Assembly (NCBI GenBank): GCA_017506865.1
Contig: JAFCMP010000094.1
Coordinates: 62,001-126,000 of the forward strand
DNA length: 64,000 nucleotides
Reading direction: 5' to 3'
From: Tribonema minus
Lineage: Eukaryota > Sar > Xanthophyceae > Tribonematales > Tribonemataceae
The notes under the pieces were generated by a model. It was given only the letters and a program-made list of their open reading frames with translations. It made no database searches and was not told the origin of the DNA. Positions 1 to 64,000 of this stretch are shown here, piece by piece. How positions within the stretch are numbered: the first letter of the stretch is position 1; every line of letters begins with the position of its first letter. Position numbers and translations under genes: made by a program.

Positions 1-308
1 ATTTTTCAACTTGAAGTTATGCCGGGAAGTGCCTGTTCCATCGATTTGGGTTTGTCAGATACGGATTTCATATACGTATATACGGAAAATACGCAGAAAT
101 ACGTATTTCTACCCGTATATGAAATCTCAATATACGGTTTTTGCCAACCCTCAGTGTACTGTCGTCTTTTGTGTCGTGTGTGCGGTGCTGCGCAAGTGGG
201 TTAGGATTAGGGTTAAGATCAGGGTTACAATCAGGGTCAGAGTTAGGATCAATGTTAGGGTTATTGAAGACACTATCACGCAGCTCTGAGCAAACAGGCA
301 TGACTGAC

Positions 309-3300
309 CTTCAGGCTCGCCATACTGCCACAGCACCGTCACAGCTAGCGCCATGCAACGGCCGCCGTTGCCATCCAATGGGGTAGACTTGACCAGTGAC
401 CAGCTTACTTCCGTCACAGCGAGCACTGACACTGGCGAGAATGAGACAGAGTGTCTGTGCGCGCCTAGGGACAGAGCGCCCAACTGCCCTCTGAAAGGCA
501 CCAGAGGCATCCCTGCAGAGCATCAATACAAAGAAGGAAACAGGACTCTAAATTATGACTGTGAAATATTTATCAACAAATGCAATACGTACGCTTGCAG
601 ATGCTGGCTAATGACTGTTGAGGTGGGATGGTACGCCCCACACCATACTAGGAAGCGCCACATTGCACTGATGAAAAGATGATTACACGCTGTGATCTGG
701 GCTGTCGTATTGGTCCTCCTTGTGGACTGGAGGGGATGTCTTGTGGCAGTTGGGAATGTTCTTGGTCCGCTCTCCTGAGGACAGGGGTTTAGGGGGTATG
801 TATGTGTGTTGAACCTACAACTTTGGCAATAACTTCTGAGCACATGTCAGACAGTGGCTCACAGCGGAGTAGCAGCCGATATATTCACAGTCGTGTGCAT
901 GCAACCGTGCTAGCAAGACAGTGAAATTCAGCCGCTTTCAACGCCTCCACAGATGTGCTTTGACTTCTACTGCTGCAAAATGGACATGTAGCACAGTAAA
1001 CTATGTAAAAACAACAGGGCTTCAGACCAAATCCTTCTTGCTGGACTGTGGGGATTGCTGACGTGCAGTGGGAAATTGGGAGGTATGTATCTATGCTATG
1101 TCAGCCACGCCCCTGTGAGTGCGTGACAGACGACGGCTACAACGTTTAAGCATTCACTGTGTCCGTGGCCGTGATGAGCGTGCAAGTAATGACTAATGAG
1201 CACTACACACGATGCAATTGCCTGCTGTAGGTGCGGTACCGTATACAGCTATAGAATACTTTATACAGCACTACACGACACTTGCCTGCTGCATCCGCTG
1301 TGTCAGATGCCGTGCGCTTGGCCACACAGGCGACACCTACTGTCTTGAGTACACTCCCAGGTGCCAGCCTGACAAGATTGGGCAGACACATGGAGCATTG
1401 ATGACAGCGTCAAACAAGTGCTGGTTGATTGCATGATGATGATGAGTGATGCAGCCATGGCATGACACAATTCCGCAGTGTGCATCATGGTCTGCTCCAA
1501 GTGCACTAGGAAGTATTTTGCCACAGGATGATCTGCCCAACATTACCTAAGGCATGGGCACATAATTGCGCCGTGTGTACATCTATGAGTTCATGAAAAT
1601 GATCGGTGGTGTCAATACACTGTTGTGTGCGAATGCGACATGGCTCTGGTCACGTGGTTTTGATTATCTTTGCGTTGCTCAGTAAGTTCAGCACAATACT
1701 TCGGACGCACTCACAAATCCATCATATGTGAAATGCGCAGCGTCTCAACCAGCAACAGTACTGACCGTGACCAAGCACATATATTCAACTACTTCGAAGG
1801 ACTTGAAGTACTCAAATGCCAGAATCTGGCCATTATGAAGGGCCAAGCAGTTCCTCGAAAGGAGGCGCAGTTGCACTTTTCGCGGTATGAGTTTGCTTTC
1901 CCCTGTCTGAAATTGTCGCTGCCAACGTATGCATGCTGCGCCATAGGGCACTGCTATGTATGCGTATACGGCACTAGAAGAGTTTGGTATGCACAAATTC
2001 CACTTGGGCAATGTTTTACATTCTGTGACAGCACTGACCTGACCAGGTATTGCCTGGTGATCCAAGGTCCGCACGTAACGTGAGCTGCCTCTTCTGACAG
2101 GGCACGCGCAGTGTCTTCAGTATTTGTGCCTGCCGCTATGAATTCTCGTGCTGCTGCCAGCAGGCTAGCAGCAGTTGCTGACTGCTGCGGCTGCTCCTGG
2201 TTGCAGCAACCTGCAAAAGCAATGACAGTGTGATTGTTGAGCACAGGGTTCAACACCACCCTCTTGAATGTCAGTGGTAGGTTGTGTTCAGATGTTTGCC
2301 ATCATTTTGGGACTGAGCTTCTCCCTGCTCGAGTGCGCTGATAACACATGCTGACAGCATTGATGACTTCAATGCGCCAATGACAAGTCAGAAAGTTCAT
2401 GATATGAATGAGCTGACCGAGTGCTGAGTGACTCATTTGGGCAGTGCAAAAGCAAGCGAGTCGCACACTTTGATGACACCCCGTTGTGATCAGGAACGCC
2501 TTGCATATCACTGGTAATACCACACACCACATGATATGTACAAGTACAGTACTTCGAAGTACTGCGCTTTTGTTCGTTCCACATTGCTTAGATATTGCCA
2601 ATACCGTGTACTGAAAGCTGAGCAGTTTCAAACGAAACATTTTGCAGGTCTCACCGTGAGCCGTGCAGCTCTTCGGCAGCACACTGATGGTGCGGCCAGT
2701 GAGGCTTGTCTTGGCGTTTGCTGCACGTGGAGCGTCGTCTGTTGAAGTTGGGGGCTTGAGGACGATTTCGGTGGGTCGTAGGGTGTCTGGCAGTTGCACC
2801 ACCAGCACCAGGCTCAAGTCGCTGAACTGTGCGACAGAGACCGGATGTTCAGCACAACACAGGTTTGCAGAGGAAAAAAACAGGGAGGGGGAAGAGAGAA
2901 AGACCGGGGGTGGGTTGATCTAATGATACTGATGATGAGCTGCAACGCTGATGTTACACGTTGAGCATACCAGCTGAATGAGCGCCCTGTGCGTGTGAAG
3001 GTAACAAACAATTATTGTCTTTCTGGTGGGGGGGGGCGGGGGGGGGGGGGCAACTGCGCTGCACACATTGCATTGGTCTGCTTTGAGATCAGGCAACTTT
3101 CGACAACAAACAATTGCACAGAGATGGGAACTGGCTCACTGTACACCAGCTGATGCGGCAAACATGTAACTGATCATGTGGAAAGAGAATGTACCTGATG
3201 TAACAGTCATACCACCGGCCCTACGCCAACGAGGCCATGATGTTTGTGCTGGCGAACTTCATGAAAACGGGAGATTTGCCATCACAGAATTTCCGAGTAG

Positions 3301-3616
3301 TACATCAACACTCTTTGCCGTCTGAACCAGCCTATTAAGGTATGCTCACCTCTCCCAAGCGCAGTGTGATGTTGACCTCCATGATGGCTGTAGCCGGCGT
3401 TATGGGCACATCACACTTGAAGATGCCAAACTTCCCCACGGCCCCACGCGGCAGTAGGCCAGTCACCTTCACGCACCAGTGCCCGTCAAATGCGTCATGG
3501 CAGCTGTACTGCGCCTGCAATGTGCCGTCGCCGCTGTCAACAGGCGACGCACTTGCATGAGCAGGTGCTGGTGTAGTGGCAGGCGTGTCGACTGCTGGTG
3601 GTGGTGCCGGTGCTGC

Positions 3617-3649
<33 letters not shown>

Positions 3650-3809
3650 TATTGTGTCGGAAGCTGCTGTGCCCAGCGCTGCTGATGCAGTCAGCGCCGC
3701 CTGTGCCGCTGCACCTGGGCTCGCAGTTACTTCCACTGCTGTTGCCGCTGCCGCCGGTGCTGTTGCTGCTGCTGCCGCCGCTGTTGCCGCTGTTGCCGCT
3801 GCTGTCGCC

Positions 3810-3848
<39 letters not shown>

Positions 3849-6800
3849 GCCGCTGTTGTTGGCGCTGCTGCCGGCAACGCTACTGCCATTGGCACCGCTA
3901 ACGACGGCACAACTGCGGCGACATCTGCTACGCTCGCACTGTGACCAGCACTGCTGCGGTGCCGCGGTGCCGGAACAGTGATGCGATGGCTGTGTGGCAG
4001 CAGTCCTGCTGTCATTGCCTGGCTCTGGAGATGGTACCATGGACATCCGCCTGCAGCACAATTAAAATATGCTTTGTCATCTTGCTTTCCCTTAGCAGGC
4101 TTTTTTTCCCCCGCCAGCAGTAGACAAACGCCTGTGATGCCAGCTGTATAAGCTGCAGTGCATATACTTCAAAGTATGCATTCACCTGCATGGGAGCGAT
4201 GCCCTTCCCATAGGCTTCGTCCAGTTTTTTCACGGCAAGTGCGGTGAGTAGCAAAGTTCGACGACATAAAGCAGCCAATGTCAACCTTGGTTAGGGCGCA
4301 GGATTAAGTTAAGAAGTGACGCCCTTCCACATGGAGGATTTGTGCATATCACGTGCGCTGAGTTGCGGACGTCGATAGGGGTCAGCAAATCTTCAAGTCA
4401 CAGAGCTCAGGGCTGAGCAAGGAAGGGCAAGCCATATTCTGTCAATAGACACAGTAGAGCAGCTCATGCAGTTCAACACATTGCGCCAAACTTGACAGCG
4501 GCAGGCACGCCATCAATTCCATGAGAGACTGGGTAAGTGCATGCCGATGCGCAGTTCTCCGCACTGACTTAGGGTGGAGGTTCGGGCTAGCCCTAACCCG
4601 AGGTCAACACAGTGACCCCAACACTCATCGAAAGCGGTGCTGTGGGGTATGCCCCAACCCTAATCATGACCCTAAGCAACATCCCCACGACAAACGCGTG
4701 ATAGGACCAGACATGTAGTGGGGGTGACAGATAGCAGTAACAGTGGCCTGAAAACATCTCTACAGTGACGTACCATGACTATGATGTAGATGCCAGCATT
4801 CCGGTCAAGCTGTTGCACAAGGGTGAAATTTTCCACTCTCACCTGCAGTGACGGAGCAGTGGTGCACCCCCTCTACGAAGCACCCGCCGCAGGCGGTCCC
4901 CCTGCTGAAGTTGCTGCACAGCGGAAGTTCAACTACCACGCCCCTGTCGTCACCGCTGCCGCCGCCGCCGCCGCTTGTATGGCGCAGACACCGCACGAGC
5001 GGTGCCCAAAACAGTTCGCAGGCGCGCTCAAAGAGCGCTTCGGAGCGGTGCCATGGAGCGTTGCACTGCTGATGTTGAATTTGAAGTTGAAGTTGAAAGG
5101 CGTCTTCAGGCAGTTGCGGCATGAGCACTTGCTCGAGCCAGGCTGGGGCGAACAGGGCGCAGCTCACGCCCGCATTGAGGATCGTCCTTAGTGCCTGTAG
5201 AGCGTGCGCGCGATCACAATGCGCAAGGTCAAGCGTGTGCGCAGGGCAGAGGCCCATGTGCGTGCGGTGCAGTCAAAACTTCAAACTTTTGCCTGACGAT
5301 TCCCGCCTGTAACGTAATGCATGTCTGTGTTTGTGTCGTGCAATTGAGAAGTTTAGGTTTGTACCTAATGTATCTTGTGTATGGCAACCCAGGTCTGCAG
5401 GACATGGCTTTCGTCTATGATGCAGTTGCGTGCGTTGGGACCTGAAAGAGGCTGGCTGCATGGATGGTGTGTATTTGCGGCTGAACCGCTCATGCACTCA
5501 AACTTGAAGTTGCTGAAACGTTCATGCACTCTGAAGCTTGCTGTGTCGCAAGCAAGTGCACTCAAAGAAAAGCATAGGTGATCTGCAAAACACTGTGAAA
5601 TACATCCAATGAATGTTACCATGCTCGGGAGCAGTCAATTATTTTGGTCTTGAATAGAAGTTCCTTTCACCAAGGTGTAGTTATAGAACTCTTAAGTATT
5701 TCTTGTGGCAAACCAGAAGAATCGCCATCACTGCAACGCCAATGAAGCACACCACTGATGTGATTCAAGACAAACCATACCACAAAAAGCTCCAAGACCT
5801 GGACTGGTGTCCTCGTGCTAGTTTGAGTTTGCCGACTGTCTTGAGCCTGCCTGATGGAAGTGTGGCTGAAGGCGAACCCTAGGCTTAGGGTTGCTACCAA
5901 GCAATTTTTCCAGGCAGAATCCACCTCATTCGCTTCATTAGCTCTGAGTCCCTCCATGGAACTCTCAGGCTGTGGAAGAGCAAGTATCAAGTCGCAATTT
6001 ATTTACGGACACCTCAGCTTATGGAGGGTCGACAGAAGCTTTTTCAAAGAGAACTAGTGATGACATCATAGCACCAGCTATCTTTTCATAACGCCAGTCA
6101 GTGTTGCAGCAATTGCATCTGCTTGCCCCACAGGTGTGTGCTCCACGTGTACTTCATGTGCTTGGAACCATGTGCACTTCAAGTATATGACTCGTTTAAA
6201 TCACCATCAAGGCATGTATGTATGAAACATTCAATCAGATCACAATCAAGGTACCTTGTCGCAGTGCAGCTGCCCACCTCCGAAGGTGTTGCGTCCAAAG
6301 GCGTCTATGCCCATGTACACATCCCAGCGCCGGTGCTGCGCGCGCGCCGCCGACACCGCTGGGTATGTCTCCTGCATACATGCATACATACAGTACGTGG
6401 TGCGAGCATCATACATATATACTTAGGGTACATGATGCTATCAGCATGTTTACATACATACAGTTTGTGATGCAAGCATCATGTACCTATACATACATAC
6501 AGTGTGTGATGCGATCATCATGTACACATACATGCATACAGGGCGTGACGCAATCATCATGCATACACAAACATGCATACATACAGTACGTGATGCGATC
6601 ATCATGCATATAGAAGTACATACAAACAGTGCGTGATGCGATCAGCATGCCAGCTCAGGGGGTAGTTCAATGCACAGTATGCTGGATTTACTTCAAGTAC
6701 AACTTGAATAAAAAAGTTGTCGAGAAGTTCATGTACTTTTTATTAATCCTCGCTCAGGGCGCGAAAAAGCCCAGATGAATTGTATCTTATCTTGCAGTGC

Positions 6801-9800
6801 TGTACGGAATCTACATGTCATATTCATGTACTACCGGACATGACTTGTCCTGTCCCTGAGTCAGCTCCACGCACAGCATTGCAGACGATGCAGGGAGGTG
6901 GTTCTCATACGTTCAGTATGAACTGTAGAGTACTTCTATTCACAGTGCTTCGAAACAGCAAGGAACCCAGGGTCAAGTGCAGTCATAGTGCACAGCAGCT
7001 GTAACGATCTGAAACGTTGCTGGTGCCACTATGGTACCGGTGTTCAAAGACCTGGCAACACTGTGCAATCGCGCAAGCCCCAAGTTGACACCTGACACCC
7101 GCAACGCTCTCTGACTATTGGGGGCACCTGGGGCAAGCCTTACCTTCCACGTGTAGTTGACAAAGATGCCATCGCAGCGGTCGAACCATGCGGTGTTGCG
7201 CGCATTCAGCTGGTCCTGCCACTGCAGCTCCCCCGTGTCAGCGGTCACGCTGTCATACCAGATGACCACAGATGCAGCATTGCTCAGGCGCATCTGCTCT
7301 GTCAGCGTCTGCACTTGGCGAAAGCAGGGAAGGAGAAGGCAACTTGAAATTAGGGCTAGGATTGGGGTTCAGTTTGTTCGGAGCATCACCAGCCTCGCCC
7401 TACTCACTCGAGGATAGAAATTGTCGTAAGCACAGATGCAGCATTGCTCAGGTGAAGCTGCTCAGCCAGCCGCTGCTACAATATGGCGCTGTTGTACAAC
7501 TAGGGTTACGTGCCCTAGGTGAAGTTTGCACTGGCGTTTGGTTTGCGTAGTTGCAGTACAATTCTGTTCGCGAGCTGTTCGAGATCAGCTCCAGATCATT
7601 GATTTAGGTGACTCAGCAATCCTGAGCTGGCACGCGTGCGTGTGCTGTTGTTAGTTATCACTTCCTTTACCACCTTCCTTTCCGATAACACCACAAGTGT
7701 GTGTGTCACCTTGTCGCTGCCTCGATTTGCCTCAGCAGTATGCATTGGTGCGGTGTGGCGTGCTAGCCTGCACGCATGTTTTTCTTTTGCGTTGCACACC
7801 CTAACCCTAGACCTGACCGTAACCCTAACCCTCGCTCATTCGCTGCATGCGCTAGTTATGCACGATGTGATGATGAAAGGGGGGGGGGGGGGGCATAATC
7901 CTAACCCTAAAGTCACTGGTTGCAAAATTAAAACAGGCGCTGAAACCCTGTATCGTACTACTTCGAAGTACACTGTAGACGAAGGCTGGTTTATGCCATC
8001 ATCACCCAGCTCACATTGCCATTGAACCGTTTGACAAGAGTGTTGCAAGGCTCAGAGCATCTGCGCAGCAAAGCTCTAGTGTATGTTGTTGTTCGTCTAC
8101 AAAACCAAGCAGGTGAATGTGTTTTTAGGGTGGTCAGGGAGGTAAGGCTCAAGCGTGATCATGCTACGACTTGGAGCAGGACGCTGCACACAATCAGGCT
8201 TCCCATCACAAATCACTGCACGCGTTGAACCTAGAAAGACATGTGACATTTCAGAAGTGTTTGTAGGCATATGAAGGGCATGATTGGGCATAATCACAGG
8301 CACATCCACTACGAATGCTATGCTCACATGTGCGTGCGCATACAAATTCACGCACAGACATGCGTGTTGTGATGCGCTAAGGAAATGAAAGTCTGGCCTA
8401 AACTTGCAAGGTGGTGACATCGAAGATGGTACACAGTTGTTATTCTGCGAGTGCATTACTTTGATGTACAAAGCGTGCTGCAAGCCCTAGCTTTTGATTT
8501 ACACTTGTAGGGTATGCTGATTGCAGCTCCGGAAGGAAGGATCCATCTGTGAGTAGTTGTATACGCCCTGCTATATAGGTCTAGTAAGGGACGTGCAAAA
8601 TTACTTTGCCACCAGTCATAAGTCACCCTTGCTATCACGAAGCGAGTCGGCGTGGGAATGAGTGTACCGTGTAGGGACGGTGTATGTGCTATCGAAGCTT
8701 TATGTGTATGGCGTGCCATCGGCGGGTTCCTGCATGGTGCCATCTCATATGAACAGTAAGAGGATATTGTTGCGTGTGATGTAAACGGCCTAAAATCTCG
8801 GTAACCGGAATCCCCGGGAAGAGCGCAGAGCAATGGGAGGAACCGTAAGCAGGGATGGCCACCTTCATCGACAATTAAATGGCGGACTCATGACGTGCAT
8901 GATTCTTTGTACGCGGTATGAGTCCAATGCCGGAAGCTGCCCCTCATCCGCAATACCTCGCCGCATCACAACATCTCACCGCGACACATGAACTAATACG
9001 GTGGTTTGTGATGCCGACTGAGTCACGGGTCGCGGCAGACCCAGTACAGTACAGTGTACAGTACTGTACTCTACAGTACAGTACGGCCACCGCACGGGCG
9101 ATGAGCCAAATTTAGACGTGTCGTTATGATATTTGTTGTCATCAGCACTTTTTGTTCTCAAGTAAATGAGAAGGTTTTGAAAGTGATGATACTTCGAAGT
9201 ATTCAATTTAGAAAATTGTGTTAGCAGAGCTGCGCCTGCCTTGACATCAAGTGCTGCATCTATGACTGGAGCGTCAACCACAACGACACTCGGCTCGATG
9301 GCAGCGACTGTCAACGTCAGGTAACGACATAGCCACTACACCTGTTCGCAGCACAACTGCGGCCACCAGCACGCCGGTTAGCGCGGCAGCCGCAAAAGTT
9401 ATCGTCGCATCAGCACAGAGCGACGCACAGCCCAGCACATCTCAAGCCACTATGACATCACCACCAGCAATCCTCTCTTTCGCCCAACTGAAAGGGAGAG
9501 GAGAATCCATCAACTGCTTCGTGACGAGAAAAGCCAAATTGCTCTGCTGAAAGAGATGCAATTCGCACGCAGTACGTTGGATAGGTCGTCCAAGCTGGGC
9601 TGCGATGAACGGAAAAGATTGAAAGCTGAGCATGACGCAAGGTATGTGCAGCTCAGAAGGGAGGCACCGGGAAGTATCGTAAGTGATGAGTGCCTCGCCC
9701 AGCTTAGGCGAGCAGCCAGTAGCGCCGCGGCAGATGTAGGAAATGACCATATGCTCATGGAGGATATGAATGACAAGCTGCATGTAGAGCAGAGGAGTTT

Positions 9801-12800
9801 GGATCAGATTGGTGCAGACATGTATAGGCTGCGTGATCAAGCAGCGCCTACGACGCCGACTTTGGTCGCAGACACCTGCCACTGTTGACGCACCAACTCC
9901 AATGCTGCGCTCGCTTCCCAGCGCTGTGCTTGCTAATCGCACTTCCAGCTGGGCAGTAGGGGTAGGTATGCCTGGGGGTGTGGGCATCCACTGCGCTCGT
10001 GGCAGTAGCGATGTCATGAAAACACATGCTGAAACTGGCGAGCGTCGTGGATGCTGCTTGATCACGCAGCCTATACATGTCTGCACGAATCTGATTCAAA
10101 CTCCTCTGCTCTACATGCAGCTTGTCATTCAGATCCTGCATGAGCACTCGGTCGTTGCCTACGTCTGCTGCGACGCTATTGGCTGCTCGCCTAAGCTGGG
10201 CGAGGCGCTCATCACTTACGGTCCTATCCGGTGCCTCCCTTCTGAGCCTCGCATGCCTTGTGTCATGCTCAGCTTTCATTCTTTTCCATTCATCGCAGCC
10301 CAGCTTGAACGGCTTATCCAGCATACTTTGCGAGAACTGCCTCTCCTTCAGCAGTTCGATCTGGTGATTCTCATCGCGAAGCAGGTCTCGGATTCTGGCC
10401 TCTCTGTGTGTTTGGCCATATGACAGAACTACTGGTGAAGAGGTCACAGCCGTACAAAATTGCGACAACGCAACCCTCATGCTGCAGCACTCCAAAGCAT
10501 ACCTGCTTTCTGTTCTGGAATCTGGAGTATCAAACAAAGCAGTGATATGTACAATGCCCTCAGCACAAGCTGCCTTGAAAGAACTTGAAAGCGACTTCAG
10601 CAAAAGCGGACATGGTGTGCTTACTACACATACCTACATACCGTCTGGTCACGTGACATACAGTGCTACTGCAGATTGTTGACGGCCTCAATACATACCG
10701 TATGTACGGACGAGGTATGTATGTATGTACTGCACGTCAACGCTCAACTCCGACCATCACGGTGAATCGAGGATAAATTGCAGTGCAGCAGCGATCGAGA
10801 ACGACTACCAACTTGCCTTGACAAAGTACTTGATAATCTCAAGCGGCTGGACGGACGATCTCACATGCATGTACTGTTAGTCAATGCTCAAACTTTGAAT
10901 CCGACAATGAATCCTACTCAAAAAGCAAAAGCGTATGATAACAACTTGCCTTGACAAAGTACTTGAGGATCTCAAGCGGCTGGCCTTCCCCCGGTGTCAC
11001 CTGCACCATGCGCATGGCAGTGTCGATACAATGCTCAGCACATAAGACGATCAGGCAATGCAACGCTGACTTGTTGGCATGAATTGGCATTGAGCCAGAG
11101 TTACTGAAAGTTACTGAAAGTCTCAGGAACCAGCTGCTCTGCGAAGCCAGGCCCCAATCCATCCGGCGCAATAATAGAACGGTAGCAGTCGGAAGAAAAC
11201 AGAACTGGCACAATTTGAGCGATGGTGAGTGGCATAATTCCACACTCACAATGCACCTTTGCAGGTTGTAGAGCATCACATTAAACCGTGTTCAGCACGT
11301 AGCACCATGTGCAAAGCATGTTCAGGCAGCCTGCAAAGCAGTGATCAGCAGTGATGCACGTGATGTATACTTGATCATGTTCCAGACTTCAATCATGCAC
11401 TTTGCGTGTTGGCGTGTGCTTGCTTTGTTCTCGACGTGAGCCAGCCGTCAAAGCAGTGATCTGCGAGGTATACTTCAAGTATCTTCTTCGGGATCCTAAT
11501 CATGCACTGATTCGCGTGTGCTTACCTTGTTCTTGATGTTAATGAGCCAGCCGTCAAAGCAGTGATCCACAGTGATGCTTGCATTAACATTCTAGTCAAT
11601 GCACTGGTGTATTCGCGTGCGCTTGCCTTGTTTTCAATGTTAAAGCGCCAGCCGTCAAAGCAGTGACGGCGACGGGTGTGAGGTATACTTCAGGTATTTT
11701 ACCTTGGCATTATAATTATGCATTATGCACTGGTGTGTTTGCGTGTGCGTGCCTTGTTTTCAATGTTTATGAGCCAGCCGTCAAAGCAGTGATCAGCAGT
11801 GATCTGTGAGGTAAACTTCAAGCATCTTCTTCAAGATTTTAATCGTGCACTTCGGTGCATTCGCGTGTGCTTGCCTTGTTCTCAATGTTAATGAGCCAGC
11901 CGTCAAAGCAGTGATCCGCAGCGATGCGCGTGAGGTTGGCAACAGCGACGTCTGCCGTGGCGGTGTCCTCGAAAAGCTCTTGACAGGTGGCCGCGCCCTT
12001 GTCCCACTCGGTAATAAACGTTCCCAAGACTCTGCAGCCATGCCTGTATGAGAAGGCAAAAACATGTAGGACATTAGCTTATCAGGCTGATGCACGTGTC
12101 AAATGGCCACAAACCCAACCTACCCTTGGCCGTAACCCTAGCCCTAGCCCTAGCGCTAACCCAAATTATAACCCTAGCTTAACCCTAGTACTCTGTCATA
12201 AACGTGCCCAAGACTCTGCAGCCATGCCTGTGTGACGTGGGACAAAAGTGTAGTCTGGTGTTGGTAATGACGCCAGATGGCTGGCTTCTCAGGCTGATGA
12301 CGGCCATCACTTGCGAACCCTAACCCCTAGCCCTGACCCTAATAACAATCCTAAACCTAAACCAAACCCTACCTAACCAAATATTCAACTTAACCCTTGC
12401 GCTCACCCACCCCGGCAACTCTGCTGCGACAAACATTGACACAGTAGGTGGCCACTGTTCGCACAGTGGCATCGTCATGATTGAGCTTTGCGCCGCTCTG
12501 ACAAAAGATGCATGATCATGTTTGCCAAATATGGGTTGGGTGCAAGTGTGCATGATTTATATGGCATTCAAGAGAAGGCACAGCAGTCAAGAGCTGATGT
12601 TGAGTAGACTGCTCAACACATACGCAATGACAGTGGAATAAGCTCATGCAAATGCAGCGCGACAAAAGCCAGTTCTAAGGCAATGACAAGCGGACTTGGA
12701 AGTATGACACAACACTCGCACGCATGGATGCCACAGGCTCCGCCAGTATCACAATATGTAAAGCATTGATAGTGATGCTATGTAGCGAGATGCGCACTCA

Positions 12801-15452
12801 AAACATTTGTAACCAACTTGACCGATGACTACAAGTCATGAACAGCTCTGTGCGCTACAAAAAAGCTACTGGTCGTTGTAGGCAACAACGAGTGGACTTA
12901 GGGTTAGGGTTATGTAGAGCATGAATACCAAAGGCTCAGCCCATATCACACTACGTAAACCACTAGTGATATAGTGTTGAGATATGCACTGAAGACACAA
13001 GTCAACAACTCAAGTGTTCATTACATATTATGATAGCACAATGCGGCAATGTACAGTCTTTAACGTCATGCTTACATCGTGTAATCTTCAGTTGAGCGCC
13101 GCGTGCAAACTTCAAGTCAACTTCAACATATGGCACCGTGAGTCACCTGTGAGCAACGTCGATCCAGCCCTGCGGTGGAATGGTGACTAGATGGTGGCTG
13201 AAGTAGACAAACACGTCGATCACATCCCAGTCGTATAGCCTGAAGCCATCGTCCTGTTGGCGTCAACCACATATGTAGCAAACAACAGCATGCACGACGA
13301 ACGCCATTCGTCAGACATCGAAGTTGATGCCGATGCACACGGGCTGCCAAGCCATGCATCAGTGGCAGAGTGCAATGTACGTATCGAAGATAGGTGGGTT
13401 CATCTTAGGGTTACGGTTAGGCTGGCACGGCGCACATCACCGTGCAGAGGAATATGAGTTTGTGCCATGAACAGCAGCAAGTCACGCACACGTGCTTGTG
13501 CGTAGAAAAGGAAGCAATATCACAAAAGCGCAGCAGGCCTGAGCATGCCATGCAGATTCTCAAACGATCTCATACAGATCTCGAAGAAAACTGCCATGTC
13601 AACTGCGCACCTTCGTAACAGTGCAATCTGGAGGCTACAAGATTCCTCTTGCTCATGAAAACAGAGCAATCAACAATCATGCTGAGCATGTAAACGTTTA
13701 CTCACAAGTAACATGTGCGCACATGATTTCCGCCTCCAGCTCTTGTGTACATCTCGTCTTGCAGCAGGCGCCGCCACTTGTGTCTATTGATGCCTATTCC
13801 TGCACCCATGTATGGCCTATATTAGCAGGTTTTGGTTGTTGAAGTAGGCCAGCTTGTCAAATCGCACAACCTGACCCCCAGTAGCAGTGGCGAAGCGATA
13901 AATAGTGTGCATTCTACCAAGCTCTGCAAGTAAGTTTCTTATGAACGAGAACGTAGCAGTGGAACACCGCACTGCGCTCACCACCACACACCACCCCCTG
14001 CATCACTTCCTCAACCGTGTACTCTCGTGACAACACCGTGCGATTTGCTACATTCATTGACCTACCTATGCTGCATTGCGTCCACTGTTGTGAACCTACC
14101 CGCACGTTGTGGCTCATGGCCATATATACTTTGTGCAAAGTCAAAAGCACAGCGTATACAGTATGTACACCCATTAGTACCAGTACCTACCTCGCTGTAC
14201 TTTGCATCCAGAACGAAGCGGTCTGCAAGATACCCCTTCCCCTCATGCCATGTGCATGACTAAATCGTGTGCAAAGTTATAACCACAGCACATACGGTAT
14301 GTAAAAGCAAACTAGCACCAATACCTACCTCGCTGTACTCCGCACCCAAAACAAAGCGGTCTGCGAGGTACCCTCCCCTCATGTCGTGGCACACCAGCAA
14401 TCTGGTCCTCCTAGGCAGGGGGGTAGTGTGGGCCGCCGCCAGAGGGCGGTTGTTGGAGAATAGGAGGGCTTCGGGGGGTCCGCTGCAGCAGGCAGAAGTC
14501 AGGGGGTGCGAGAGGGCAGGAGGTTTGACTGTAGCAGCAGGAATCCTACTGCAGTGGAGGTGACTGCCATGACAGGGTTTGCGGCTGGAGATTGTTGTAC
14601 TGCTATTGTGGGCGCTTGTTGGAGAACAGGGGGGCTTTGGGGGCTGCTGCAGTAGGCAGAAGGAAATGATGCAACAGAATCAAATTCACCCGTGCATCAG
14701 GATCTGTACTGCAGTGCAGTCAGTTGTGCACACGCTTGTTGCAGTGGGCGACAATGCGATTGTAGCACAGCCCTCGTTTGAACTTTTCAGATGTCGGAGG
14801 ATACTTGGCACGCAACACACCAGGCCACTGCAACACACCGAAGGGACAAAATTACAACCATCTTTTGCAGTTTAAGTGAAGCTGCTATCCGGCCTTCAAG
14901 TGTGACCCATAGATCAACGATGCAACTGCATGGCCTTACAACCCCATTTATTTAGCATTGAAGCGGCCGGCCAGTGAGATATTAGCGGCAAAGACGCGCA
15001 TGAAAAATGTGAACAATGCTGGCCAAAGCTCCATTTACGCACCTATAGCTGAGCAGCTCAGCAGCTGTGTGCAATGGCTCAATCGCAGGCATGACGAGAT
15101 CCTCGTCTTTCAGAGCTGCTGTCGCCATTAGCGAAATCGTCACACTGTTCAATAACTGAGGTAACTCTACAGGTTGATCCGTGTTCCGTGAAGAACCCCT
15201 GCCCGTGGCGCCTTGCCGCCGCAGCGGCAGCTGCTGCTGTTCCTGCTGCTGCCTTTGCCTCACTTGGCGCATCATTGCAGCATTGTCAATCTGGGGCTGC
15301 CGTGCTTTCCGTCTCCATCGGTCAGCTAGCAGTGCGATCCAGCCTGCCCCCAGGGCAGCGAGGGTGAAGACCAGGGCAGCTACAAATGTACCACTGCCAC
15401 TGTTGGTGCTCAAATCAGCAAAATAATGACCCCATACATTTGCAACAGCCAT
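309..15452 (-). CDS. ENGASE: Endo-beta-N-acetylglucosaminidase (GH85), 3' end off left edge
   Basis: GH85 enzymes cut the chitobiose core of free or protein-bound N-glycans. Exons read on the minus strand: 15452-15043, 14482-14329, 13253-13147, 12043-11875, 11000-10950, 7308-7144, 6371-6255, 5194-4843, 4050-3350, 2826-2655, then a gap, and 512-309. All phases match down to 2655. Visible family motifs are VCHDMRGGYL (about residue 167), IDVFVYFSHH, GTFITEW, the catalytic INIEN (Glu about 278), VIWYDS, YMGIDAFGR and ALFAPAW. C-terminal family features follow: PWYHLQSQ, a CHDAFDG beta-domain stretch, and an AVTEVSW stretch in 512-309. The donors at 11875 and 10950 are GC. A roughly 180-residue Ala/Thr-rich insertion interrupts exon 4050-3350. 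The first exon, containing one membrane segment, is joined by phase only and is less certain. An exon joining 2655 to 512 is unresolved and the stop codon is not in the window. Confidence 0.93.
2080..2262 (-). CDS. Possible extra ENGase exon (uncertain)
   Basis: This is an open, GC-richer minus-strand stretch of about 61 codons between two supported ENGase exons. It has an AAG before position 2262 that could act as an acceptor and a GTTACG that could act as a donor. Its composition (Ala-rich helix-like end, REFIAAG, ALSEEAA) looks coding. Its phase does not fit the neighbouring exons without a further exon or a different boundary, so I do not include it in the gene model. Confidence 0.25.
3600..3960 (-). 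repeat. Trinucleotide-rich tract coding for Ala/Thr insertion in ENGase
   Basis: The plus strand is dominated by GCT/GCC triplets with several pure (GCT)n runs, the longest near 3820-3850. In the ENGase frame on the minus strand these give long Ala runs broken by Thr, Pro and Ser. The tract lies between the family segment PWYHLQSQ and the CHDAFDG segment, which are close together in animal ENGase. Other frames give poly-Ser, poly-Leu or poly-Cys ORFs, which are shadows. Confidence 0.8.
4980..5100 (-). repeat. Short TTGAAG/CTTCAA repeat and Gly-rich stretch inside an ENGase exon
   Basis: Positions 5071-5099 hold three to four units of the TTGAAG type that is otherwise scattered through the introns. 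Here it is translated as a run of Gln/Leu (FQLQLQIQHQ) in the segment after the ALFAPAW motif. A Gly-rich run lies at about 4955-4975. Both look like lineage-specific insertions in a loop. Confidence 0.6.
6390..6655 (+). repeat. Minisatellite next to ENGase exon 6371-6255
   Basis: About seven degenerate units of 35-47 bases share the core GTGATGCGATCATCATG followed by CATACATACAGT-like sequence (cores near 6396, 6431, 6468, 6506, 6544, 6591 and 6633). Read on the minus strand the units end in TGTATG...CAG-like sequence resembling the acceptor at 6372. It is therefore probably another acceptor-side array in which only intron sequence has been amplified. Confidence 0.7.
9041..9084. repeat. GTAC-rich imperfect palindrome
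   Basis: A run built from CAGTACAGTA and its complement (CAGTACAGTGTACAGTACTG and so on) can fold back on itself. It lies in the ENGase intron. No function can be assigned. Confidence 0.6.
9485..9888 (+). pseudogene. Coiled-coil ORF, left arm of an inverted repeat
   Basis: The open frame runs from a Thr/Ser/Pro-rich lead-in through a charged helical region with KLGCDERKRLKAEHD near the start, AQLRRAASSAAADVGND in the middle and MYRLRDQAA near the end. An ATG lies at 9556, but homology to the right arm begins upstream at RRIHQLLRDEK. The family is not recognised. No transposase or catalytic motif is visible. It sits inside an ENGase intron on the opposite strand. It could be a gene fragment or part of a mobile element. 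Confidence 0.5.
10050..10603 (-). pseudogene. Coiled-coil ORF, right arm of an inverted repeat
   Basis: This is the minus-strand partner of the left arm. It has KLGCDEWKRMKAEHD, AQLRRAANSVAADVGND and MYRLRDQAA in the same order and frame. The open frame extends further upstream (start near 10603) through a region with SRYALECC and a segment ending in THREARIRDLLRDEN. The two arms face each other across a spacer of about 190 bases. Most differences between the arms keep the amino acid class, so the reading frame may have been under selection. The family is not recognised. Confidence 0.5.
10813..10990 (-). repeat. Donor-side junction copies of ENGase 51-base exon
   Basis: The true exon 11000-10950 ends KYFVK before a GC donor (AAG then GCAAGT). 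A second copy of the exon end and donor lies about 120 bases into the intron (near 10813-10860). It keeps the same CTTGACAAAGTACTTGA core and the same GC donor on the minus strand. Confidence 0.75.
11435..11930 (-). repeat. Donor-side splice-junction array, ENGase catalytic exon
   Basis: The end of exon 12043-11875, coding DGWLINIEN, and its GC donor are repeated into the intron. Copies of GAGCCAGCCGTCAAAGCAGTGA with nearby TTGCCTTGTT (AACAAG then GCAA on the minus strand) occur near 11440, 11545, 11650, 11770 and 11890. Spacing is about 100-120 bases. Several copies keep the GC donor, and some keep the Asn-Ile-Glu codons. Confidence 0.85.
12010..12300 (-). repeat. Acceptor-side junction copy, ENGase catalytic exon
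   Basis: The acceptor and exon start at 12043 (CCCAAGACTCTGCAGCCATG on plus) recur near 12207-12240, about 180 bases away, followed by diverged intron sequence with degenerate CCCTAA repeats. Confidence 0.8.
12660..12995. repeat. Diverged intronic duplication
   Basis: Two segments of roughly 150 bases (from about 12690 and about 12890) share CAAAGGCTC / CACAGGCTC, TATCACA, a GTAAA(G/C)CA core and GTGAT stretches in the same order. They lie inside an ENGase intron, and neither contains a recognisable exon piece. Confidence 0.5.
14180..14675 (-). repeat. Junction copies on both sides of ENGase exon 14482-14329
   Basis: A donor-side copy at about 14186-14245 repeats the end of the exon (YLADRFVL-type reading) and its donor. 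An acceptor-side copy at about 14608-14672 repeats the GGGGCTTTGGGGG-CTGCTGCAG acceptor region. The real exon is the one that keeps VCHDM and joins in phase. Confidence 0.8.
15043..15452 (-). other. Probable first ENGase exon with membrane anchor
   Basis: The ATG at 15452 opens a frame ending at a good donor (TATAG then GTGCGTAA) in the phase required by the next ENGase exon. It codes one hydrophobic helix (FVAALVFTLAALGAGWIALL) followed by basic residues, then a Gln-rich stretch. Animal ENGase has no such anchor. The alternative is a separate small membrane protein gene. Assignment rests on phase and position. Confidence 0.55.
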
Positions 15453-16873
15453 GCTTAGGATCCTTACGCTGCATGCAAAGGATGGACGATCTTGTTGAAG
15501 TTGTATATTATGTCCTGGACCGCATGGGCTGCGCGCACGATAAGTTGAGCGGTAACCCGCGGCGACAGGTTACGATTCACCGTTGTCAGGAATGGAGGTG
15601 TGTGTAATCTTGAGTGTGTGCAACGTGAGTGTGTGGAACGTGCACGTGCAACCTTGAGTGTGTGGTGATCTCCGCGACACGTGAATCGATGACTGATGTT
15701 TCAACAGAAAAAGGAATGATGGAGGTGTCGTGAAATGGGTTGCATACATTTGAAAGATGCATGTAGTGCACAGCATGTAGTGATGTGTGCAAAAACTTCA
15801 GAAACATCTAATTCCACAACAGTGCAGGTCTGAGTACACTCATGTCAACCACACATATATTGAAAGCCAGGCATCATCATTCACAACGTGATTGCAGTGA
15901 CAAAATGGCAGAGTCTGCGAGTGCAGTGGCGGTGCAGTGGCGGAGCATCGCCATCCGTCTCTCAAGGTTTCTTGCACAATGATGCGCAGGCATACTCTTT
16001 GCACCGGCGGCATGTGCCACATGCAAGTGGACTTTGCCTACGGTCGCACCACCAGTAGCACGAGGTGCACCGTCACAGCCTATTGTAGCCATGGAGGTGC
16101 GCTGCTGCAAGTCTTTTTTGGGCCAGCGTCGCTTGCCACAGAAAGGCGCTTGATAGCCGCTTCGCATCGCCACAAGCATCAAATGTCGCCAGGACGTGGT
16201 GTACCTACATGCCTCTGGCTATGGTGCACAGCGACCACATTGCTACTGGACTCCGCGCCTGCGCGTCGCATTGTCGCTGAAGCGCAAGCGTTGAAGTGCA
16301 GCGGACGCTCAGCCAGCACATGCCTCATCTGCCACCGCGACTATACTTGGCTGACAGGAAACTGCAGACTGGAAAGCAGACGCTAGTGGCAAACGGCTCA
16401 ACACCTGGCAGGGGAAAACCCCTCACCCGGGACTGGAATGGCATGCGCACCCTGTGTATCTCCGTTAACTGCCAACCACTCCCGTGATCTGCAGCAGTGG
16501 AGAGCCAGCCAGATCCCGCTTGCTCCGGCATCGCTGCACTCCTTGGCAGCACGCACGGCGCAACAAGCGGAGCTTCACATGCGTCCTCTGAGCACTGCCC
16601 TGATAACTTCAAGAAGGCGCAGCTTGCCCCTGAAGGGTGATGCTGATCAGCATCAACGAGTGCGTGCAACGCTGCTTGCGAGCAATTGAGCAACAGGGGG
16701 GCTCCAGAAGAACTTGTTCTCCCCTCCCCCCCCGCCCGCTGGCTACAGCACACGCTGCTCTCAGTTGCAACAGAGCACAGCCGCAGCGTGACTTCAGAGC
16801 CCTGCAACAGCAGCACATTGCTGTCAATTGCTGGCAGAGGCAGCTGCAGCCATGCTCACTGTCACGCAGCGCT
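15453..16873. other. Interval between ULP1 3' end and ENGase start
   Basis: No gene is supported. Several overlapping ORFs in both strands show no family motif and no consistent codon pattern. The interval should contain the ULP1 3' UTR and the ENGase promoter. A telomere-type tract is absent here, unlike in the introns. Confidence 0.5.
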
Positions 16874-19800
16874 CTATAAGGCTTTGCCCTGCAGCAGCTG
16901 TAGCGCGAGGGAGCGTCGGAAGTGCTGCATGTGGTCCTGACCAAACTCCAGGGGGAGGTCCTCGCTGATGTAGTCCGCAAACATGCACGTAAACACTCCG
17001 CAGTCGCAGCCGTTCTCCTGCTGAGGCGTGCCATCGATCGTGGGGACCTGCGCGTGGGGTAGGTATAGGTATATGTTAATGATTGTTAGCGAACGTATTA
17101 TTAGCAAACGTGTTATTAGCGAATGTGCAGGCGAACACTTCACAGTCGCAGCCGTTCTCCTGCTGAGGCGTGCCATCCATTGTGGGCACGTGCCATCGAT
17201 CGTGGGGACCTGAGTGTGGGGTACGTAGGTAGGTATGGGTATAGTGTAAGCGAATGTGCAGGTAGCGGTAGGGATATTATCGGCAAAAATGCATGTGAAT
17301 ACGCTGCAGTCGCAGCCGTTCTCTTGCTGAGGCGTGCCATCAAATGGTGGGAACCTGCGCACGGGGTAGGTATAGGGTCAAGGTTCGGCTTCAAGAAGAT
17401 GGTGTGGGGACCTATGCATAGGGTTAGGGGCTAGGGTGTGCATTGAGGTTAGGGTCAGCGTTGAAGTTAGACTTGAGCAACAATGTCCGGCCTGCATGAG
17501 AAGTTGAATATGAAATTGGACTTGATAGAAACTGTGGGGGAAGGGACCTTGCGCATATGATAGAGTCAGGGTTCGTCTTAATTAAGCGAAAACTTGTGCT
17601 GTGTATGCATCGGCTCCCAGGGATTTTTGCATGCACTCCTGCAGCGTACATGTGCTGCAGAGCACTGGTGGCATGTTTTGTCGACGCATTAAAAGGATCA
17701 GAAGACATTGACTTGGTCCAAGTTGCCCTAATGGGGGGAGGGGGAGTTTGTTGTTGGTGCTTCTGCCAACGTTGACAATCCCAACTGGCAAATGCCAGCG
17801 GTATGTAGTTTTGGAACCGCACCGCAGCCAAGCTAAATGTGCCTCTGCAAACTGAACTTCCGACATACGGCATATACATACACACACGACAGTACACGCC
17901 CGCCAGCACGTCACAAGAACATTGGGTGCAGCTTGCGCCAAGGGAATCCCCTTTCTTGTCCAATCTAATTTAGAAACATATACTTCAAAGTACATGCTCC
18001 AATGTGCATGCATGTGTTCGGTATGCATGTGAGCCACAGGACTTGAAGTACATGCCGCTGGCGCATCACAGATATTTTACTCAAAGGAGTTGATTTACCT
18101 TGGTCTGTCAAGGGGGGCGCTCTCTTTCTTCTTGTAAATACTATATGCTCCACAATGTCATGCTGTCCTCCTCAGTATCGTTCAATACCGTGACGCCCTA
18201 CTCCACATTTCTGCTATCTGCGCCTCCCCAGTAGCCTAACTTAGTACTGCTCCTTGAACAACTGACATTGCTGTGACAAGGATTGAGCATCTTCAAGCCG
18301 TACGTATATGACCCGCTAGTGGGCACCGAACAGCAGTTGCAACGTGCAATGTCACCTGATCCCCATGTTTTCCTCCAGTGTCCTGTCATCATGGCAGCAT
18401 GAGATGCATGCCGCCGGCACATCACGATTTACTTTAAGCAATTGAATTAATTCACCATGGTGCAGGTTGTACCTAGGAGGGGCGCTCAATTTGTGATCGT
18501 GCTGTATATGCTCTTTTCCAAAAACAATGCGCGTGTTCCTTGGGCATCATTTCAAGTGCATGTCAACGGCACTGCGAAACCCATGGTTCACATTTGTTTT
18601 CTAGTTTCCAAAAAGACACTAACCTTAGTCCAGGTTGCGCCTAGGGGGGGGGGCTTCTTCAAGTCAAAATGCATGCCAAGAACACAGCAAATCCCATAAT
18701 TCAAGTTTTTTCCCTTGTGCAAAGGGACACTAACCTTAGTCCAGGTTGCGCCTAGGGGGGCCCCCTTTTTGTCCTTGTGCTCATCCTCTAGCCACCGCTC
18801 CAGCGCATTCAGGAAGGTGGTACCCCTGCCACCCATGCTGATGTTAACAACAGAATACAACAATAAGTCAGTTAGGGTAGGTTAGGATTAGGGTTAGGTT
18901 GACATCCTCTAGCCACCGCTCCAGTGCGTTCAAAAAGGTTGTACCCCTGCCACCCGTGCTGATGGCACAGGAAGGGAGGCGAAGTTGGTGCGAAGTTGGC
19001 GTTGAAGCTATCACACGACGGGAAACTTCAAGGGCTTAACCCAACCCTGACCCTAACTTTAACTCTAGCCACTGCTCAGTGTATATAAGAAGGTAGTGCC
19101 CCTGCCACCCATGCTGATGGCACAGGAAGGGAGGCAAGATTGGTGTTGAAGTTTTGACACATCGGGAGACTTCAACGGCTGAAAATGGCCTCACACTCAA
19201 GACACCATACATCCTATCAAAACGCCAGCAGGCGTGCAGCTCAGACTTGATATGTCATAGAGCGTGCTTTAAGTCGCAGTATATGGCATCCAATCGCTCA
19301 TCAACGGCAGCTGTTCAGCAAGGCAGTTGGTGTGCTGATGACTTGTGTAGTAGGTTCTACCCGAGGAGCACTTTGAGCGCCTATAGAGGTACCAAAAATG
19401 CGCATGCTATCAGAACAGGCACAGCTGCCGTTGCATTGTGTTTATGTGTGTATGAGGTATACTTCAAAAAGTATTGTGTGCATCTCCCTTGCGCAAATGC
19501 CACAACCAGACATCATCCCATATTGCCTATCATACAGAGGCGCACACCTGTTCACGCTTCGACTGAGAAGTTGGCGCACCAGCACTACATGACTTGAAGA
19601 TGCTGCATGCATTCAAATGATGCTACTATGGTACGTGTTGGAGCATATGACAGTTACATGCTCATTGCCTGTTGCATGCTTGATGGTTACGGCAGTCACA
19701 CTTGCCGGTACAGAGAGCACACTACAATCACTTCTAGGGGCACATGACTGGCATCGGTTTCCTATTGCATTGGTCACCTTGACGTCTACCTGACAGCGGA

Positions 19801-22800
19801 GCAACAGGCTAGAGAGCAGCAGCTCTCTACGTGGCGACGATATTATTTATAAAACTACTTGATGCAGTGATGTACGGCACAGGGCAGCAGCGCTCACCGC
19901 GAGGGTTGCGAAGTGCACCAGCAGATCCACAGCAGGCTATAGTCGTCATGGCGATGCAGACACACGGTATGTATGTACTTGAAGCTAGTGAGTAGCAGCT
20001 CTCATGTTGCAGTGGTATGTATGTATCTCGCCTGTCGTAGTACTGTATGCGCCTTTCTTGGACGTAGATCACGGCCAGGCACCAGTGCATGTTGCCGACA
20101 TTTGCGGGCATGATGACTTTGTCCAATGTGAATATATCCACCTTGGCCTTCTTGGTCCTGCAACCGCACAATCATGATTGACGATAAATACATTCATGAT
20201 TGGAGCAGTGAGGTCATCATGATCATCAGTCATCATCACCATGATCATCAAGCAATAGTCATGACGGCTTTGTCCAATGTGAACATGTCCACCTTGGCCT
20301 TCTTGGTCCTGCAAGCGTTCAAACATGGTTGACGATGAATGCATTCATGATTGGAGCAGTGAGGTCATCATGATCATCACTCATCATCACCATGATCATC
20401 AAGCAATAGTCATGACGGCTTTGTCCAATGTGAATATGTCCACCTTGGCCTTCTTGGTCCTGCAAGCGCACAATCATGAATGGCGATGAATGCATTCAAG
20501 ATGGAGAAATGACTTGCTCATGGTCTTCGTTCATCATCACGATGGCTTCAATATGGTTATACATTTGCCGACGTTTGCGAGCATGATGACTTTGCCCAAC
20601 GTGAACATGTCCACCTTTGCCTTCTTGGTCCTGCAACCGCACAATCATGAAGCGCACAATCATGATTGGCGATGAACACATTCATGATGAAGCAACTTTG
20701 TTCATCGTGATCATTCAGTATCACTATGATCGGCAAGCAATGGCTTGAGTATGATTTGGACTTTGCTGCGAAGTGGATACATGCCAGCCACCGTTGCCTT
20801 CTTGGGTCCTGCAAATGCAAGATGTCATTACATTCATACAACGATATTCATGCAATGAATTTCATCCATGACGACACTCGTGTTGAGCGTGAATGCAACC
20901 AGATTGGCCGTCCTTGCCCTGTCATCATACAGTTCAAGACAGCTTTCGGTGAGCAGCTATAAACTGCTGACACAATGCACTACTAAAATGAGAACAAACC
21001 ACAAAGAACAAGGAAGACGCACCGTGAGCCTGCAAATATTATCAGAAAAGCATATCCTACATCAGATCAAATACGTCTACTGGCCCACTTACTTCAACTT
21101 TAAATTGGTGAAGAGCACGTACCACCGCCTGACGCCAGGGTAGTTGTAGCTGTTCTCCGTGAGCTTAGAGAGGAAGTAGGAATTGAAGAAGTGTGACCGC
21201 CGGAGCTGGGGGTCCTCTGTGCACCGCGACTTGTCTCGTTCCAGCAGGAGCTGTTCAGCACGCAAGCGAGGGTGAGAGAGTCACATACCACCATGCAACT
21301 GCTCTGATACACAAGCGATAGAGACATGGACATGTTACACAGGGTGATCAGAGGCGCACAAGACGCAAGAAGCAAGAGGCGAGACGTGCATAAACCTACC
21401 TCTGACTTTAAGTGCCTGGCCCTAACTCAAACCTAACCCTAGCCCTGACCGCCATGCATGCAATGAGAGGCGTGCATGGTTTGTTGCATCAGTGTAACTT
21501 GCCTGCATGTGCATTTCAAGCGTGACTTGCCTGTGCATGTTGGATGCGACTTGCCTGCGTGTGCATATTGCAAGTCACCTGCCTGCATGATGTGCAAGTG
21601 TGACTTGTCTGCAAGTACATGTCCAAGTACATAAGCATGTGTAAGTGTGTGACGTGCCTGCATGCAAATGTTCAAGTGTGGCTTGCCTGCATGTACATGT
21701 TGATGACCTCGTCGTTGAGCCACTGCAGGCCGCGCACGCGCTTCAGGCTGCCCCTACTGAGCGTTGCTGCATACGCATCCGCCACAACCTGATCACCAGA
21801 AGAGAAAAATGTCACAGTGTCAACGGTGCAGTGCTGCTACTGGTACTAGTACTTCGGAGGTGTGATATCACCCATAAAGCACACGTACAGGCATGATTTA
21901 TGCTTAGGGTTTAGGGTTAGGACTAGGGTTAGGGTTAGGTTTAGGGTTAGGGTGGGGTTAGGGTTACAACACAACCTGATCACTCCATTGTCAACGGCGC
22001 ATGTGCGGAGTGGCGCTTCTGACATTATAGGAGTATACTTACACTTCTTACAAGTGATCATCTGTAAGGCTGTGCGTCATTCCCAACAAAGCATGTTCAG
22101 AGTGCCCCTACTGAGCGTTGCTGCATACGCATCTGCCACGACCTGATCACCAGAAGGAAAAATGTCGCGGTGTCAACAGCAACAGTGCATCTGCCACAGT
22201 GTAGTTGCCACAACCTGAATTTTATCACCCAACAAGTGTCACAGGCTCAACAGTGCATCCGCCACAACCTGATCACCAGAAAAAAAATGTTGTAGTGGCA
22301 GCATTGCGTCTGCCACAACCTGAACATCGCCCAACCGAATGTGGCAGTGCCAATAGTGCATCTGCCAACCTGATCAAACACCCACACACATGTCACAGTG
22401 TCAACAGTGCATCTGCCACAATCTGAGCATCCCGCAGACGTACGTGACCCCTCTGTCCACAGTTAATTTTTGACGCAGCAGCCTCGGCATAAGAGCGCAT
22501 TTGCCCAGTAGCACAGTGCACTGCTGTAATCACTGCAGAAATGTTGACATGCTGACTGGCGCCGCAGCTCCATATACAGTGACCAGGTGGCACGTCACAC
22601 ATTGCACTTCACGTGTAGCTACTAGCCATTGATCTGGAATGCGCATCTGCGGAGGAAGTTGAGCACAAGCAGAAGTGAACGTGAAGTTCAGATTCAACGG
22701 TGAGTGACGCACCTCACTGTCTGGTCCAACAAAGGCCCTGTCCACCAGCACTTCCTGCAGGGCAGCACGACAAGAGTGACAGCGCTCAGTGATCACACTT

Positions 22801-25800
22801 CAACTTCAAGAAAGGCAGGTGGTTGGCTGTCAATGATGCGTGTCAACGCAGTATATGTCTCAGGGTCATCTTTCAGCAGGCATTGAAGACAAGGCGACCG
22901 ATGGCGCTCACTACGACGCAATCCGCATGGCCTAGAATGCCAGTTGGAGCAATTGATGGAGCGATTCAAGACGAGACGCCTTGTGATGAGAGCACTGCTG
23001 CATGGAAATATCAAGCTTCTCAAGTGCTTCCAGAAAGGAGCTCAGGGTTAGGGTTAGGCGTGCGCAGCCAACATCTCAGCCTCCCAGAGCACTATGCTGC
23101 CCTCATGCGCATTTTTGCAAGCTAACCCCCTCTGCTCTTGAACTACTGGTCCAGTGTGCATGCATAGGGCAGGAGCGCACTCCAAATATGAGATGCGGCA
23201 TACGCAGACGCTCGACTCACTGCTGGGCAGCTGTACATGAGCACTAAGACTATCATCCAGTTCTCAAGTGGAACGAGAGTGAGAATCACTGCGGACTGAT
23301 CATGTACTTCAAAGTAGTCACTAGTGTAGTGACACCCCTAACCCCAACTCTAATACTACCCAGATGTTTTTGAGTCCCCTTCGTGTGTTTGCTGAGCTGC
23401 AGCTATCTATTGTTATATCAGCAGTGTCAATGTGCACGTGGGCTGCGCTGCCGAAGCTTGAACTTTTGGATGCCTCAAGGTGAAAACATTGAAAACATCA
23501 GCTTTGACTGCTCAGCTATTAGGTGACTCTCCGTGCCTGAGCGCTGCTTCAGCCAGCTGGCAGCCACTCGTGCCGATGCCCTCTCATCTTGTCGATGCCT
23601 CACACACCATTTGGCCGTTCTAGGTGACCATACTCATGATGAAAGGCTGAAGTCTCAATGATCCTAATGCCATCTGCAAATGCTTTGTGACATGTGGTGA
23701 TCGCTTGAGAACCAACCTGTCCTGCTACCGCCCACTTGACCCGCTCCAGTCTATGTCACTATTTTTGTACTCTCAATTTCTCTGCAGACCATCCTCATTT
23801 CATTATGAAACAGTTTTGTTCTCTCGTTCGCCCTGCAGGCCATCTTCATCTGATTATAAAACATAGAAAACGAGCCAGCACACAATTTGTGCAACTTCAA
23901 CGTGAAGCGAGCCGCGGTGTAGCTCAGCTGCACCGCGGGGCGCGCCGCCAGCGCGTTTGGCGGTCCAATTCAACTTGAAGTAGTGCAGCAGCACTCAGTG
24001 AAATCACGCCAACTTCAAATGGAAGTGCCGCAGCGCGCTGCAACGCGTGCCGTCAGCGTGATCGGTCGTCAAATTCAACTAGAAGTAATGCATGCCAATT
24101 GTCAACTTGAAGTGCTGCAGCACTCACCTGTTCAGGCGTCAGCGGTGGCAGCCGCGCTGCAAGGCGCGCCGCCAGAGCGCTAGGGTTAGGGTTGACTTCA
24201 ACTTGCAGTACTGCAGCAGCGCTCATCAGAAGCGATGCAGCTCTCACCTGTTCAGGCGTGAGCGGCTGCAGCCGCGCTGCGAGGCGCGCCGCCAGCGCAA
24301 TTGGCTGTCAAATCCAACTTGAGGTAGTGCATCAGCGCTCAGAATTAGGTTAGGGTTAGGGTCAGAGACTTAACACGAACTTCAACTGCAGCGCGCTCAC
24401 CTGGTCAGGCGTGAGCGGCTGCAGACGCACTGCAAGCCGCGCCGCCAGCGCAAGGGCGGGCGCCGCCGCCGCCGCTGCCGCCGTCGCTGCCTCCTCTGCC
24501 TCCCTAGCGGCGATGCGCGCCTCCACCATAGCAACCGTTTCCGCAGGCGTCAGGTGCTGCTGCTGCCGCTGCTGCTGCCGCTGTAGCTGCAGTGGGGAGG
24601 GGGCAGGGTGGCGTTAGAGCTGTATATGCGCTCAAAGTCAGAATGCATCCCCCTCCCCCATGGATGAGTTGGGTTAGGGTTCACTTAACCCTAACCCTAA
24701 CCCTTGGACGAACAGTGAAGCTGCGCGGCTATGTTGCGGCATATTTGGAACTCTGCGCGGCCGAAACAAGGCGTAGTATCCACCGTGATCGTTGCTGATG
24801 CTCTGGTGAGACGTCAGCATGCCAATCTCACTAAAGTACGGATTTGTGTGTGCGTGTCACGCAGAGAGATGCAAAATGCAACAAGCACACATCTGCTGCC
24901 GCACATGGCAGGGTTATCATCAGTTCCACAACGCGCGACTGAGGTGCTGTAGAGCGGTAATTAGGGTTAGGGTTACGTGTAAGGGCGTCAGGACGCTCGG
25001 CAAGCTGCAGAATTCTATGAGGGCTTTTAGCATACTGTAGGGGACTGGTACTTATTATTACTTGTACTTGTTAACTACTTGTTCAATACTTGTTCACCAG
25101 CGAAGCAGCATTGCTCAGTTCCCACTCCAAGACAATGCCAGCAGTTCCACCGCTAAGGTACACCAGTGTTGACGTTGCAGTTCTTTCAGAGCCTCGATGA
25201 CACCAAGGGGGCTTTGCCATACGTCAAGGGTTATTGTCATTGATATTTAGGGTCTTTTTCTTGATATTTAGGGGGAGTTAGCTCACCGCCTGAGCAGCCT
25301 TGCTCTGTTCCCGCTCCAGTGCCATCCGTTCCACCATTTGTTGCAGCTCATTTATGACGGTGTCATTGTCAGCCCGTGTGGCCTCAAATGGCCTCCTCTC
25401 CTTCTCTAACTTCTGCACCGCTCGTTCGCCTGCAGATCAGATGCGGTGTTGCATAGAGGTCAGCGCAGTTGTGCAAGACCCTTGAGTCATAGAGGTTGCG
25501 CTTGAACTGCTGGACTAATGATTGATAACAGAGCAAGATTTTGATCAATGATCATTACTTTTTCATTTTAGAAATCATCAACAAAGCACTTTTCTTATCA
25601 AATCATCTGCTGCTGCACCGAACATTGCCTGCGGAGCAGACCCTGTGGTACATAAATTTCAACCATCTGCAATTAATGAAAACGCACGTCGTGCTTTCAG
25701 ATGCGTCCATGCAAGATGCCTGTTGTTTTTGCATGCACGTACACATTTGAATTTGTACGATGAACTTGACAGTCTTGTGCCGAATTTGCACCAGCTCCTT

Positions 25801-27012
25801 GTCACTCTACCACTCAGTGTCAGAGCCACACTGCAATGTAGAATGTTGCTGCGACCGCCCAAAAAGTTCCGCTTGCAGGCAGATGAGCGCTGCCGCTGCC
25901 ACATTGCGCCACTTGTTCATGCTCCCTGAGTGCAAAGTTGGCAGGCAGGCACCATCCTGGTGCAGCTATGTACGACCAGCAGTGCCGGTTCAACTGCTTG
26001 CAGTAGGCGTTTGTCAAGTTCACGAAAGTCATATGTGCTTGAATGCATGTAGTCAGAGCCTTGCGCAGAACAACTGTCAGGGAATGTGCACGGTTCCATC
26101 GATGCTTTCCGAAGCACCGCTCCCCAAAGCCAACAGCAAAATTGTTGTTGGCTTTTGTTTCATGAGTACTTTCTTCTGCACTCGTGTGTTTAGGTGCATC
26201 TTGATCAGCGCCAGATGCTGCAGCAAAATACGTTTGTCTGTTACAAACAACGGTTTGGCATTTCCACATCAGCATTGCCATACGCACAGACTCGCTCCAA
26301 GCACTCTAGAGCAGAAAGAAGGGCTTCACCTGCAACTTCAGCTAGTATGGCGTTGTCACATCAGCATTGCCATAAGTTCAACGCGATCCAAGCATGCTAG
26401 GGCAGAATTAAGGGCGTCACCTGCAACTTCAACCATGATGCTCCCCGTGCGCATCTTGGCCGGCGCTAGATCTGCTGGCAACTCCTCCCCAAGCTTGCGC
26501 TTGTAAGCCTGCAGGCTGAACGCATCCTGCACCGCCCGCTCCGCCGCGTCGGCCGCCTCCGCTGCAGTGCGCGGTATAGAGGCCGCCAGAACCCTCCGCC
26601 ACAGGGCCGCGCCAGCTGCCGCATGCGCATTTGCCTCTGCCTCACCGAGGCTGTCGCTGAGGGCGTGCACGAGATCCTCCCAGACCACTGCCGTGGCGGC
26701 GCTGCCGCTGCGGTACAGGGATGCCAAGGCTGCCTTCAAGAGGCTTCCATCCCGGATATTGGACACCTCTTGGTAGAGAACGGCATCTTGGCCGATGGCA
26801 CGCAGCACCTGCATGAGGTTGGCGGTCGGGGCTGCGCCATGGGCCATCCCGCCGCTGCATCCGTCGAAGCAGAGCTTCATGTTGCGGACGACGAGCTTCA
26901 TCGTCACCAGAGCTGCTGCCTGCTCCTGCTGCCTTTCCTGCTGCCTCAGTGCTGCATAGTAGGTCTCCCAGCTTCGGGCATACTGGTGCTGCAGCTCCAT
27001 TTGTGCAGGCAT
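16874..27012 (-). CDS. ULP1: Ulp1/SENP-type SUMO protease
   Basis: This C48 cysteine protease matures SUMO precursors and removes SUMO from targets. Exons on the minus strand: 27012-26421, 25429-25287, 24586-24401, 22754-22713, 21788-21687, 21250-21123, 20157-20032, 18837-18735 and 17047-16874. They total 1596 bases (531 codons plus TAG) with all phases matching. The N-terminal half (residues 1-300) is helical, charged and Ala/Gln-rich, with a coiled coil (about 198-245) and a poly-Gln stretch. The catalytic domain starts at PLTPDQ and shows WLNDEVINMYM, RRWTKKAKVDIFTLDK, His422 in MHWCLAV, Asp439 in YYDSMGG, Gln484 and Cys490 in QQENGCDCGVFTC. The spacings match SENP enzymes. Donors at 21687 and 20032 are GC. 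Upstream in-frame ATGs at 27048 and beyond are possible starts. Confidence 0.95.
17020..17370 (-). repeat. Acceptor-side splice-junction array, last ULP1 exon
   Basis: The acceptor plus the first 40-60 bases of the last exon (reading TPQQENGCDC) occur at 17047, and again near 17150-17215 and 17300-17360. The upstream copies are preceded by similar GTAGGTATAG intron sequence. Copies keep the Gln-Gln-Glu-Asn codons and part of the Cys region, but lack the exon's second half. Confidence 0.85.
17700..19135 (-). repeat. Junction arrays on both sides of ULP1 exon 18837-18735
   Basis: Donor-side copies of the WTK-GTTAGT junction (plus strand CTTAGTCCAGGTTGCGCCTAGGGGGG) recur near 18617, 18458, 18097 and 17711 with increasing divergence. 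Acceptor-side copies of CACCGCTCCAGCGCATTCAGGAAGGT occur near 18908-18960 and 19068-19115, with TTAGGG-type tracts between them. Confidence 0.8.
19140..20031 (-). other. ULP1 intron without recognisable array
   Basis: Apart from the last weak junction copy at its left end, this stretch holds short ORFs only, none with a family motif. A TTCAAGTAT-type short motif is present near 19460. Confidence 0.4.
20032..20825 (-). repeat. Acceptor-side splice-junction array, ULP1 His-Asp exon
   Basis: The start of exon 20157-20032 (KKAKVDIFTLDK) and its acceptor are repeated near 20265-20312, 20412-20462 and 20580-20635, with a remnant near 20795. Units of about 145-175 bases share TTTGTCCAATGTGAA...ACCTTGGCCTTCTTGGTCCTGCAA. 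The intervening parts are rich in GATCATCATGATCATC. Confidence 0.85.
21470..21700 (-). repeat. Donor-side GC-junction array, ULP1 exon 21788-21687
   Basis: The plus strand has about eight copies of (G)ACTTGCCTGCATGTGCAT-like sequence every 25-35 bases. On the minus strand each reads ATGCAG followed by GCAAGT/C, the same as the true GC donor after MYMQ. Unit length is shorter than in other arrays. Confidence 0.8.
21760..22440 (-). repeat. Acceptor-side splice-junction array, ULP1 exon 21788-21687
   Basis: The phrase GCATCCGCCACAACCTGATCACC, covering exon start and acceptor, recurs near 22130, 22195-22240, 22258, 22310, 22360 and 22410 with growing divergence. One copy (22095-22160) keeps about 50 bases of exon. 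A TTAGGG-type tract lies at 21904-21966. Confidence 0.8.
23930..24450 (-). repeat. Donor-side splice-junction array, ULP1 exon 24586-24401
   Basis: The exon end (LAARLAVRLQPLTPDQ) plus donor is repeated: GCGCGCCGCCAG-type cores lie at 24439 (true exon), 24285, 24165, 24046 and 23941. Three copies keep CTCACCTG(G/T)TCAGGCGTGAGCG, that is, an intact GT donor. TTAGGG-type tracts and AACTTGAAGT motifs lie between units. Confidence 0.88.
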
Positions 27013-29771
27013 CTTTGCTGCTGATTGATTTTTCAATATAAGTTGCATCAAACAGACAGAGCTGTCGACATTAGCTTTGCGGCTGGCCCGCAGGCAGCAG
27101 AGACTTTGACGCAGTGACTGCTGTCGCTGAGGCTCGGCTGGCACCTGGCACGGCACCAGAACTTCCAGATGCGAGAAAACTCTGTGATGGAGAAACTTCC
27201 ACGCACTTCAAGATGAGGAGAGTCACGCCGGGTGGACAGGAAAAGTACACAGTTCATGCCGCAATGAGGACGCTAGCGTCTTCAAGGTACCGGGGTATCG
27301 GGCGGACACAGTCATTGACCCAGGGTGTCTGCACTTTAGCAGTGCATACCGTAGCAAGGGAATAGTGCTAGACTAGACCACAAGTGTGCGCGCGCTCGTA
27401 ACTGACAGGCAAAACAAATGCCTCGAACACGGACGGCTATGCTGGGGTGGGGGACGACGCGAAGTCAAGCACTACACCGGCACCTTGACGTCATCATGGG
27501 CTTTTGTGCCGTTCGTGCAGGAGTCGTACGGACGGCTGGGCAAGCAGACAAGACTTTTTGTCAAGGAGTTGGCAATGCATTCAGCACTGTGCTCAGGGGG
27601 GGGGAAGGCGGATGTGTTACGCAGGGCCGGGTTAGCTAAGCGTCAAATCCTCATTGAGCTGAGCGTATCGCTGGCGCGGGAGTTGGCGGAGCGCGTCATG
27701 GCGTACACACGCGGAGCGCGAATGCTGGGCTGTGTTGCAGCGCCGGTATCCAAGCTCCTAGGGCACAGCGCAGACTAGGCTGCTGCGTTGACGCAAACTT
27801 TTCGATTGCATAGGCAACCCGGCCTCCCTTAGGCCTTTATAAATACAAGTCCATACGTACATGCCAGAAGACATGTAAGCAAAAAGTTGCCCTTTCTCCC
27901 GCACATACTCTCGAAAGCGCCGCTGTTCACGCAGCTTCCCGAGGCAGGGCCGGGGCTCCTGAGATCATTGCATTGCGCGCGTTGTCTCTGTGCGTCTCTA
28001 CGTGTGAGATCACTTGCAGCCACAGCTACGTCCGACTACCAGCCTCACTAGTCTGCCTTGGGCGCAAATGCCACTCATTTGGAGGTGCACTTCATGAATA
28101 CAGCGTTGTTTCTTCAAAGAAAGACTCATCCGGAGTCTGCAAAGTTTCTAAAAACACTGGCAGGCTTCCCCCTCTTCTCACTACTTTTGAAGTATTGGTA
28201 GTCCGGGCTTCGTGTGGCAAAGCGAGACTATAAAGAAGTCGTGGCAAGTCCAGAACCAATAGCTGCACAAAGGTCACTGTAGCAGGTCATTGCTGCTAAC
28301 ATGCGCAGCAAAAATCTGGACTTTTCCTTGCACCTCAATCTTTGCGTCCATTCAGACTATGGCATGACAGTGCATGATTTATTTAGGGTCAAGGGCTAGA
28401 ATATGTGCAACAGTGTGCGGTGTGGTGGCTCATGCGATGCAAGCTGCGTACTGCTTCATCGAGTTCATGAATGCTTAGAATGAGTCCAGATCAGGCCGGC
28501 TTCTTGGAGAGAGCATGTGCTTGCACAGCATGCACCCGTGCACGCGCCAAACGCCTATTAAACATGCAAGCGTACCTTACAAGAGCCGCCACCACCAAGT
28601 GCCATTGCCGTATTGACGCCAGAATTTCTCAGTGGCCACAGGTGACGGTGCGCGCACGAGCGTTGTCAAAGCGACGCATCTCAGTGCCAGCTGGAACTGG
28701 TGCAACACATCTCGTTCCTGTCTGCTGCGAGCAAGGCGGCGGCGGGCGCGGCGGCGCTGTACCCACAAGCATTGCAGCAAAAATATCTGGGCGCACAACA
28801 GGCCAACAGGCCGTGCGTCACCCACAGCTGCCTGGCGGTACGTGTAAACCAACCCCCTCAGTCATAATCAATCAAACGCTTAACCTCGAATCTGATTGTA
28901 GCATGATCATTGGATACAATGGCATGGGCAGCATGCAGCCATCGGCGGAGCAAACACAGAAGACAGTGCAGCCTTGTGCCCTGTCCTAAGTACCAGCAAG
29001 CCCACCACGACGACGGTCATTGACTGCGGAGTCGTCAAACACCTAGGTCAGACACATGTAAGCAACAGAGTGCCTTCATCCAAGCATGATGAAGCATTTG
29101 TAGTTTAGGAACATGGCAACCTCACAAGGGGAGCACCTGATTAAGTCTACAACAGCACAGCAGCATTAAAATTGACCGCATTAGTAAAAAATAAAAAATA
29201 AAGCGCATCATCATTAGCCCCTCTACAGCATTAGTGCGGACTCTGAACTACAGCAGACATAGGCCCCAAGGGAACACTGTGAGCGGGGGGGTCGAGCGTC
29301 AGCTTCAACTTGTTGTGCTGTGCGCACTGCGACTTGCTGCGCTCGGTAGGAGGCATGCGAGGGAGGGCAGCAGCCACCTATTACGGGATGCACTCATTGA
29401 GTGGAACACTACCACTACTCGTGAACAAAGTTTGCACACACACACACGGGGACTTGCCTCGACCACTCACACTTAAAAACACGAGTCTTGACAGCTGGCC
29501 AGCAGTGTTCAAACGTCTAGACGGTCTAGACGAGCTAGCATCGCGGGTTCTGCGTGCAAAGCTCTATATATGTGCGCACGCAACTGCAGTGCCGCCGCAT
29601 GCTAGCAGACTGTCGTCGTCAACTGGAATTTCAGCAGTCAGGCGTTACGCCAGTGGCACGTCACACGCCGATTCCTACTTCAAGTATCAGAGCCACGGGC
29701 AATGCAGCGCAGGCTGTTCCAGTTTGGTTCAGGGTCAGTGGCACGTCACACGCTGACTCGTACTTCAAGTA
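27013..29771. other. Intergenic interval between ULP1 and ARS-A
   Basis: Besides the RT-like fragment at 27386-27778, I see only short ORFs without motifs. The largest is at 28471-28989 on plus. The interval should include the ULP1 promoter (right of 27012) and the ARS-A 3' region. Confidence 0.5.
27386..27778 (+). pseudogene. Probable reverse-transcriptase C-terminal fragment
   Basis: The open frame contains a segment of the pattern F-V-P-F-V-x-E-S-Y-G-R-L-G-K followed by a helical stretch (LFVKELA) and a tail with LSVSLARELAERVMAY. From memory this resembles the tail that follows the polymerase domain in some non-LTR-type reverse transcriptases of plants and algae. No catalytic YxDD motif, endonuclease or repeat ends are visible, so at most it is a truncated remnant. 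It could instead be an unknown host ORF. Confidence 0.4.
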
Positions 29772-29830
29772 TCACAGCCATGGACCAATGCAGCCCAGAC
29801 TGTTCCAGGTGGGTTTCGGGTCAGTGCCAC
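29648..29830 (-). repeat. Tandem copy of the ARS-A 3' coding end
   Basis: About 90 bases covering the final codons and stop of ARS-A are present twice (GTGGCACGTCACACGC starts near 29651 and 29741). The copy nearer the left has lost the reading [10 protein letters not shown]. This is a junction-type duplication at the end of a gene. Confidence 0.7.
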
Positions 29831-32800
29831 TGGCTGTCACGGTCTCCCCTAGGGGGGTCTGTAGGGCCTTCTGGTGCACGCGCAGGCGCGCTTGGAAGTG
29901 CTTGATGAGCTTGGGGTGTGTAGACGAGAGGTCGTGAATCTGCAGTGATGGCAGAGATAGCGCGTGGGGCAGTGGTTACTTCAATCGGCGTGTGCAAACA
30001 TGAAGCACTGGGTGCGGTTGGTGCTCGAGTGGCTCAAACGCTGCGCGTTAAGAGGTGCTTTGCACGGTGGCAATGCAGCTTTTTCAAAAGGAATTTTCTC
30101 TTGGATTGCAGTAATGTCGCATTAATTCGATCACCTTCGGCAATGTCATTGGGTAACGGTGAGTTCATTCAGCGTACGCAGACAAGAAGCAGCGGGTATG
30201 CTGGGTATGCACATGCCTCACCAGTCGCGGGCAGTTCACCTTGTACTTAGAACAGCGCTGGGTCCAGTGAGTGTGCGCACCTAACCCTAACCCTAACCCT
30301 AACCCTAAGGTGCACCGGGTGTCTGTGCTTGGTGGCTGATGTGCCATTGACTAATGATGAGTTCCACAAGATGTCGGATTCACACCACGAGGCGCAGATC
30401 CACCTTGCACGTAATGCTGCAAATTACTTTTCATAAATAATGCAAAGTGTTGTGTTTGGTGGCTGCTGTAGGCATTGACAGATAATGGCGAGGATGTAAC
30501 TGCCATAAGCCATGCCCATGATCTTCGTAGTCACCCACGTCATACTGTTCTCATTTCAGAGAACAGCATTCCTGTCGAAGCTCTTCACAGAGACGTACAA
30601 CAGCTGCCCCTTGGCAACATCAATTGTCAACGCGCATTCAGACACTTTGAAGTTTTCACAGGCCTCTCGTAGTCATCCACCATCTTGTTTTACTTGCGCC
30701 TAAAGCAACAAGCAATGATAGTACAAGTGGTTTACCATACATACCCCTAATCTGCGTGCTGATTGCTCACCTCGTATGGATCTTGTGCGAGGTTGAAGAG
30801 CCAGGATGTGGCCTCTGTGGCAGCAGTGCACTCGCCTCCTTGTAACTTGCACTGAGAGGTGTACACCTTCGCATCGTAGCGGTCGCTGAAATCATTCCAC
30901 AGCTGCGCAGCCAAAATACATCACGCACATTGCTCAGCGGACAGAGCACTGTCACACTCAGTGATATGTATGTATGTGTACACCTTCGCATCGTAGCGGT
31001 CGCTGAGATCATTCCACAGCTGCGAAGCCGATACATCACGCATAGTGCTCAGCGAACAGAGCAGTGCTTAAAAGTACTGATGCATGCAATGATGGTCGTA
31101 ATCAGGGTCAGGGTTAGTTGTTGTACATGGTTGTAGCCAGGGTTGTTAAACAAGCAACCACTGTTCTGTGCAAAAAGTTGGGCACTGCCATGTATACGTC
31201 GTTGACTTTTAACCCGGTTGCACAATCAGTGGCACGAATAGCACACTCAGGTTCCCCTTCCTCCAGAGGATATACTGTGCACAACCAGGATCACACTCAA
31301 CCAATATGGAAGTATGTACGCATGACCAGCCACAGGCAGTCCTCTGACACAGCATTTGTGTGCACATGCGGCCACGGTGTTTGTGGGTCTAGCACAATAG
31401 TGAGCGTTGCCACACATGAATGCATGGGGGCGAGCAAGGATGACTTCAGCATCATCATGAAGTGCGCAATCGCTGTCAATGGCAATAGCAGCCATGCACG
31501 GTCATGCGCAACGTGCATTGCGTGCACTAACCCTAATCAAACCATAATATAACCCTAACCCCAACCGTCACCCTAGCCCTACCACTGGAGCGGGACTCTG
31601 AACATTTGAAGACCTTGGCCTAGGGCTGTGTGGATAGGTAGGGCTACGCCATCTACACTAACGCACATACCCAACAGTCTTCATTCCAGATGAACTAACT
31701 CTGTTTATCAATTCTTGCTTAAGGCGCGACAAAGCCCAGCCGGTGTAGCTTGCTACATAATCTACGTGTGACTTGTATAAACTCGAAAGTGTCTCAATGA
31801 GCATTGACGATCACTGCTGAATGACATCGCCAGATGGCATCTCCCCCTTCCCGTTGCCCTGCTGCGTGGGCCCGAAACTTGCAAGCTGGAGCTGGGTATG
31901 ACCTGAAGGGGCCTCAGGGCAGGGTAGGTAGGGTATGTTCATGTCACCCACACTACATACATGCACAGCTTCATGCAGGAGCTAGACGCGACAGGTAGGG
32001 TTAGGGTTATGATTTTGGTTAGGCTAGGGTTAGGATAAGGTTTAGGCTAACCCTAACCAAAATCCTAACCCAAACCATAAGGCTAGCCCTAATCTTGACC
32101 CTAATCCTGACCCTGACCCTAATCCTAACCCTAACCTTCACCCAAACTACAGTACACACCTGGCAGTCCTCATTCCAGATGTACTTCCAATTGCCCTGTC
32201 GGATGGCCCCGAAGAGGGTGGTGGTGTTGTCAGTGACGCTCGTGCTTTCCTGCAGGTTGTAGACCAGCTCGGTGCGAGGAGCGTCACCACTTGCAGCAGC
32301 GCTCATCAGGGCTTCCCATTGGCTCACACCATCCTGGTGCAAGGTGCAACAGCAATAATGTAAGTCGCTGCTATTTGGTACTTGAAGTGTTTCTTCTTTC
32401 AGCAAACGAAGCTTTCAATGCACCACTGGCAGCACCGCTCATCAGCGCTTCCCATTGGCTCACACCATCCTGGTGCAAAACGTGAATGGCACTGACTTCA
32501 ATTTATCGTCATCACGGCATTTCATTGGCTCACAAGCACCTCATCAGGGCTTCCCATTGGCTCACACCATCCTGGTGTGACATGCAACAGCAATTATGTA
32601 AGTCGCTTCGTTATGATTAGTGGTCAGAAGACCACATCGGTGTGTGGCGTCACCGCTTGTAGCAGCGCTCATCAGGGCTTCCTACTGGCTCACACCATCC
32701 TGGTGCACACAGCAATAGCGATGGCACTGACTTCAATGCATCGCAGTCATTTGGTCAATAGTGTACGTGCGCCGCTTCACAAACACACATGTACAGAACC

Positions 32801-35800
32801 TCAGTGTGCCAAGTTGAACTTACCATCAGAACCTCAGTGTGTGAAGCATCAGCACCTGTGCTGAAGCGGCGTTGAACAGAACTTCAACATGACTTACCAA
32901 CAGAACCTCAGTGTACGAAGCATCGTCATCTGTGCTTGCGGCGGCATCCACCAAAACTTCAACTTGAACTTACCAGCTCCAGCGCGTCGCGCGTCTGCGA
33001 CCACCCAGGCCAAGCCATCTCCATGAACGTGGGCAGCCAGTCGGTGACGTGGAACAGCCCATCGTAAGACGTATTGGCTGAGGTGGATGGAAGTAGCGAG
33101 CTCTGTACGAATGCGCGCACGTGGCTGCCTCCCTGTAGGTAGGTATGGTACGCATTGCAGAGTTGAAGTTGCTGTGAGGCGCTGTCTGGTGGGTTAGGGT
33201 TAGGTTCAGGACAAGTACGCGTTTGTGGTTGCCGCTCTGTAGGTATGTACGCAATGCAAAGTTAAAGTTGTGGTGAGCCTGTATCAGCAAATGAGAGCTC
33301 TGCACGGATGCGCGCATAGTGGCTGCCCCCCTGTAGGTATGTACGCATTGCATGGTTGAAGTTGATGTGAGCTGTACATCATCACGAGCGAGCTCTGTAC
33401 AAATGTGCACGTGGTGGCTGCCACTACCTGTAGCTTGTAGGCATTGCACAGTCGAACTCGCTGTGAGCCTGTATCAATCGAAAAAGAGCTATGCTTGAAG
33501 GCGCGCACGTGGCTGCCCCCCCCCCTGTCAGGTATGTATGCATTGCAAAGTTCAGGTTGCTGTGAGCCGGTATCATTTATTTATAAAAGGGAGCTCTGTA
33601 AGAATGCATGCATGTCGCTGCCCCCAACTACAATAGTACACAACGGCAGGGCTCAGAAGATTTACAGTAGGTACCCCCATTTCATGGGTCATTCTGTTTC
33701 AAAGCCACGCAATCTTTACGACAGCAGCAAGCACGCTGCCCAAACCCTCTTTGTGCGCCAGTAGAGCTAAACGTAGGGTGAGGGTTATTGCTCATGATCA
33801 TTTCCAGGTACCTGTCAAGTGGCTGAAGGACCCAGCCGTAAGCACGGCTCAAGCCCAGCAGTACAGTAACTGCGCTGAATCAGATGCCCAAAAGCCAAGT
33901 GCTCGCGGTTGTGCGGCTTTTTTGTTACTGCTGTCGCAAGGCTGGATGAGCATTATGGGGGGCACTGACCCATGTGTGCCTTCATACCTGAGAGTGCTGT
34001 GATGTACTTTGAAGCATGGATTCGTAATCATTGAAAGTGCAGCCATGTACTTCCAGGTACGTTAAGGTACATCCGAGTGTGCCAGTTGCCACTACCTCTA
34101 CCTCAAATGTGTAGCAATCGCCATCCTTGGGGACATGTGCTAAATGTGTGCGCTTCATACAATCCATTGTGGGTGACAGACACTGTCATACTTCTATATG
34201 ATGCCATGCATACATACTACATGGAAATGAATGCACACGTAACTTTCAAGTATGATTAACCACTACCTCAGAAGTACTTCTGAAGTCATTACTGACAACA
34301 TAACCAAATGTGTTGTGCCGCATCATACCTCAAATGTGTAGACTAGTTTTTAGCCCCCCTGAGGGGACATGTGCTAGGCCCGTGCGCCTGACACGGCCCA
34401 TTGTCGGAAGCAAACACAAAATACAGTACTGCAGTACTATCATGGTACATGTGACCAAACAAAGACCCAAACATTCGATGTACTGTTGGAGTATGACAAC
34501 ACAAAAGACCCAAACAATCCTGTCACACTATACCTCGAATGTGTAGTTCTTGGCACCCCTTAGGGGATATGTGCTAAGCCCGTGCGCCTGACATGGCCCG
34601 TTGTCGGAAGCAAACACCAGCACGTAGTTGTCCATGACACCAGCGTCGGTCAGACCTGTCACCAGCCTCTCCACCTATGGGGTTAGGATAAGAGGTTCAA
34701 GAGTTGAAGTTTGGATTAGGGCTGGTAGTAGTGTAATCAAGCGTGCAATTTTGTGAGACGACGTGGAGTACCGGCCGTGTGCCATCCCGGTGTCAGTGTC
34801 TACTGGCACGCAGGGGTTCAATGATGCGCTGTGCAGCAGATTTTCCACACCTCAACGCATAGTCTCAAATACAGGCAGTGAGGGATGCAACCATGAACTG
34901 TGCAGCAGAACCATGAACTGTGCAGCAGATTCTGCATACGATGACGAGCTGCTATTTAGGCAGAAGTAGAAAGTAACGAGTCATTGTGGTTAGGGCTAAG
35001 GTTAGGGTTACTAGTGGCAGTGCAGTGCTCAGCAAGCGCCGGTTTCTCTGCCCGTTGCGATACTGCGGCCTCATAGCGGTCTGGCCAACGGCGGTAGAAA
35101 GCACGACAGGATTGGCAGCAGTGAGAACACCGTAGCGGCTGCGTGCACCGAGATTCACCAAAGTGCATGAGATGTACTCGAGTACACCAAAGCTTTGTCT
35201 TTAAAGTGCAGCAGCAGGTGGTGGACTAGCATCAGTCAGACTGGCTGTGAACTGGTGCTCAATGCGGCTTCCCAACCTTCATTATTGAGATACAGATTTA
35301 CCAGAAGCGCAGATTCGCTGGGTCAACCAACAGTCTTAACATATGGGTATACTTCAAAGTATTGAGTTGACCAGTGATGCAATACGTACCTCGCGGTCCA
35401 GGGTGTACACGAGTTTGGCGGCGTCCTGTCGTGAACTGTCCGTGATAGTGCTCAGTATTCCCTCTATGGGCGAGAAGTCCACAAAGGCGTCGGGCTCCGT
35501 GGGCCAGTGTGGATTCTGGTAGGCCATGTACAGAAACAGCGGCGTTTGGGGCACGCTCGAGGAGGAGTTCCAGTGGCTGGCTATCTCAAGGGCGCGATCT
35601 GAGAGGACGAAGACGGGGTGAAAAGGCGCGTCGTGAATATTCAAATAGTGTACAAAGACATCTGGGCGTTTACGAGGTGCGAAAAGAGACGGGCGAAAGT
35701 GTGCACAGAGTCAAATTCAACTGAGGGTTAGGGTGAGGAGTGTCAGAGGCTGGCAATCTCAAGGGCGCGACCTGAAGGGGGACGAGAGATGGGCAAACAA

Positions 35801-38800
35801 GTGATTGGCGAACGTCTGATTAAGCCATTGTCGCTGCAGATGTGCATCATCGGCGGTGGATCATGTACAACGAGAGCTGCATCTGAGGCGCGCTCGAGGA
35901 GGAGTTACAGTGGCTGGCGATTCTGAAGGGCGCGATCTGAAACAGCATTGGAAACGAGCAAACAAACAATTCGTGAACACCTGAGGAATAAACGAACACA
36001 CGTTGGTGTGAGCGAGCTGCGAACAGAGACAGGCGAACGCACCCACTTGATTGATTGTTAAAAAGGTTAGGGTGATAGTTTTAGAGGGTGGTGATATGAG
36101 GGCGCAATCCGAACTAACCCTAACCCTAACCCTAACCCTAACTCTAACCCTAACCCTAACCCTAACCCTAACCCTAACCCTAACCCCGAAAAGGGCGGAT
36201 GAGAAAGCAGTTGGTGGACACCTGATGGACAATGTGTGCATACATGGGGACAGGTGGTGAAGGCCTACATAGGACCTGACCCTGACCCTCTCCCTAGCCC
36301 TAACCCCTCCTTGAGCACCTAATACACCCTTTGGATGTAGAATGCATGCACGGTTTCTCAATATTCAATCGAACACGCAGGCATTGACACATTCGGCGGA
36401 ACAGTGCAGGTTCATGGCCGGCAACGCGCAGACACAGTGGTGCCTTGATCCTGCCAGCTTTCTATTGGCCTGCACTTAAAGGGGTTCGCTATGTGACCAC
36501 ATTATTGGCAATGTTATCATCCATCAGGGCATTGGTTGAGTATGGGAGTGCTTGTGTGCAAACACTCTTTGGCGTAGTACCAGCTGTAGTACACAAGTTG
36601 CAGTGCGAGCCGTACTGTACAACCTGAGTGTGAGCACTGCTGCTTGCCTGCAAACACAATGAGGCATAGTGAAATGTAGTACACAAAGTAGTAGCACACG
36701 CAGTACTACAAAAAAGCAAGTGAAGCACTGCTGCTTGCCTGTTCACACCATTAGGCGTAATGCCCATTGTAGTACCCAAAGTTGCAGTGCAAGTTGTACC
36801 TACTACAACGTGTATGAGAGCACTGGTGCTTGCCTGTGAACACTCTTGCGCTGTGCAGGCCGTCCTTGTCGGCGACGCACGAGAAGCTCTGCCCCGTAGA
36901 TGAATCGTCATCCTCCTGCCAGGCGCAAACAACGACAGCGCATTGTTGCTGAGCATCTGCATGCTAGGAGTATACACATACATACAGCATACATAGCGAC
37001 ATTGAAAGCTCTGCCCTGTACATGAGTCGCTGTCGTCCTGCCAGGCACGAACAACAACAGCGCATTTTTAGCTGAACATCTGCGTATGCACTTGAAATAT
37101 GGTACTCGAACTGCAATGAGAGCTACATTTTCTGGCTGCCGTGCAAAGGTCGCCGCACGTTTTAATTGGGGCAAGGGTAGTGCTTGGCTTGGGCGAGACT
37201 TAAGATTCTGACTCTGACTCCATATGCGGTACGTCACCTGCGGCGCCAGCCCATCCGCCCAGCTGATTTTTGAAGTCAAGCGAGTTTATGTGTGGGGAGT
37301 AGTGCTCAAGACTCTGACTCTCACTCTACAAGCGGTGCGTCACCTGCGGCACCATCCCTAGTTGAAGTCCACTTAAGACCCTGACGCTGACTCCATATGC
37401 GTGCATCACCTGCGGCGCCAGCCCAGCCCTGGTTGTTGAAGTCAAGCGAGTTTATGATGTGCTTTGGGTAAGACTCAAGACTCTGTCTCTGACTCTACAT
37501 GCAGCGTGCCTGAATCCACAACGTGGCATGGGCAATAGTTGCCACTATGACTCTGACTCTACACGCGGCGCGTCACCTGCGGCGCCAGCCCATCCGCCCA
37601 GCCCTGGTTAAAGTCCAGTGTCCCCGAGTCCATGGTCAGGTGCGTCGCATAGTGCTCCATGGCTGTCAGATAGCCGTATGAAGTTGCGAAGCCGCGTGAA
37701 GTTGGCAAGAGCTGAGCACTGGCGTGACCCACGTGCCACTTGCCAACAAGGTGGCTGGTGTAGCCCGCTTGCGCGAGGTACTGGGGCATGAGGCTGTATT
37801 GTAGGGGGATGCCCCATTCGTCCTGCGCAGCAGGGGCATGTATGTATACAGACGCATGAGCATACTTCAAGAATGGAACTTCAGAAAAATGCAAATGTGC
37901 AGCTTGTACTCCACTGGCAGGCCCCAGACGCAGTAGGCAAAGAGCACTAGTACATGTATCTGTAGGTGAAAGAGGGATAAATGCTTCAAGGAGCATGTGC
38001 GTCTTGACCTGCGCAGCAGGGGGCAGTAGCAGAGCACATACAGCAGAGCACATACATGTATTCGTGGGTGAAAGAGGGAGAAATATCACTGAGATACTTC
38101 AAGAAGTATGTGTGTGTCAGCAGGGGGCCAAGAAGTAAATGTGTGTCTCAGCAGGGGGCAGTAGCAGCACACGTGCGTAGCAGCACACGCACGTGTTTAT
38201 AAAGTAGGTGAAAGAGGTAGACAGGTTGGCTGAACCTTCTATGTGTGTCTCGAAGTGCGCACCATGGTGCTGTAGCAGAGCACATGCGTGTATTTGTAGG
38301 TGAGAAACGCAAGAAAACGGCATGTACTACTTGGAGTGGACACACGGGCAAACTGATGCACCTGCATCATGAACTGCCCATGCAAACTTCATACAAGGGC
38401 GGGCGCTGAGCCTGTGCTGTCACTAAACTCAACATCAACATTTTAGTTTCAGGCGGGTGCTGCCTGCATGCGCATTCTGAAGGAGTAGGCGCATGTGATC
38501 AGCATACGTACAAGTCTGAGCACTATTACAAAGTGTGCCGGGCCCAACCTGTGCCTTAGAGGCGACCGCTGCATAACTTCACCCGTGGAGGCGAGCGCTG
38601 CTGCCTGCATGCCGTCTTGAATGTTCATCGGCCCTTGAGCAGCGCACAGTATGCATCGCGCACTGCTTCACCTACTTCTATAATGCAGACTGCATCAATC
38701 AAGTACCGTGGAGGCGAGCGCTGCTGCCTGCATGCCGGCCTTGAAGGGGTAGCGGCCCGTGAGCAGCGCACAGTATACATCGAGCACTGCTTCACCTACT

Positions 38801-41455
38801 TCTATATTGCAGACTGCGTTAATCCAGTGCCTTGGAGGCGAGCGCTGCTGCCTGCATGCCCGTCTTGAAGGGGTAGCGGCCCGTGAGCAGCGCACAGTAT
38901 GCATCGAGCACTGCTTCACCTACTTCTATATTGCAGACTGCGTTAACCAAGTACCTTAGAGGCGAGCGCTGCTGCCTGCATGCCCGTCTTGAAGGGGTAG
39001 CGGCCCGTGAGCAGTGCCGCGCGCGCTGGCGTGCACAGCTGCTGTGTGTAGTACGATGTCAGCTCCACACTCGCGTGGCGCAGGCTGTATACGCACAGGG
39101 GGACAACCAACAGGGGCATGACAGTAACAAATCAACAATCAGTGCATCACTGAAGAAGCAACTTCACTTTGAAACCTTTACCTACTGTAGTAGCTCCACG
39201 CTCGTACGGGGGCGCAGGCTGCACATGCACAATCAATTACAGCAGGACAAACAATGGCGGCTTGATGGTTTGTACAGCAACGCACCAGGGATCAGCATGC
39301 CATCCAGTAGCACCGTAGTCTTCCCCCATAGTGCACGCTTGCACACGCGCGAGCAAGTGCATCAGGACGAGCAGCACCCGCTACTCTTGCACTTGTTGTA
39401 ATACCAGTGTGGATGTCAGGGCTTATGCCCTGAGCGCTGCTGCTCGCAGCAGGTGCGAACCCTAGCTCTGATTGTGACCCTCACTCTGGTGTCACGGTCA
39501 GCCGGGGCTTATGAAACCTAACCCTAACCCTAACCCTAACTCGAACGTGTACTGAAACGCTACTTCTGACTGCAAGCCTCGCATACATAGTCAGTCCGCT
39601 GCCGTTCAGACTTGACTACTGTTCGCTTTTTGATGCCTCCGTGGCGCCGACTTGCTGGGCAAAAACCACGCGGTCTTCACCATAGAGAAAGCGGGTGACC
39701 AGAAAACAACTGAAATCATCTCCTGCCCAGCGTACACCAACAGGGTGCATGGGGTGATGCGCTGTTAGGGTTAGCAGTATGGTAAATGTTAGGCACAGGT
39801 GACGATAGGGTCTGAGGTAGGTTTAGCAATGGTCGCCGGCAGGTGCTGCGCGAGGGGGTTCCTGGAGCCATGCCGACAAAAATCACTACTCCTTGAAGCG
39901 CAACATGAAGCACAACTCGAAGTGCAACTTCAACTTTACCTGTGTACGGCAACTTTTTCAGTCCCTTGACATTGCTGCGTAAAAACTATGACACAGCGAC
40001 AGATCCAAAGGAATTCTTTTTAAACTTGAAGTGCAAGGTGAGTCACTCACCTGTCAAGGTAGGGTGTGACTCCCCTAAAGTCGTCCCCCGCCCAGCCCAC
40101 ATCGTTCCACCCCAGATCGTCCGCCAGGATGAAGATAATGTTGGGAGGATTGAGCGCTGCCGCAGGTGCGCCCTGTGATAGAGGTACGTATGCATGTGTG
40201 CGTTGCATATCTGACATACATACCTTTCCGCACTGTGATCCTAATGCAAAACCTCACCTGATCCCAACCCTAACCTTAACCGGGCAGCAGGGCATGACAC
40301 GCTTCAGCTGTCCTTGCGGCATCTGGCACATGGCTTAGAATTTGGATTAGGGGTAGGCTAGCCCTAACCCAGTGCTGCCGCATCGTATCGGCGTTCAGTC
40401 ACCATGTGCTGAATGCAGGCTTCAAGCCATTCTGTGATAGCAATGTCTGTTGATGCAATGTCCTGCGCCGCCGTGCATTACAACATGTAAATGGAGACCT
40501 GGGCTGACCCTGTGATGATTCAAGTGTGACAGATACGGCTGGGCAGCCGACACTGCAGAATTGTTTTCCAGGGCAAACAGTCGCCTTGAATCCTTCAGTC
40601 AAACAGCTATGAATGACACGCCAGTTACAGTCAAAAGGCTTGCGTTGTCTGATGTGCATCGCAAAGTCACTTTTGTCATGTGCTGTGGACAACAAGCTGC
40701 TGTACGAGCAACATGTTTTGTGTACAAGCGACATGCCTCGTTCAACAACCACAATGTTGCTGAACAAGCAGCGATGGTGTCCGTACACAATGCTCAGTAG
40801 TGCAGCGAAGCTCAGCCTCACTACGCATACAGGTCATACTCATGCACATGCTGCGCTCAGCACTGAGGCATTGTCCCGTGAGCTTTGGCTAGGGTCTGAA
40901 GGATAGGATCTTGTAGGTTGCAGAAACCGTGACGAGCTACAATTGGCGGTAGCCAATCTGACAAATGCAGCAGGTCAGTCACTGTCTCAGTATTCAGAAG
41001 CGCTGAGCCAATGTGCTGGGCATGCAGACCAGTCGGTGATCAAACCTTGCACGATTATGGCACCGTTTGAATTGTGGCCAATGACTGCAACAGCGGCGAC
41101 CACGGTCATTGGTGGAAGGCACTTGTGGCTAACCACTTCTTGTCACCTAGAACTCTACGATGTTTTGACTCGTTTCCATTACCTGATCCTCGCTGCCACC
41201 TTTCGCCATCAGCACAGCTCCAAAGCTCAGTCCCTTGCTCCTCCCCCCAAACCAGGACAGCAGGGCGCTGGTGGCTAAAAGTGCGCAAAAACCATATGCG
41301 AGCGCCAGTCCCGCCACTGCTAGTCTCCTTCTCTTAGCCTGCCTCGCTCGGGAAGCTCCCCGGTGGGTGTCTGCGCCCAGCAAAGGTGTGTGCTCCATGT
41401 TACTTGGGTGTGGTTCAGCACCTTGTTGCCTGCCGCGGCCTGGGCGTACGCTCAT
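29772..41455 (-). CDS. Arylsulfatase B-like sulfatase, complete (ARS-A)
   Basis: Family S1 sulfatases hydrolyse sulfate esters using a formylglycine made from Cys. Exons on the minus strand: 41455-41183, 40172-40051, 39084-38955, 37822-37577, 36915-36834, 35598-35390, 34674-34534, 33132-32974, 32333-32160, 30902-30771 and 29939-29772. They total 1836 bases (611 codons plus TGA), all phases matching. Exon 1 carries basic residues and one hydrophobic helix ([20 protein letters not shown]), so a type II membrane or secreted form is likely. Active-site elements are [11 protein letters not shown], Cys149 in [39 protein letters not shown] and [12 protein letters not shown]. The end (GCIGPWL) resembles the ARSB C terminus. 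The donor at 36834 is GC. Other possible starts are ATG at 41398 and 41608. Confidence 0.95.
30870..31030 (-). repeat. Acceptor-side junction copy, ARS-A exon 30902-30771
   Basis: The segment GTACACCTTCGCATCGTAGCGGTCGCTGA(A/G)ATCATTCCACAGCTGCG occurs at the true exon start and again near 30976-31025, about 115 bases upstream in the intron, with the CAG acceptor kept. Confidence 0.85.
32285..32710 (-). repeat. Acceptor-side splice-junction array, ARS-A exon 32333-32160
   Basis: The phrase TCATCAGGGCTTCCCATTGG plus CTCACACCATCCTGGTG occurs four times (near 32305, 32438, 32544 and 32672). Each copy keeps the CAG acceptor and about 35 bases of exon. The unit is 105-135 bases. Confidence 0.9.
33095..33625 (-). 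repeat. Acceptor-side splice-junction array, ARS-A exon 33132-32974
   Basis: The exon start ([12 protein letters not shown]) and acceptor recur about every 100 bases up to 33625. Units contain GAGCTCTGTACGAATGCGCGCACGTGGCTGCC, CCCTGTAGGTATGTACGCATTGCA and AGTTGAAGTTGCTGTGAGC-type sequence. I count about five upstream copies of decreasing quality. Confidence 0.88.
34080..34625 (-). repeat. Donor-side splice-junction array, ARS-A exon 34674-34534
   Basis: The exon end ([16 protein letters not shown]) and donor recur near 34325-34420 and 34090-34180, in units of about 225 bases. The nearer copy keeps GACATGTGCTAGGCCCGTGC and CGGCCCATTGTCGGAAGCAAACA. The farther one is diverged. Confidence 0.85.
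35585..36115 (-). repeat. Acceptor-side junction copies, ARS-A exon 35598-35390
   Basis: The phrase GGCTGGCTATCTCAAGGGCGCGATCTGA at the exon start recurs near 35748-35778, 35910-35945 and 36088-36110. One copy also repeats the upstream GGAGGAGTT(C/A)CAGTGGCTGG portion of the exon. Confidence 0.82.
36114..36186. repeat. Longest CCCTAA (telomere-type) tract in the window
   Basis: About 12 near-perfect CCCTAA units lie in an ARS-A intron. Other multi-unit tracts are near 21904-21966, 30281-30306, 39520-39541, 44280-44305, 52170-52196, 56556-56580 and 61400-61470. Both orientations occur. All are intronic or intergenic. Confidence 0.95.
36600..36850 (-). repeat. Donor-side GC-junction array, ARS-A exon 36915-36834
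   Basis: Units of 91-95 bases contain GAGCACTGCTGCTTGCCTGT, which on the minus strand is the exon end followed by GCAAGC. Cores lie at 36642, 36733 and 36828 (true donor). The unit bodies share AGTAC, CAAAGTTGCAGTGC and TACAAC blocks. Confidence 0.85.
37225..37580 (-). repeat. Donor-side splice-junction array, ARS-A exon 37822-37577
   Basis: Copies of the exon end (WADGLAPQ) and donor carry TCACCTGCGGCGCCAGCCCA at 37234, 37340 (diverged), 37406 and 37573 (true). Each is flanked by ACTCTGACTCTACATGCGG-type sequence. Confidence 0.88.
37815..38320 (-). repeat. Acceptor-side intron array, ARS-A exon 37822-37577
   Basis: Units containing CAGCAGGGGGCAGTAGCAGAGCACA and GGTGAAAGAGGGA(G)AAAT recur near 37830-37990, 38010-38100, 38117-38220 and 38240-38310. 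They amplify mainly intron sequence next to the acceptor. Confidence 0.75.
38588..39010 (-). repeat. Donor-side array of the sulfatase active-site exon, ARS-A
   Basis: The end of exon 39084-38955 ([17 protein letters not shown]) with its donor and about 60 intron bases is present at 38959 (true), 38835, 38711 and 38588. The spacing is 123-124 bases. The copies are nearly identical and stop just short of the Cys codon that becomes formylglycine. This is the cleanest array in the window. Confidence 0.95.
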
Positions 41456-41784
41456 GGCGTTTAAGCCACGCTCAGTGCGGCTGCGTCTCCTTATTCCGGC
41501 GGATCCGAGCAACTCAACTGTAAACGGCAAGTACTTGAAGTAGTTGCAGGATCGCAGTGTAGCAAAGCAGGAACAATCGGAGACCTGCGCAGCCGAAACG
41601 AACGCCATTGTTTGTCAATTTAGCTGCTGCAAACATCTCAGTTCGGTGGTGGCCGCTGCTCCGCGCGGGGTAGGGGCGGGCTCGCATTTGCTTCGTGGGA
41701 AGCATTTTCTAGGCGGGAGGCGAGAGCTCAGAGCATAGCACTCGTTGGCAGTGGTGGTCCGCTCTGGCAGTGCGTAGCCAGAGC
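41456..41784. promoter_or_regulatory. Candidate bidirectional promoter ARS-A / SLC13
   Basis: Only about 330 bases separate the two divergent start codons. The interval holds a GGGGCGGG box near 41670, a GAGAGCTCAGAGC block near 41722, and a TACTTGAAGTA motif near 41531. No clear TATA box is seen. Shared control by sulfur supply is inferred from the gene pairing. Confidence 0.5.
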
Positions 41785-44700
41785 ATGGTGTCTACGCCCT
41801 TGTTTTCACAAAGGCTTACGCACAGGCACCACCACCGACTGGACGACATGGGTGACGATGACCACGACGCTTTCAACAGCGCGGACGGCATGCGCGATGG
41901 CGATGCCATCAACACCGCCAGTGGCAGCAGCAGCCCTGCGAGAGTTGCAGCTGTCGTGGACTCGCTGTACCAGCACCGGACGAGCCTCTTTGTGGGCCTC
42001 TTTTTATTTCTGCTCACCTTAGCAGTCGGAGCAGCGGTCTCGCCGGGACCAGCGGAAATGGCCGAAGCTAGCGCGCTTGCGGTGGCAGTGCTCATGGTGG
42101 TGTATTGGGCCTGCGAAACGGTGAGCACAATGGCGCGCAGTGGTGCCAAGCCTCTCCAACACTCGGTTAAACTTCAACATGACGATCTTACATCTTACGC
42201 AACAGCAGATGGTTCTGCTGCAGTGCTACACATGCGACATGCCCCACCGTGTGCTTTCAAGGGCCATATATACCCTCTCTGGGCTCGATGCTTGCGAGCA
42301 TCAGGGCGGCAGCGTCTGCTCCATGGGCGGGTCCAATCAGATACACAGACGCGAACAAGTTTATCAGGGCATTTATTGATTGCCATCATAGGAGAGCAGC
42401 ATCACCAAAAACAGAACCTGGAAATCCAACAAGGTCACAGGCGATGTGAAAGAAGGCTAGGTGGCTTTGCATCCAGCAAAACTTGTTCCATTGCTACGGT
42501 TTGGATCTGTGCAGCTCACTGAACAGCAGTGCCAAAGCAGTGCAGCTCACCCTACTGCAGACTTGATTGAGTGATTTCCATTATACAGTGCTGTTACAGC
42601 TGCGCTGTTGTTTCTGAAGCGTGATGGTATTTCTGTGCCCATTTCATGCTTGAGAGCTGCTTCTACATGTGTGGACCAAGCGCTTTAGCTGTTGGACAGC
42701 CGCATGGCGACAGGAAGGCTGCCCAGTGCAGATGCAGATCCTCCTTGTGTCTTGGGTCGCTGCAGTCGTTGTGGTGACGATGTGTGACTTTCACCTGCAC
42801 TGAGCGGCATTGCAGTGCAGCCTTGTAATACGCTAACCCTACCTAACCCTGACCAGGCTTTGTTGAGCGGATGGGAGATTCTTACTGCTGCCGTTTAAAA
42901 GCCCAACTGCCACATGTACAGCCTCACATGTAGGTACCCACTTTGAGTCTATGTCCACCAAGTTCCTCTGTCGTGTACCATTGTGATAACAGCAGTAAGT
43001 GAGGTATGAAGGGCGCATGCTCTCCCGTTTTTGAGCTGCAACAGTCGTCGCTTTTGCACACCGTTACTGCTTGTACACACGTGTACTGTCACGATGATCA
43101 CAGTGACTGCCGCGACCTGCCCTGTCATGGGCGCTGAGAACTGTTACATGCCTGAGCACTGTTGCTGGTGAATTGAGCACTGCTGCTTGTGAGAGCGCAG
43201 GTCAATGCCACCGCTACATTACTGAGCGCTGCTGCTACTGAATTGAACACTGCTTCAAATGTACACGCGCAGGTCAATGTCACCGCTACATTCCTGAGCA
43301 CTGTTGCTACTGATTTGAGCACTGCTGCTTGTAACCGCGCAGGTCAACTTCGCAGTGAATGGCGCAGTCTTCGCAATATAAGCACTCAGACATTCGCTGG
43401 TCGCAGCTGGTTGAGCACTGCTGCCACTGATTTGACCACTGCTGCTTGTACATGTGCAGGTCAATGTTGCGGCGACAGCGCTGCTGCCGTTGGCGCTGTT
43501 TCCTTTGATGGGTGTGGATCACGGAGAGGAGATGGCCACCTTCTACTTCAGCGACACAATCGTTATCTTTTTCGGGAGCATTCTGGTCGGAAGGTGCGTT
43601 AACCCTGTACTGCCTTGTACTGTACAGATGGGGGTACAGATGGCCACCTTCTACTTCAGCGACACGATCGCTATATTCTTCGGGAGCATTCTTGTCGGGA
43701 GGTGAGTAGAAGGGTTCAACATCTTATTGGTGGTTTACAGGCAGGGCTCGCACAGCGGCGTCCTGAGCACGCGTCCTGCAGTAGAGGAGATAAACACCCA
43801 GGTGATTGACGGGCTCGAGGCGTCCTAAGCGTTGAAGTATAGGGTGATGGCTAGGCAAGTAGCACTCTGCTGTAGGATGTTGATCATGTGGTTTCGGTCA
43901 GACTCAACACGAGGGTTAGGTTTTTTAGGGTTAGGGTTAGGGTAAGAATACATGTCCAGTAATGTTTGCATAACATTGGTGGTGCAAAGGGCTGAGGGTA
44001 ACTGGACCTGACATCTTGCCTTAAACCCACTCCTACCCCAAGAACATGCACGAGAGTCGGCTGTGCAAACACACTATACCTACCCCTAGCTGCTGACAGA
44101 CAGCGTAGCCCAACCTTGGCCCTTGTCTCTGATACACTGCTTGACATGTTGCCATCTTGCCCTAACGCTTACCCTGAACCTAACGCAGAATCTAACCCTA
44201 CGGCCGTGCAGGAGAGTGGTCTGCTCGAGCTCATGAGTGACTCTAGTCATCAACACACAGCCCTACACACTGCTTAGGGTTAACCCTAACCCTAACCCTA
44301 ACCTTAACCTCTTGTCCCTATTGACTGACTCTAGTCAACTGACACACAGCGCTATACACAGCTATCTTGCCCTGACTCCAACTCTAACTCTGAACCTTTC
44401 CCCAACCCTAGGGCAGTGGAGGAGAGTTGTCTGCTCAAGCTCATGACTTACTCTAGTCATCGACGTACAGCCCTGCACACTGCTATCTTGCCCTAACTCT
44501 AACCCTAAAACTAAAGGTATACCTATACCTGCCCCTTGGAGTGGAGGACAGCGGTGCTCAAGCTCACGACTTACTCTTGTCATTGACACACAGCCCTACA
44601 CGCTGCTATCTTCCCCTCTCTGCACCCCTACACCCAACCCTAAACCTAACCCCAGGGCCCTAACCTAACCCTGAACTTGACTCAAAACCCAAAACTTGAC

Positions 44701-47700
44701 TCAAAACCTACCACCCCTAGGGCTGTGGAGGAGAGCGGTCTGCACAAGTATATGGCCAACTGGCTGCTGAAGTGGGCGGATGGCGATACCTCTGGCCGAC
44801 ATCTGCTGCTGGCACTCATGGTGGCCACCGCTTTCATCAGCATGTGGCTCAGCAACACAGGTGTGACGCATATCTTCAAGTTGAAGTTCAAATGTCATCA
44901 TCTTCGACATGTCCTCATCATTCGTCATACAATCAAAATTATCGTTTACGGATGAATGCTGATCTGCACGACCTCCTGCAGTAAAAGGCCGCATATCAAA
45001 GGCTCGAGTTCCCATTTTCAACAGCACAGCAATCTCTCTTTCTCTTTCTGCTGATGGCCGCTGTAGCAGTGCATATTTGGTACTGCATGTGGGTCTGAAT
45101 CTGAGTTTGAGTATTGCCCACTGATAGAAAGCTGTTGAGGATTGACAGCACTCCTCTTTGTAAGTGGCTTGGTTTCATCAGCGTGTAGCTGGGATCACGC
45201 GGGTACTTGAAGATGTGGTCAGTCTTCTGAGCACTGCTGACACTCCTCTTCAACATCACAGGCGACCGCGGCTGCCTGAGCAACGCCACCACGCTTCAGG
45301 ACCTGTTGCTCAGTGTTCATTACTATTGTTATTGATGATGGAACTGCAACCATTTACTCTGTGGCTTGAAGCTGTCGCACACAGCCAACCATTCATTCGT
45401 GCGTAGCTCTGCCAAAGTACGCTAAGGTAATCACATTTTCTGTACTGCAGGTGCTAAGTAATCTCTTGCAGGCAATCAAAAACACCCCCTGCTCGCTGCT
45501 GATTGCACGTTGATCGGCCAAAGTGCGCGCAAGCCGCACCACAGATTCTGTACTCTCGGCGCTGACCCTTGCGCTGCCGCCGACGCAAACTATCAAGCAC
45601 CCTCGCCAGCAATTGGAAAAAGCGCATGCAGCCCCTTGCTCGCTGCTGATCACTGCTGCCTCCCCCCCCACCCTCCCCCCTGCTCGTCGCCAACCACCGC
45701 GGCCATGATGATGCCGCTGGCGCTGTTTACTCTGGCCCTGATTACTCAGCGATCATTGCTGTTGTTAGTAATGCGTTTGCCCACTCATGTAATGGCACTG
45801 CGGCAATCAGTTCCTCAGCTCAAAGTCGTTGCACGCGGGTAGCCTGCTGATCATTGCTGCTTCCCCCCCCCCCCCCCGTCGCCAGCTACCGCGGCCATGA
45901 TGATGCCGCTGGCGCAGAGCACCGTCCTGGCGCACGAGCGCCGCCGCCCCGCCACCGCCGCCGTCGGCAGCAGCAGCAGCAGCGCTCAGCCCAGGGGCCG
46001 CAGCGCGTCGCAGCCGAACTTTGCAAACTTCGCAGCGAAGGTGGCAGCAGCTGCCGCGGAGGAGGACCCCCTGGGCAACGTGGAGCTCCCGGAGGGGCAC
46101 TACGCGAGCCCGCGCGCGCTGCCCGCAGAACTTCAACTTGAACTTAAGACGCGCCGCGGCGGCGGCGGCGGCGGCGGCGCGGCAGAGTACGGCGGCATGC
46201 TGTCCAGCCCGCCGCTGCACCAGATGCGCGGCGGCGGCGGCGTCAAGAGGCTGCGCGCGCTGGGGAACCGTAAACTTCAAGTTGAAGTTGGAGGCGCGGC
46301 GGCGGGCATGCGGCGCAGCGCGTCGTCCAGGAGCTGGAGCGGCTACGTCGGCAGCAGCGGCGGCGGCGGCGATGGCAGCGCTGCGCATCAGGCGATGGAC
46401 GCAGCTCCAGGCGGCGGCGGCGCGGCAGGAGGGCAGGATGGGCTGCGGCGCGCGGTTGCGCTGGGCATTGCGTATGGGGCGACCCTGGGGGGCCTGGCCA
46501 CGCTCACGGGGACGGGGGGGAATCTTGTGATGCGGGCTGTTATGGAGCAGGCGTTTCCGGGGCATGAGGCCATCAGCTGGGGCGAGGTGAGCAGGTCAAA
46601 GGATGTTGATTGAGGGTAGAAGTGACATCGTGACAGCGGTATGGTAAGATGGACCAGCACGATACGATACGCTGCAGTTGATCATGTTTTTCAATGGTTA
46701 CAGAGAGGGGGGGATAGGGGGAATCTGGTGATGGGCGCCGGATGGAGCAGGCGTTTCCGGGACACGAGGCCAACAGCTGGGGCGAGGTGAGCAAGTCAGG
46801 CATACTTTAGTTGAGCATTTTTTTCAATGGTTACAAAGAGGGGGGGATGGGAGGAGGTGAAGAGAGGGGGGGGGGGAGGGGTGATGCGTGCTGTGATGGA
46901 GCATGCATGTCCCGGTCTCGAGGCAGCATTACTACGGTCACAAACATTTTCAGGGCATGGTAAGGCAGGCGTTTCCAGGCCACGAAGCCTTCAGCTGGGG
47001 CGAGGTGAGCGGGGCAGGCGTGCTGCAATCGAGCACGTGTTTGCAACAATTACAAAGAGGGGAAATTGGGTGTCATGCGCCGTTGTGCAGCAGGCACTAC
47101 GCGGCCATCAGGCCATCACCTGGGGCGAGTTGAGCGGGGTGCGTACACACATTCGTAGAGCAAGGTGGTGTGTGTGTGTGCACTGTTATGCAGCAGGCAT
47201 GTCCCAGACTCCTGGCCATCATTACTACAGGTCAGTGCGGACTGCCGTGCCGTTCCTTACAACTTTTTCCGCCGCATCAAAGTACTCGTTGCCGATCTCA
47301 CGTGCACTTTCGGCACTGCCTTTCTTTCTTTTCCGCGCCCTCTCCGCACAGTACTTTGTGCTGGCCTTCCCCGTGTGCGTCCTGCTCATGGGCCTGCTGT
47401 GGTGGCTGCTGTGCGTGCGCTACCTAGGGCTAGGGCTCACCCTGCAGCCGCGCTCAGCAGGCAGTTACAGTTACGCCCCCCCCCTCGACAGTTACGACAG
47501 TTACATCCCTGCCGACCGCACGCGGGGGGAGGCCAGCCTCGAGACTGGCCTGCAGTACGGGGGTGCTTCAAACAGGGGGTTGCAGGGGGGCGGAAAGGGG
47601 AAGATCCGGGGAGGGTCTTTTGGGGCCAGCAGTGCGGACTTGCATTCGTGGAACGATGAGGCCAGGACGGCATTGGAGCTGGGGGAAGCGGCGGAGTTTC

Positions 47701-50700
47701 AAGAGGGGGTTCTGACGGGGCAGCAGAAGGCGGTGATGTGCGTGGCGTTCGGCATGGTGCTGCTGTGGCTGCTCAGGGACCCGCCGGGGTACGTATGTAT
47801 CTACGTAGATACTAATAGTGTCGTTTTTGCATGCTCAAACTGCAACTTTGAAGTGCTTGCCCACCACATGGTGCTGCTGTGGCTGCTCAGGGACCCACCG
47901 GGGTACGTATGTATGTATGTAGGCACGGATGTATGTATGTTGTATGCTTGAAGACCATTCTTGAAAACTGCAACTTTGAAGTACTTTCCCACACACATGG
48001 TGCTGGTGTGGCTGCTCAGGGATCCACATATGTATGTATGTAGCTAGTGTGTCTTGAGCGCTCGAGCAATCAGCTTCAACTTTGAAGTGCTGCAGTACTG
48101 CTGTGGCTGCTTAAGGACCCGCTGGGATATGTGTGTATACAACACATGACATGACCTGTTGCGCAATTCGTCCGTGGCACCTGCTAATCTCACTCATGTC
48201 GCACATGCGCACCGAACCGCATTCAGATGTCATGATGTCACTGACGGAGGATGCCCTTGAAAAGCACCCACTGACGACAAATGTACTCACTTGCCGCCTT
48301 CAGAGTCTGCACCGGGCAAGACCGATTGTTGCACGATCAACCCTTTGTCCCACCGCTGTGGGTGCCGAACCCCACGCGGTTGCACTCCCTTCACCTGCCA
48401 CGCAGGGATTGTCAACGCTTCTGCCCGAGCCCGCTTACATAACGGATGGCACCATAGCCATGGCTGCCGTTGCACTTGCTGCATTTCACACGTGTTTTGC
48501 ACTCCCCGCACCTGCCACGCAGAGGTCTCCCGGGGTGGTCAACGCTTCTGCCCGAGCCGGCTTACGTTACCGATGGCACCATAGCCATGGCCGCCAGCAT
48601 GATCCTCTTCTTTACCGGCATATTGCGGTGGGACACGGCGGTGTCGTCGCTGCCATTGCACGTCATGTTCCTGCTGGGCGGAGGTGATTTACTAGGGTTA
48701 GGGTTTGGCTGATGCACACAGCTGTCGCTGCCATTGCAGTCATGTTCCTGCTCAGCGGAGGTACTTAACTGGGGTACCAGTTAGGGTTAGGCCGCACCGG
48801 TATGGCCTAGGCAGCTGCAAGGCCGACTCGATGGTCGCCCTACATGACCTAAGCGTCAAGCTCTCAACAGATTTGTACATTCATGTTCATGTTGGGCGGA
48901 GGTACTTCAATAGGGTTAGGGTTACGCCGTTGCACTTGTTTCGCCTGCAAGATGCATTTAATCGGGGCTCTGCATTGTCTATTTGGGTTAGGGCCCACAC
49001 AGACTTGCACAGTTTAACAACCACAACAGTGTCGTTTGACTTGCTGCTATTGCACGTCATGCTGTGCTGGCAGGAGGTGAGCTGAGCGCTGAGAAGTAGC
49101 GTCACCTTAGTTGAAGTGGGCACTTCAACTTCACACTTATAGAACACATCGCAAGCGGACCTTCGTTTCCTGCTGCTGCAGGCGCCGCACTGTCGAACGG
49201 CATCACCGCCACGGGCATTCCACTGCTTTAGGTCGTACGTGCTTCTGAATGATGCGCTTTCAAGTCTGCATCACAAAATCAGGATAGAAGTACATACATA
49301 ATGATACTGCTGAGCATCACTCGCTGCTCGCTGCCGCAGGTGCGGCGCTGTCGCACCGCATCACCGCCACGGGCGCCGCGTTGCTCTGCACGTGCTTCTG
49401 AATGATATGCTTTCAACTTGTAGTCTGCATCACGAAAACACGAAAAGACGTCGTATCTGATGTCAAACGTGAAAAAACACCGTATCTGGTGTCGCTTGCT
49501 GCTGTGTGCTGCTGCAGGTGCAGCGCTGTCGCACGGCATCACCGCCACTTTCGTCACGTCGCACGAGAGCCGTATGTGATTCTGAGTCATGTAGTCTGCA
49601 TCACAAGAACCAGAAAACAATGCTGAGCATCGCTGCTGCGCGTTGCTGCAGGCGCGGCGCTGTCGCACGGCATCACCGCCACGGGCGTCGCAGCGCGCCT
49701 TGCAGCAGCTTTAACGGAAGCTGTGCCGCACGGCGCGCGCCTCGGCCTGCTGCTGACCGTCGCCTGCCCGTGCGTCATGGTGGTGGCCAACATCATGAGC
49801 AACGTCGCCGCAGCGAATGTGGCGCTGGCGGCGCTGCCGTGCCTCGCGGTGTCGCTCGGCTACAGCCCCACGGTGAGCGCTGCTGCTTGCTCTTGTTGAG
49901 CGCTGATACAGTCGGAGGCACCGCTCGCTCGCTGTTGCATGCGGCGGTTAGCGCCAGAATTAAGGTTAGGTCAGACACTGCTGCCACCGAGCGTTGACAC
50001 CTCTTTGCAAGAGCAGCGCATGTTGCGCTGGCGGCGCTGTCGTGCCTCGCAGTGTCGCTCGGCTATAGCGCCACGGTGAGCGCTGCTGCTTGCTCTCGCT
50101 TCGCACTGACGCATCTGGTTTTGGGAGCTCACTGTTGCGCACTAGGACCAGGGCTAGGCCCCAGGTTTAGGGCCATGCGCTGTTTCTGATGTGCGCCGAG
50201 GTGCTGTCGATGCACACCGATACACGCTCACGCTCTTGCATGCGCCGCAAATCGCACACTGGCTCAGCTGCAGCTCCACACTGTGAGCGCTGCGCTGTTT
50301 TGTGCTGAGCGATGACACATCTGACGTGTTTTGTGCTGAGCGGTGGCACACCTGGTGACGCTGCTGCGCTGTTGCATGCTAGGGTTGGGGCTGGGAGTAG
50401 ATTTACGCTCAGGTTCAGATGCTGTTTCTGTCTGGGCTATCTTTTACAGGATCAGATACTGTTTTCGGTGCTGGTTTCTGTGGGCGACTGAACCAGTGCT
50501 ACGATTTGACGGTAATCATAGAAGTATTAAATTGTGCCAATGACCAAAATGATGGCGGTGATAGTGACCATGATGGTCATGAATATTACATGACGAACGT
50601 GTGTGATCGATCAAGAATGTGTATGCATCATCATGGCTGACGGTGGTCGATCGTGACCATGAATTCAATCATCATGATGATGATCATGAATGCGCGCTCG

Positions 50701-53230
50701 CCGCACAACGTTCAACATTGGCGATGCGCACCTGATCTGATACAATGACCGCATCTGAACCATCAAATCAGTCATCATGATGGTGATAGTGAATGTGACT
50801 GATCATGGATGTGGTCCTCTGCAGCTGCACACACATGTGCATATTCATGCCTGCTCTGATGGGCCAATGGTTATGATGATGACTGTGAATGCAACAGTTC
50901 ATGTGGTCATGAATATCATGTCACTGGCAGTGAACTTGGTGATTGATCATGAATGTATGCATATTCATGGCTGTGTTCGATCGTGACCATAAAATCATTC
51001 ATCATAATCTCCCATAATATTGGCAATGCGCTCTCTGCACCTCATCTCATGCGATGATTGCATCTGCTCTGGTCCTCGGCAGTTCTTTGTCGTGCCAGTG
51101 GGGCAGTGCTGCAAGATCACGAGGATAGTGAACGTGACTGATCATGACTGTGATCATCATCTGAAGGCACATACTTCTGAAGTATCCGCATATACATGCC
51201 TGATCTGATGCAATGATCACGTCTGCTCTTGTCTTCTGCAGTTGCTCGTAGTGCCAGTGGGGCAGTGCTGTGAGATGTCCTTCTTGCTGCCCGTTGGAAC
51301 CCCCCCCAATGCCATTGCGTACGGCACCAAATGGGTCACGCGCCAAGACATGCTGTCTACGGGAGCCATCTTCTCTGCAGGTGAGCACTGCATCTGTGTT
51401 CCTGGAATGGTATGTATGTATATGACCTCATGAAGGCCTGAAGTAGGTGTTTTCAGGTTTAATTGCCAATTGCAGTGGACCTCTGCGCACGTGTTGTCGT
51501 TCACTGACAACTACATGAAGTTGCAGTCTGCAGTGCATCAAACTGCCTGCAACAACACAGCGCGTGAGCACTGCTTACCATCGTGGTACGTCAAAGAAGA
51601 AGTATTTATGCTTGCACTCATCGTGATAAGTAGGTACACGCCCTTCATATGGCCCTGCAGTTGGATTTTTTCAATGGATTATTGTTGGTCGCAGGATGGC
51701 AGTGGTCTGCATGCAGTGCACGTAAGGTTACAGATGACATGTCACTCTGTTACAGAGTAACCATGCCACATGTCATTTCAGCAAAGTGCCCCTCCCTCTG
51801 ATGGCCTCATCCACCAGTCATGTACTTCCAAAGGCGTCGTGACTGGATGAAGCTGCCGGAGTGAGCACTTGTGTCTTTGCCACCTGCCGCACATGCAACA
51901 ACTCAAGGGGTGAGGTATGAGCAATCGGGACTCGGGTCGACGCCCGACCCAGTTGTCGGCCCCCGACCTGACAAACCTCAAACAGTCTCAAACCTCCACA
52001 ACCTTGAAATATCAGCTCCCTTGCCGCACAGCTACGCTGTCATTGGTGTAGAGTCCGTGGAGACGCTAGCAGCTGCTGCTCATCATGAAGTCTCCAGTGC
52101 GAATGCTGATTTACGACAGCACGGCTGGGTCCACAGGGCCGTAGCTGTGTGCTGATGAGCTGCTTGTGCTAACCCTAACCCTAACCCTAACCCTAAGCAA
52201 CTAACTCTGCCTAGAGTCTTTGATCATCAGCAAAGGGGCGTCAGGCACAACCAAGGTGCACTGTTCCTAGCGCAACCTCGAGGCGGGAGCGGGAGCAGTG
52301 AAGGTGGCACGAGTTGTGAATTGTGCCGCCGACTCTCAGAGATTGAGAGCTGACCATGCTGCAGGGGGTATGGTGATGAAGCACAGCAGCACTGCCCCAC
52401 AAGTGCACTGTTCGTCGGTAACCCCGGGAATGCATTCAAGGAAAATTCCACAGATTATTCCAGCCCTAACCCTTAGCCCTAGCCCTAACCCTACTTACCC
52501 TAAACCCTAACCCTAGAAAAAAAAACACCTAACCCAAAAGTAGCCCTAGCCCTCAGCTCACACGCCTGGGTTGGTGACTGACACCTACCTTGTTCACGGC
52601 ACTTGCTCTGAGCTATGCCTGGAGGTTGTCACAGGCAGCATGAAGTCAGTGTCACCGGACATCACCGCATGTAGTCGGTTTTGGCCGGTATCGGTTTGAC
52701 AAAACGGTTTTGAGGCGACCGACCGACCCACTTTTGAATTTTATTTCGACCCGAATCCCAATTGCTCATACCTCACCCCCAAGTGCCTTAGCATTGAGAG
52801 CTGAGATGAACATTCGATCATGATCATGGTCATGAGCTTGAACACTGCACTAGTATAGAGGTAGTGTAGCGGGTAAATTGCAGGTAACACACTACAAAAG
52901 CGGTACGGTAGACTCCCATATACTCAACATTTGTTGTCCGCAGGCGCAATCAGATGAGTGCTTGATGATCGACGAGGGTGCTGAGCACTGCTGGCATGCC
53001 CCCACACGCGTACACAACTACTTCGTAAACCTCTCTATAGTCTTGCTTTCTGTGTGGCTTGCCTGCTGTACCTCGAGTCTCACAGCCTCGCCCGAACTTG
53101 GACTTTGTCTGTTGGTCTTGCTGCAGCGTGCGCTCTCATGCTGGTGCTCTCAGCAACGTTCTACGCGCCGTGGGTACTGGGCGACGCAGCCACGCTGCAG
53201 GACTGGGCCGTGGAAGCTTGCGAGGGGTAG
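41785..53230 (+). CDS. SLC13: SLC13/DASS family sodium-anion symporter
   Basis: SLC13 proteins carry sulfate or di/tricarboxylates into cells with sodium. Exons: 41785-42120, 43460-43593, 44721-44860, 45886-46586, 47352-47788, 48523-48683, 49652-49872, 51242-51380 and 53127-53230. They total 2373 bases (790 codons plus TAG), all phases matching. Family motifs in order are ATALLPLALFPL, YFSDTIVIFFG, MVATAFISMWLSNT followed by ATAAMMMPLA (first SNT motif about residue 201), GIAYGATLGGLATLTGTG, YVTDGTIA, a second S-N-V motif (about 686) and FLLPVGTPPNAIAYG. A cytoplasmic loop of about 170 residues, rich in Gly/Ala/Ser, separates the first motif from GIAYG. A second, shorter Gly/Ser-rich loop lies in exon 5. 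The substrate is not readable from sequence; sulfate is suggested by the two flanking sulfatases. The earlier GTG at 41770 is not used as start. Confidence 0.95.
43145..43470 (+). repeat. Acceptor-side splice-junction array, SLC13 exon 2
   Basis: The acceptor phrase GCGCAGGTCAATG(T/C)C with CTGAGCACTG(T/C)TGCT and ATTTGAGCACTGCTGCTTGT recurs near 43198, 43264, 43338 and 43457 (true). Units are 65-120 bases. Three copies keep CAG plus the first codons (VN). Confidence 0.88.
43531..43705 (+). repeat. Duplicated second half of SLC13 exon 2
   Basis: Bases 43531-43593 (EMATFYFSDTIVIFFGSILVGR) are repeated at about 43639-43701 with few changes. The second copy reads through in frame, has its own upstream TACAG acceptor and a stronger donor (GGGAG then GTGAGT). 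It could be an alternative exon end. Confidence 0.85.
44205..44745 (+). repeat. Acceptor-side splice-junction array, SLC13 exon 3
   Basis: The exon start (AVEESGLHK) in the form GTGGAGGAGAG(C/T)GGTCTGC recurs near 44208, 44413, 44538 and 44724 (true), with shared ACTCTAGTCATCAACACACAGCCCTACACAC and CTAACCCT blocks between. Confidence 0.88.
45640..45935 (+). repeat. Acceptor-side junction copy, SLC13 exon 4
   Basis: GCTGATCA(C/T)TGCTGC-TTCCCCCC, GTCGCCA and CACCGCGGCCATGATGATGCCGCTGGCG occur at about 45646-45725 and at the true junction 45846-45915. In the upstream copy the acceptor AG is changed to AA. A weaker piece lies near 45480-45560. The true acceptor follows a run of about 16 C. Confidence 0.85.
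46128..46290 (+). repeat. Two CTTCAA/TTGAAG insertions inside SLC13 exon 4
   Basis: Positions 46128-46146 and 46272-46290 carry CTTCAACTTGAACTTAA and AACTTCAAGTTGAAGTTGG, the same short repeats as in the introns. They are translated as LQLELK and KLQVEV within the large cytoplasmic loop, keeping the reading frame. Confidence 0.7.
46505..47145 (+). repeat. Donor-side splice-junction array, SLC13 exon 4
   Basis: The exon end (AFPGHEAISWGE) with its donor recurs near 46745-46795, 46960-47012 and 47085-47135. Three copies keep GGGGCGAGGTGAGC, an intact donor. Units are about 130-215 bases and include AATGGTTACAGAGAGGGGG intron sequence. Confidence 0.9.
47750..48135 (+). repeat. Donor-side splice-junction array, SLC13 exon 5
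   Basis: ATGGTGCTGCTGTGGCTGCT plus CAGGGACCCGCCGGGGTACGTATG recurs at 47754 (true), 47868, 47997 and about 48097. Units are 105-130 bases. The second copy is almost exact and keeps the GT donor. Confidence 0.92.
48340..49085 (+). repeat. Junction arrays on both sides of SLC13 exon 6
   Basis: Acceptor-side copies of CACGCAG and CTTCTGCCCGAGCC(C/G)GCTTA lie near 48395-48480, with a weaker copy near 48340, before the true start 48523. Donor-side copies of GTCATGTTCCTGCTGGGCGGAGGT follow at 48741, 48885 and about 49055. Confidence 0.85.
49165..50090 (+). repeat. Junction arrays on both sides of SLC13 exon 7
   Basis: GCTGCAGGCGC(G/C)GC(G/A)CTGTCG(C/A)ACGGCATCACCGCCACG recurs near 49172, 49333, 49512 and 49644 (true), spacing about 135-180 bases. 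One donor-side copy at 50020-50085 repeats LAALPCLAVSLGYSPT and the donor. Confidence 0.9.
50500..51300 (+). repeat. Acceptor-side repeats before SLC13 exon 8
   Basis: The acceptor and exon start (LLVVPVGQCCE) recur near 51060-51115 with GTGCCAGTGGGGCAGTGCTG kept. Upstream, 50500-51000 contains diverged units rich in GATCATGAATGTG and CATGATGATG, probably older copies of the intron part. Confidence 0.75.
51907..52780. mobile_element. Possible non-autonomous element with 34-base inverted ends
   Basis: Bases 51907-51940 and 52746-52780 are inverted copies (about 30 of 34 matching) beginning GGGGTGAGGTATGAGCAAT. The 870-base interior has no convincing ORF and includes a CCCTAA tract at 52170-52196. 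It lies in the last SLC13 intron. A target-site duplication is not clear. It fits a MITE-like DNA element. Confidence 0.6.
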
Positions 53231-55694
53231 TTGAAGTTGAAGATGAAGTTTCAAGCTGAAGTTGTTGACCTTGCTTGGGGAAATGGTCAAATTACGGGCT
53301 CACAGAGCAGTCGCAGCGGCACTTTATCCTTTATTGCTGGTCCCCCTGTCAGAAGTGCACAAATCTCAGCCCCCTGTTTCCGTGACTGGCTTGGTGAAGT
53401 GGCCACCCCCTTGACCCTGATCGGGCACCCCCTCCCTTACTTGTGAGTTTGTGAAGTGTGTGTGGAGAGATACAAGCTGTTTTTGGCTGCGCGGCAAGCA
53501 TGAGCTGGCGTCACTGCTGCAAAGGCAGACCGTTGCCTACATCGCAATAGGACCTAGTCAGGCAACTTGAAGAGAGTCTCCCCCTTGTGCCACGGGTGCA
53601 GCCTGTGCAGGATCAGGAACGATGACGTACACTACTACTGCTGCCCGCTTGCGAGGCGCTTGACGGCAATGAGTAATAAACAGTGATGTGATGTGATGTA
53701 ATTGATATACACTCTGCATCCACGGAAACTGCCATTTTGTTGACATATTTGCCACTAGGCGCCTCAGCAGTGCACCTTGCGATTGCAACTGCTGCTGCCT
53801 ACTGACATGTCCGGAATTCTGTTGTGCTGACATGCCAATGGTAGTCCAGATGTACCAGGTCGCTTTCAAGGTGTGCACCAGACATACGTAGATTCTGATT
53901 GCAAAGCTGGACATTCACCACCTGGGCTTTTTCACGCCCTCAGCGAGAATTGACAAGAAGTACTGGCCCGTCGTGCGTCTCATGGCGCCATGATGTCATT
54001 TCATCAAAGGCGCTGCCGGCACAGCACGGTACAGTAGCACAGAACTAGCCGTGGGCTGGTCATGGAATGTGATGCAAGGCGTAATCTGTATGAGCACCGA
54101 TGCTGCATGAGCACTGTGGAGCACCAGCACACAAGCGCCACATTGGTCTGCCGATTGCAGCATATCTGCTCCGGCTGAGACTGTGCTGCGTGTGGCTGCA
54201 CACCCGAACCATCGCCTCCCCCCTCCTCTGTGCCCCTTTGTGGTTCCTGGTTTTTGGCTCCATTTTGTGCCAAAATTGCCAGAAAAAAACTCTCGGTAAT
54301 ACCCAGAGGTGCAACAGCAGGGCACCCCACTGTACTTTGTACGTATTCTCGCTGAGGGCGCGAAAACCCGCGTTCGCTGGCAATGTACCCAGCAGAGTGC
54401 CTGGGGGATATGCTTCGTAAGGTGGCACTTGCCAAGCTTAATCTTCACTGCCTTCAGCATGTCTGGCGCACAACAGTTCAATTTATTATAGGAACTCGCA
54501 CAGCATGCATGACCCTGCGAGGGTTGAAATTGTTGATGCGGTGTAGCAGTGCCTGTGTATTGTGCTATGGCGCAGCAGCATGCATTGCACAGGCAGCCCC
54601 CCGGGGGGGGGGGGGTGAGCACCAGCAAAGCAGAAGCGTGCCAAAGCACATGCTGCCTCACGCCAACATTGGGTGATGCATGCATTTCTCTCGGTGCTCG
54701 AGAGCAAAGCACCAGCAGCAGCTTGCAGAACAGAAGCCTACTGCAACAGGGCGTGTTGCTGACAAGGCTCAAATAAAACGGCACCACTCACAATATTCAT
54801 GTGTCATGTATGTATACTGCTGTCACATCGCTCAACACACAAAGCTCACACACACACACATTTTATACGGCGCAACTGCCGCCATGCTACTAGTATGCTG
54901 GAAAGGCAGCAAACCCCCCCTCACAACGCGGGGCGTCCGTGCCACCTGCGCTATTCTACTATGCTGAGACATACCATGTGTCAGTAGTGCTGAGCCGTGT
55001 GCACATTCCACTGAGCGCTGATGCCGCTTTTTGATTGGCAGGAAAAGTGCAAACGGACTGAAGAGTAGCCCCCTGTTCGTGATGAAAACGTGCTGGAAAC
55101 AGGGGGGGCGCCACTGCAACTGCACACTTCAAGTTGAGGCTGGCCCGGCGTGCTGCGCCTGGCTGCAGCCCTCAGCTGCGGATTGTGACCAGATTTGCCT
55201 GAAGCGTCACATGAGCAGATGTACTTCAAGTGCTGATTGGAGTCAGCGTTAGAACGTCGAGGTTAGAGCTTGTGGTCAGCTCCAACCCTGACCCAAAGGT
55301 GTACAGAGCTGCGGTGCCGGTGAGGGAAGGTGACACACTATCGCAGCTGCACACATAGCGGGAATGCTGCTGCTGAGGTGAGCAGGAGAGAACTAGGGTT
55401 AGGGGCCTTGACCCAAACCCTTTAGAGACTCAGGGGGGTCAGGGCCGTAACCCTACCCCCCCAAGTGGTTGTTGTGTGGCGGACAGGGGGAAGGACTCGC
55501 CTGGCCTGTAAGTGGGGGGTGGGGGGAAGCGGCACATTCGCGTTGTGGCTGCAGGCCACATTGGAATGACCACATTGGAATGATAGTGAGGGCCTCTGAT
55601 CGGGTGGCGATTGGGAGCTGCTGTGGGCATGGTCTTAAACTGCAACCACTGCTGAGTGTAAACCCTTTCCAAGGAGAGATTCGCGTAGATTCCG
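53231..55694. other. Convergent 3' interval between SLC13 and ARS-B
   Basis: No gene is supported. It begins with a TTGAAGTTGAAG run just after the SLC13 stop. Long overlapping ORFs at 54000-54790 in several frames carry no recognisable motif and look like chance. A sequence shared with positions 6751 and 31716 lies at 54350-54370. Confidence 0.5.
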
Positions 55695-58600
55695 CTACAG
55701 CCACGGTGACACACACCCATTTGTCGTCCAAGCTGCAAAGGCGCCAGCATTGTCGGACACCTCATTTTCTTCGCTGATGGCCGTTCTCAGATTCAGGGAA
55801 TGCGCCAGGAGCCGTTCTTGAAACTCGAGAACCTTCTCCGGGTGCTCCGCGGAAAGGTCCGTGATCTCGTAGGGATCGTTCTTGAGGTTGAAGAGCCAGG
55901 AATGCGGGTCTGTGAACATGATGCAGCCGCTGGAGTGCGTTGCGCACTGGTCTAGGTAGGTGGAGTTGTGGTAGCGGCCGCCGTAGTCGTACCACACCTG
56001 AGGTAGGGTATGTATGCAGGAAAAGGGTGAGGGTTGAGGTTAGTAAATAGGGTTGAAGTTGGTGTGCAGAGGCCGAGCGAGCAAGCGACGGGTGCAGTGC
56101 GAGAGCTGCAGGTTCTGCTCCTTCCGAACTGCACCGATGAATGGAAGCAGTGCTCTCAGGAAAGGGAAAAGTGTTGTGCACTGGTCTAGGTATGTGGAAT
56201 TGTGGTAGCGGCCACCGTAGTCGTACCACACCTGAGGTGGGCATGTAGGTAGGAATGGGGTTAGGGTTGAGGCTAAGGGGTAAGGGTTGAAGTTAGCGTG
56301 GAGGCAGGGCCAGCGAGCAATGCGACGGGTGCAGTGCGAGAGCTGCAGCTTCCGCTTTTTCTGAACAGCGCCAAAACATCAACAGCGATCTCAAGAAGGG
56401 ACATGTGTTGCGGCACTGGTCTAGGCAGGTGGAGTTGTTGTAGTGGACGCAATACTCATACCAGACCGTTGTATTGGACGCAATACTCATACCAGACCTG
56501 AGTTAGGGTTAGGGCTAGACTTAGCGCAACGGCAAAGGAATGAGGTATGAGAGCGGGTTAGGGTTAGGGTTAGGGTTAAGTTTGACTTCTAGTCATCTGC
56601 GGCCAAGCATCACAAAAGTGCCTGCAAGAAGCGAAATGCGCTGCAAACTGGTCAAGGTAGGCAAGGTGGCGTTGTTGAAAGACGGCCGCCGTGGTCCTAA
56701 AAGGTTAGGGTCAGGGTAGGCTTAAGCGTGCAGTGAAGGATGAGACCCGTGAGGCGACCAGCTGAGGGCTAGAGTTAGGGCTGAAGTTAGCGCTGAGTGC
56801 AAGCAAGCCCTTCTGCTTCTTGCACACTGCGCCCCGAGCAATAAGATTCAGATTCGCTGTCACAGAGTGATCACGTAACTTCACAAGTACCTGACAGTCC
56901 TCATTCCATATGTACTTCCAGTCCCCGTCGCGAATGGCCGCGGTGAGGTTGCCCGTTGTCTCGTCCTTCTGTATGTTGTAGATGATCTCATGTCGTGGCT
57001 CGCTATCAGTGCCCATCAGAACGGGCCACTGACTGAACCCATCCTGAAGGCGCGAGCACACATATATGTGTACAGTTGAAGTTGATGAGGTGAAGTCTGT
57101 TATGTGTACAGCTGAAGTTGGTTAGCAACAGTTGAAGTTGTTTAGTGGCAGTTGAAGTTTGTGTGTGATTTTATGCCTTGGCTCGCTGTCAGTCCCCATC
57201 AGAACAGGCCACTGACTGAACCCGTCCTGCAGACGCGAGCCAACAAATGCGCACAGTTGAAGTTTATTAGTGAAGTTAAAGTTGATGAGTGACTGTCACT
57301 GCCCATTGCAACCGACCGTTGGCTGGTCCTGAAAGGTGGGCAAACAATGTACAAAGGGCACGTATGCAAGTGAAGTTGAAAGCATGGTGAGGGTCAGTGA
57401 GAGCGCAGCATGCAGAGTTGTCATGTGTTGATGGTGCGGATGCGCCCGCTGTCGCGCAGCAGTCGCCGTTTGCGGCCGCTGTTTCAGCAAATAACAACAA
57501 CTGAGCCACTTGCGAGAACTTCGTCGAGAAAGGGACTAATGTGTTGGTGTGCAGGTCAAACTCCATCAGAACGCAAGCTGCTGCCGTTGACCGTTTCTTC
57601 AAACGTGCATGACTCGTCTCTCATGACTGCTGCCGGTTGCGTTCGCGCACTTCCTGGGCGCAACAATAGCTGTCCGTGTGAGCTGAAGCTTTTTCCATGA
57701 ACATGGTCAGGCAGTCAACAATATCAAAATTGGACTTCATAATCCGTCAACTTCAACTTACCAGCTCTCTAGAGCCTCTGTAGCCGTTTGCAACCAGCCG
57801 GGCTCTATGTATCAAGTCAAAAGAAAAGGCACTTAGTCAATAATCTCAGAATTGAACTTCAATCAACGTCAATGTGAACTTCAATTTGAATTTACCAGCT
57901 CGAAAGCCTCTGCAGCTGTTTGTACCCAACCAGGCTCTATGAAGTAAACGAAACAGCCTCAAACTTGAACTTCATGAACCATTAACGTGAACTTCATACA
58001 CCGCCAACTTGAACTCACCAGCTCTACAGCCTCTGCAGCCGTTTGTCACCGGCCGGGCTCCATGTGTTCAATTTGTTATTATGGGCTCCCAGCCATTAAC
58101 TTCAAATTTTATGATGAAATGCAACTTGAACTTACCAGCTCTAAGGCCTCAGCCGTTTGCGACCAGCCAGGCACCACCATGTCCATCAACGTGGGGACCC
58201 AGTCGGTGACGTGGAAGAGGCCGTTGTAGGTGGTGTTGAGACGTGACTCGGGCAGCCGTGTGCTGCTCACAAAGGCGCGCACGTGGCTGCCGCCCTGTAG
58301 GTAGGTATGGTATGCAGTGCGTAGTTGAAGTTGCGTAGAGGCGTTGTCTGGTGTCAAAGGCGCGCACGTGGCTGCCACCATGTAGGTATGGTATGTATGG
58401 TATGCATGGTATGCATCGCACAATTGAAGTTGCTGTCAGCTGTAGGTAGTGTTATCATCATCATCAATCTTCCGCACATCACTCTTCTTGACAGTAGCTG
58501 GTTGGTGCAAGTATGTTCAGCAATCATGCGGCACAGACTTCAACTTACATCCTGTCAGCGACAGCATTTGTATGCATGATGTCATGCAGATCAATGATCT

Positions 58601-61600
58601 GGCCTGAAACAAACAAAACTTTTGCGTCCTACACAAAAAATGAAGTGCGCACGCTACATACCTCAAAGGTGTAGTTCTTGGCGCCTCTGAATGGATACGC
58701 ACTGAGGCCGTAGTCTCTGCACGGTCCGTTGTCGGAGGTGAATACCAGTATGGCATTGTCCATTATGCCCGCGCTTTCAAGCCCCGATACCAGCCGGCCC
58801 ACCTGTCACGGAGAAAATAGCCAAGACCGTACAGTTAATGGAAGGGGGTTTGACCCCGGATCTGAAGCATGAGTCCCGATACGAGCTGGGACACCTGTCG
58901 CAATTAAGGTAAAAAGCAAGCCCAGTACGGTTAATTCGGGGGGAATTGAACGTGTTTCGACGCGCAGTCCAGCACAGCGCCTTGACATGCGTGTCTTCTC
59001 GAATGTTGATAAACCGCAGAGTTGAAACCACGAGAAGTGAAGTTACTGCCCTGTCCCCAGCGTAGATGATACAAGATGGCAGCTTTTTGCAGTGACATGA
59101 CAGGCAAAAGGTGGCTCACCTCTTTGCCGTCAAAGATTTAAACAAGAACATCCCTGCCTTAGGGCAACTGGCAATTTGTCTCCCTGGAGGCCCAGATAAA
59201 CATGAGCTTTTGCGCCCTCATGAGAAAATGCTAGTGGTGACTTTCCAGGTTGTACATGAGTTTCCCCGCCTTGATGCGATCATCATCGCTCCTTGGATGT
59301 ACGTGAGTCCTCTTGCCTTGACGCAACTGGTGACTCAGACTGGTGACTCAGAGCTTTCGCGCCCCATGTAGTAAGAAAATGCAACTAATATGATCAACCT
59401 CTATATTACGATTGTATCACCTCTAAGTTGTCCCAACAACCAAAACGCAAGTGGTGACTTGCCTCCAGGTCCAGGTTGTACATGAGCTTCCCCGCCTTGA
59501 TGCGGTCATCATCGCTCAGCGCATCGAGCTCCGTCTCCACAGGCGTGTACTGCATATCGTCATCGGGCTCCGCAGGGAAGTGTGGGTTTTGATACGACAT
59601 GTAGAGAAAGAGGGGCTCGTTGTCCCCCCTTTCCTCCCAGTCGCTGACGATCTTGAGGGCGTGATCTGCGGCGGAAAGTGGGTATGTATGTATGTATGGA
59701 TGTGTGTCAGGGTATGTATGGGAACGGGTTGTCGCCCCTTTCCTCCCAGTCGCTGATGATCTTGAGGGCGTGATCTGCGGGAGGGGGTGGGACAGTGGGT
59801 ATGTAGGTATGGACAACGCGTAGCGCCACCACCGTGCCAGAGGCCGACAACCAATCAGCCAAGCAGACACAACTCACGAGAGCATGTGTTGCCAACGGAA
59901 AGCGGAGTGAACTAGGAACACGATGTGAACCCTGTCTGAGGTGGCACGTCACTGCTCATCAAGGACCCAACCTCAACATGTGCTGAGCTTGCTCCGTCAG
60001 GGTATGTATGTACGAGGGCGTGATATGCAGTGGGTATGTAGGTATGCATGCGTGACAGCACGTGACGCACAGGAATCATCTTGTTCATGCTCCTGCAACC
60101 GATATAATACGCGTTCTTCATCAGAGCTTCGGGTTTGAAGTAGATCGCACCCTGCGACATTGCGCACCTGTGAGTGACCAGCTGCCTGCTGTGTACAACC
60201 ACCATACTCTCACAAGTAACACACAGCACACACTCGCCATGCTCTAGAGCCTGTGCCAGCAGCCTCTGCGTCAACATTGCGCCCAGACAACCACACTTTA
60301 TCGCTCCAGCAGCAATTCCCACGCCACTCCGACGGTACTTGTACTTGTGCTTCCAATGAACGGCGCTTCTTCCTTCAAGTTTGCAGTAGACTGCGCAGCC
60401 TTCTGCATCAACGTTGACCCCCCAGACAATTACACTATATTGCTCCAGCCTCACAAAATACCACAACCGATACTGTCTCTACTTGAAATTTGCAGTAGGA
60501 GATACTTACTGCGCACCTGTGAAGAGCTGCGTGCTGTGCACGCCCGCCTTGTCCGCGACGCACGCGTAACCGTCGTAACTGCCGTAACCGCCCCCCCCGG
60601 TGCCATTCCCCAGAACCCCCCCCTGCTGCTTCTCCCCCGGCTCATCACTCCCATCCCACGCATTCATGAAGTCGAGATACGCCCCCTGCACTAGCTGGTG
60701 CGATGTGTAGTGAGCCATGGCGGTGAGGAGACCGTAGCTGGAGTTGAAGCCGCGGGAAGTTGGCAGGAGCTGAGCACTGGCGTGGCCGAGGTGCCACTTG
60801 CCGATGAGGTGGCTGGTGTAGCCGGCGTGCGCGAGGTACTGCGGCAGCAGCTTGTACTCCACGGGAAGGCCCCAGACGCTCTGCACGGCAGAGCATGTAT
60901 GTATATGCACGCATGCATAAACACGTACTTCTATAAGCATACTTGGAAGTATATACCAGCATATGTTGAAGTATATAACTTTGAACAAAGTCATTATCCA
61001 GCTTGTACTCCACGGGCAGGCCCCAGACGCTCTGCGCAGAGGGGCATGTACGTATACAGGCGCATCAGCATACTTCAAGTATGTAACTTCAAGAAATGCA
61101 ATATGCACTGAACCCCACGGGAAGGCCCCCAGACGCTCTGCACAGAGGGGCATGTATGTATACACACGTATGTATACACACGTATGAGCATATGTAACTT
61201 CAAAAATGCTAACATGCAGCTTGTACTCTCGGGCAGGCCTGCGCAGAGGAGTATGTACGTATACACATGTGTGAGCATATGTCGCTTCAAAGAGCAGAGG
61301 GGCATATTTGTATGTATACACATGGACTGTATGAGCATAAAGCACCTCGGAGCATGGATTTATTGCGCTTGTACTCCGGAGGTAGGCCCCAGATGCTCTG
61401 ACCCTAACCCTAACCCTAACCCTAACCCTAACCCTAACCTAACCCTAACCCTAGCCCTAACCTAACCCTAACCCTCTGGGCAGCGAGCAGAGCGCAAGAT
61501 GTTTAAACTTTATGTCAGCGATAGCCACATGCTAGGGTTAGGGTTAGACATGACTACGCCTCAAAAGATTGCCGTTGGCTGACTTGCTTCCAGACAGCAA

Positions 61601-63804
61601 TACGCTTCCACTCGCCACCTTGCAGAGTTCAACGTCGGTAGGTCTTGCATGCAACCTCACCACCAACTTCAACAGTGACTCAACTGCAACAGGCCAGATT
61701 CACCGCGCCTTTCCAACCGAACTTCAACCGCGAAGGGTAGAACCTTGCATGCAACCTCACCACCAACTTCAACAGTGACTCAACCGCAACAGGCCAGCAT
61801 CTACTGCGCGCTTCTAATCCAACCTTTCACTGCAAAGCAAACGGTCAAATAAGTGCAGGAGCATATAGCCCATGTGACGACAGCTGCAGCTGCAGCATGT
61901 TGTGGCCTGTGCTTCAAAGCCAAACACACGCTGATGATATGCCAGTTGAAAAGCGGTTACAGTAATAAAAGCGGTTACAGGACGCACCGCCGTGCCGACA
62001 GCCGCCGCCTGCATGCCCGTCTTGAAGGGGTACTGTAACTTTCGAAAGACATACACACATTGGTACTTCGCCGTTCAAAAAATAGTTACAATCAAAAAAC
62101 GGTTACGCCACGCACCGCCGTGCCGACAGCCGCCGCCCGCATGCCCGTCTTGAAGGGGCATGTAGCGGCCCGCCATGAAGTTTTTTTTCAAAAAAGAAAA
62201 AGTGACACCCAAGCACAAAAAACAATTCTAACAACAAGAGCGGTTACAGCACGCACCGCTGTGCCGACAGCTGCTGCCTGCATGCCCGTCTTGAAGGGGT
62301 AGCGGCCCGTCATGAGCGCCGCGCGCGCGGGCGTGCACAGCTGCTGCGTGTAGTACGACATGAGCTCCACCCCGCTCTCCTTAAGGCTGCACCAACATCA
62401 CGACACAGTGGCGGATACGTCAGTTACTGCGCTCTGAGCCTGAGGTCTGAGGTTGCACCAGCGTCATGGTGCAGTGGGACAAGTGGCAGTTACGTCAGTT
62501 ACTCAGCTCTAGGCTTGCACCCAACGTCACGGTGCAGTGGGATGCATTGCAGTTTCGTCAGTGGCTAAGCCTGCGCCACTTTACGATGCAGTGGGACAAG
62601 CGGCAGTTACATCAGTTACTGAGCCTGCACCAACATCATGACGCAGCTTCATCAGTAGCTGAACCTGCATCCAACGAAACGACGCAGTGGGACACGTGGC
62701 AGTTACGTCAGTTACATCGGAGGAGTGGTCGTACAGTGACTCGCCAACGATTTTTGCGTAACGTGGTAAAGGATACATTTACTTCATTCAGAGTGCCATG
62801 CGTCAAATCCCTGACCCTATAGCAACTCTCATACTTCTATCCTGAGCGCTGCTGTCCATACATACCATGCAGTCAAGCTTGCGCATACGGCCGCGCTCCT
62901 TGAGCCTGCACACGCGTGCATTCAAGCGCATTTGCTACAACCAACACCAGTGCTCAGTGGGTTCGACTGTTGTCACCGCTTCTACGCACTGCGACAAATC
63001 CTGCGGGATGAATACCTACCGCATGGGATCACGCCCCTCACCCTAACTTCAAATCCCAATGCTGAAAGCAATGTAGTGCTGGCATGATCAGGTGCTTAAG
63101 ACCTCTGTTTGGCATGAGGCCCCAGAATTTGTTTTGGGACATCCAGCCTACCTCACAATTTGAGTGTATCCTACATATTCATTTTGCACCCTGTTGAGGT
63201 TAGGCGTGAGGCCAGCTTAGTCGTACAATGTCCAGCTTACTTCATAAGTTGAGCGCACAAGTGTACCGTAGCACCTTCAACTTGCACCTGTTGAGGTTTG
63301 GTGTGAGGCTCGAGAAGTCATCAGTGGTCCAGCCCACGTCATTTCACCCCCGTGTCATAATCCATGTGGTCATGTCAGCACCAATCTGCTTTCATGAAAG
63401 TGCATCAAGGTACCCCACTTCAACATGTACCTGTTGAGGGTTGGTGTGAGGCCCAAAAAGCCGTCAGAGGTCCAGCCTACATCACTTGAACACAGGTGTC
63501 CCCTAGCAAACTTCAATTTGTACTGTTGAGGTTTGGTGAAGGCCCCGAGGACTCGTTCGTGCAGCCTACATCATAAGCTGAGTGCACGAGTGTAACTCGT
63601 ACCTGTGTGAGGCCCGAGAAGACGTCTGAGGTCCAGCCTACATCACTAGTGTACCCTAGCAAACTTCACCTTGTACCTGTTGAGGTTTGGGGTGAGGCCC
63701 GAGAAGTCGTCGGAGGTCCAGCCCACGTCATTCCACCCCATGTCGTCCGCCAGTATGAAGATGATGTGGGGAGGGCTTGAAGTTGAAATTGCTGCGGCGT
63801 TATT
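55695..63804 (-). CDS. Arylsulfatase B-like sulfatase, 5' end off right edge (ARS-B)
   Basis: This is a paralog of ARS-A. Exons on the minus strand: 63804-63677, 62386-62257, 60880-60517, 59665-59463, 58802-58662, 58294-58136, 57043-56891 and 55997-55695. They total 1581 bases (526 codons plus TAG), all phases matching. The first exon with the expected signal or anchor lies to the right of the window. Active-site elements present are [50 protein letters not shown] and [12 protein letters not shown]. Two introns of ARS-A are absent: exons 4-5 are one exon here and so are the last two. The donor at 59463 is GC where ARS-A has GT, and the donor at 60517 is GT where ARS-A has GC. A Gly-rich loop follows the third exon's conserved part. 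Confidence 0.95.
55925..56700 (-). repeat. Acceptor-side splice-junction array, last ARS-B exon
   Basis: CTGGTCTAGGTAGGTGGA and GTTGTGGTAGCGGCCGCCGTAGTCGTACCACACCTGAGGT recur near 56180-56240 (nearly exact, CAG kept), 56415-56475 (with a further short copy to 56500) and, weakly, 56645-56700. TTAGGG-type tracts lie at 56500-56520 and 56556-56580. Confidence 0.88.
57000..57345 (-). repeat. Acceptor-side splice-junction array, ARS-B exon 57043-56891
   Basis: GCTCGCTGTCAGTCCCCATCAGAACAGGCCACTGACTGAACCC and a TCCTG acceptor recur near 57180-57235 (close copy) and 57290-57335 (diverged). TTGAAGTT runs fill the spaces. Confidence 0.85.
57755..58180 (-). repeat. Donor-side splice-junction array, ARS-B exon 58294-58136
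   Basis: The exon end (WSQTAEALEL) and donor recur near 58014, 57891 and 57757, spacing about 117-134 bases. The copies keep AACTTACCAGCTC, that is, an intact GTAAGTT donor, in at least two cases. Confidence 0.9.
58255..58400 (-). repeat. Acceptor-side junction copy, ARS-B exon 58294-58136
   Basis: CAAAGGCGCGCACGTGGCTGCC and TGTAGGTATGGTATG occur at the true junction (58270-58310) and again at about 58348-58395. Confidence 0.85.
59240..60050 (-). repeat. Junction copies on both sides of ARS-B exon 59665-59463
   Basis: A donor-side copy near 59245-59300 repeats TTGTACATGAG(C/T)TTCCCCGCCTTGATGCG. Acceptor-side copies of CCCCTTTCCTCCCAGTCGCTGA and TGATCTTGAGGGCGTGATCTGCGG lie near 59735-59782, with a fragment near 60017. 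Confidence 0.87.
60865..61400 (-). repeat. Acceptor-side splice-junction array, ARS-B exon 60880-60517
   Basis: CTTGTACTCCACGGGAAGGC with CCCAGACGCTCTGCACAGAGGGGCATGTATGTATACAC recurs near 61000-61050, 61105-61160, 61215-61265 and 61365-61400. The last copy passes directly into a long CCCTAA tract (61400-61470). Confidence 0.9.
61400..61470. repeat. CCCTAA tract joined to a junction copy
   Basis: About ten CCCTAA units with minor variants start exactly where the fourth acceptor-side copy of the ARS-B exon 60880-60517 breaks off. Confidence 0.9.
61975..62310 (-). repeat. Donor-side array of the sulfatase active-site exon, ARS-B
   Basis: The end of exon 62386-62257 ([14 protein letters not shown]) with its donor recurs near 62110-62160 and 61982-62035, spacing about 128-141 bases, with GCGGTTACAG(G/C)ACGCACCGC kept. 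The same exon edge is amplified in ARS-A. Confidence 0.92.
63180..63700 (-). repeat. Donor-side splice-junction array, ARS-B exon 63804-63677
   Basis: ACCTGTTGAGGTTTGG(G/T)GTGAGGC and CCGAGAAGTCGTC, then GGTCCAGCC(C/T)AC, recur at 63676 (true) and about 63601, 63521, 63429, 63286 and 63189. This is the highest copy number among donor-side arrays. Some copies keep GTAC/GTGC donors. Confidence 0.9.
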
Positions 63805-64000
63805 CTGTTACAGCGAAACAACAGACCAACAAGTGCGCAATATATGTATACAAGAGACTCACCTTTGTGAGGTACACCATATGTACATCCATGATACGTG
63901 CGCAAGGGGCATTATCTGTGTACAAGCTGTGAAAGCTCGCTCTGATGTTGTCACCACTGCCTAAAAGAACAGGTTGCCAGCGATGCAACAGCAATGCGTG
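63805..64000 (-). other. Start of ARS-B intron 1, gene continues to the right
   Basis: Intron sequence upstream of the acceptor at 63805. By comparison with ARS-A one more 5' exon coding the N-terminal anchor or signal is expected beyond the window. Confidence 0.6.

Follow-up and report, generated by a model that had tools for sequence, protein, structure and literature searches.

Are the exon edges of Tribonema minus repeated in the adjoining introns, and do introns grow in this way? The question arises from a 64,000-nucleotide stretch of nuclear DNA (the window; positions 62001-126000 of contig C94, from an assembly of 158.18 Mb in 554 contigs), for which the sequence-only reading had claimed that most exon edges are followed into the intron by tandem copies of the junction. 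T. minus is a xanthophyte (Xanthophyceae) of the PX clade. The window contains two paralogous sulfatase-like genes, A and B, a Ulp1-like gene, a transporter-like gene on the plus strand, named by eye, and other reading frames. In a Pfam scan of 10 window frames, PF02902 passed the family cut-off in two, and two others gave sub-threshold matches (Sulfatase_C and FmiP_Thoc5). The two window genes whose exon edges were modelled are:

30768..41209, minus strand: sulfatase-like gene A (alkaline-phosphatase-like, P0002); spliced alignment, 10 true exons used
55698..62386, minus strand: sulfatase-like gene B; spliced alignment, 7 exons used, the last 5 according to transcript-derived P0001

Arrays of copies at exon edges

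Exon edges were placed independently of the repeats, with a purpose-written splicing-aware protein-to-DNA aligner. Residues 1-490 of the deposited T. minus protein P0002 match gene A with a single mismatch; residues 491-544 could not be placed, so that gene A extends below position 30768. Two further annotated micro-exons of gene A are junction copies. Gene B was mapped with P0002 plus P0001, a protein from a EukProt transcriptome assembly, and 289 of 297 residues aligned to P0001 are identical; acceptor 59665 was placed by a match to the exon's own sequence, and one donor of the model is doubtful, with TG as its dinucleotide. Outside the window, the set was extended to MCM genes and three sulfatases on other contigs. 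Deposited T. minus proteins served as templates for A, MCM6, MCM7, MCM8, MCM9 and the three sulfatases, the T. minus MCM7 paralogue P0227 for MCM3, and a chytrid (fungal) MCM5, P0141, for MCM5; several other MCM proteins scored lower as templates for the last two. The names MCM3, MCM7, MCM8 and MCM9 are our own reading, since the sources label P0252 as mcm6-like and P0247 and P0248 just as members of the MCM2/3/5 family. Because of their match to an adjacent exon edge, eight micro-exons were taken out of the models; kept, they would be counted as exons and conceal copies. The resulting 11 genes, some of which run past the edge of the DNA analysed, have 69 introns and 138 edges, with 67 GT donors, 1 GC donor, 1 uncertain donor and 69 AG acceptors.

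For each edge, the outer 40 exon bases were compared with the adjacent intron at a Smith-Waterman score of at least 30, weaker copies remaining uncounted. By this edge test, recurrence was found at 38 of 138 edges in the 11 genes, and both sides of exons are affected, as had been claimed (22 of 69 acceptors and 16 of 69 donors). The chance level, obtained with the same 40-base queries in 5520 equal-length slices from the introns of other genes, is 0.16%. Edges tested against the intron at the other end of the exon (the far side) recur in 0 of 108 cases (exons of at least 100 bp), and exon centres recur in 2 of 86 (exons of at least 140 bp). This is the comparison that the sequence-only reading had put forward for its own refutation, and copies are clearly enriched at edges over centres.

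The arrays are distributed very unevenly. Copies are present at 9/18 edges in A, 8/12 in B, 7/10 in MCM5, 8/14 in MCM6, 3/18 in MCM8, 2/6 in MCM3 and 1/16 in MCM9, and the edge test found none in MCM7 (0/22) or in the three sulfatases outside the window (0/22); junction copies thus occur in 7 of 11 genes, with 4 of 11 lacking them. The claim that most exon edges are affected is therefore valid for the combined edges of A, B, MCM5 and MCM6 (32/54) and fails elsewhere, as in MCM7 and the three sulfatases (0/44, a group chosen after the counts were known). Within the window, 17 of the 30 edges of A and B bear one to five copies. Arrays were also recognised by eye at two acceptors of the Ulp1-like gene and two donors of the transporter-like gene; of these four edges, 17047 alone rests on a homologue alignment, and the other three come from reading frames. 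The arrays in the window are as follows.

38443..39017, minus strand: gene A donor array; edge 38955, copies 38831, 38707, 38584, 38555 and 38443; TRF period 124, 92% matches
37238..37602, minus strand: gene A donor array; edge 37577, copies 37410 and 37238
36884..37083, minus strand: gene A acceptor array; edge 36915, copy 37037
35525..35984, minus strand: gene A acceptor array; modelled edge 35584 according to P0002 (position of the true acceptor possibly slightly different), copy 35921
34325..34617, minus strand: gene A donor copy; edge 34534, copy 34329
33095..33625, minus strand: gene A acceptor array; edge 33132, copies 33330, 33425, 33520 and 33625; TRF period 99, 4.9 copies
32261..32743, minus strand: gene A acceptor array; edge 32333, copies 32469, 32539, 32571 and 32699, AG in all
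31671..32185, minus strand: gene A donor copy; edge 32160, weak copy 31671 (26 exon bases)
30859..31066, minus strand: gene A acceptor array; edge 30902, copy 31019, which is a 36-base exon of the deposited model
61956..62315, minus strand: gene B donor array; edge 62257, copies 62116 and 61988
60848..61397, minus strand: gene B acceptor array; edge 60880, copies 61031, 61137, 61248 and 61397
59619..59811, minus strand: gene B acceptor array; edge 59665, copy 59774
59225..59517, minus strand: gene B donor copy; edge 59463 (GC donor), copy 59237
58270..58406, minus strand: gene B acceptor array; edge 58294, copy 58379
57713..58176, minus strand: gene B donor array; edge 58136, copies 58019, 57896 and 57762, GT in all; four-unit alignment
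56983..57276, minus strand: gene B acceptor array; edge 57043, copy 57226
55936..56705, minus strand: gene B acceptor array; edge 55997, copies 56231, 56466 and 56705; telomere-like repeats among the copies
20092..20741, minus strand: Ulp1-like acceptor array (PF02902), by eye; probable edge 20157, copies 20308, 20459 and 20630, all AG; TRF period 151, 91% matches
16974..17376, minus strand: Ulp1-like acceptor array (PF02902), by spliced alignment to P0253 and by eye; edge 17047, copies 17209 and 17354, both AG
46516..47138, plus strand: transporter-like donor array, by eye; probable edge 46586 (reading frame only), copies 46786 and 47004 (GT) and 47129 (TT)
47753..48138, plus strand: transporter-like donor array, by eye; probable edge 47788 (reading frame only), copy 47902 (GT), then two decayed copies

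Altogether, the 38 edges carry 76 copies, one to five each. The nearest copy lies at a median distance of 159 bp (interquartile range 125-198), and its exon part has a median of 48 bp and its alignable intron part one of 20 bp. On the exon side, copies extend over 13-98 bp, the exons concerned having a median length of 157.5 bp. These extents come from anchored extension; copy positions and dinucleotides come from an earlier measurement, whose extents suffered from self-overlap. Spacing is regular, as at an MCM5 acceptor (172, 344, 507, 696 and 881 bp), a B donor (117, 240 and 374 bp) and, read by eye, a Ulp1-like acceptor (151, 302 and 473 bp). Units are head to tail with a regular period in the TRF rows 20109-20506, 33098-33576 and 38583-39014, and, judged by eye, consecutive units of an MCM6 donor array lie directly against each other, tail to next unit. 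In many other pairs the intron part is mostly unalignable (median remainder 73.5 bp), and simple contiguity is therefore unproven for them; in many such units the exon part is about 90% identical. Local repeat pairs less than 3 kb apart in a self-BLAST of the window are almost all direct (124 direct, 2 inverted), and stricter filters applied to the window and 16 other genome stretches gave 252 direct and 2 inverted pairs. That arrays of copies at exon edges are real, extend beyond the window and are patchy is thereby confirmed.

Junction excess and decay of the copies

Local repeats in the 11 genes fall into 52 families, 34 of which straddle a splice site with at least 10 bp on each side, while 8 touch an exon and 10 are purely intronic. 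Random sliding within the gene predicts 8.9, 13.0 or 16.0 junction families of 52, with at most 60, 100 or 160 exonic bases, respectively. The excess is retained among the families with the highest best identity: at the limit of 100 bases, 19 of 26 families with at least 85% identity lie at junctions (6.7 expected), 13 of 19 with at least 88% (4.1 expected), and 11 of 16 with at least 90% (3.2 expected). In the last group it remains significant (p = 0.0006) even when the detection span is lengthened 1.5-fold, a factor set by ourselves. Slower decay of the exon half is therefore not the whole cause of the excess. Exon overhangs also fall below the prediction for uniform breakpoints (mean 47 versus 73 bp; above 75 bp in 2 of 38 versus 17 expected). 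As the reason for the excess, we infer that exon edges either are hot spots of mutation or preferentially retain the copies.

Divergence between the exon part of a copy and the true exon averages 12% (range 0 to 27%), and over the 76 pooled copies identity drops with distance (Spearman -0.47, p = 2e-5), which bears out the decay seen in the initial reading. Between copies, exon-derived 30-mers are more alike than intron-derived ones (identity 0.795 versus 0.574 in 54 pairs); since the copies were found via their exon part, this comparison is biased and we build no claim of constraint on it. With seeds from the intron side, 26 of 136 edges gave a match, and exon identity reached at least 0.80 in 12 of these.

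In arrays with at least two copies, private differences at codon positions 1, 2 and 3 number 2, 0 and 19 in the true exon and 45, 49 and 56 in copies beyond the nearest, showing that the true exon is coding and the outer copies are close to unconstrained. The nearest copies, with 8, 14 and 25, have a bias towards the third position, which is also seen in the 32 nearest copies that are not annotated as exons (0.044, 0.060 and 0.207 differences per site). The nonsynonymous to synonymous ratio is 0.18 for nearest and 0.39 for outer copies, both under the value of at least 0.5 that we would expect for a copy neutral since birth. CpG context fails to remove the third-position excess. The bias might come from a translated phase of the nearest copies, from a diverged allele having taken the place of the true exon, or from synonymous substitutions that GC drove in the true exon.

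Many copies keep splice signals, as had been noticed at the outset: AG is retained in 31 of 44 acceptor copies and GT in 23 of 32 donor copies, with GC in 2 more. However, the 56 of 76 splice dinucleotides counted as retained compare with 59.6 expected from the identity of the exon part, so there is no sign of selection keeping or purging them. The suggestion that the copies supply decoy or alternative sites thus receives no support from the dinucleotides, which are at neutral expectation, or from the even spread of changes over codon positions in the outer copies. The copies look like scars of recurrent tandem duplication and not like functional decoys.

Distribution in the genome and telomere-like repeats

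In six 8-kb stretches taken at round coordinates, local direct repeats make up 2.7, 5.2, 15.6, 32.5, 0 and 33.0% of bases. Four of these were inspected (L048 and L052 were left out), and three of the six have exon-edge copies: L053, where a DDHD gene (PF02862) bears three copies at a donor and two at an acceptor; L050, with donor copies beside a PP2C exon (PF00481); and L051, with donor copies beside a PI3/4-kinase-like exon (PF00454, sub-threshold). The repeats of L049 belong to an ankyrin-repeat exon, with no junction array. Patchiness is evident within contigs as well, local repeats in C334 ranging from 0% at MCM7 to 32.5% elsewhere and three stretches of C535 having 0, 1.3 and 33%. In total, arrays were found on eight contigs (C94, C156, C445, C1, C146, C24, C334 and C535). 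Expression level is an unlikely cause of the differences between genes. MCM subunits are thought to be expressed together, yet MCM7 has no copies and MCM5 and MCM6 have many.

Interstitial TTAGGG repeats occur at 10 places in the window, and the genome contains 7062 overlapping exact (TTAGGG)4 matches, contig-end arrays included. Contig C2 starts with a telomere-like array of the TTAGGG type. Introns with such repeats carry junction arrays more often than others (7/9 versus 21/60, p = 0.026), but the association is not seen within the six array-bearing genes A, B, MCM3, MCM5, MCM6 and MCM8 (7/9 versus 20/30, p = 0.69). The association exists only between whole genes; there it hints at break repair, but interstitial telomere repeats were not accepted as the cause of the arrays.

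Origin of the copies and their effect on introns

The best explanation of the arrays, and a probable one, is that short stretches spanning a splice site were locally duplicated in tandem again and again and then decayed. The direct repeats are gene-specific, have regular periods and are in excess at junctions; the true exon is under purifying selection, and the outer copies decay in a near-neutral manner. A segment across the splice site would be duplicated locally, at a nearest-copy distance of mostly 125-198 bp, perhaps by slippage during replication or by the repair of breaks. Of the two resulting copies, the inner one, closest to the interior of the exon, would remain the working edge, and the duplication would be tolerated because this copy stays in use. 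The outer copy would land in the intron, where it would normally be spliced away and decay. Repetition at the working end would then build an array with the oldest copies farthest out, and a longer intron. The third-position bias of the nearest copies is not predicted by tandem duplication with neutral decay and counts against it, as do the unalignable intron parts, the short exon overhangs, the 10 of 52 purely intronic families and the 4 of 11 genes without copies.

Several other explanations have to be weighed against this one. Tandem duplication might be an ordinary, genome-wide event, with junction arrays merely easier to recognise by their conserved exon half. In favour of this are the 10 of 52 purely intronic families and the exon-derived halves, which remain alignable for longer than intron-derived ones, with the discovery bias already mentioned; given the junction excess in the families of at least 90% identity and the non-uniform exon overhangs, we consider this unlikely. 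It is possible, if on the doubtful side, that the duplication process is directed to splice junctions and tied to transcription or splicing, for example through breaks at exon edges, and repeatedly places a copy of 25-75 exon bases, splice site included, in the intron. In that case, exon edges would be hot spots of mutation and a main source of intron length, and the youngest copies would be translated for a phase. An origin in the repair of double-strand breaks, involving templated insertions and telomerase and with breaks clustered in some genes, would fit the interstitial TTAGGG repeats and their enrichment in array-bearing introns, the one MCM6 copy that ends in a TTAGGG-type repeat and the many spacers without visible homology. 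We regard this origin as somewhat improbable, because the enrichment is not seen within the six array-bearing genes and regular multi-copy arrays are better explained by repeated tandem duplication.

Use of the copies as alternative donors, acceptors or in-frame mini-exons that generate isoforms is very doubtful. In three of the eight exactly matched deposited models, 8 exons are junction copies (5 in MCM8, three of them upstream copies of one acceptor, 2 in A and 1 in MCM9), but these models are predictions, and the reading is open from copy edge to true edge in just 4 of 36 cases. The third-position bias retained by the nearest copies would agree with isoform use, and the distance from the edge is a multiple of 3 in 11 of 16 nearest donor copies (p = 0.004, one-sided and for the better of the two sides); for nearest acceptor copies (7/22) and further copies (4/16 donor, 5/22 acceptor) the numbers are chance-like, outer copies decay almost neutrally and the splice dinucleotides are at expectation. 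P0001 joins only the true edges of B, across four introns and five arrayed edges, although this is a single sequence, about 97% and not fully identical to B, from a source genome that may or may not carry the copies. An assembly artefact is scarcely conceivable. PMC12459048 records that T. minus was omitted from a gene-cluster analysis for insufficient assembly quality, possibly of another assembly. However, repeated or collapsed reads would not produce arrays whose copies diverge from the true exon to the extent described, with codon-structured changes, and that lie on eight contigs.

Returning to tandem duplication across splice sites, its consequence for introns is best seen in the array-bearing genes, in which growth of introns by junction duplication is supported. 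Local repeats account for approximately 19% of intron bases overall, with values by gene from 0 to 42%. The claim that they explain much of the intron length is therefore overstated; in A, B, MCM5 and MCM6 the share is 30-42%. Introns with copies are longer than those without (mean 1010 versus 814 bp, p = 0.004), although longer introns also give more room for copies. The sequence-only reading had linked the pattern to intron gain by tandem duplication of a splice site; duplication on both sides of exons, with decay, was borne out, but gain was not, since it is existing introns that the process lengthens.

The closest precedent that we found is a potato gene, in which, according to PMC4974935, a tandem duplication across an intron-exon boundary carried splice signals along and made a new intron. 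The T. minus arrays share with it a duplication that crosses the boundary together with its splice signals. As presented there, the potato case is single and yields a new intron, whereas in T. minus introns become longer, donors and acceptors are both involved, and up to five copies are found, in 7 of 11 genes. Rogers-type duplication of an exon segment containing AGGT, as outlined in the same text (PMC4974935), likewise supplies extra splice signals, but its unit is exonic and its product a new intron, in contrast to the part-exon, part-intron units of T. minus. Introner elements, as treated in a dinoflagellate review (PMC11453091), also shape intron content genome-wide; they create introns at many positions, whereas each T. 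minus copy is specific to the exon edge it belongs to. An introner or transposon origin was rejected, the copies being gene-specific and only 0.16% of the 5520 slices of other genes' introns giving a match. The 16 stronger long-range matches in the window look like A/B paralogy and telomere-like repeats. Tandem exon duplication, including that behind mutually exclusive exons, leaves exon sequence directly repeated within an intron, and in this the arrays resemble it. Duplication of whole exons was nevertheless rejected, given that just a 13-98 bp edge is copied and that edges never recur on the far side (0/108). Duplicated exons would also show coding constraint, of which the outer copies give no sign, while the nearest ones have a partial third-position bias. 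Intronic minisatellites consist of tandem units, as do the arrays, some of which TRF detects, but the latter are fixed to splice junctions, align in register with the true edge and comprise one to five diverged copies.

In the open-access literature that we searched, we found no account of junction-copy arrays as a genome-wide process (subscription papers, any T. minus genome paper included, were outside the scope of the search), and in the open-access literature found, splice-junction duplication had been described only for single genes or isolated cases of intron gain. For gene annotation, our data carry a warning, as predictors may turn junction copies into exons; 8 exons in three of the eight matched deposited models are such copies. 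In T. minus, junction-crossing tandem duplication is frequent within one genome and has left copies of graded age, and with these the cell's handling of duplicated splice sites, the rate at which such sites decay and the growth of introns become measurable.

Genes without junction copies and an intronic motif

Tandem copies of exon-edge segments in the adjacent introns (junction copies) were found at none of MCM7 and the three sulfatase genes on contigs C136, C535 and C334 of the same assembly (stretches L038 and L042-L045), and local repeats are nearly absent there. Elsewhere on C334 and C535, outside the stretches that hold MCM7 and the sulfatase genes, local repeats are abundant. Across the 11 modelled genes, the motif TTGAAGTT / AACTTCAA is over-represented 27- to 32-fold in introns; words similar to it also follow donors in the DDHD gene stretch (L053:5270-5600) and in gene B.

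Telomere-like repeats and a pair of reading frames

Interstitial TTAGGG telomere-like repeats occur at 10 places within the window, and exact (TTAGGG)4 matches number 7062 genome-wide, counted overlapping and including contig-end arrays.

TTAGGG telomere-like repeats, window positions
21924, 24345, 30280, 36118, 39517, 43925, 44284, 52173, 56558, 61402

In gene B, CCCTAA repeats lie upstream of copy acceptors (56000-56560, minus strand); read by eye, they include CTAAC as well as runs of pyrimidines, resembling a branch point and a pyrimidine tract. At 9382-10633, two similar reading frames adjoin on opposite strands. Together they resemble a partial gene duplication in inverted orientation; one frame has a weak, sub-threshold match to Thoc5.

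Junction copies in deposited gene models

Several deposited models include junction copies as exons.

Junction copies annotated as exons
MCM8 (P0247, stretch L040): 5
MCM9 (P0248, stretch L039): 1
Gene A (P0002, in the window): 2

Since junction copies have been taken as exons in these models, T. minus protein models may carry artificial internal repeats.
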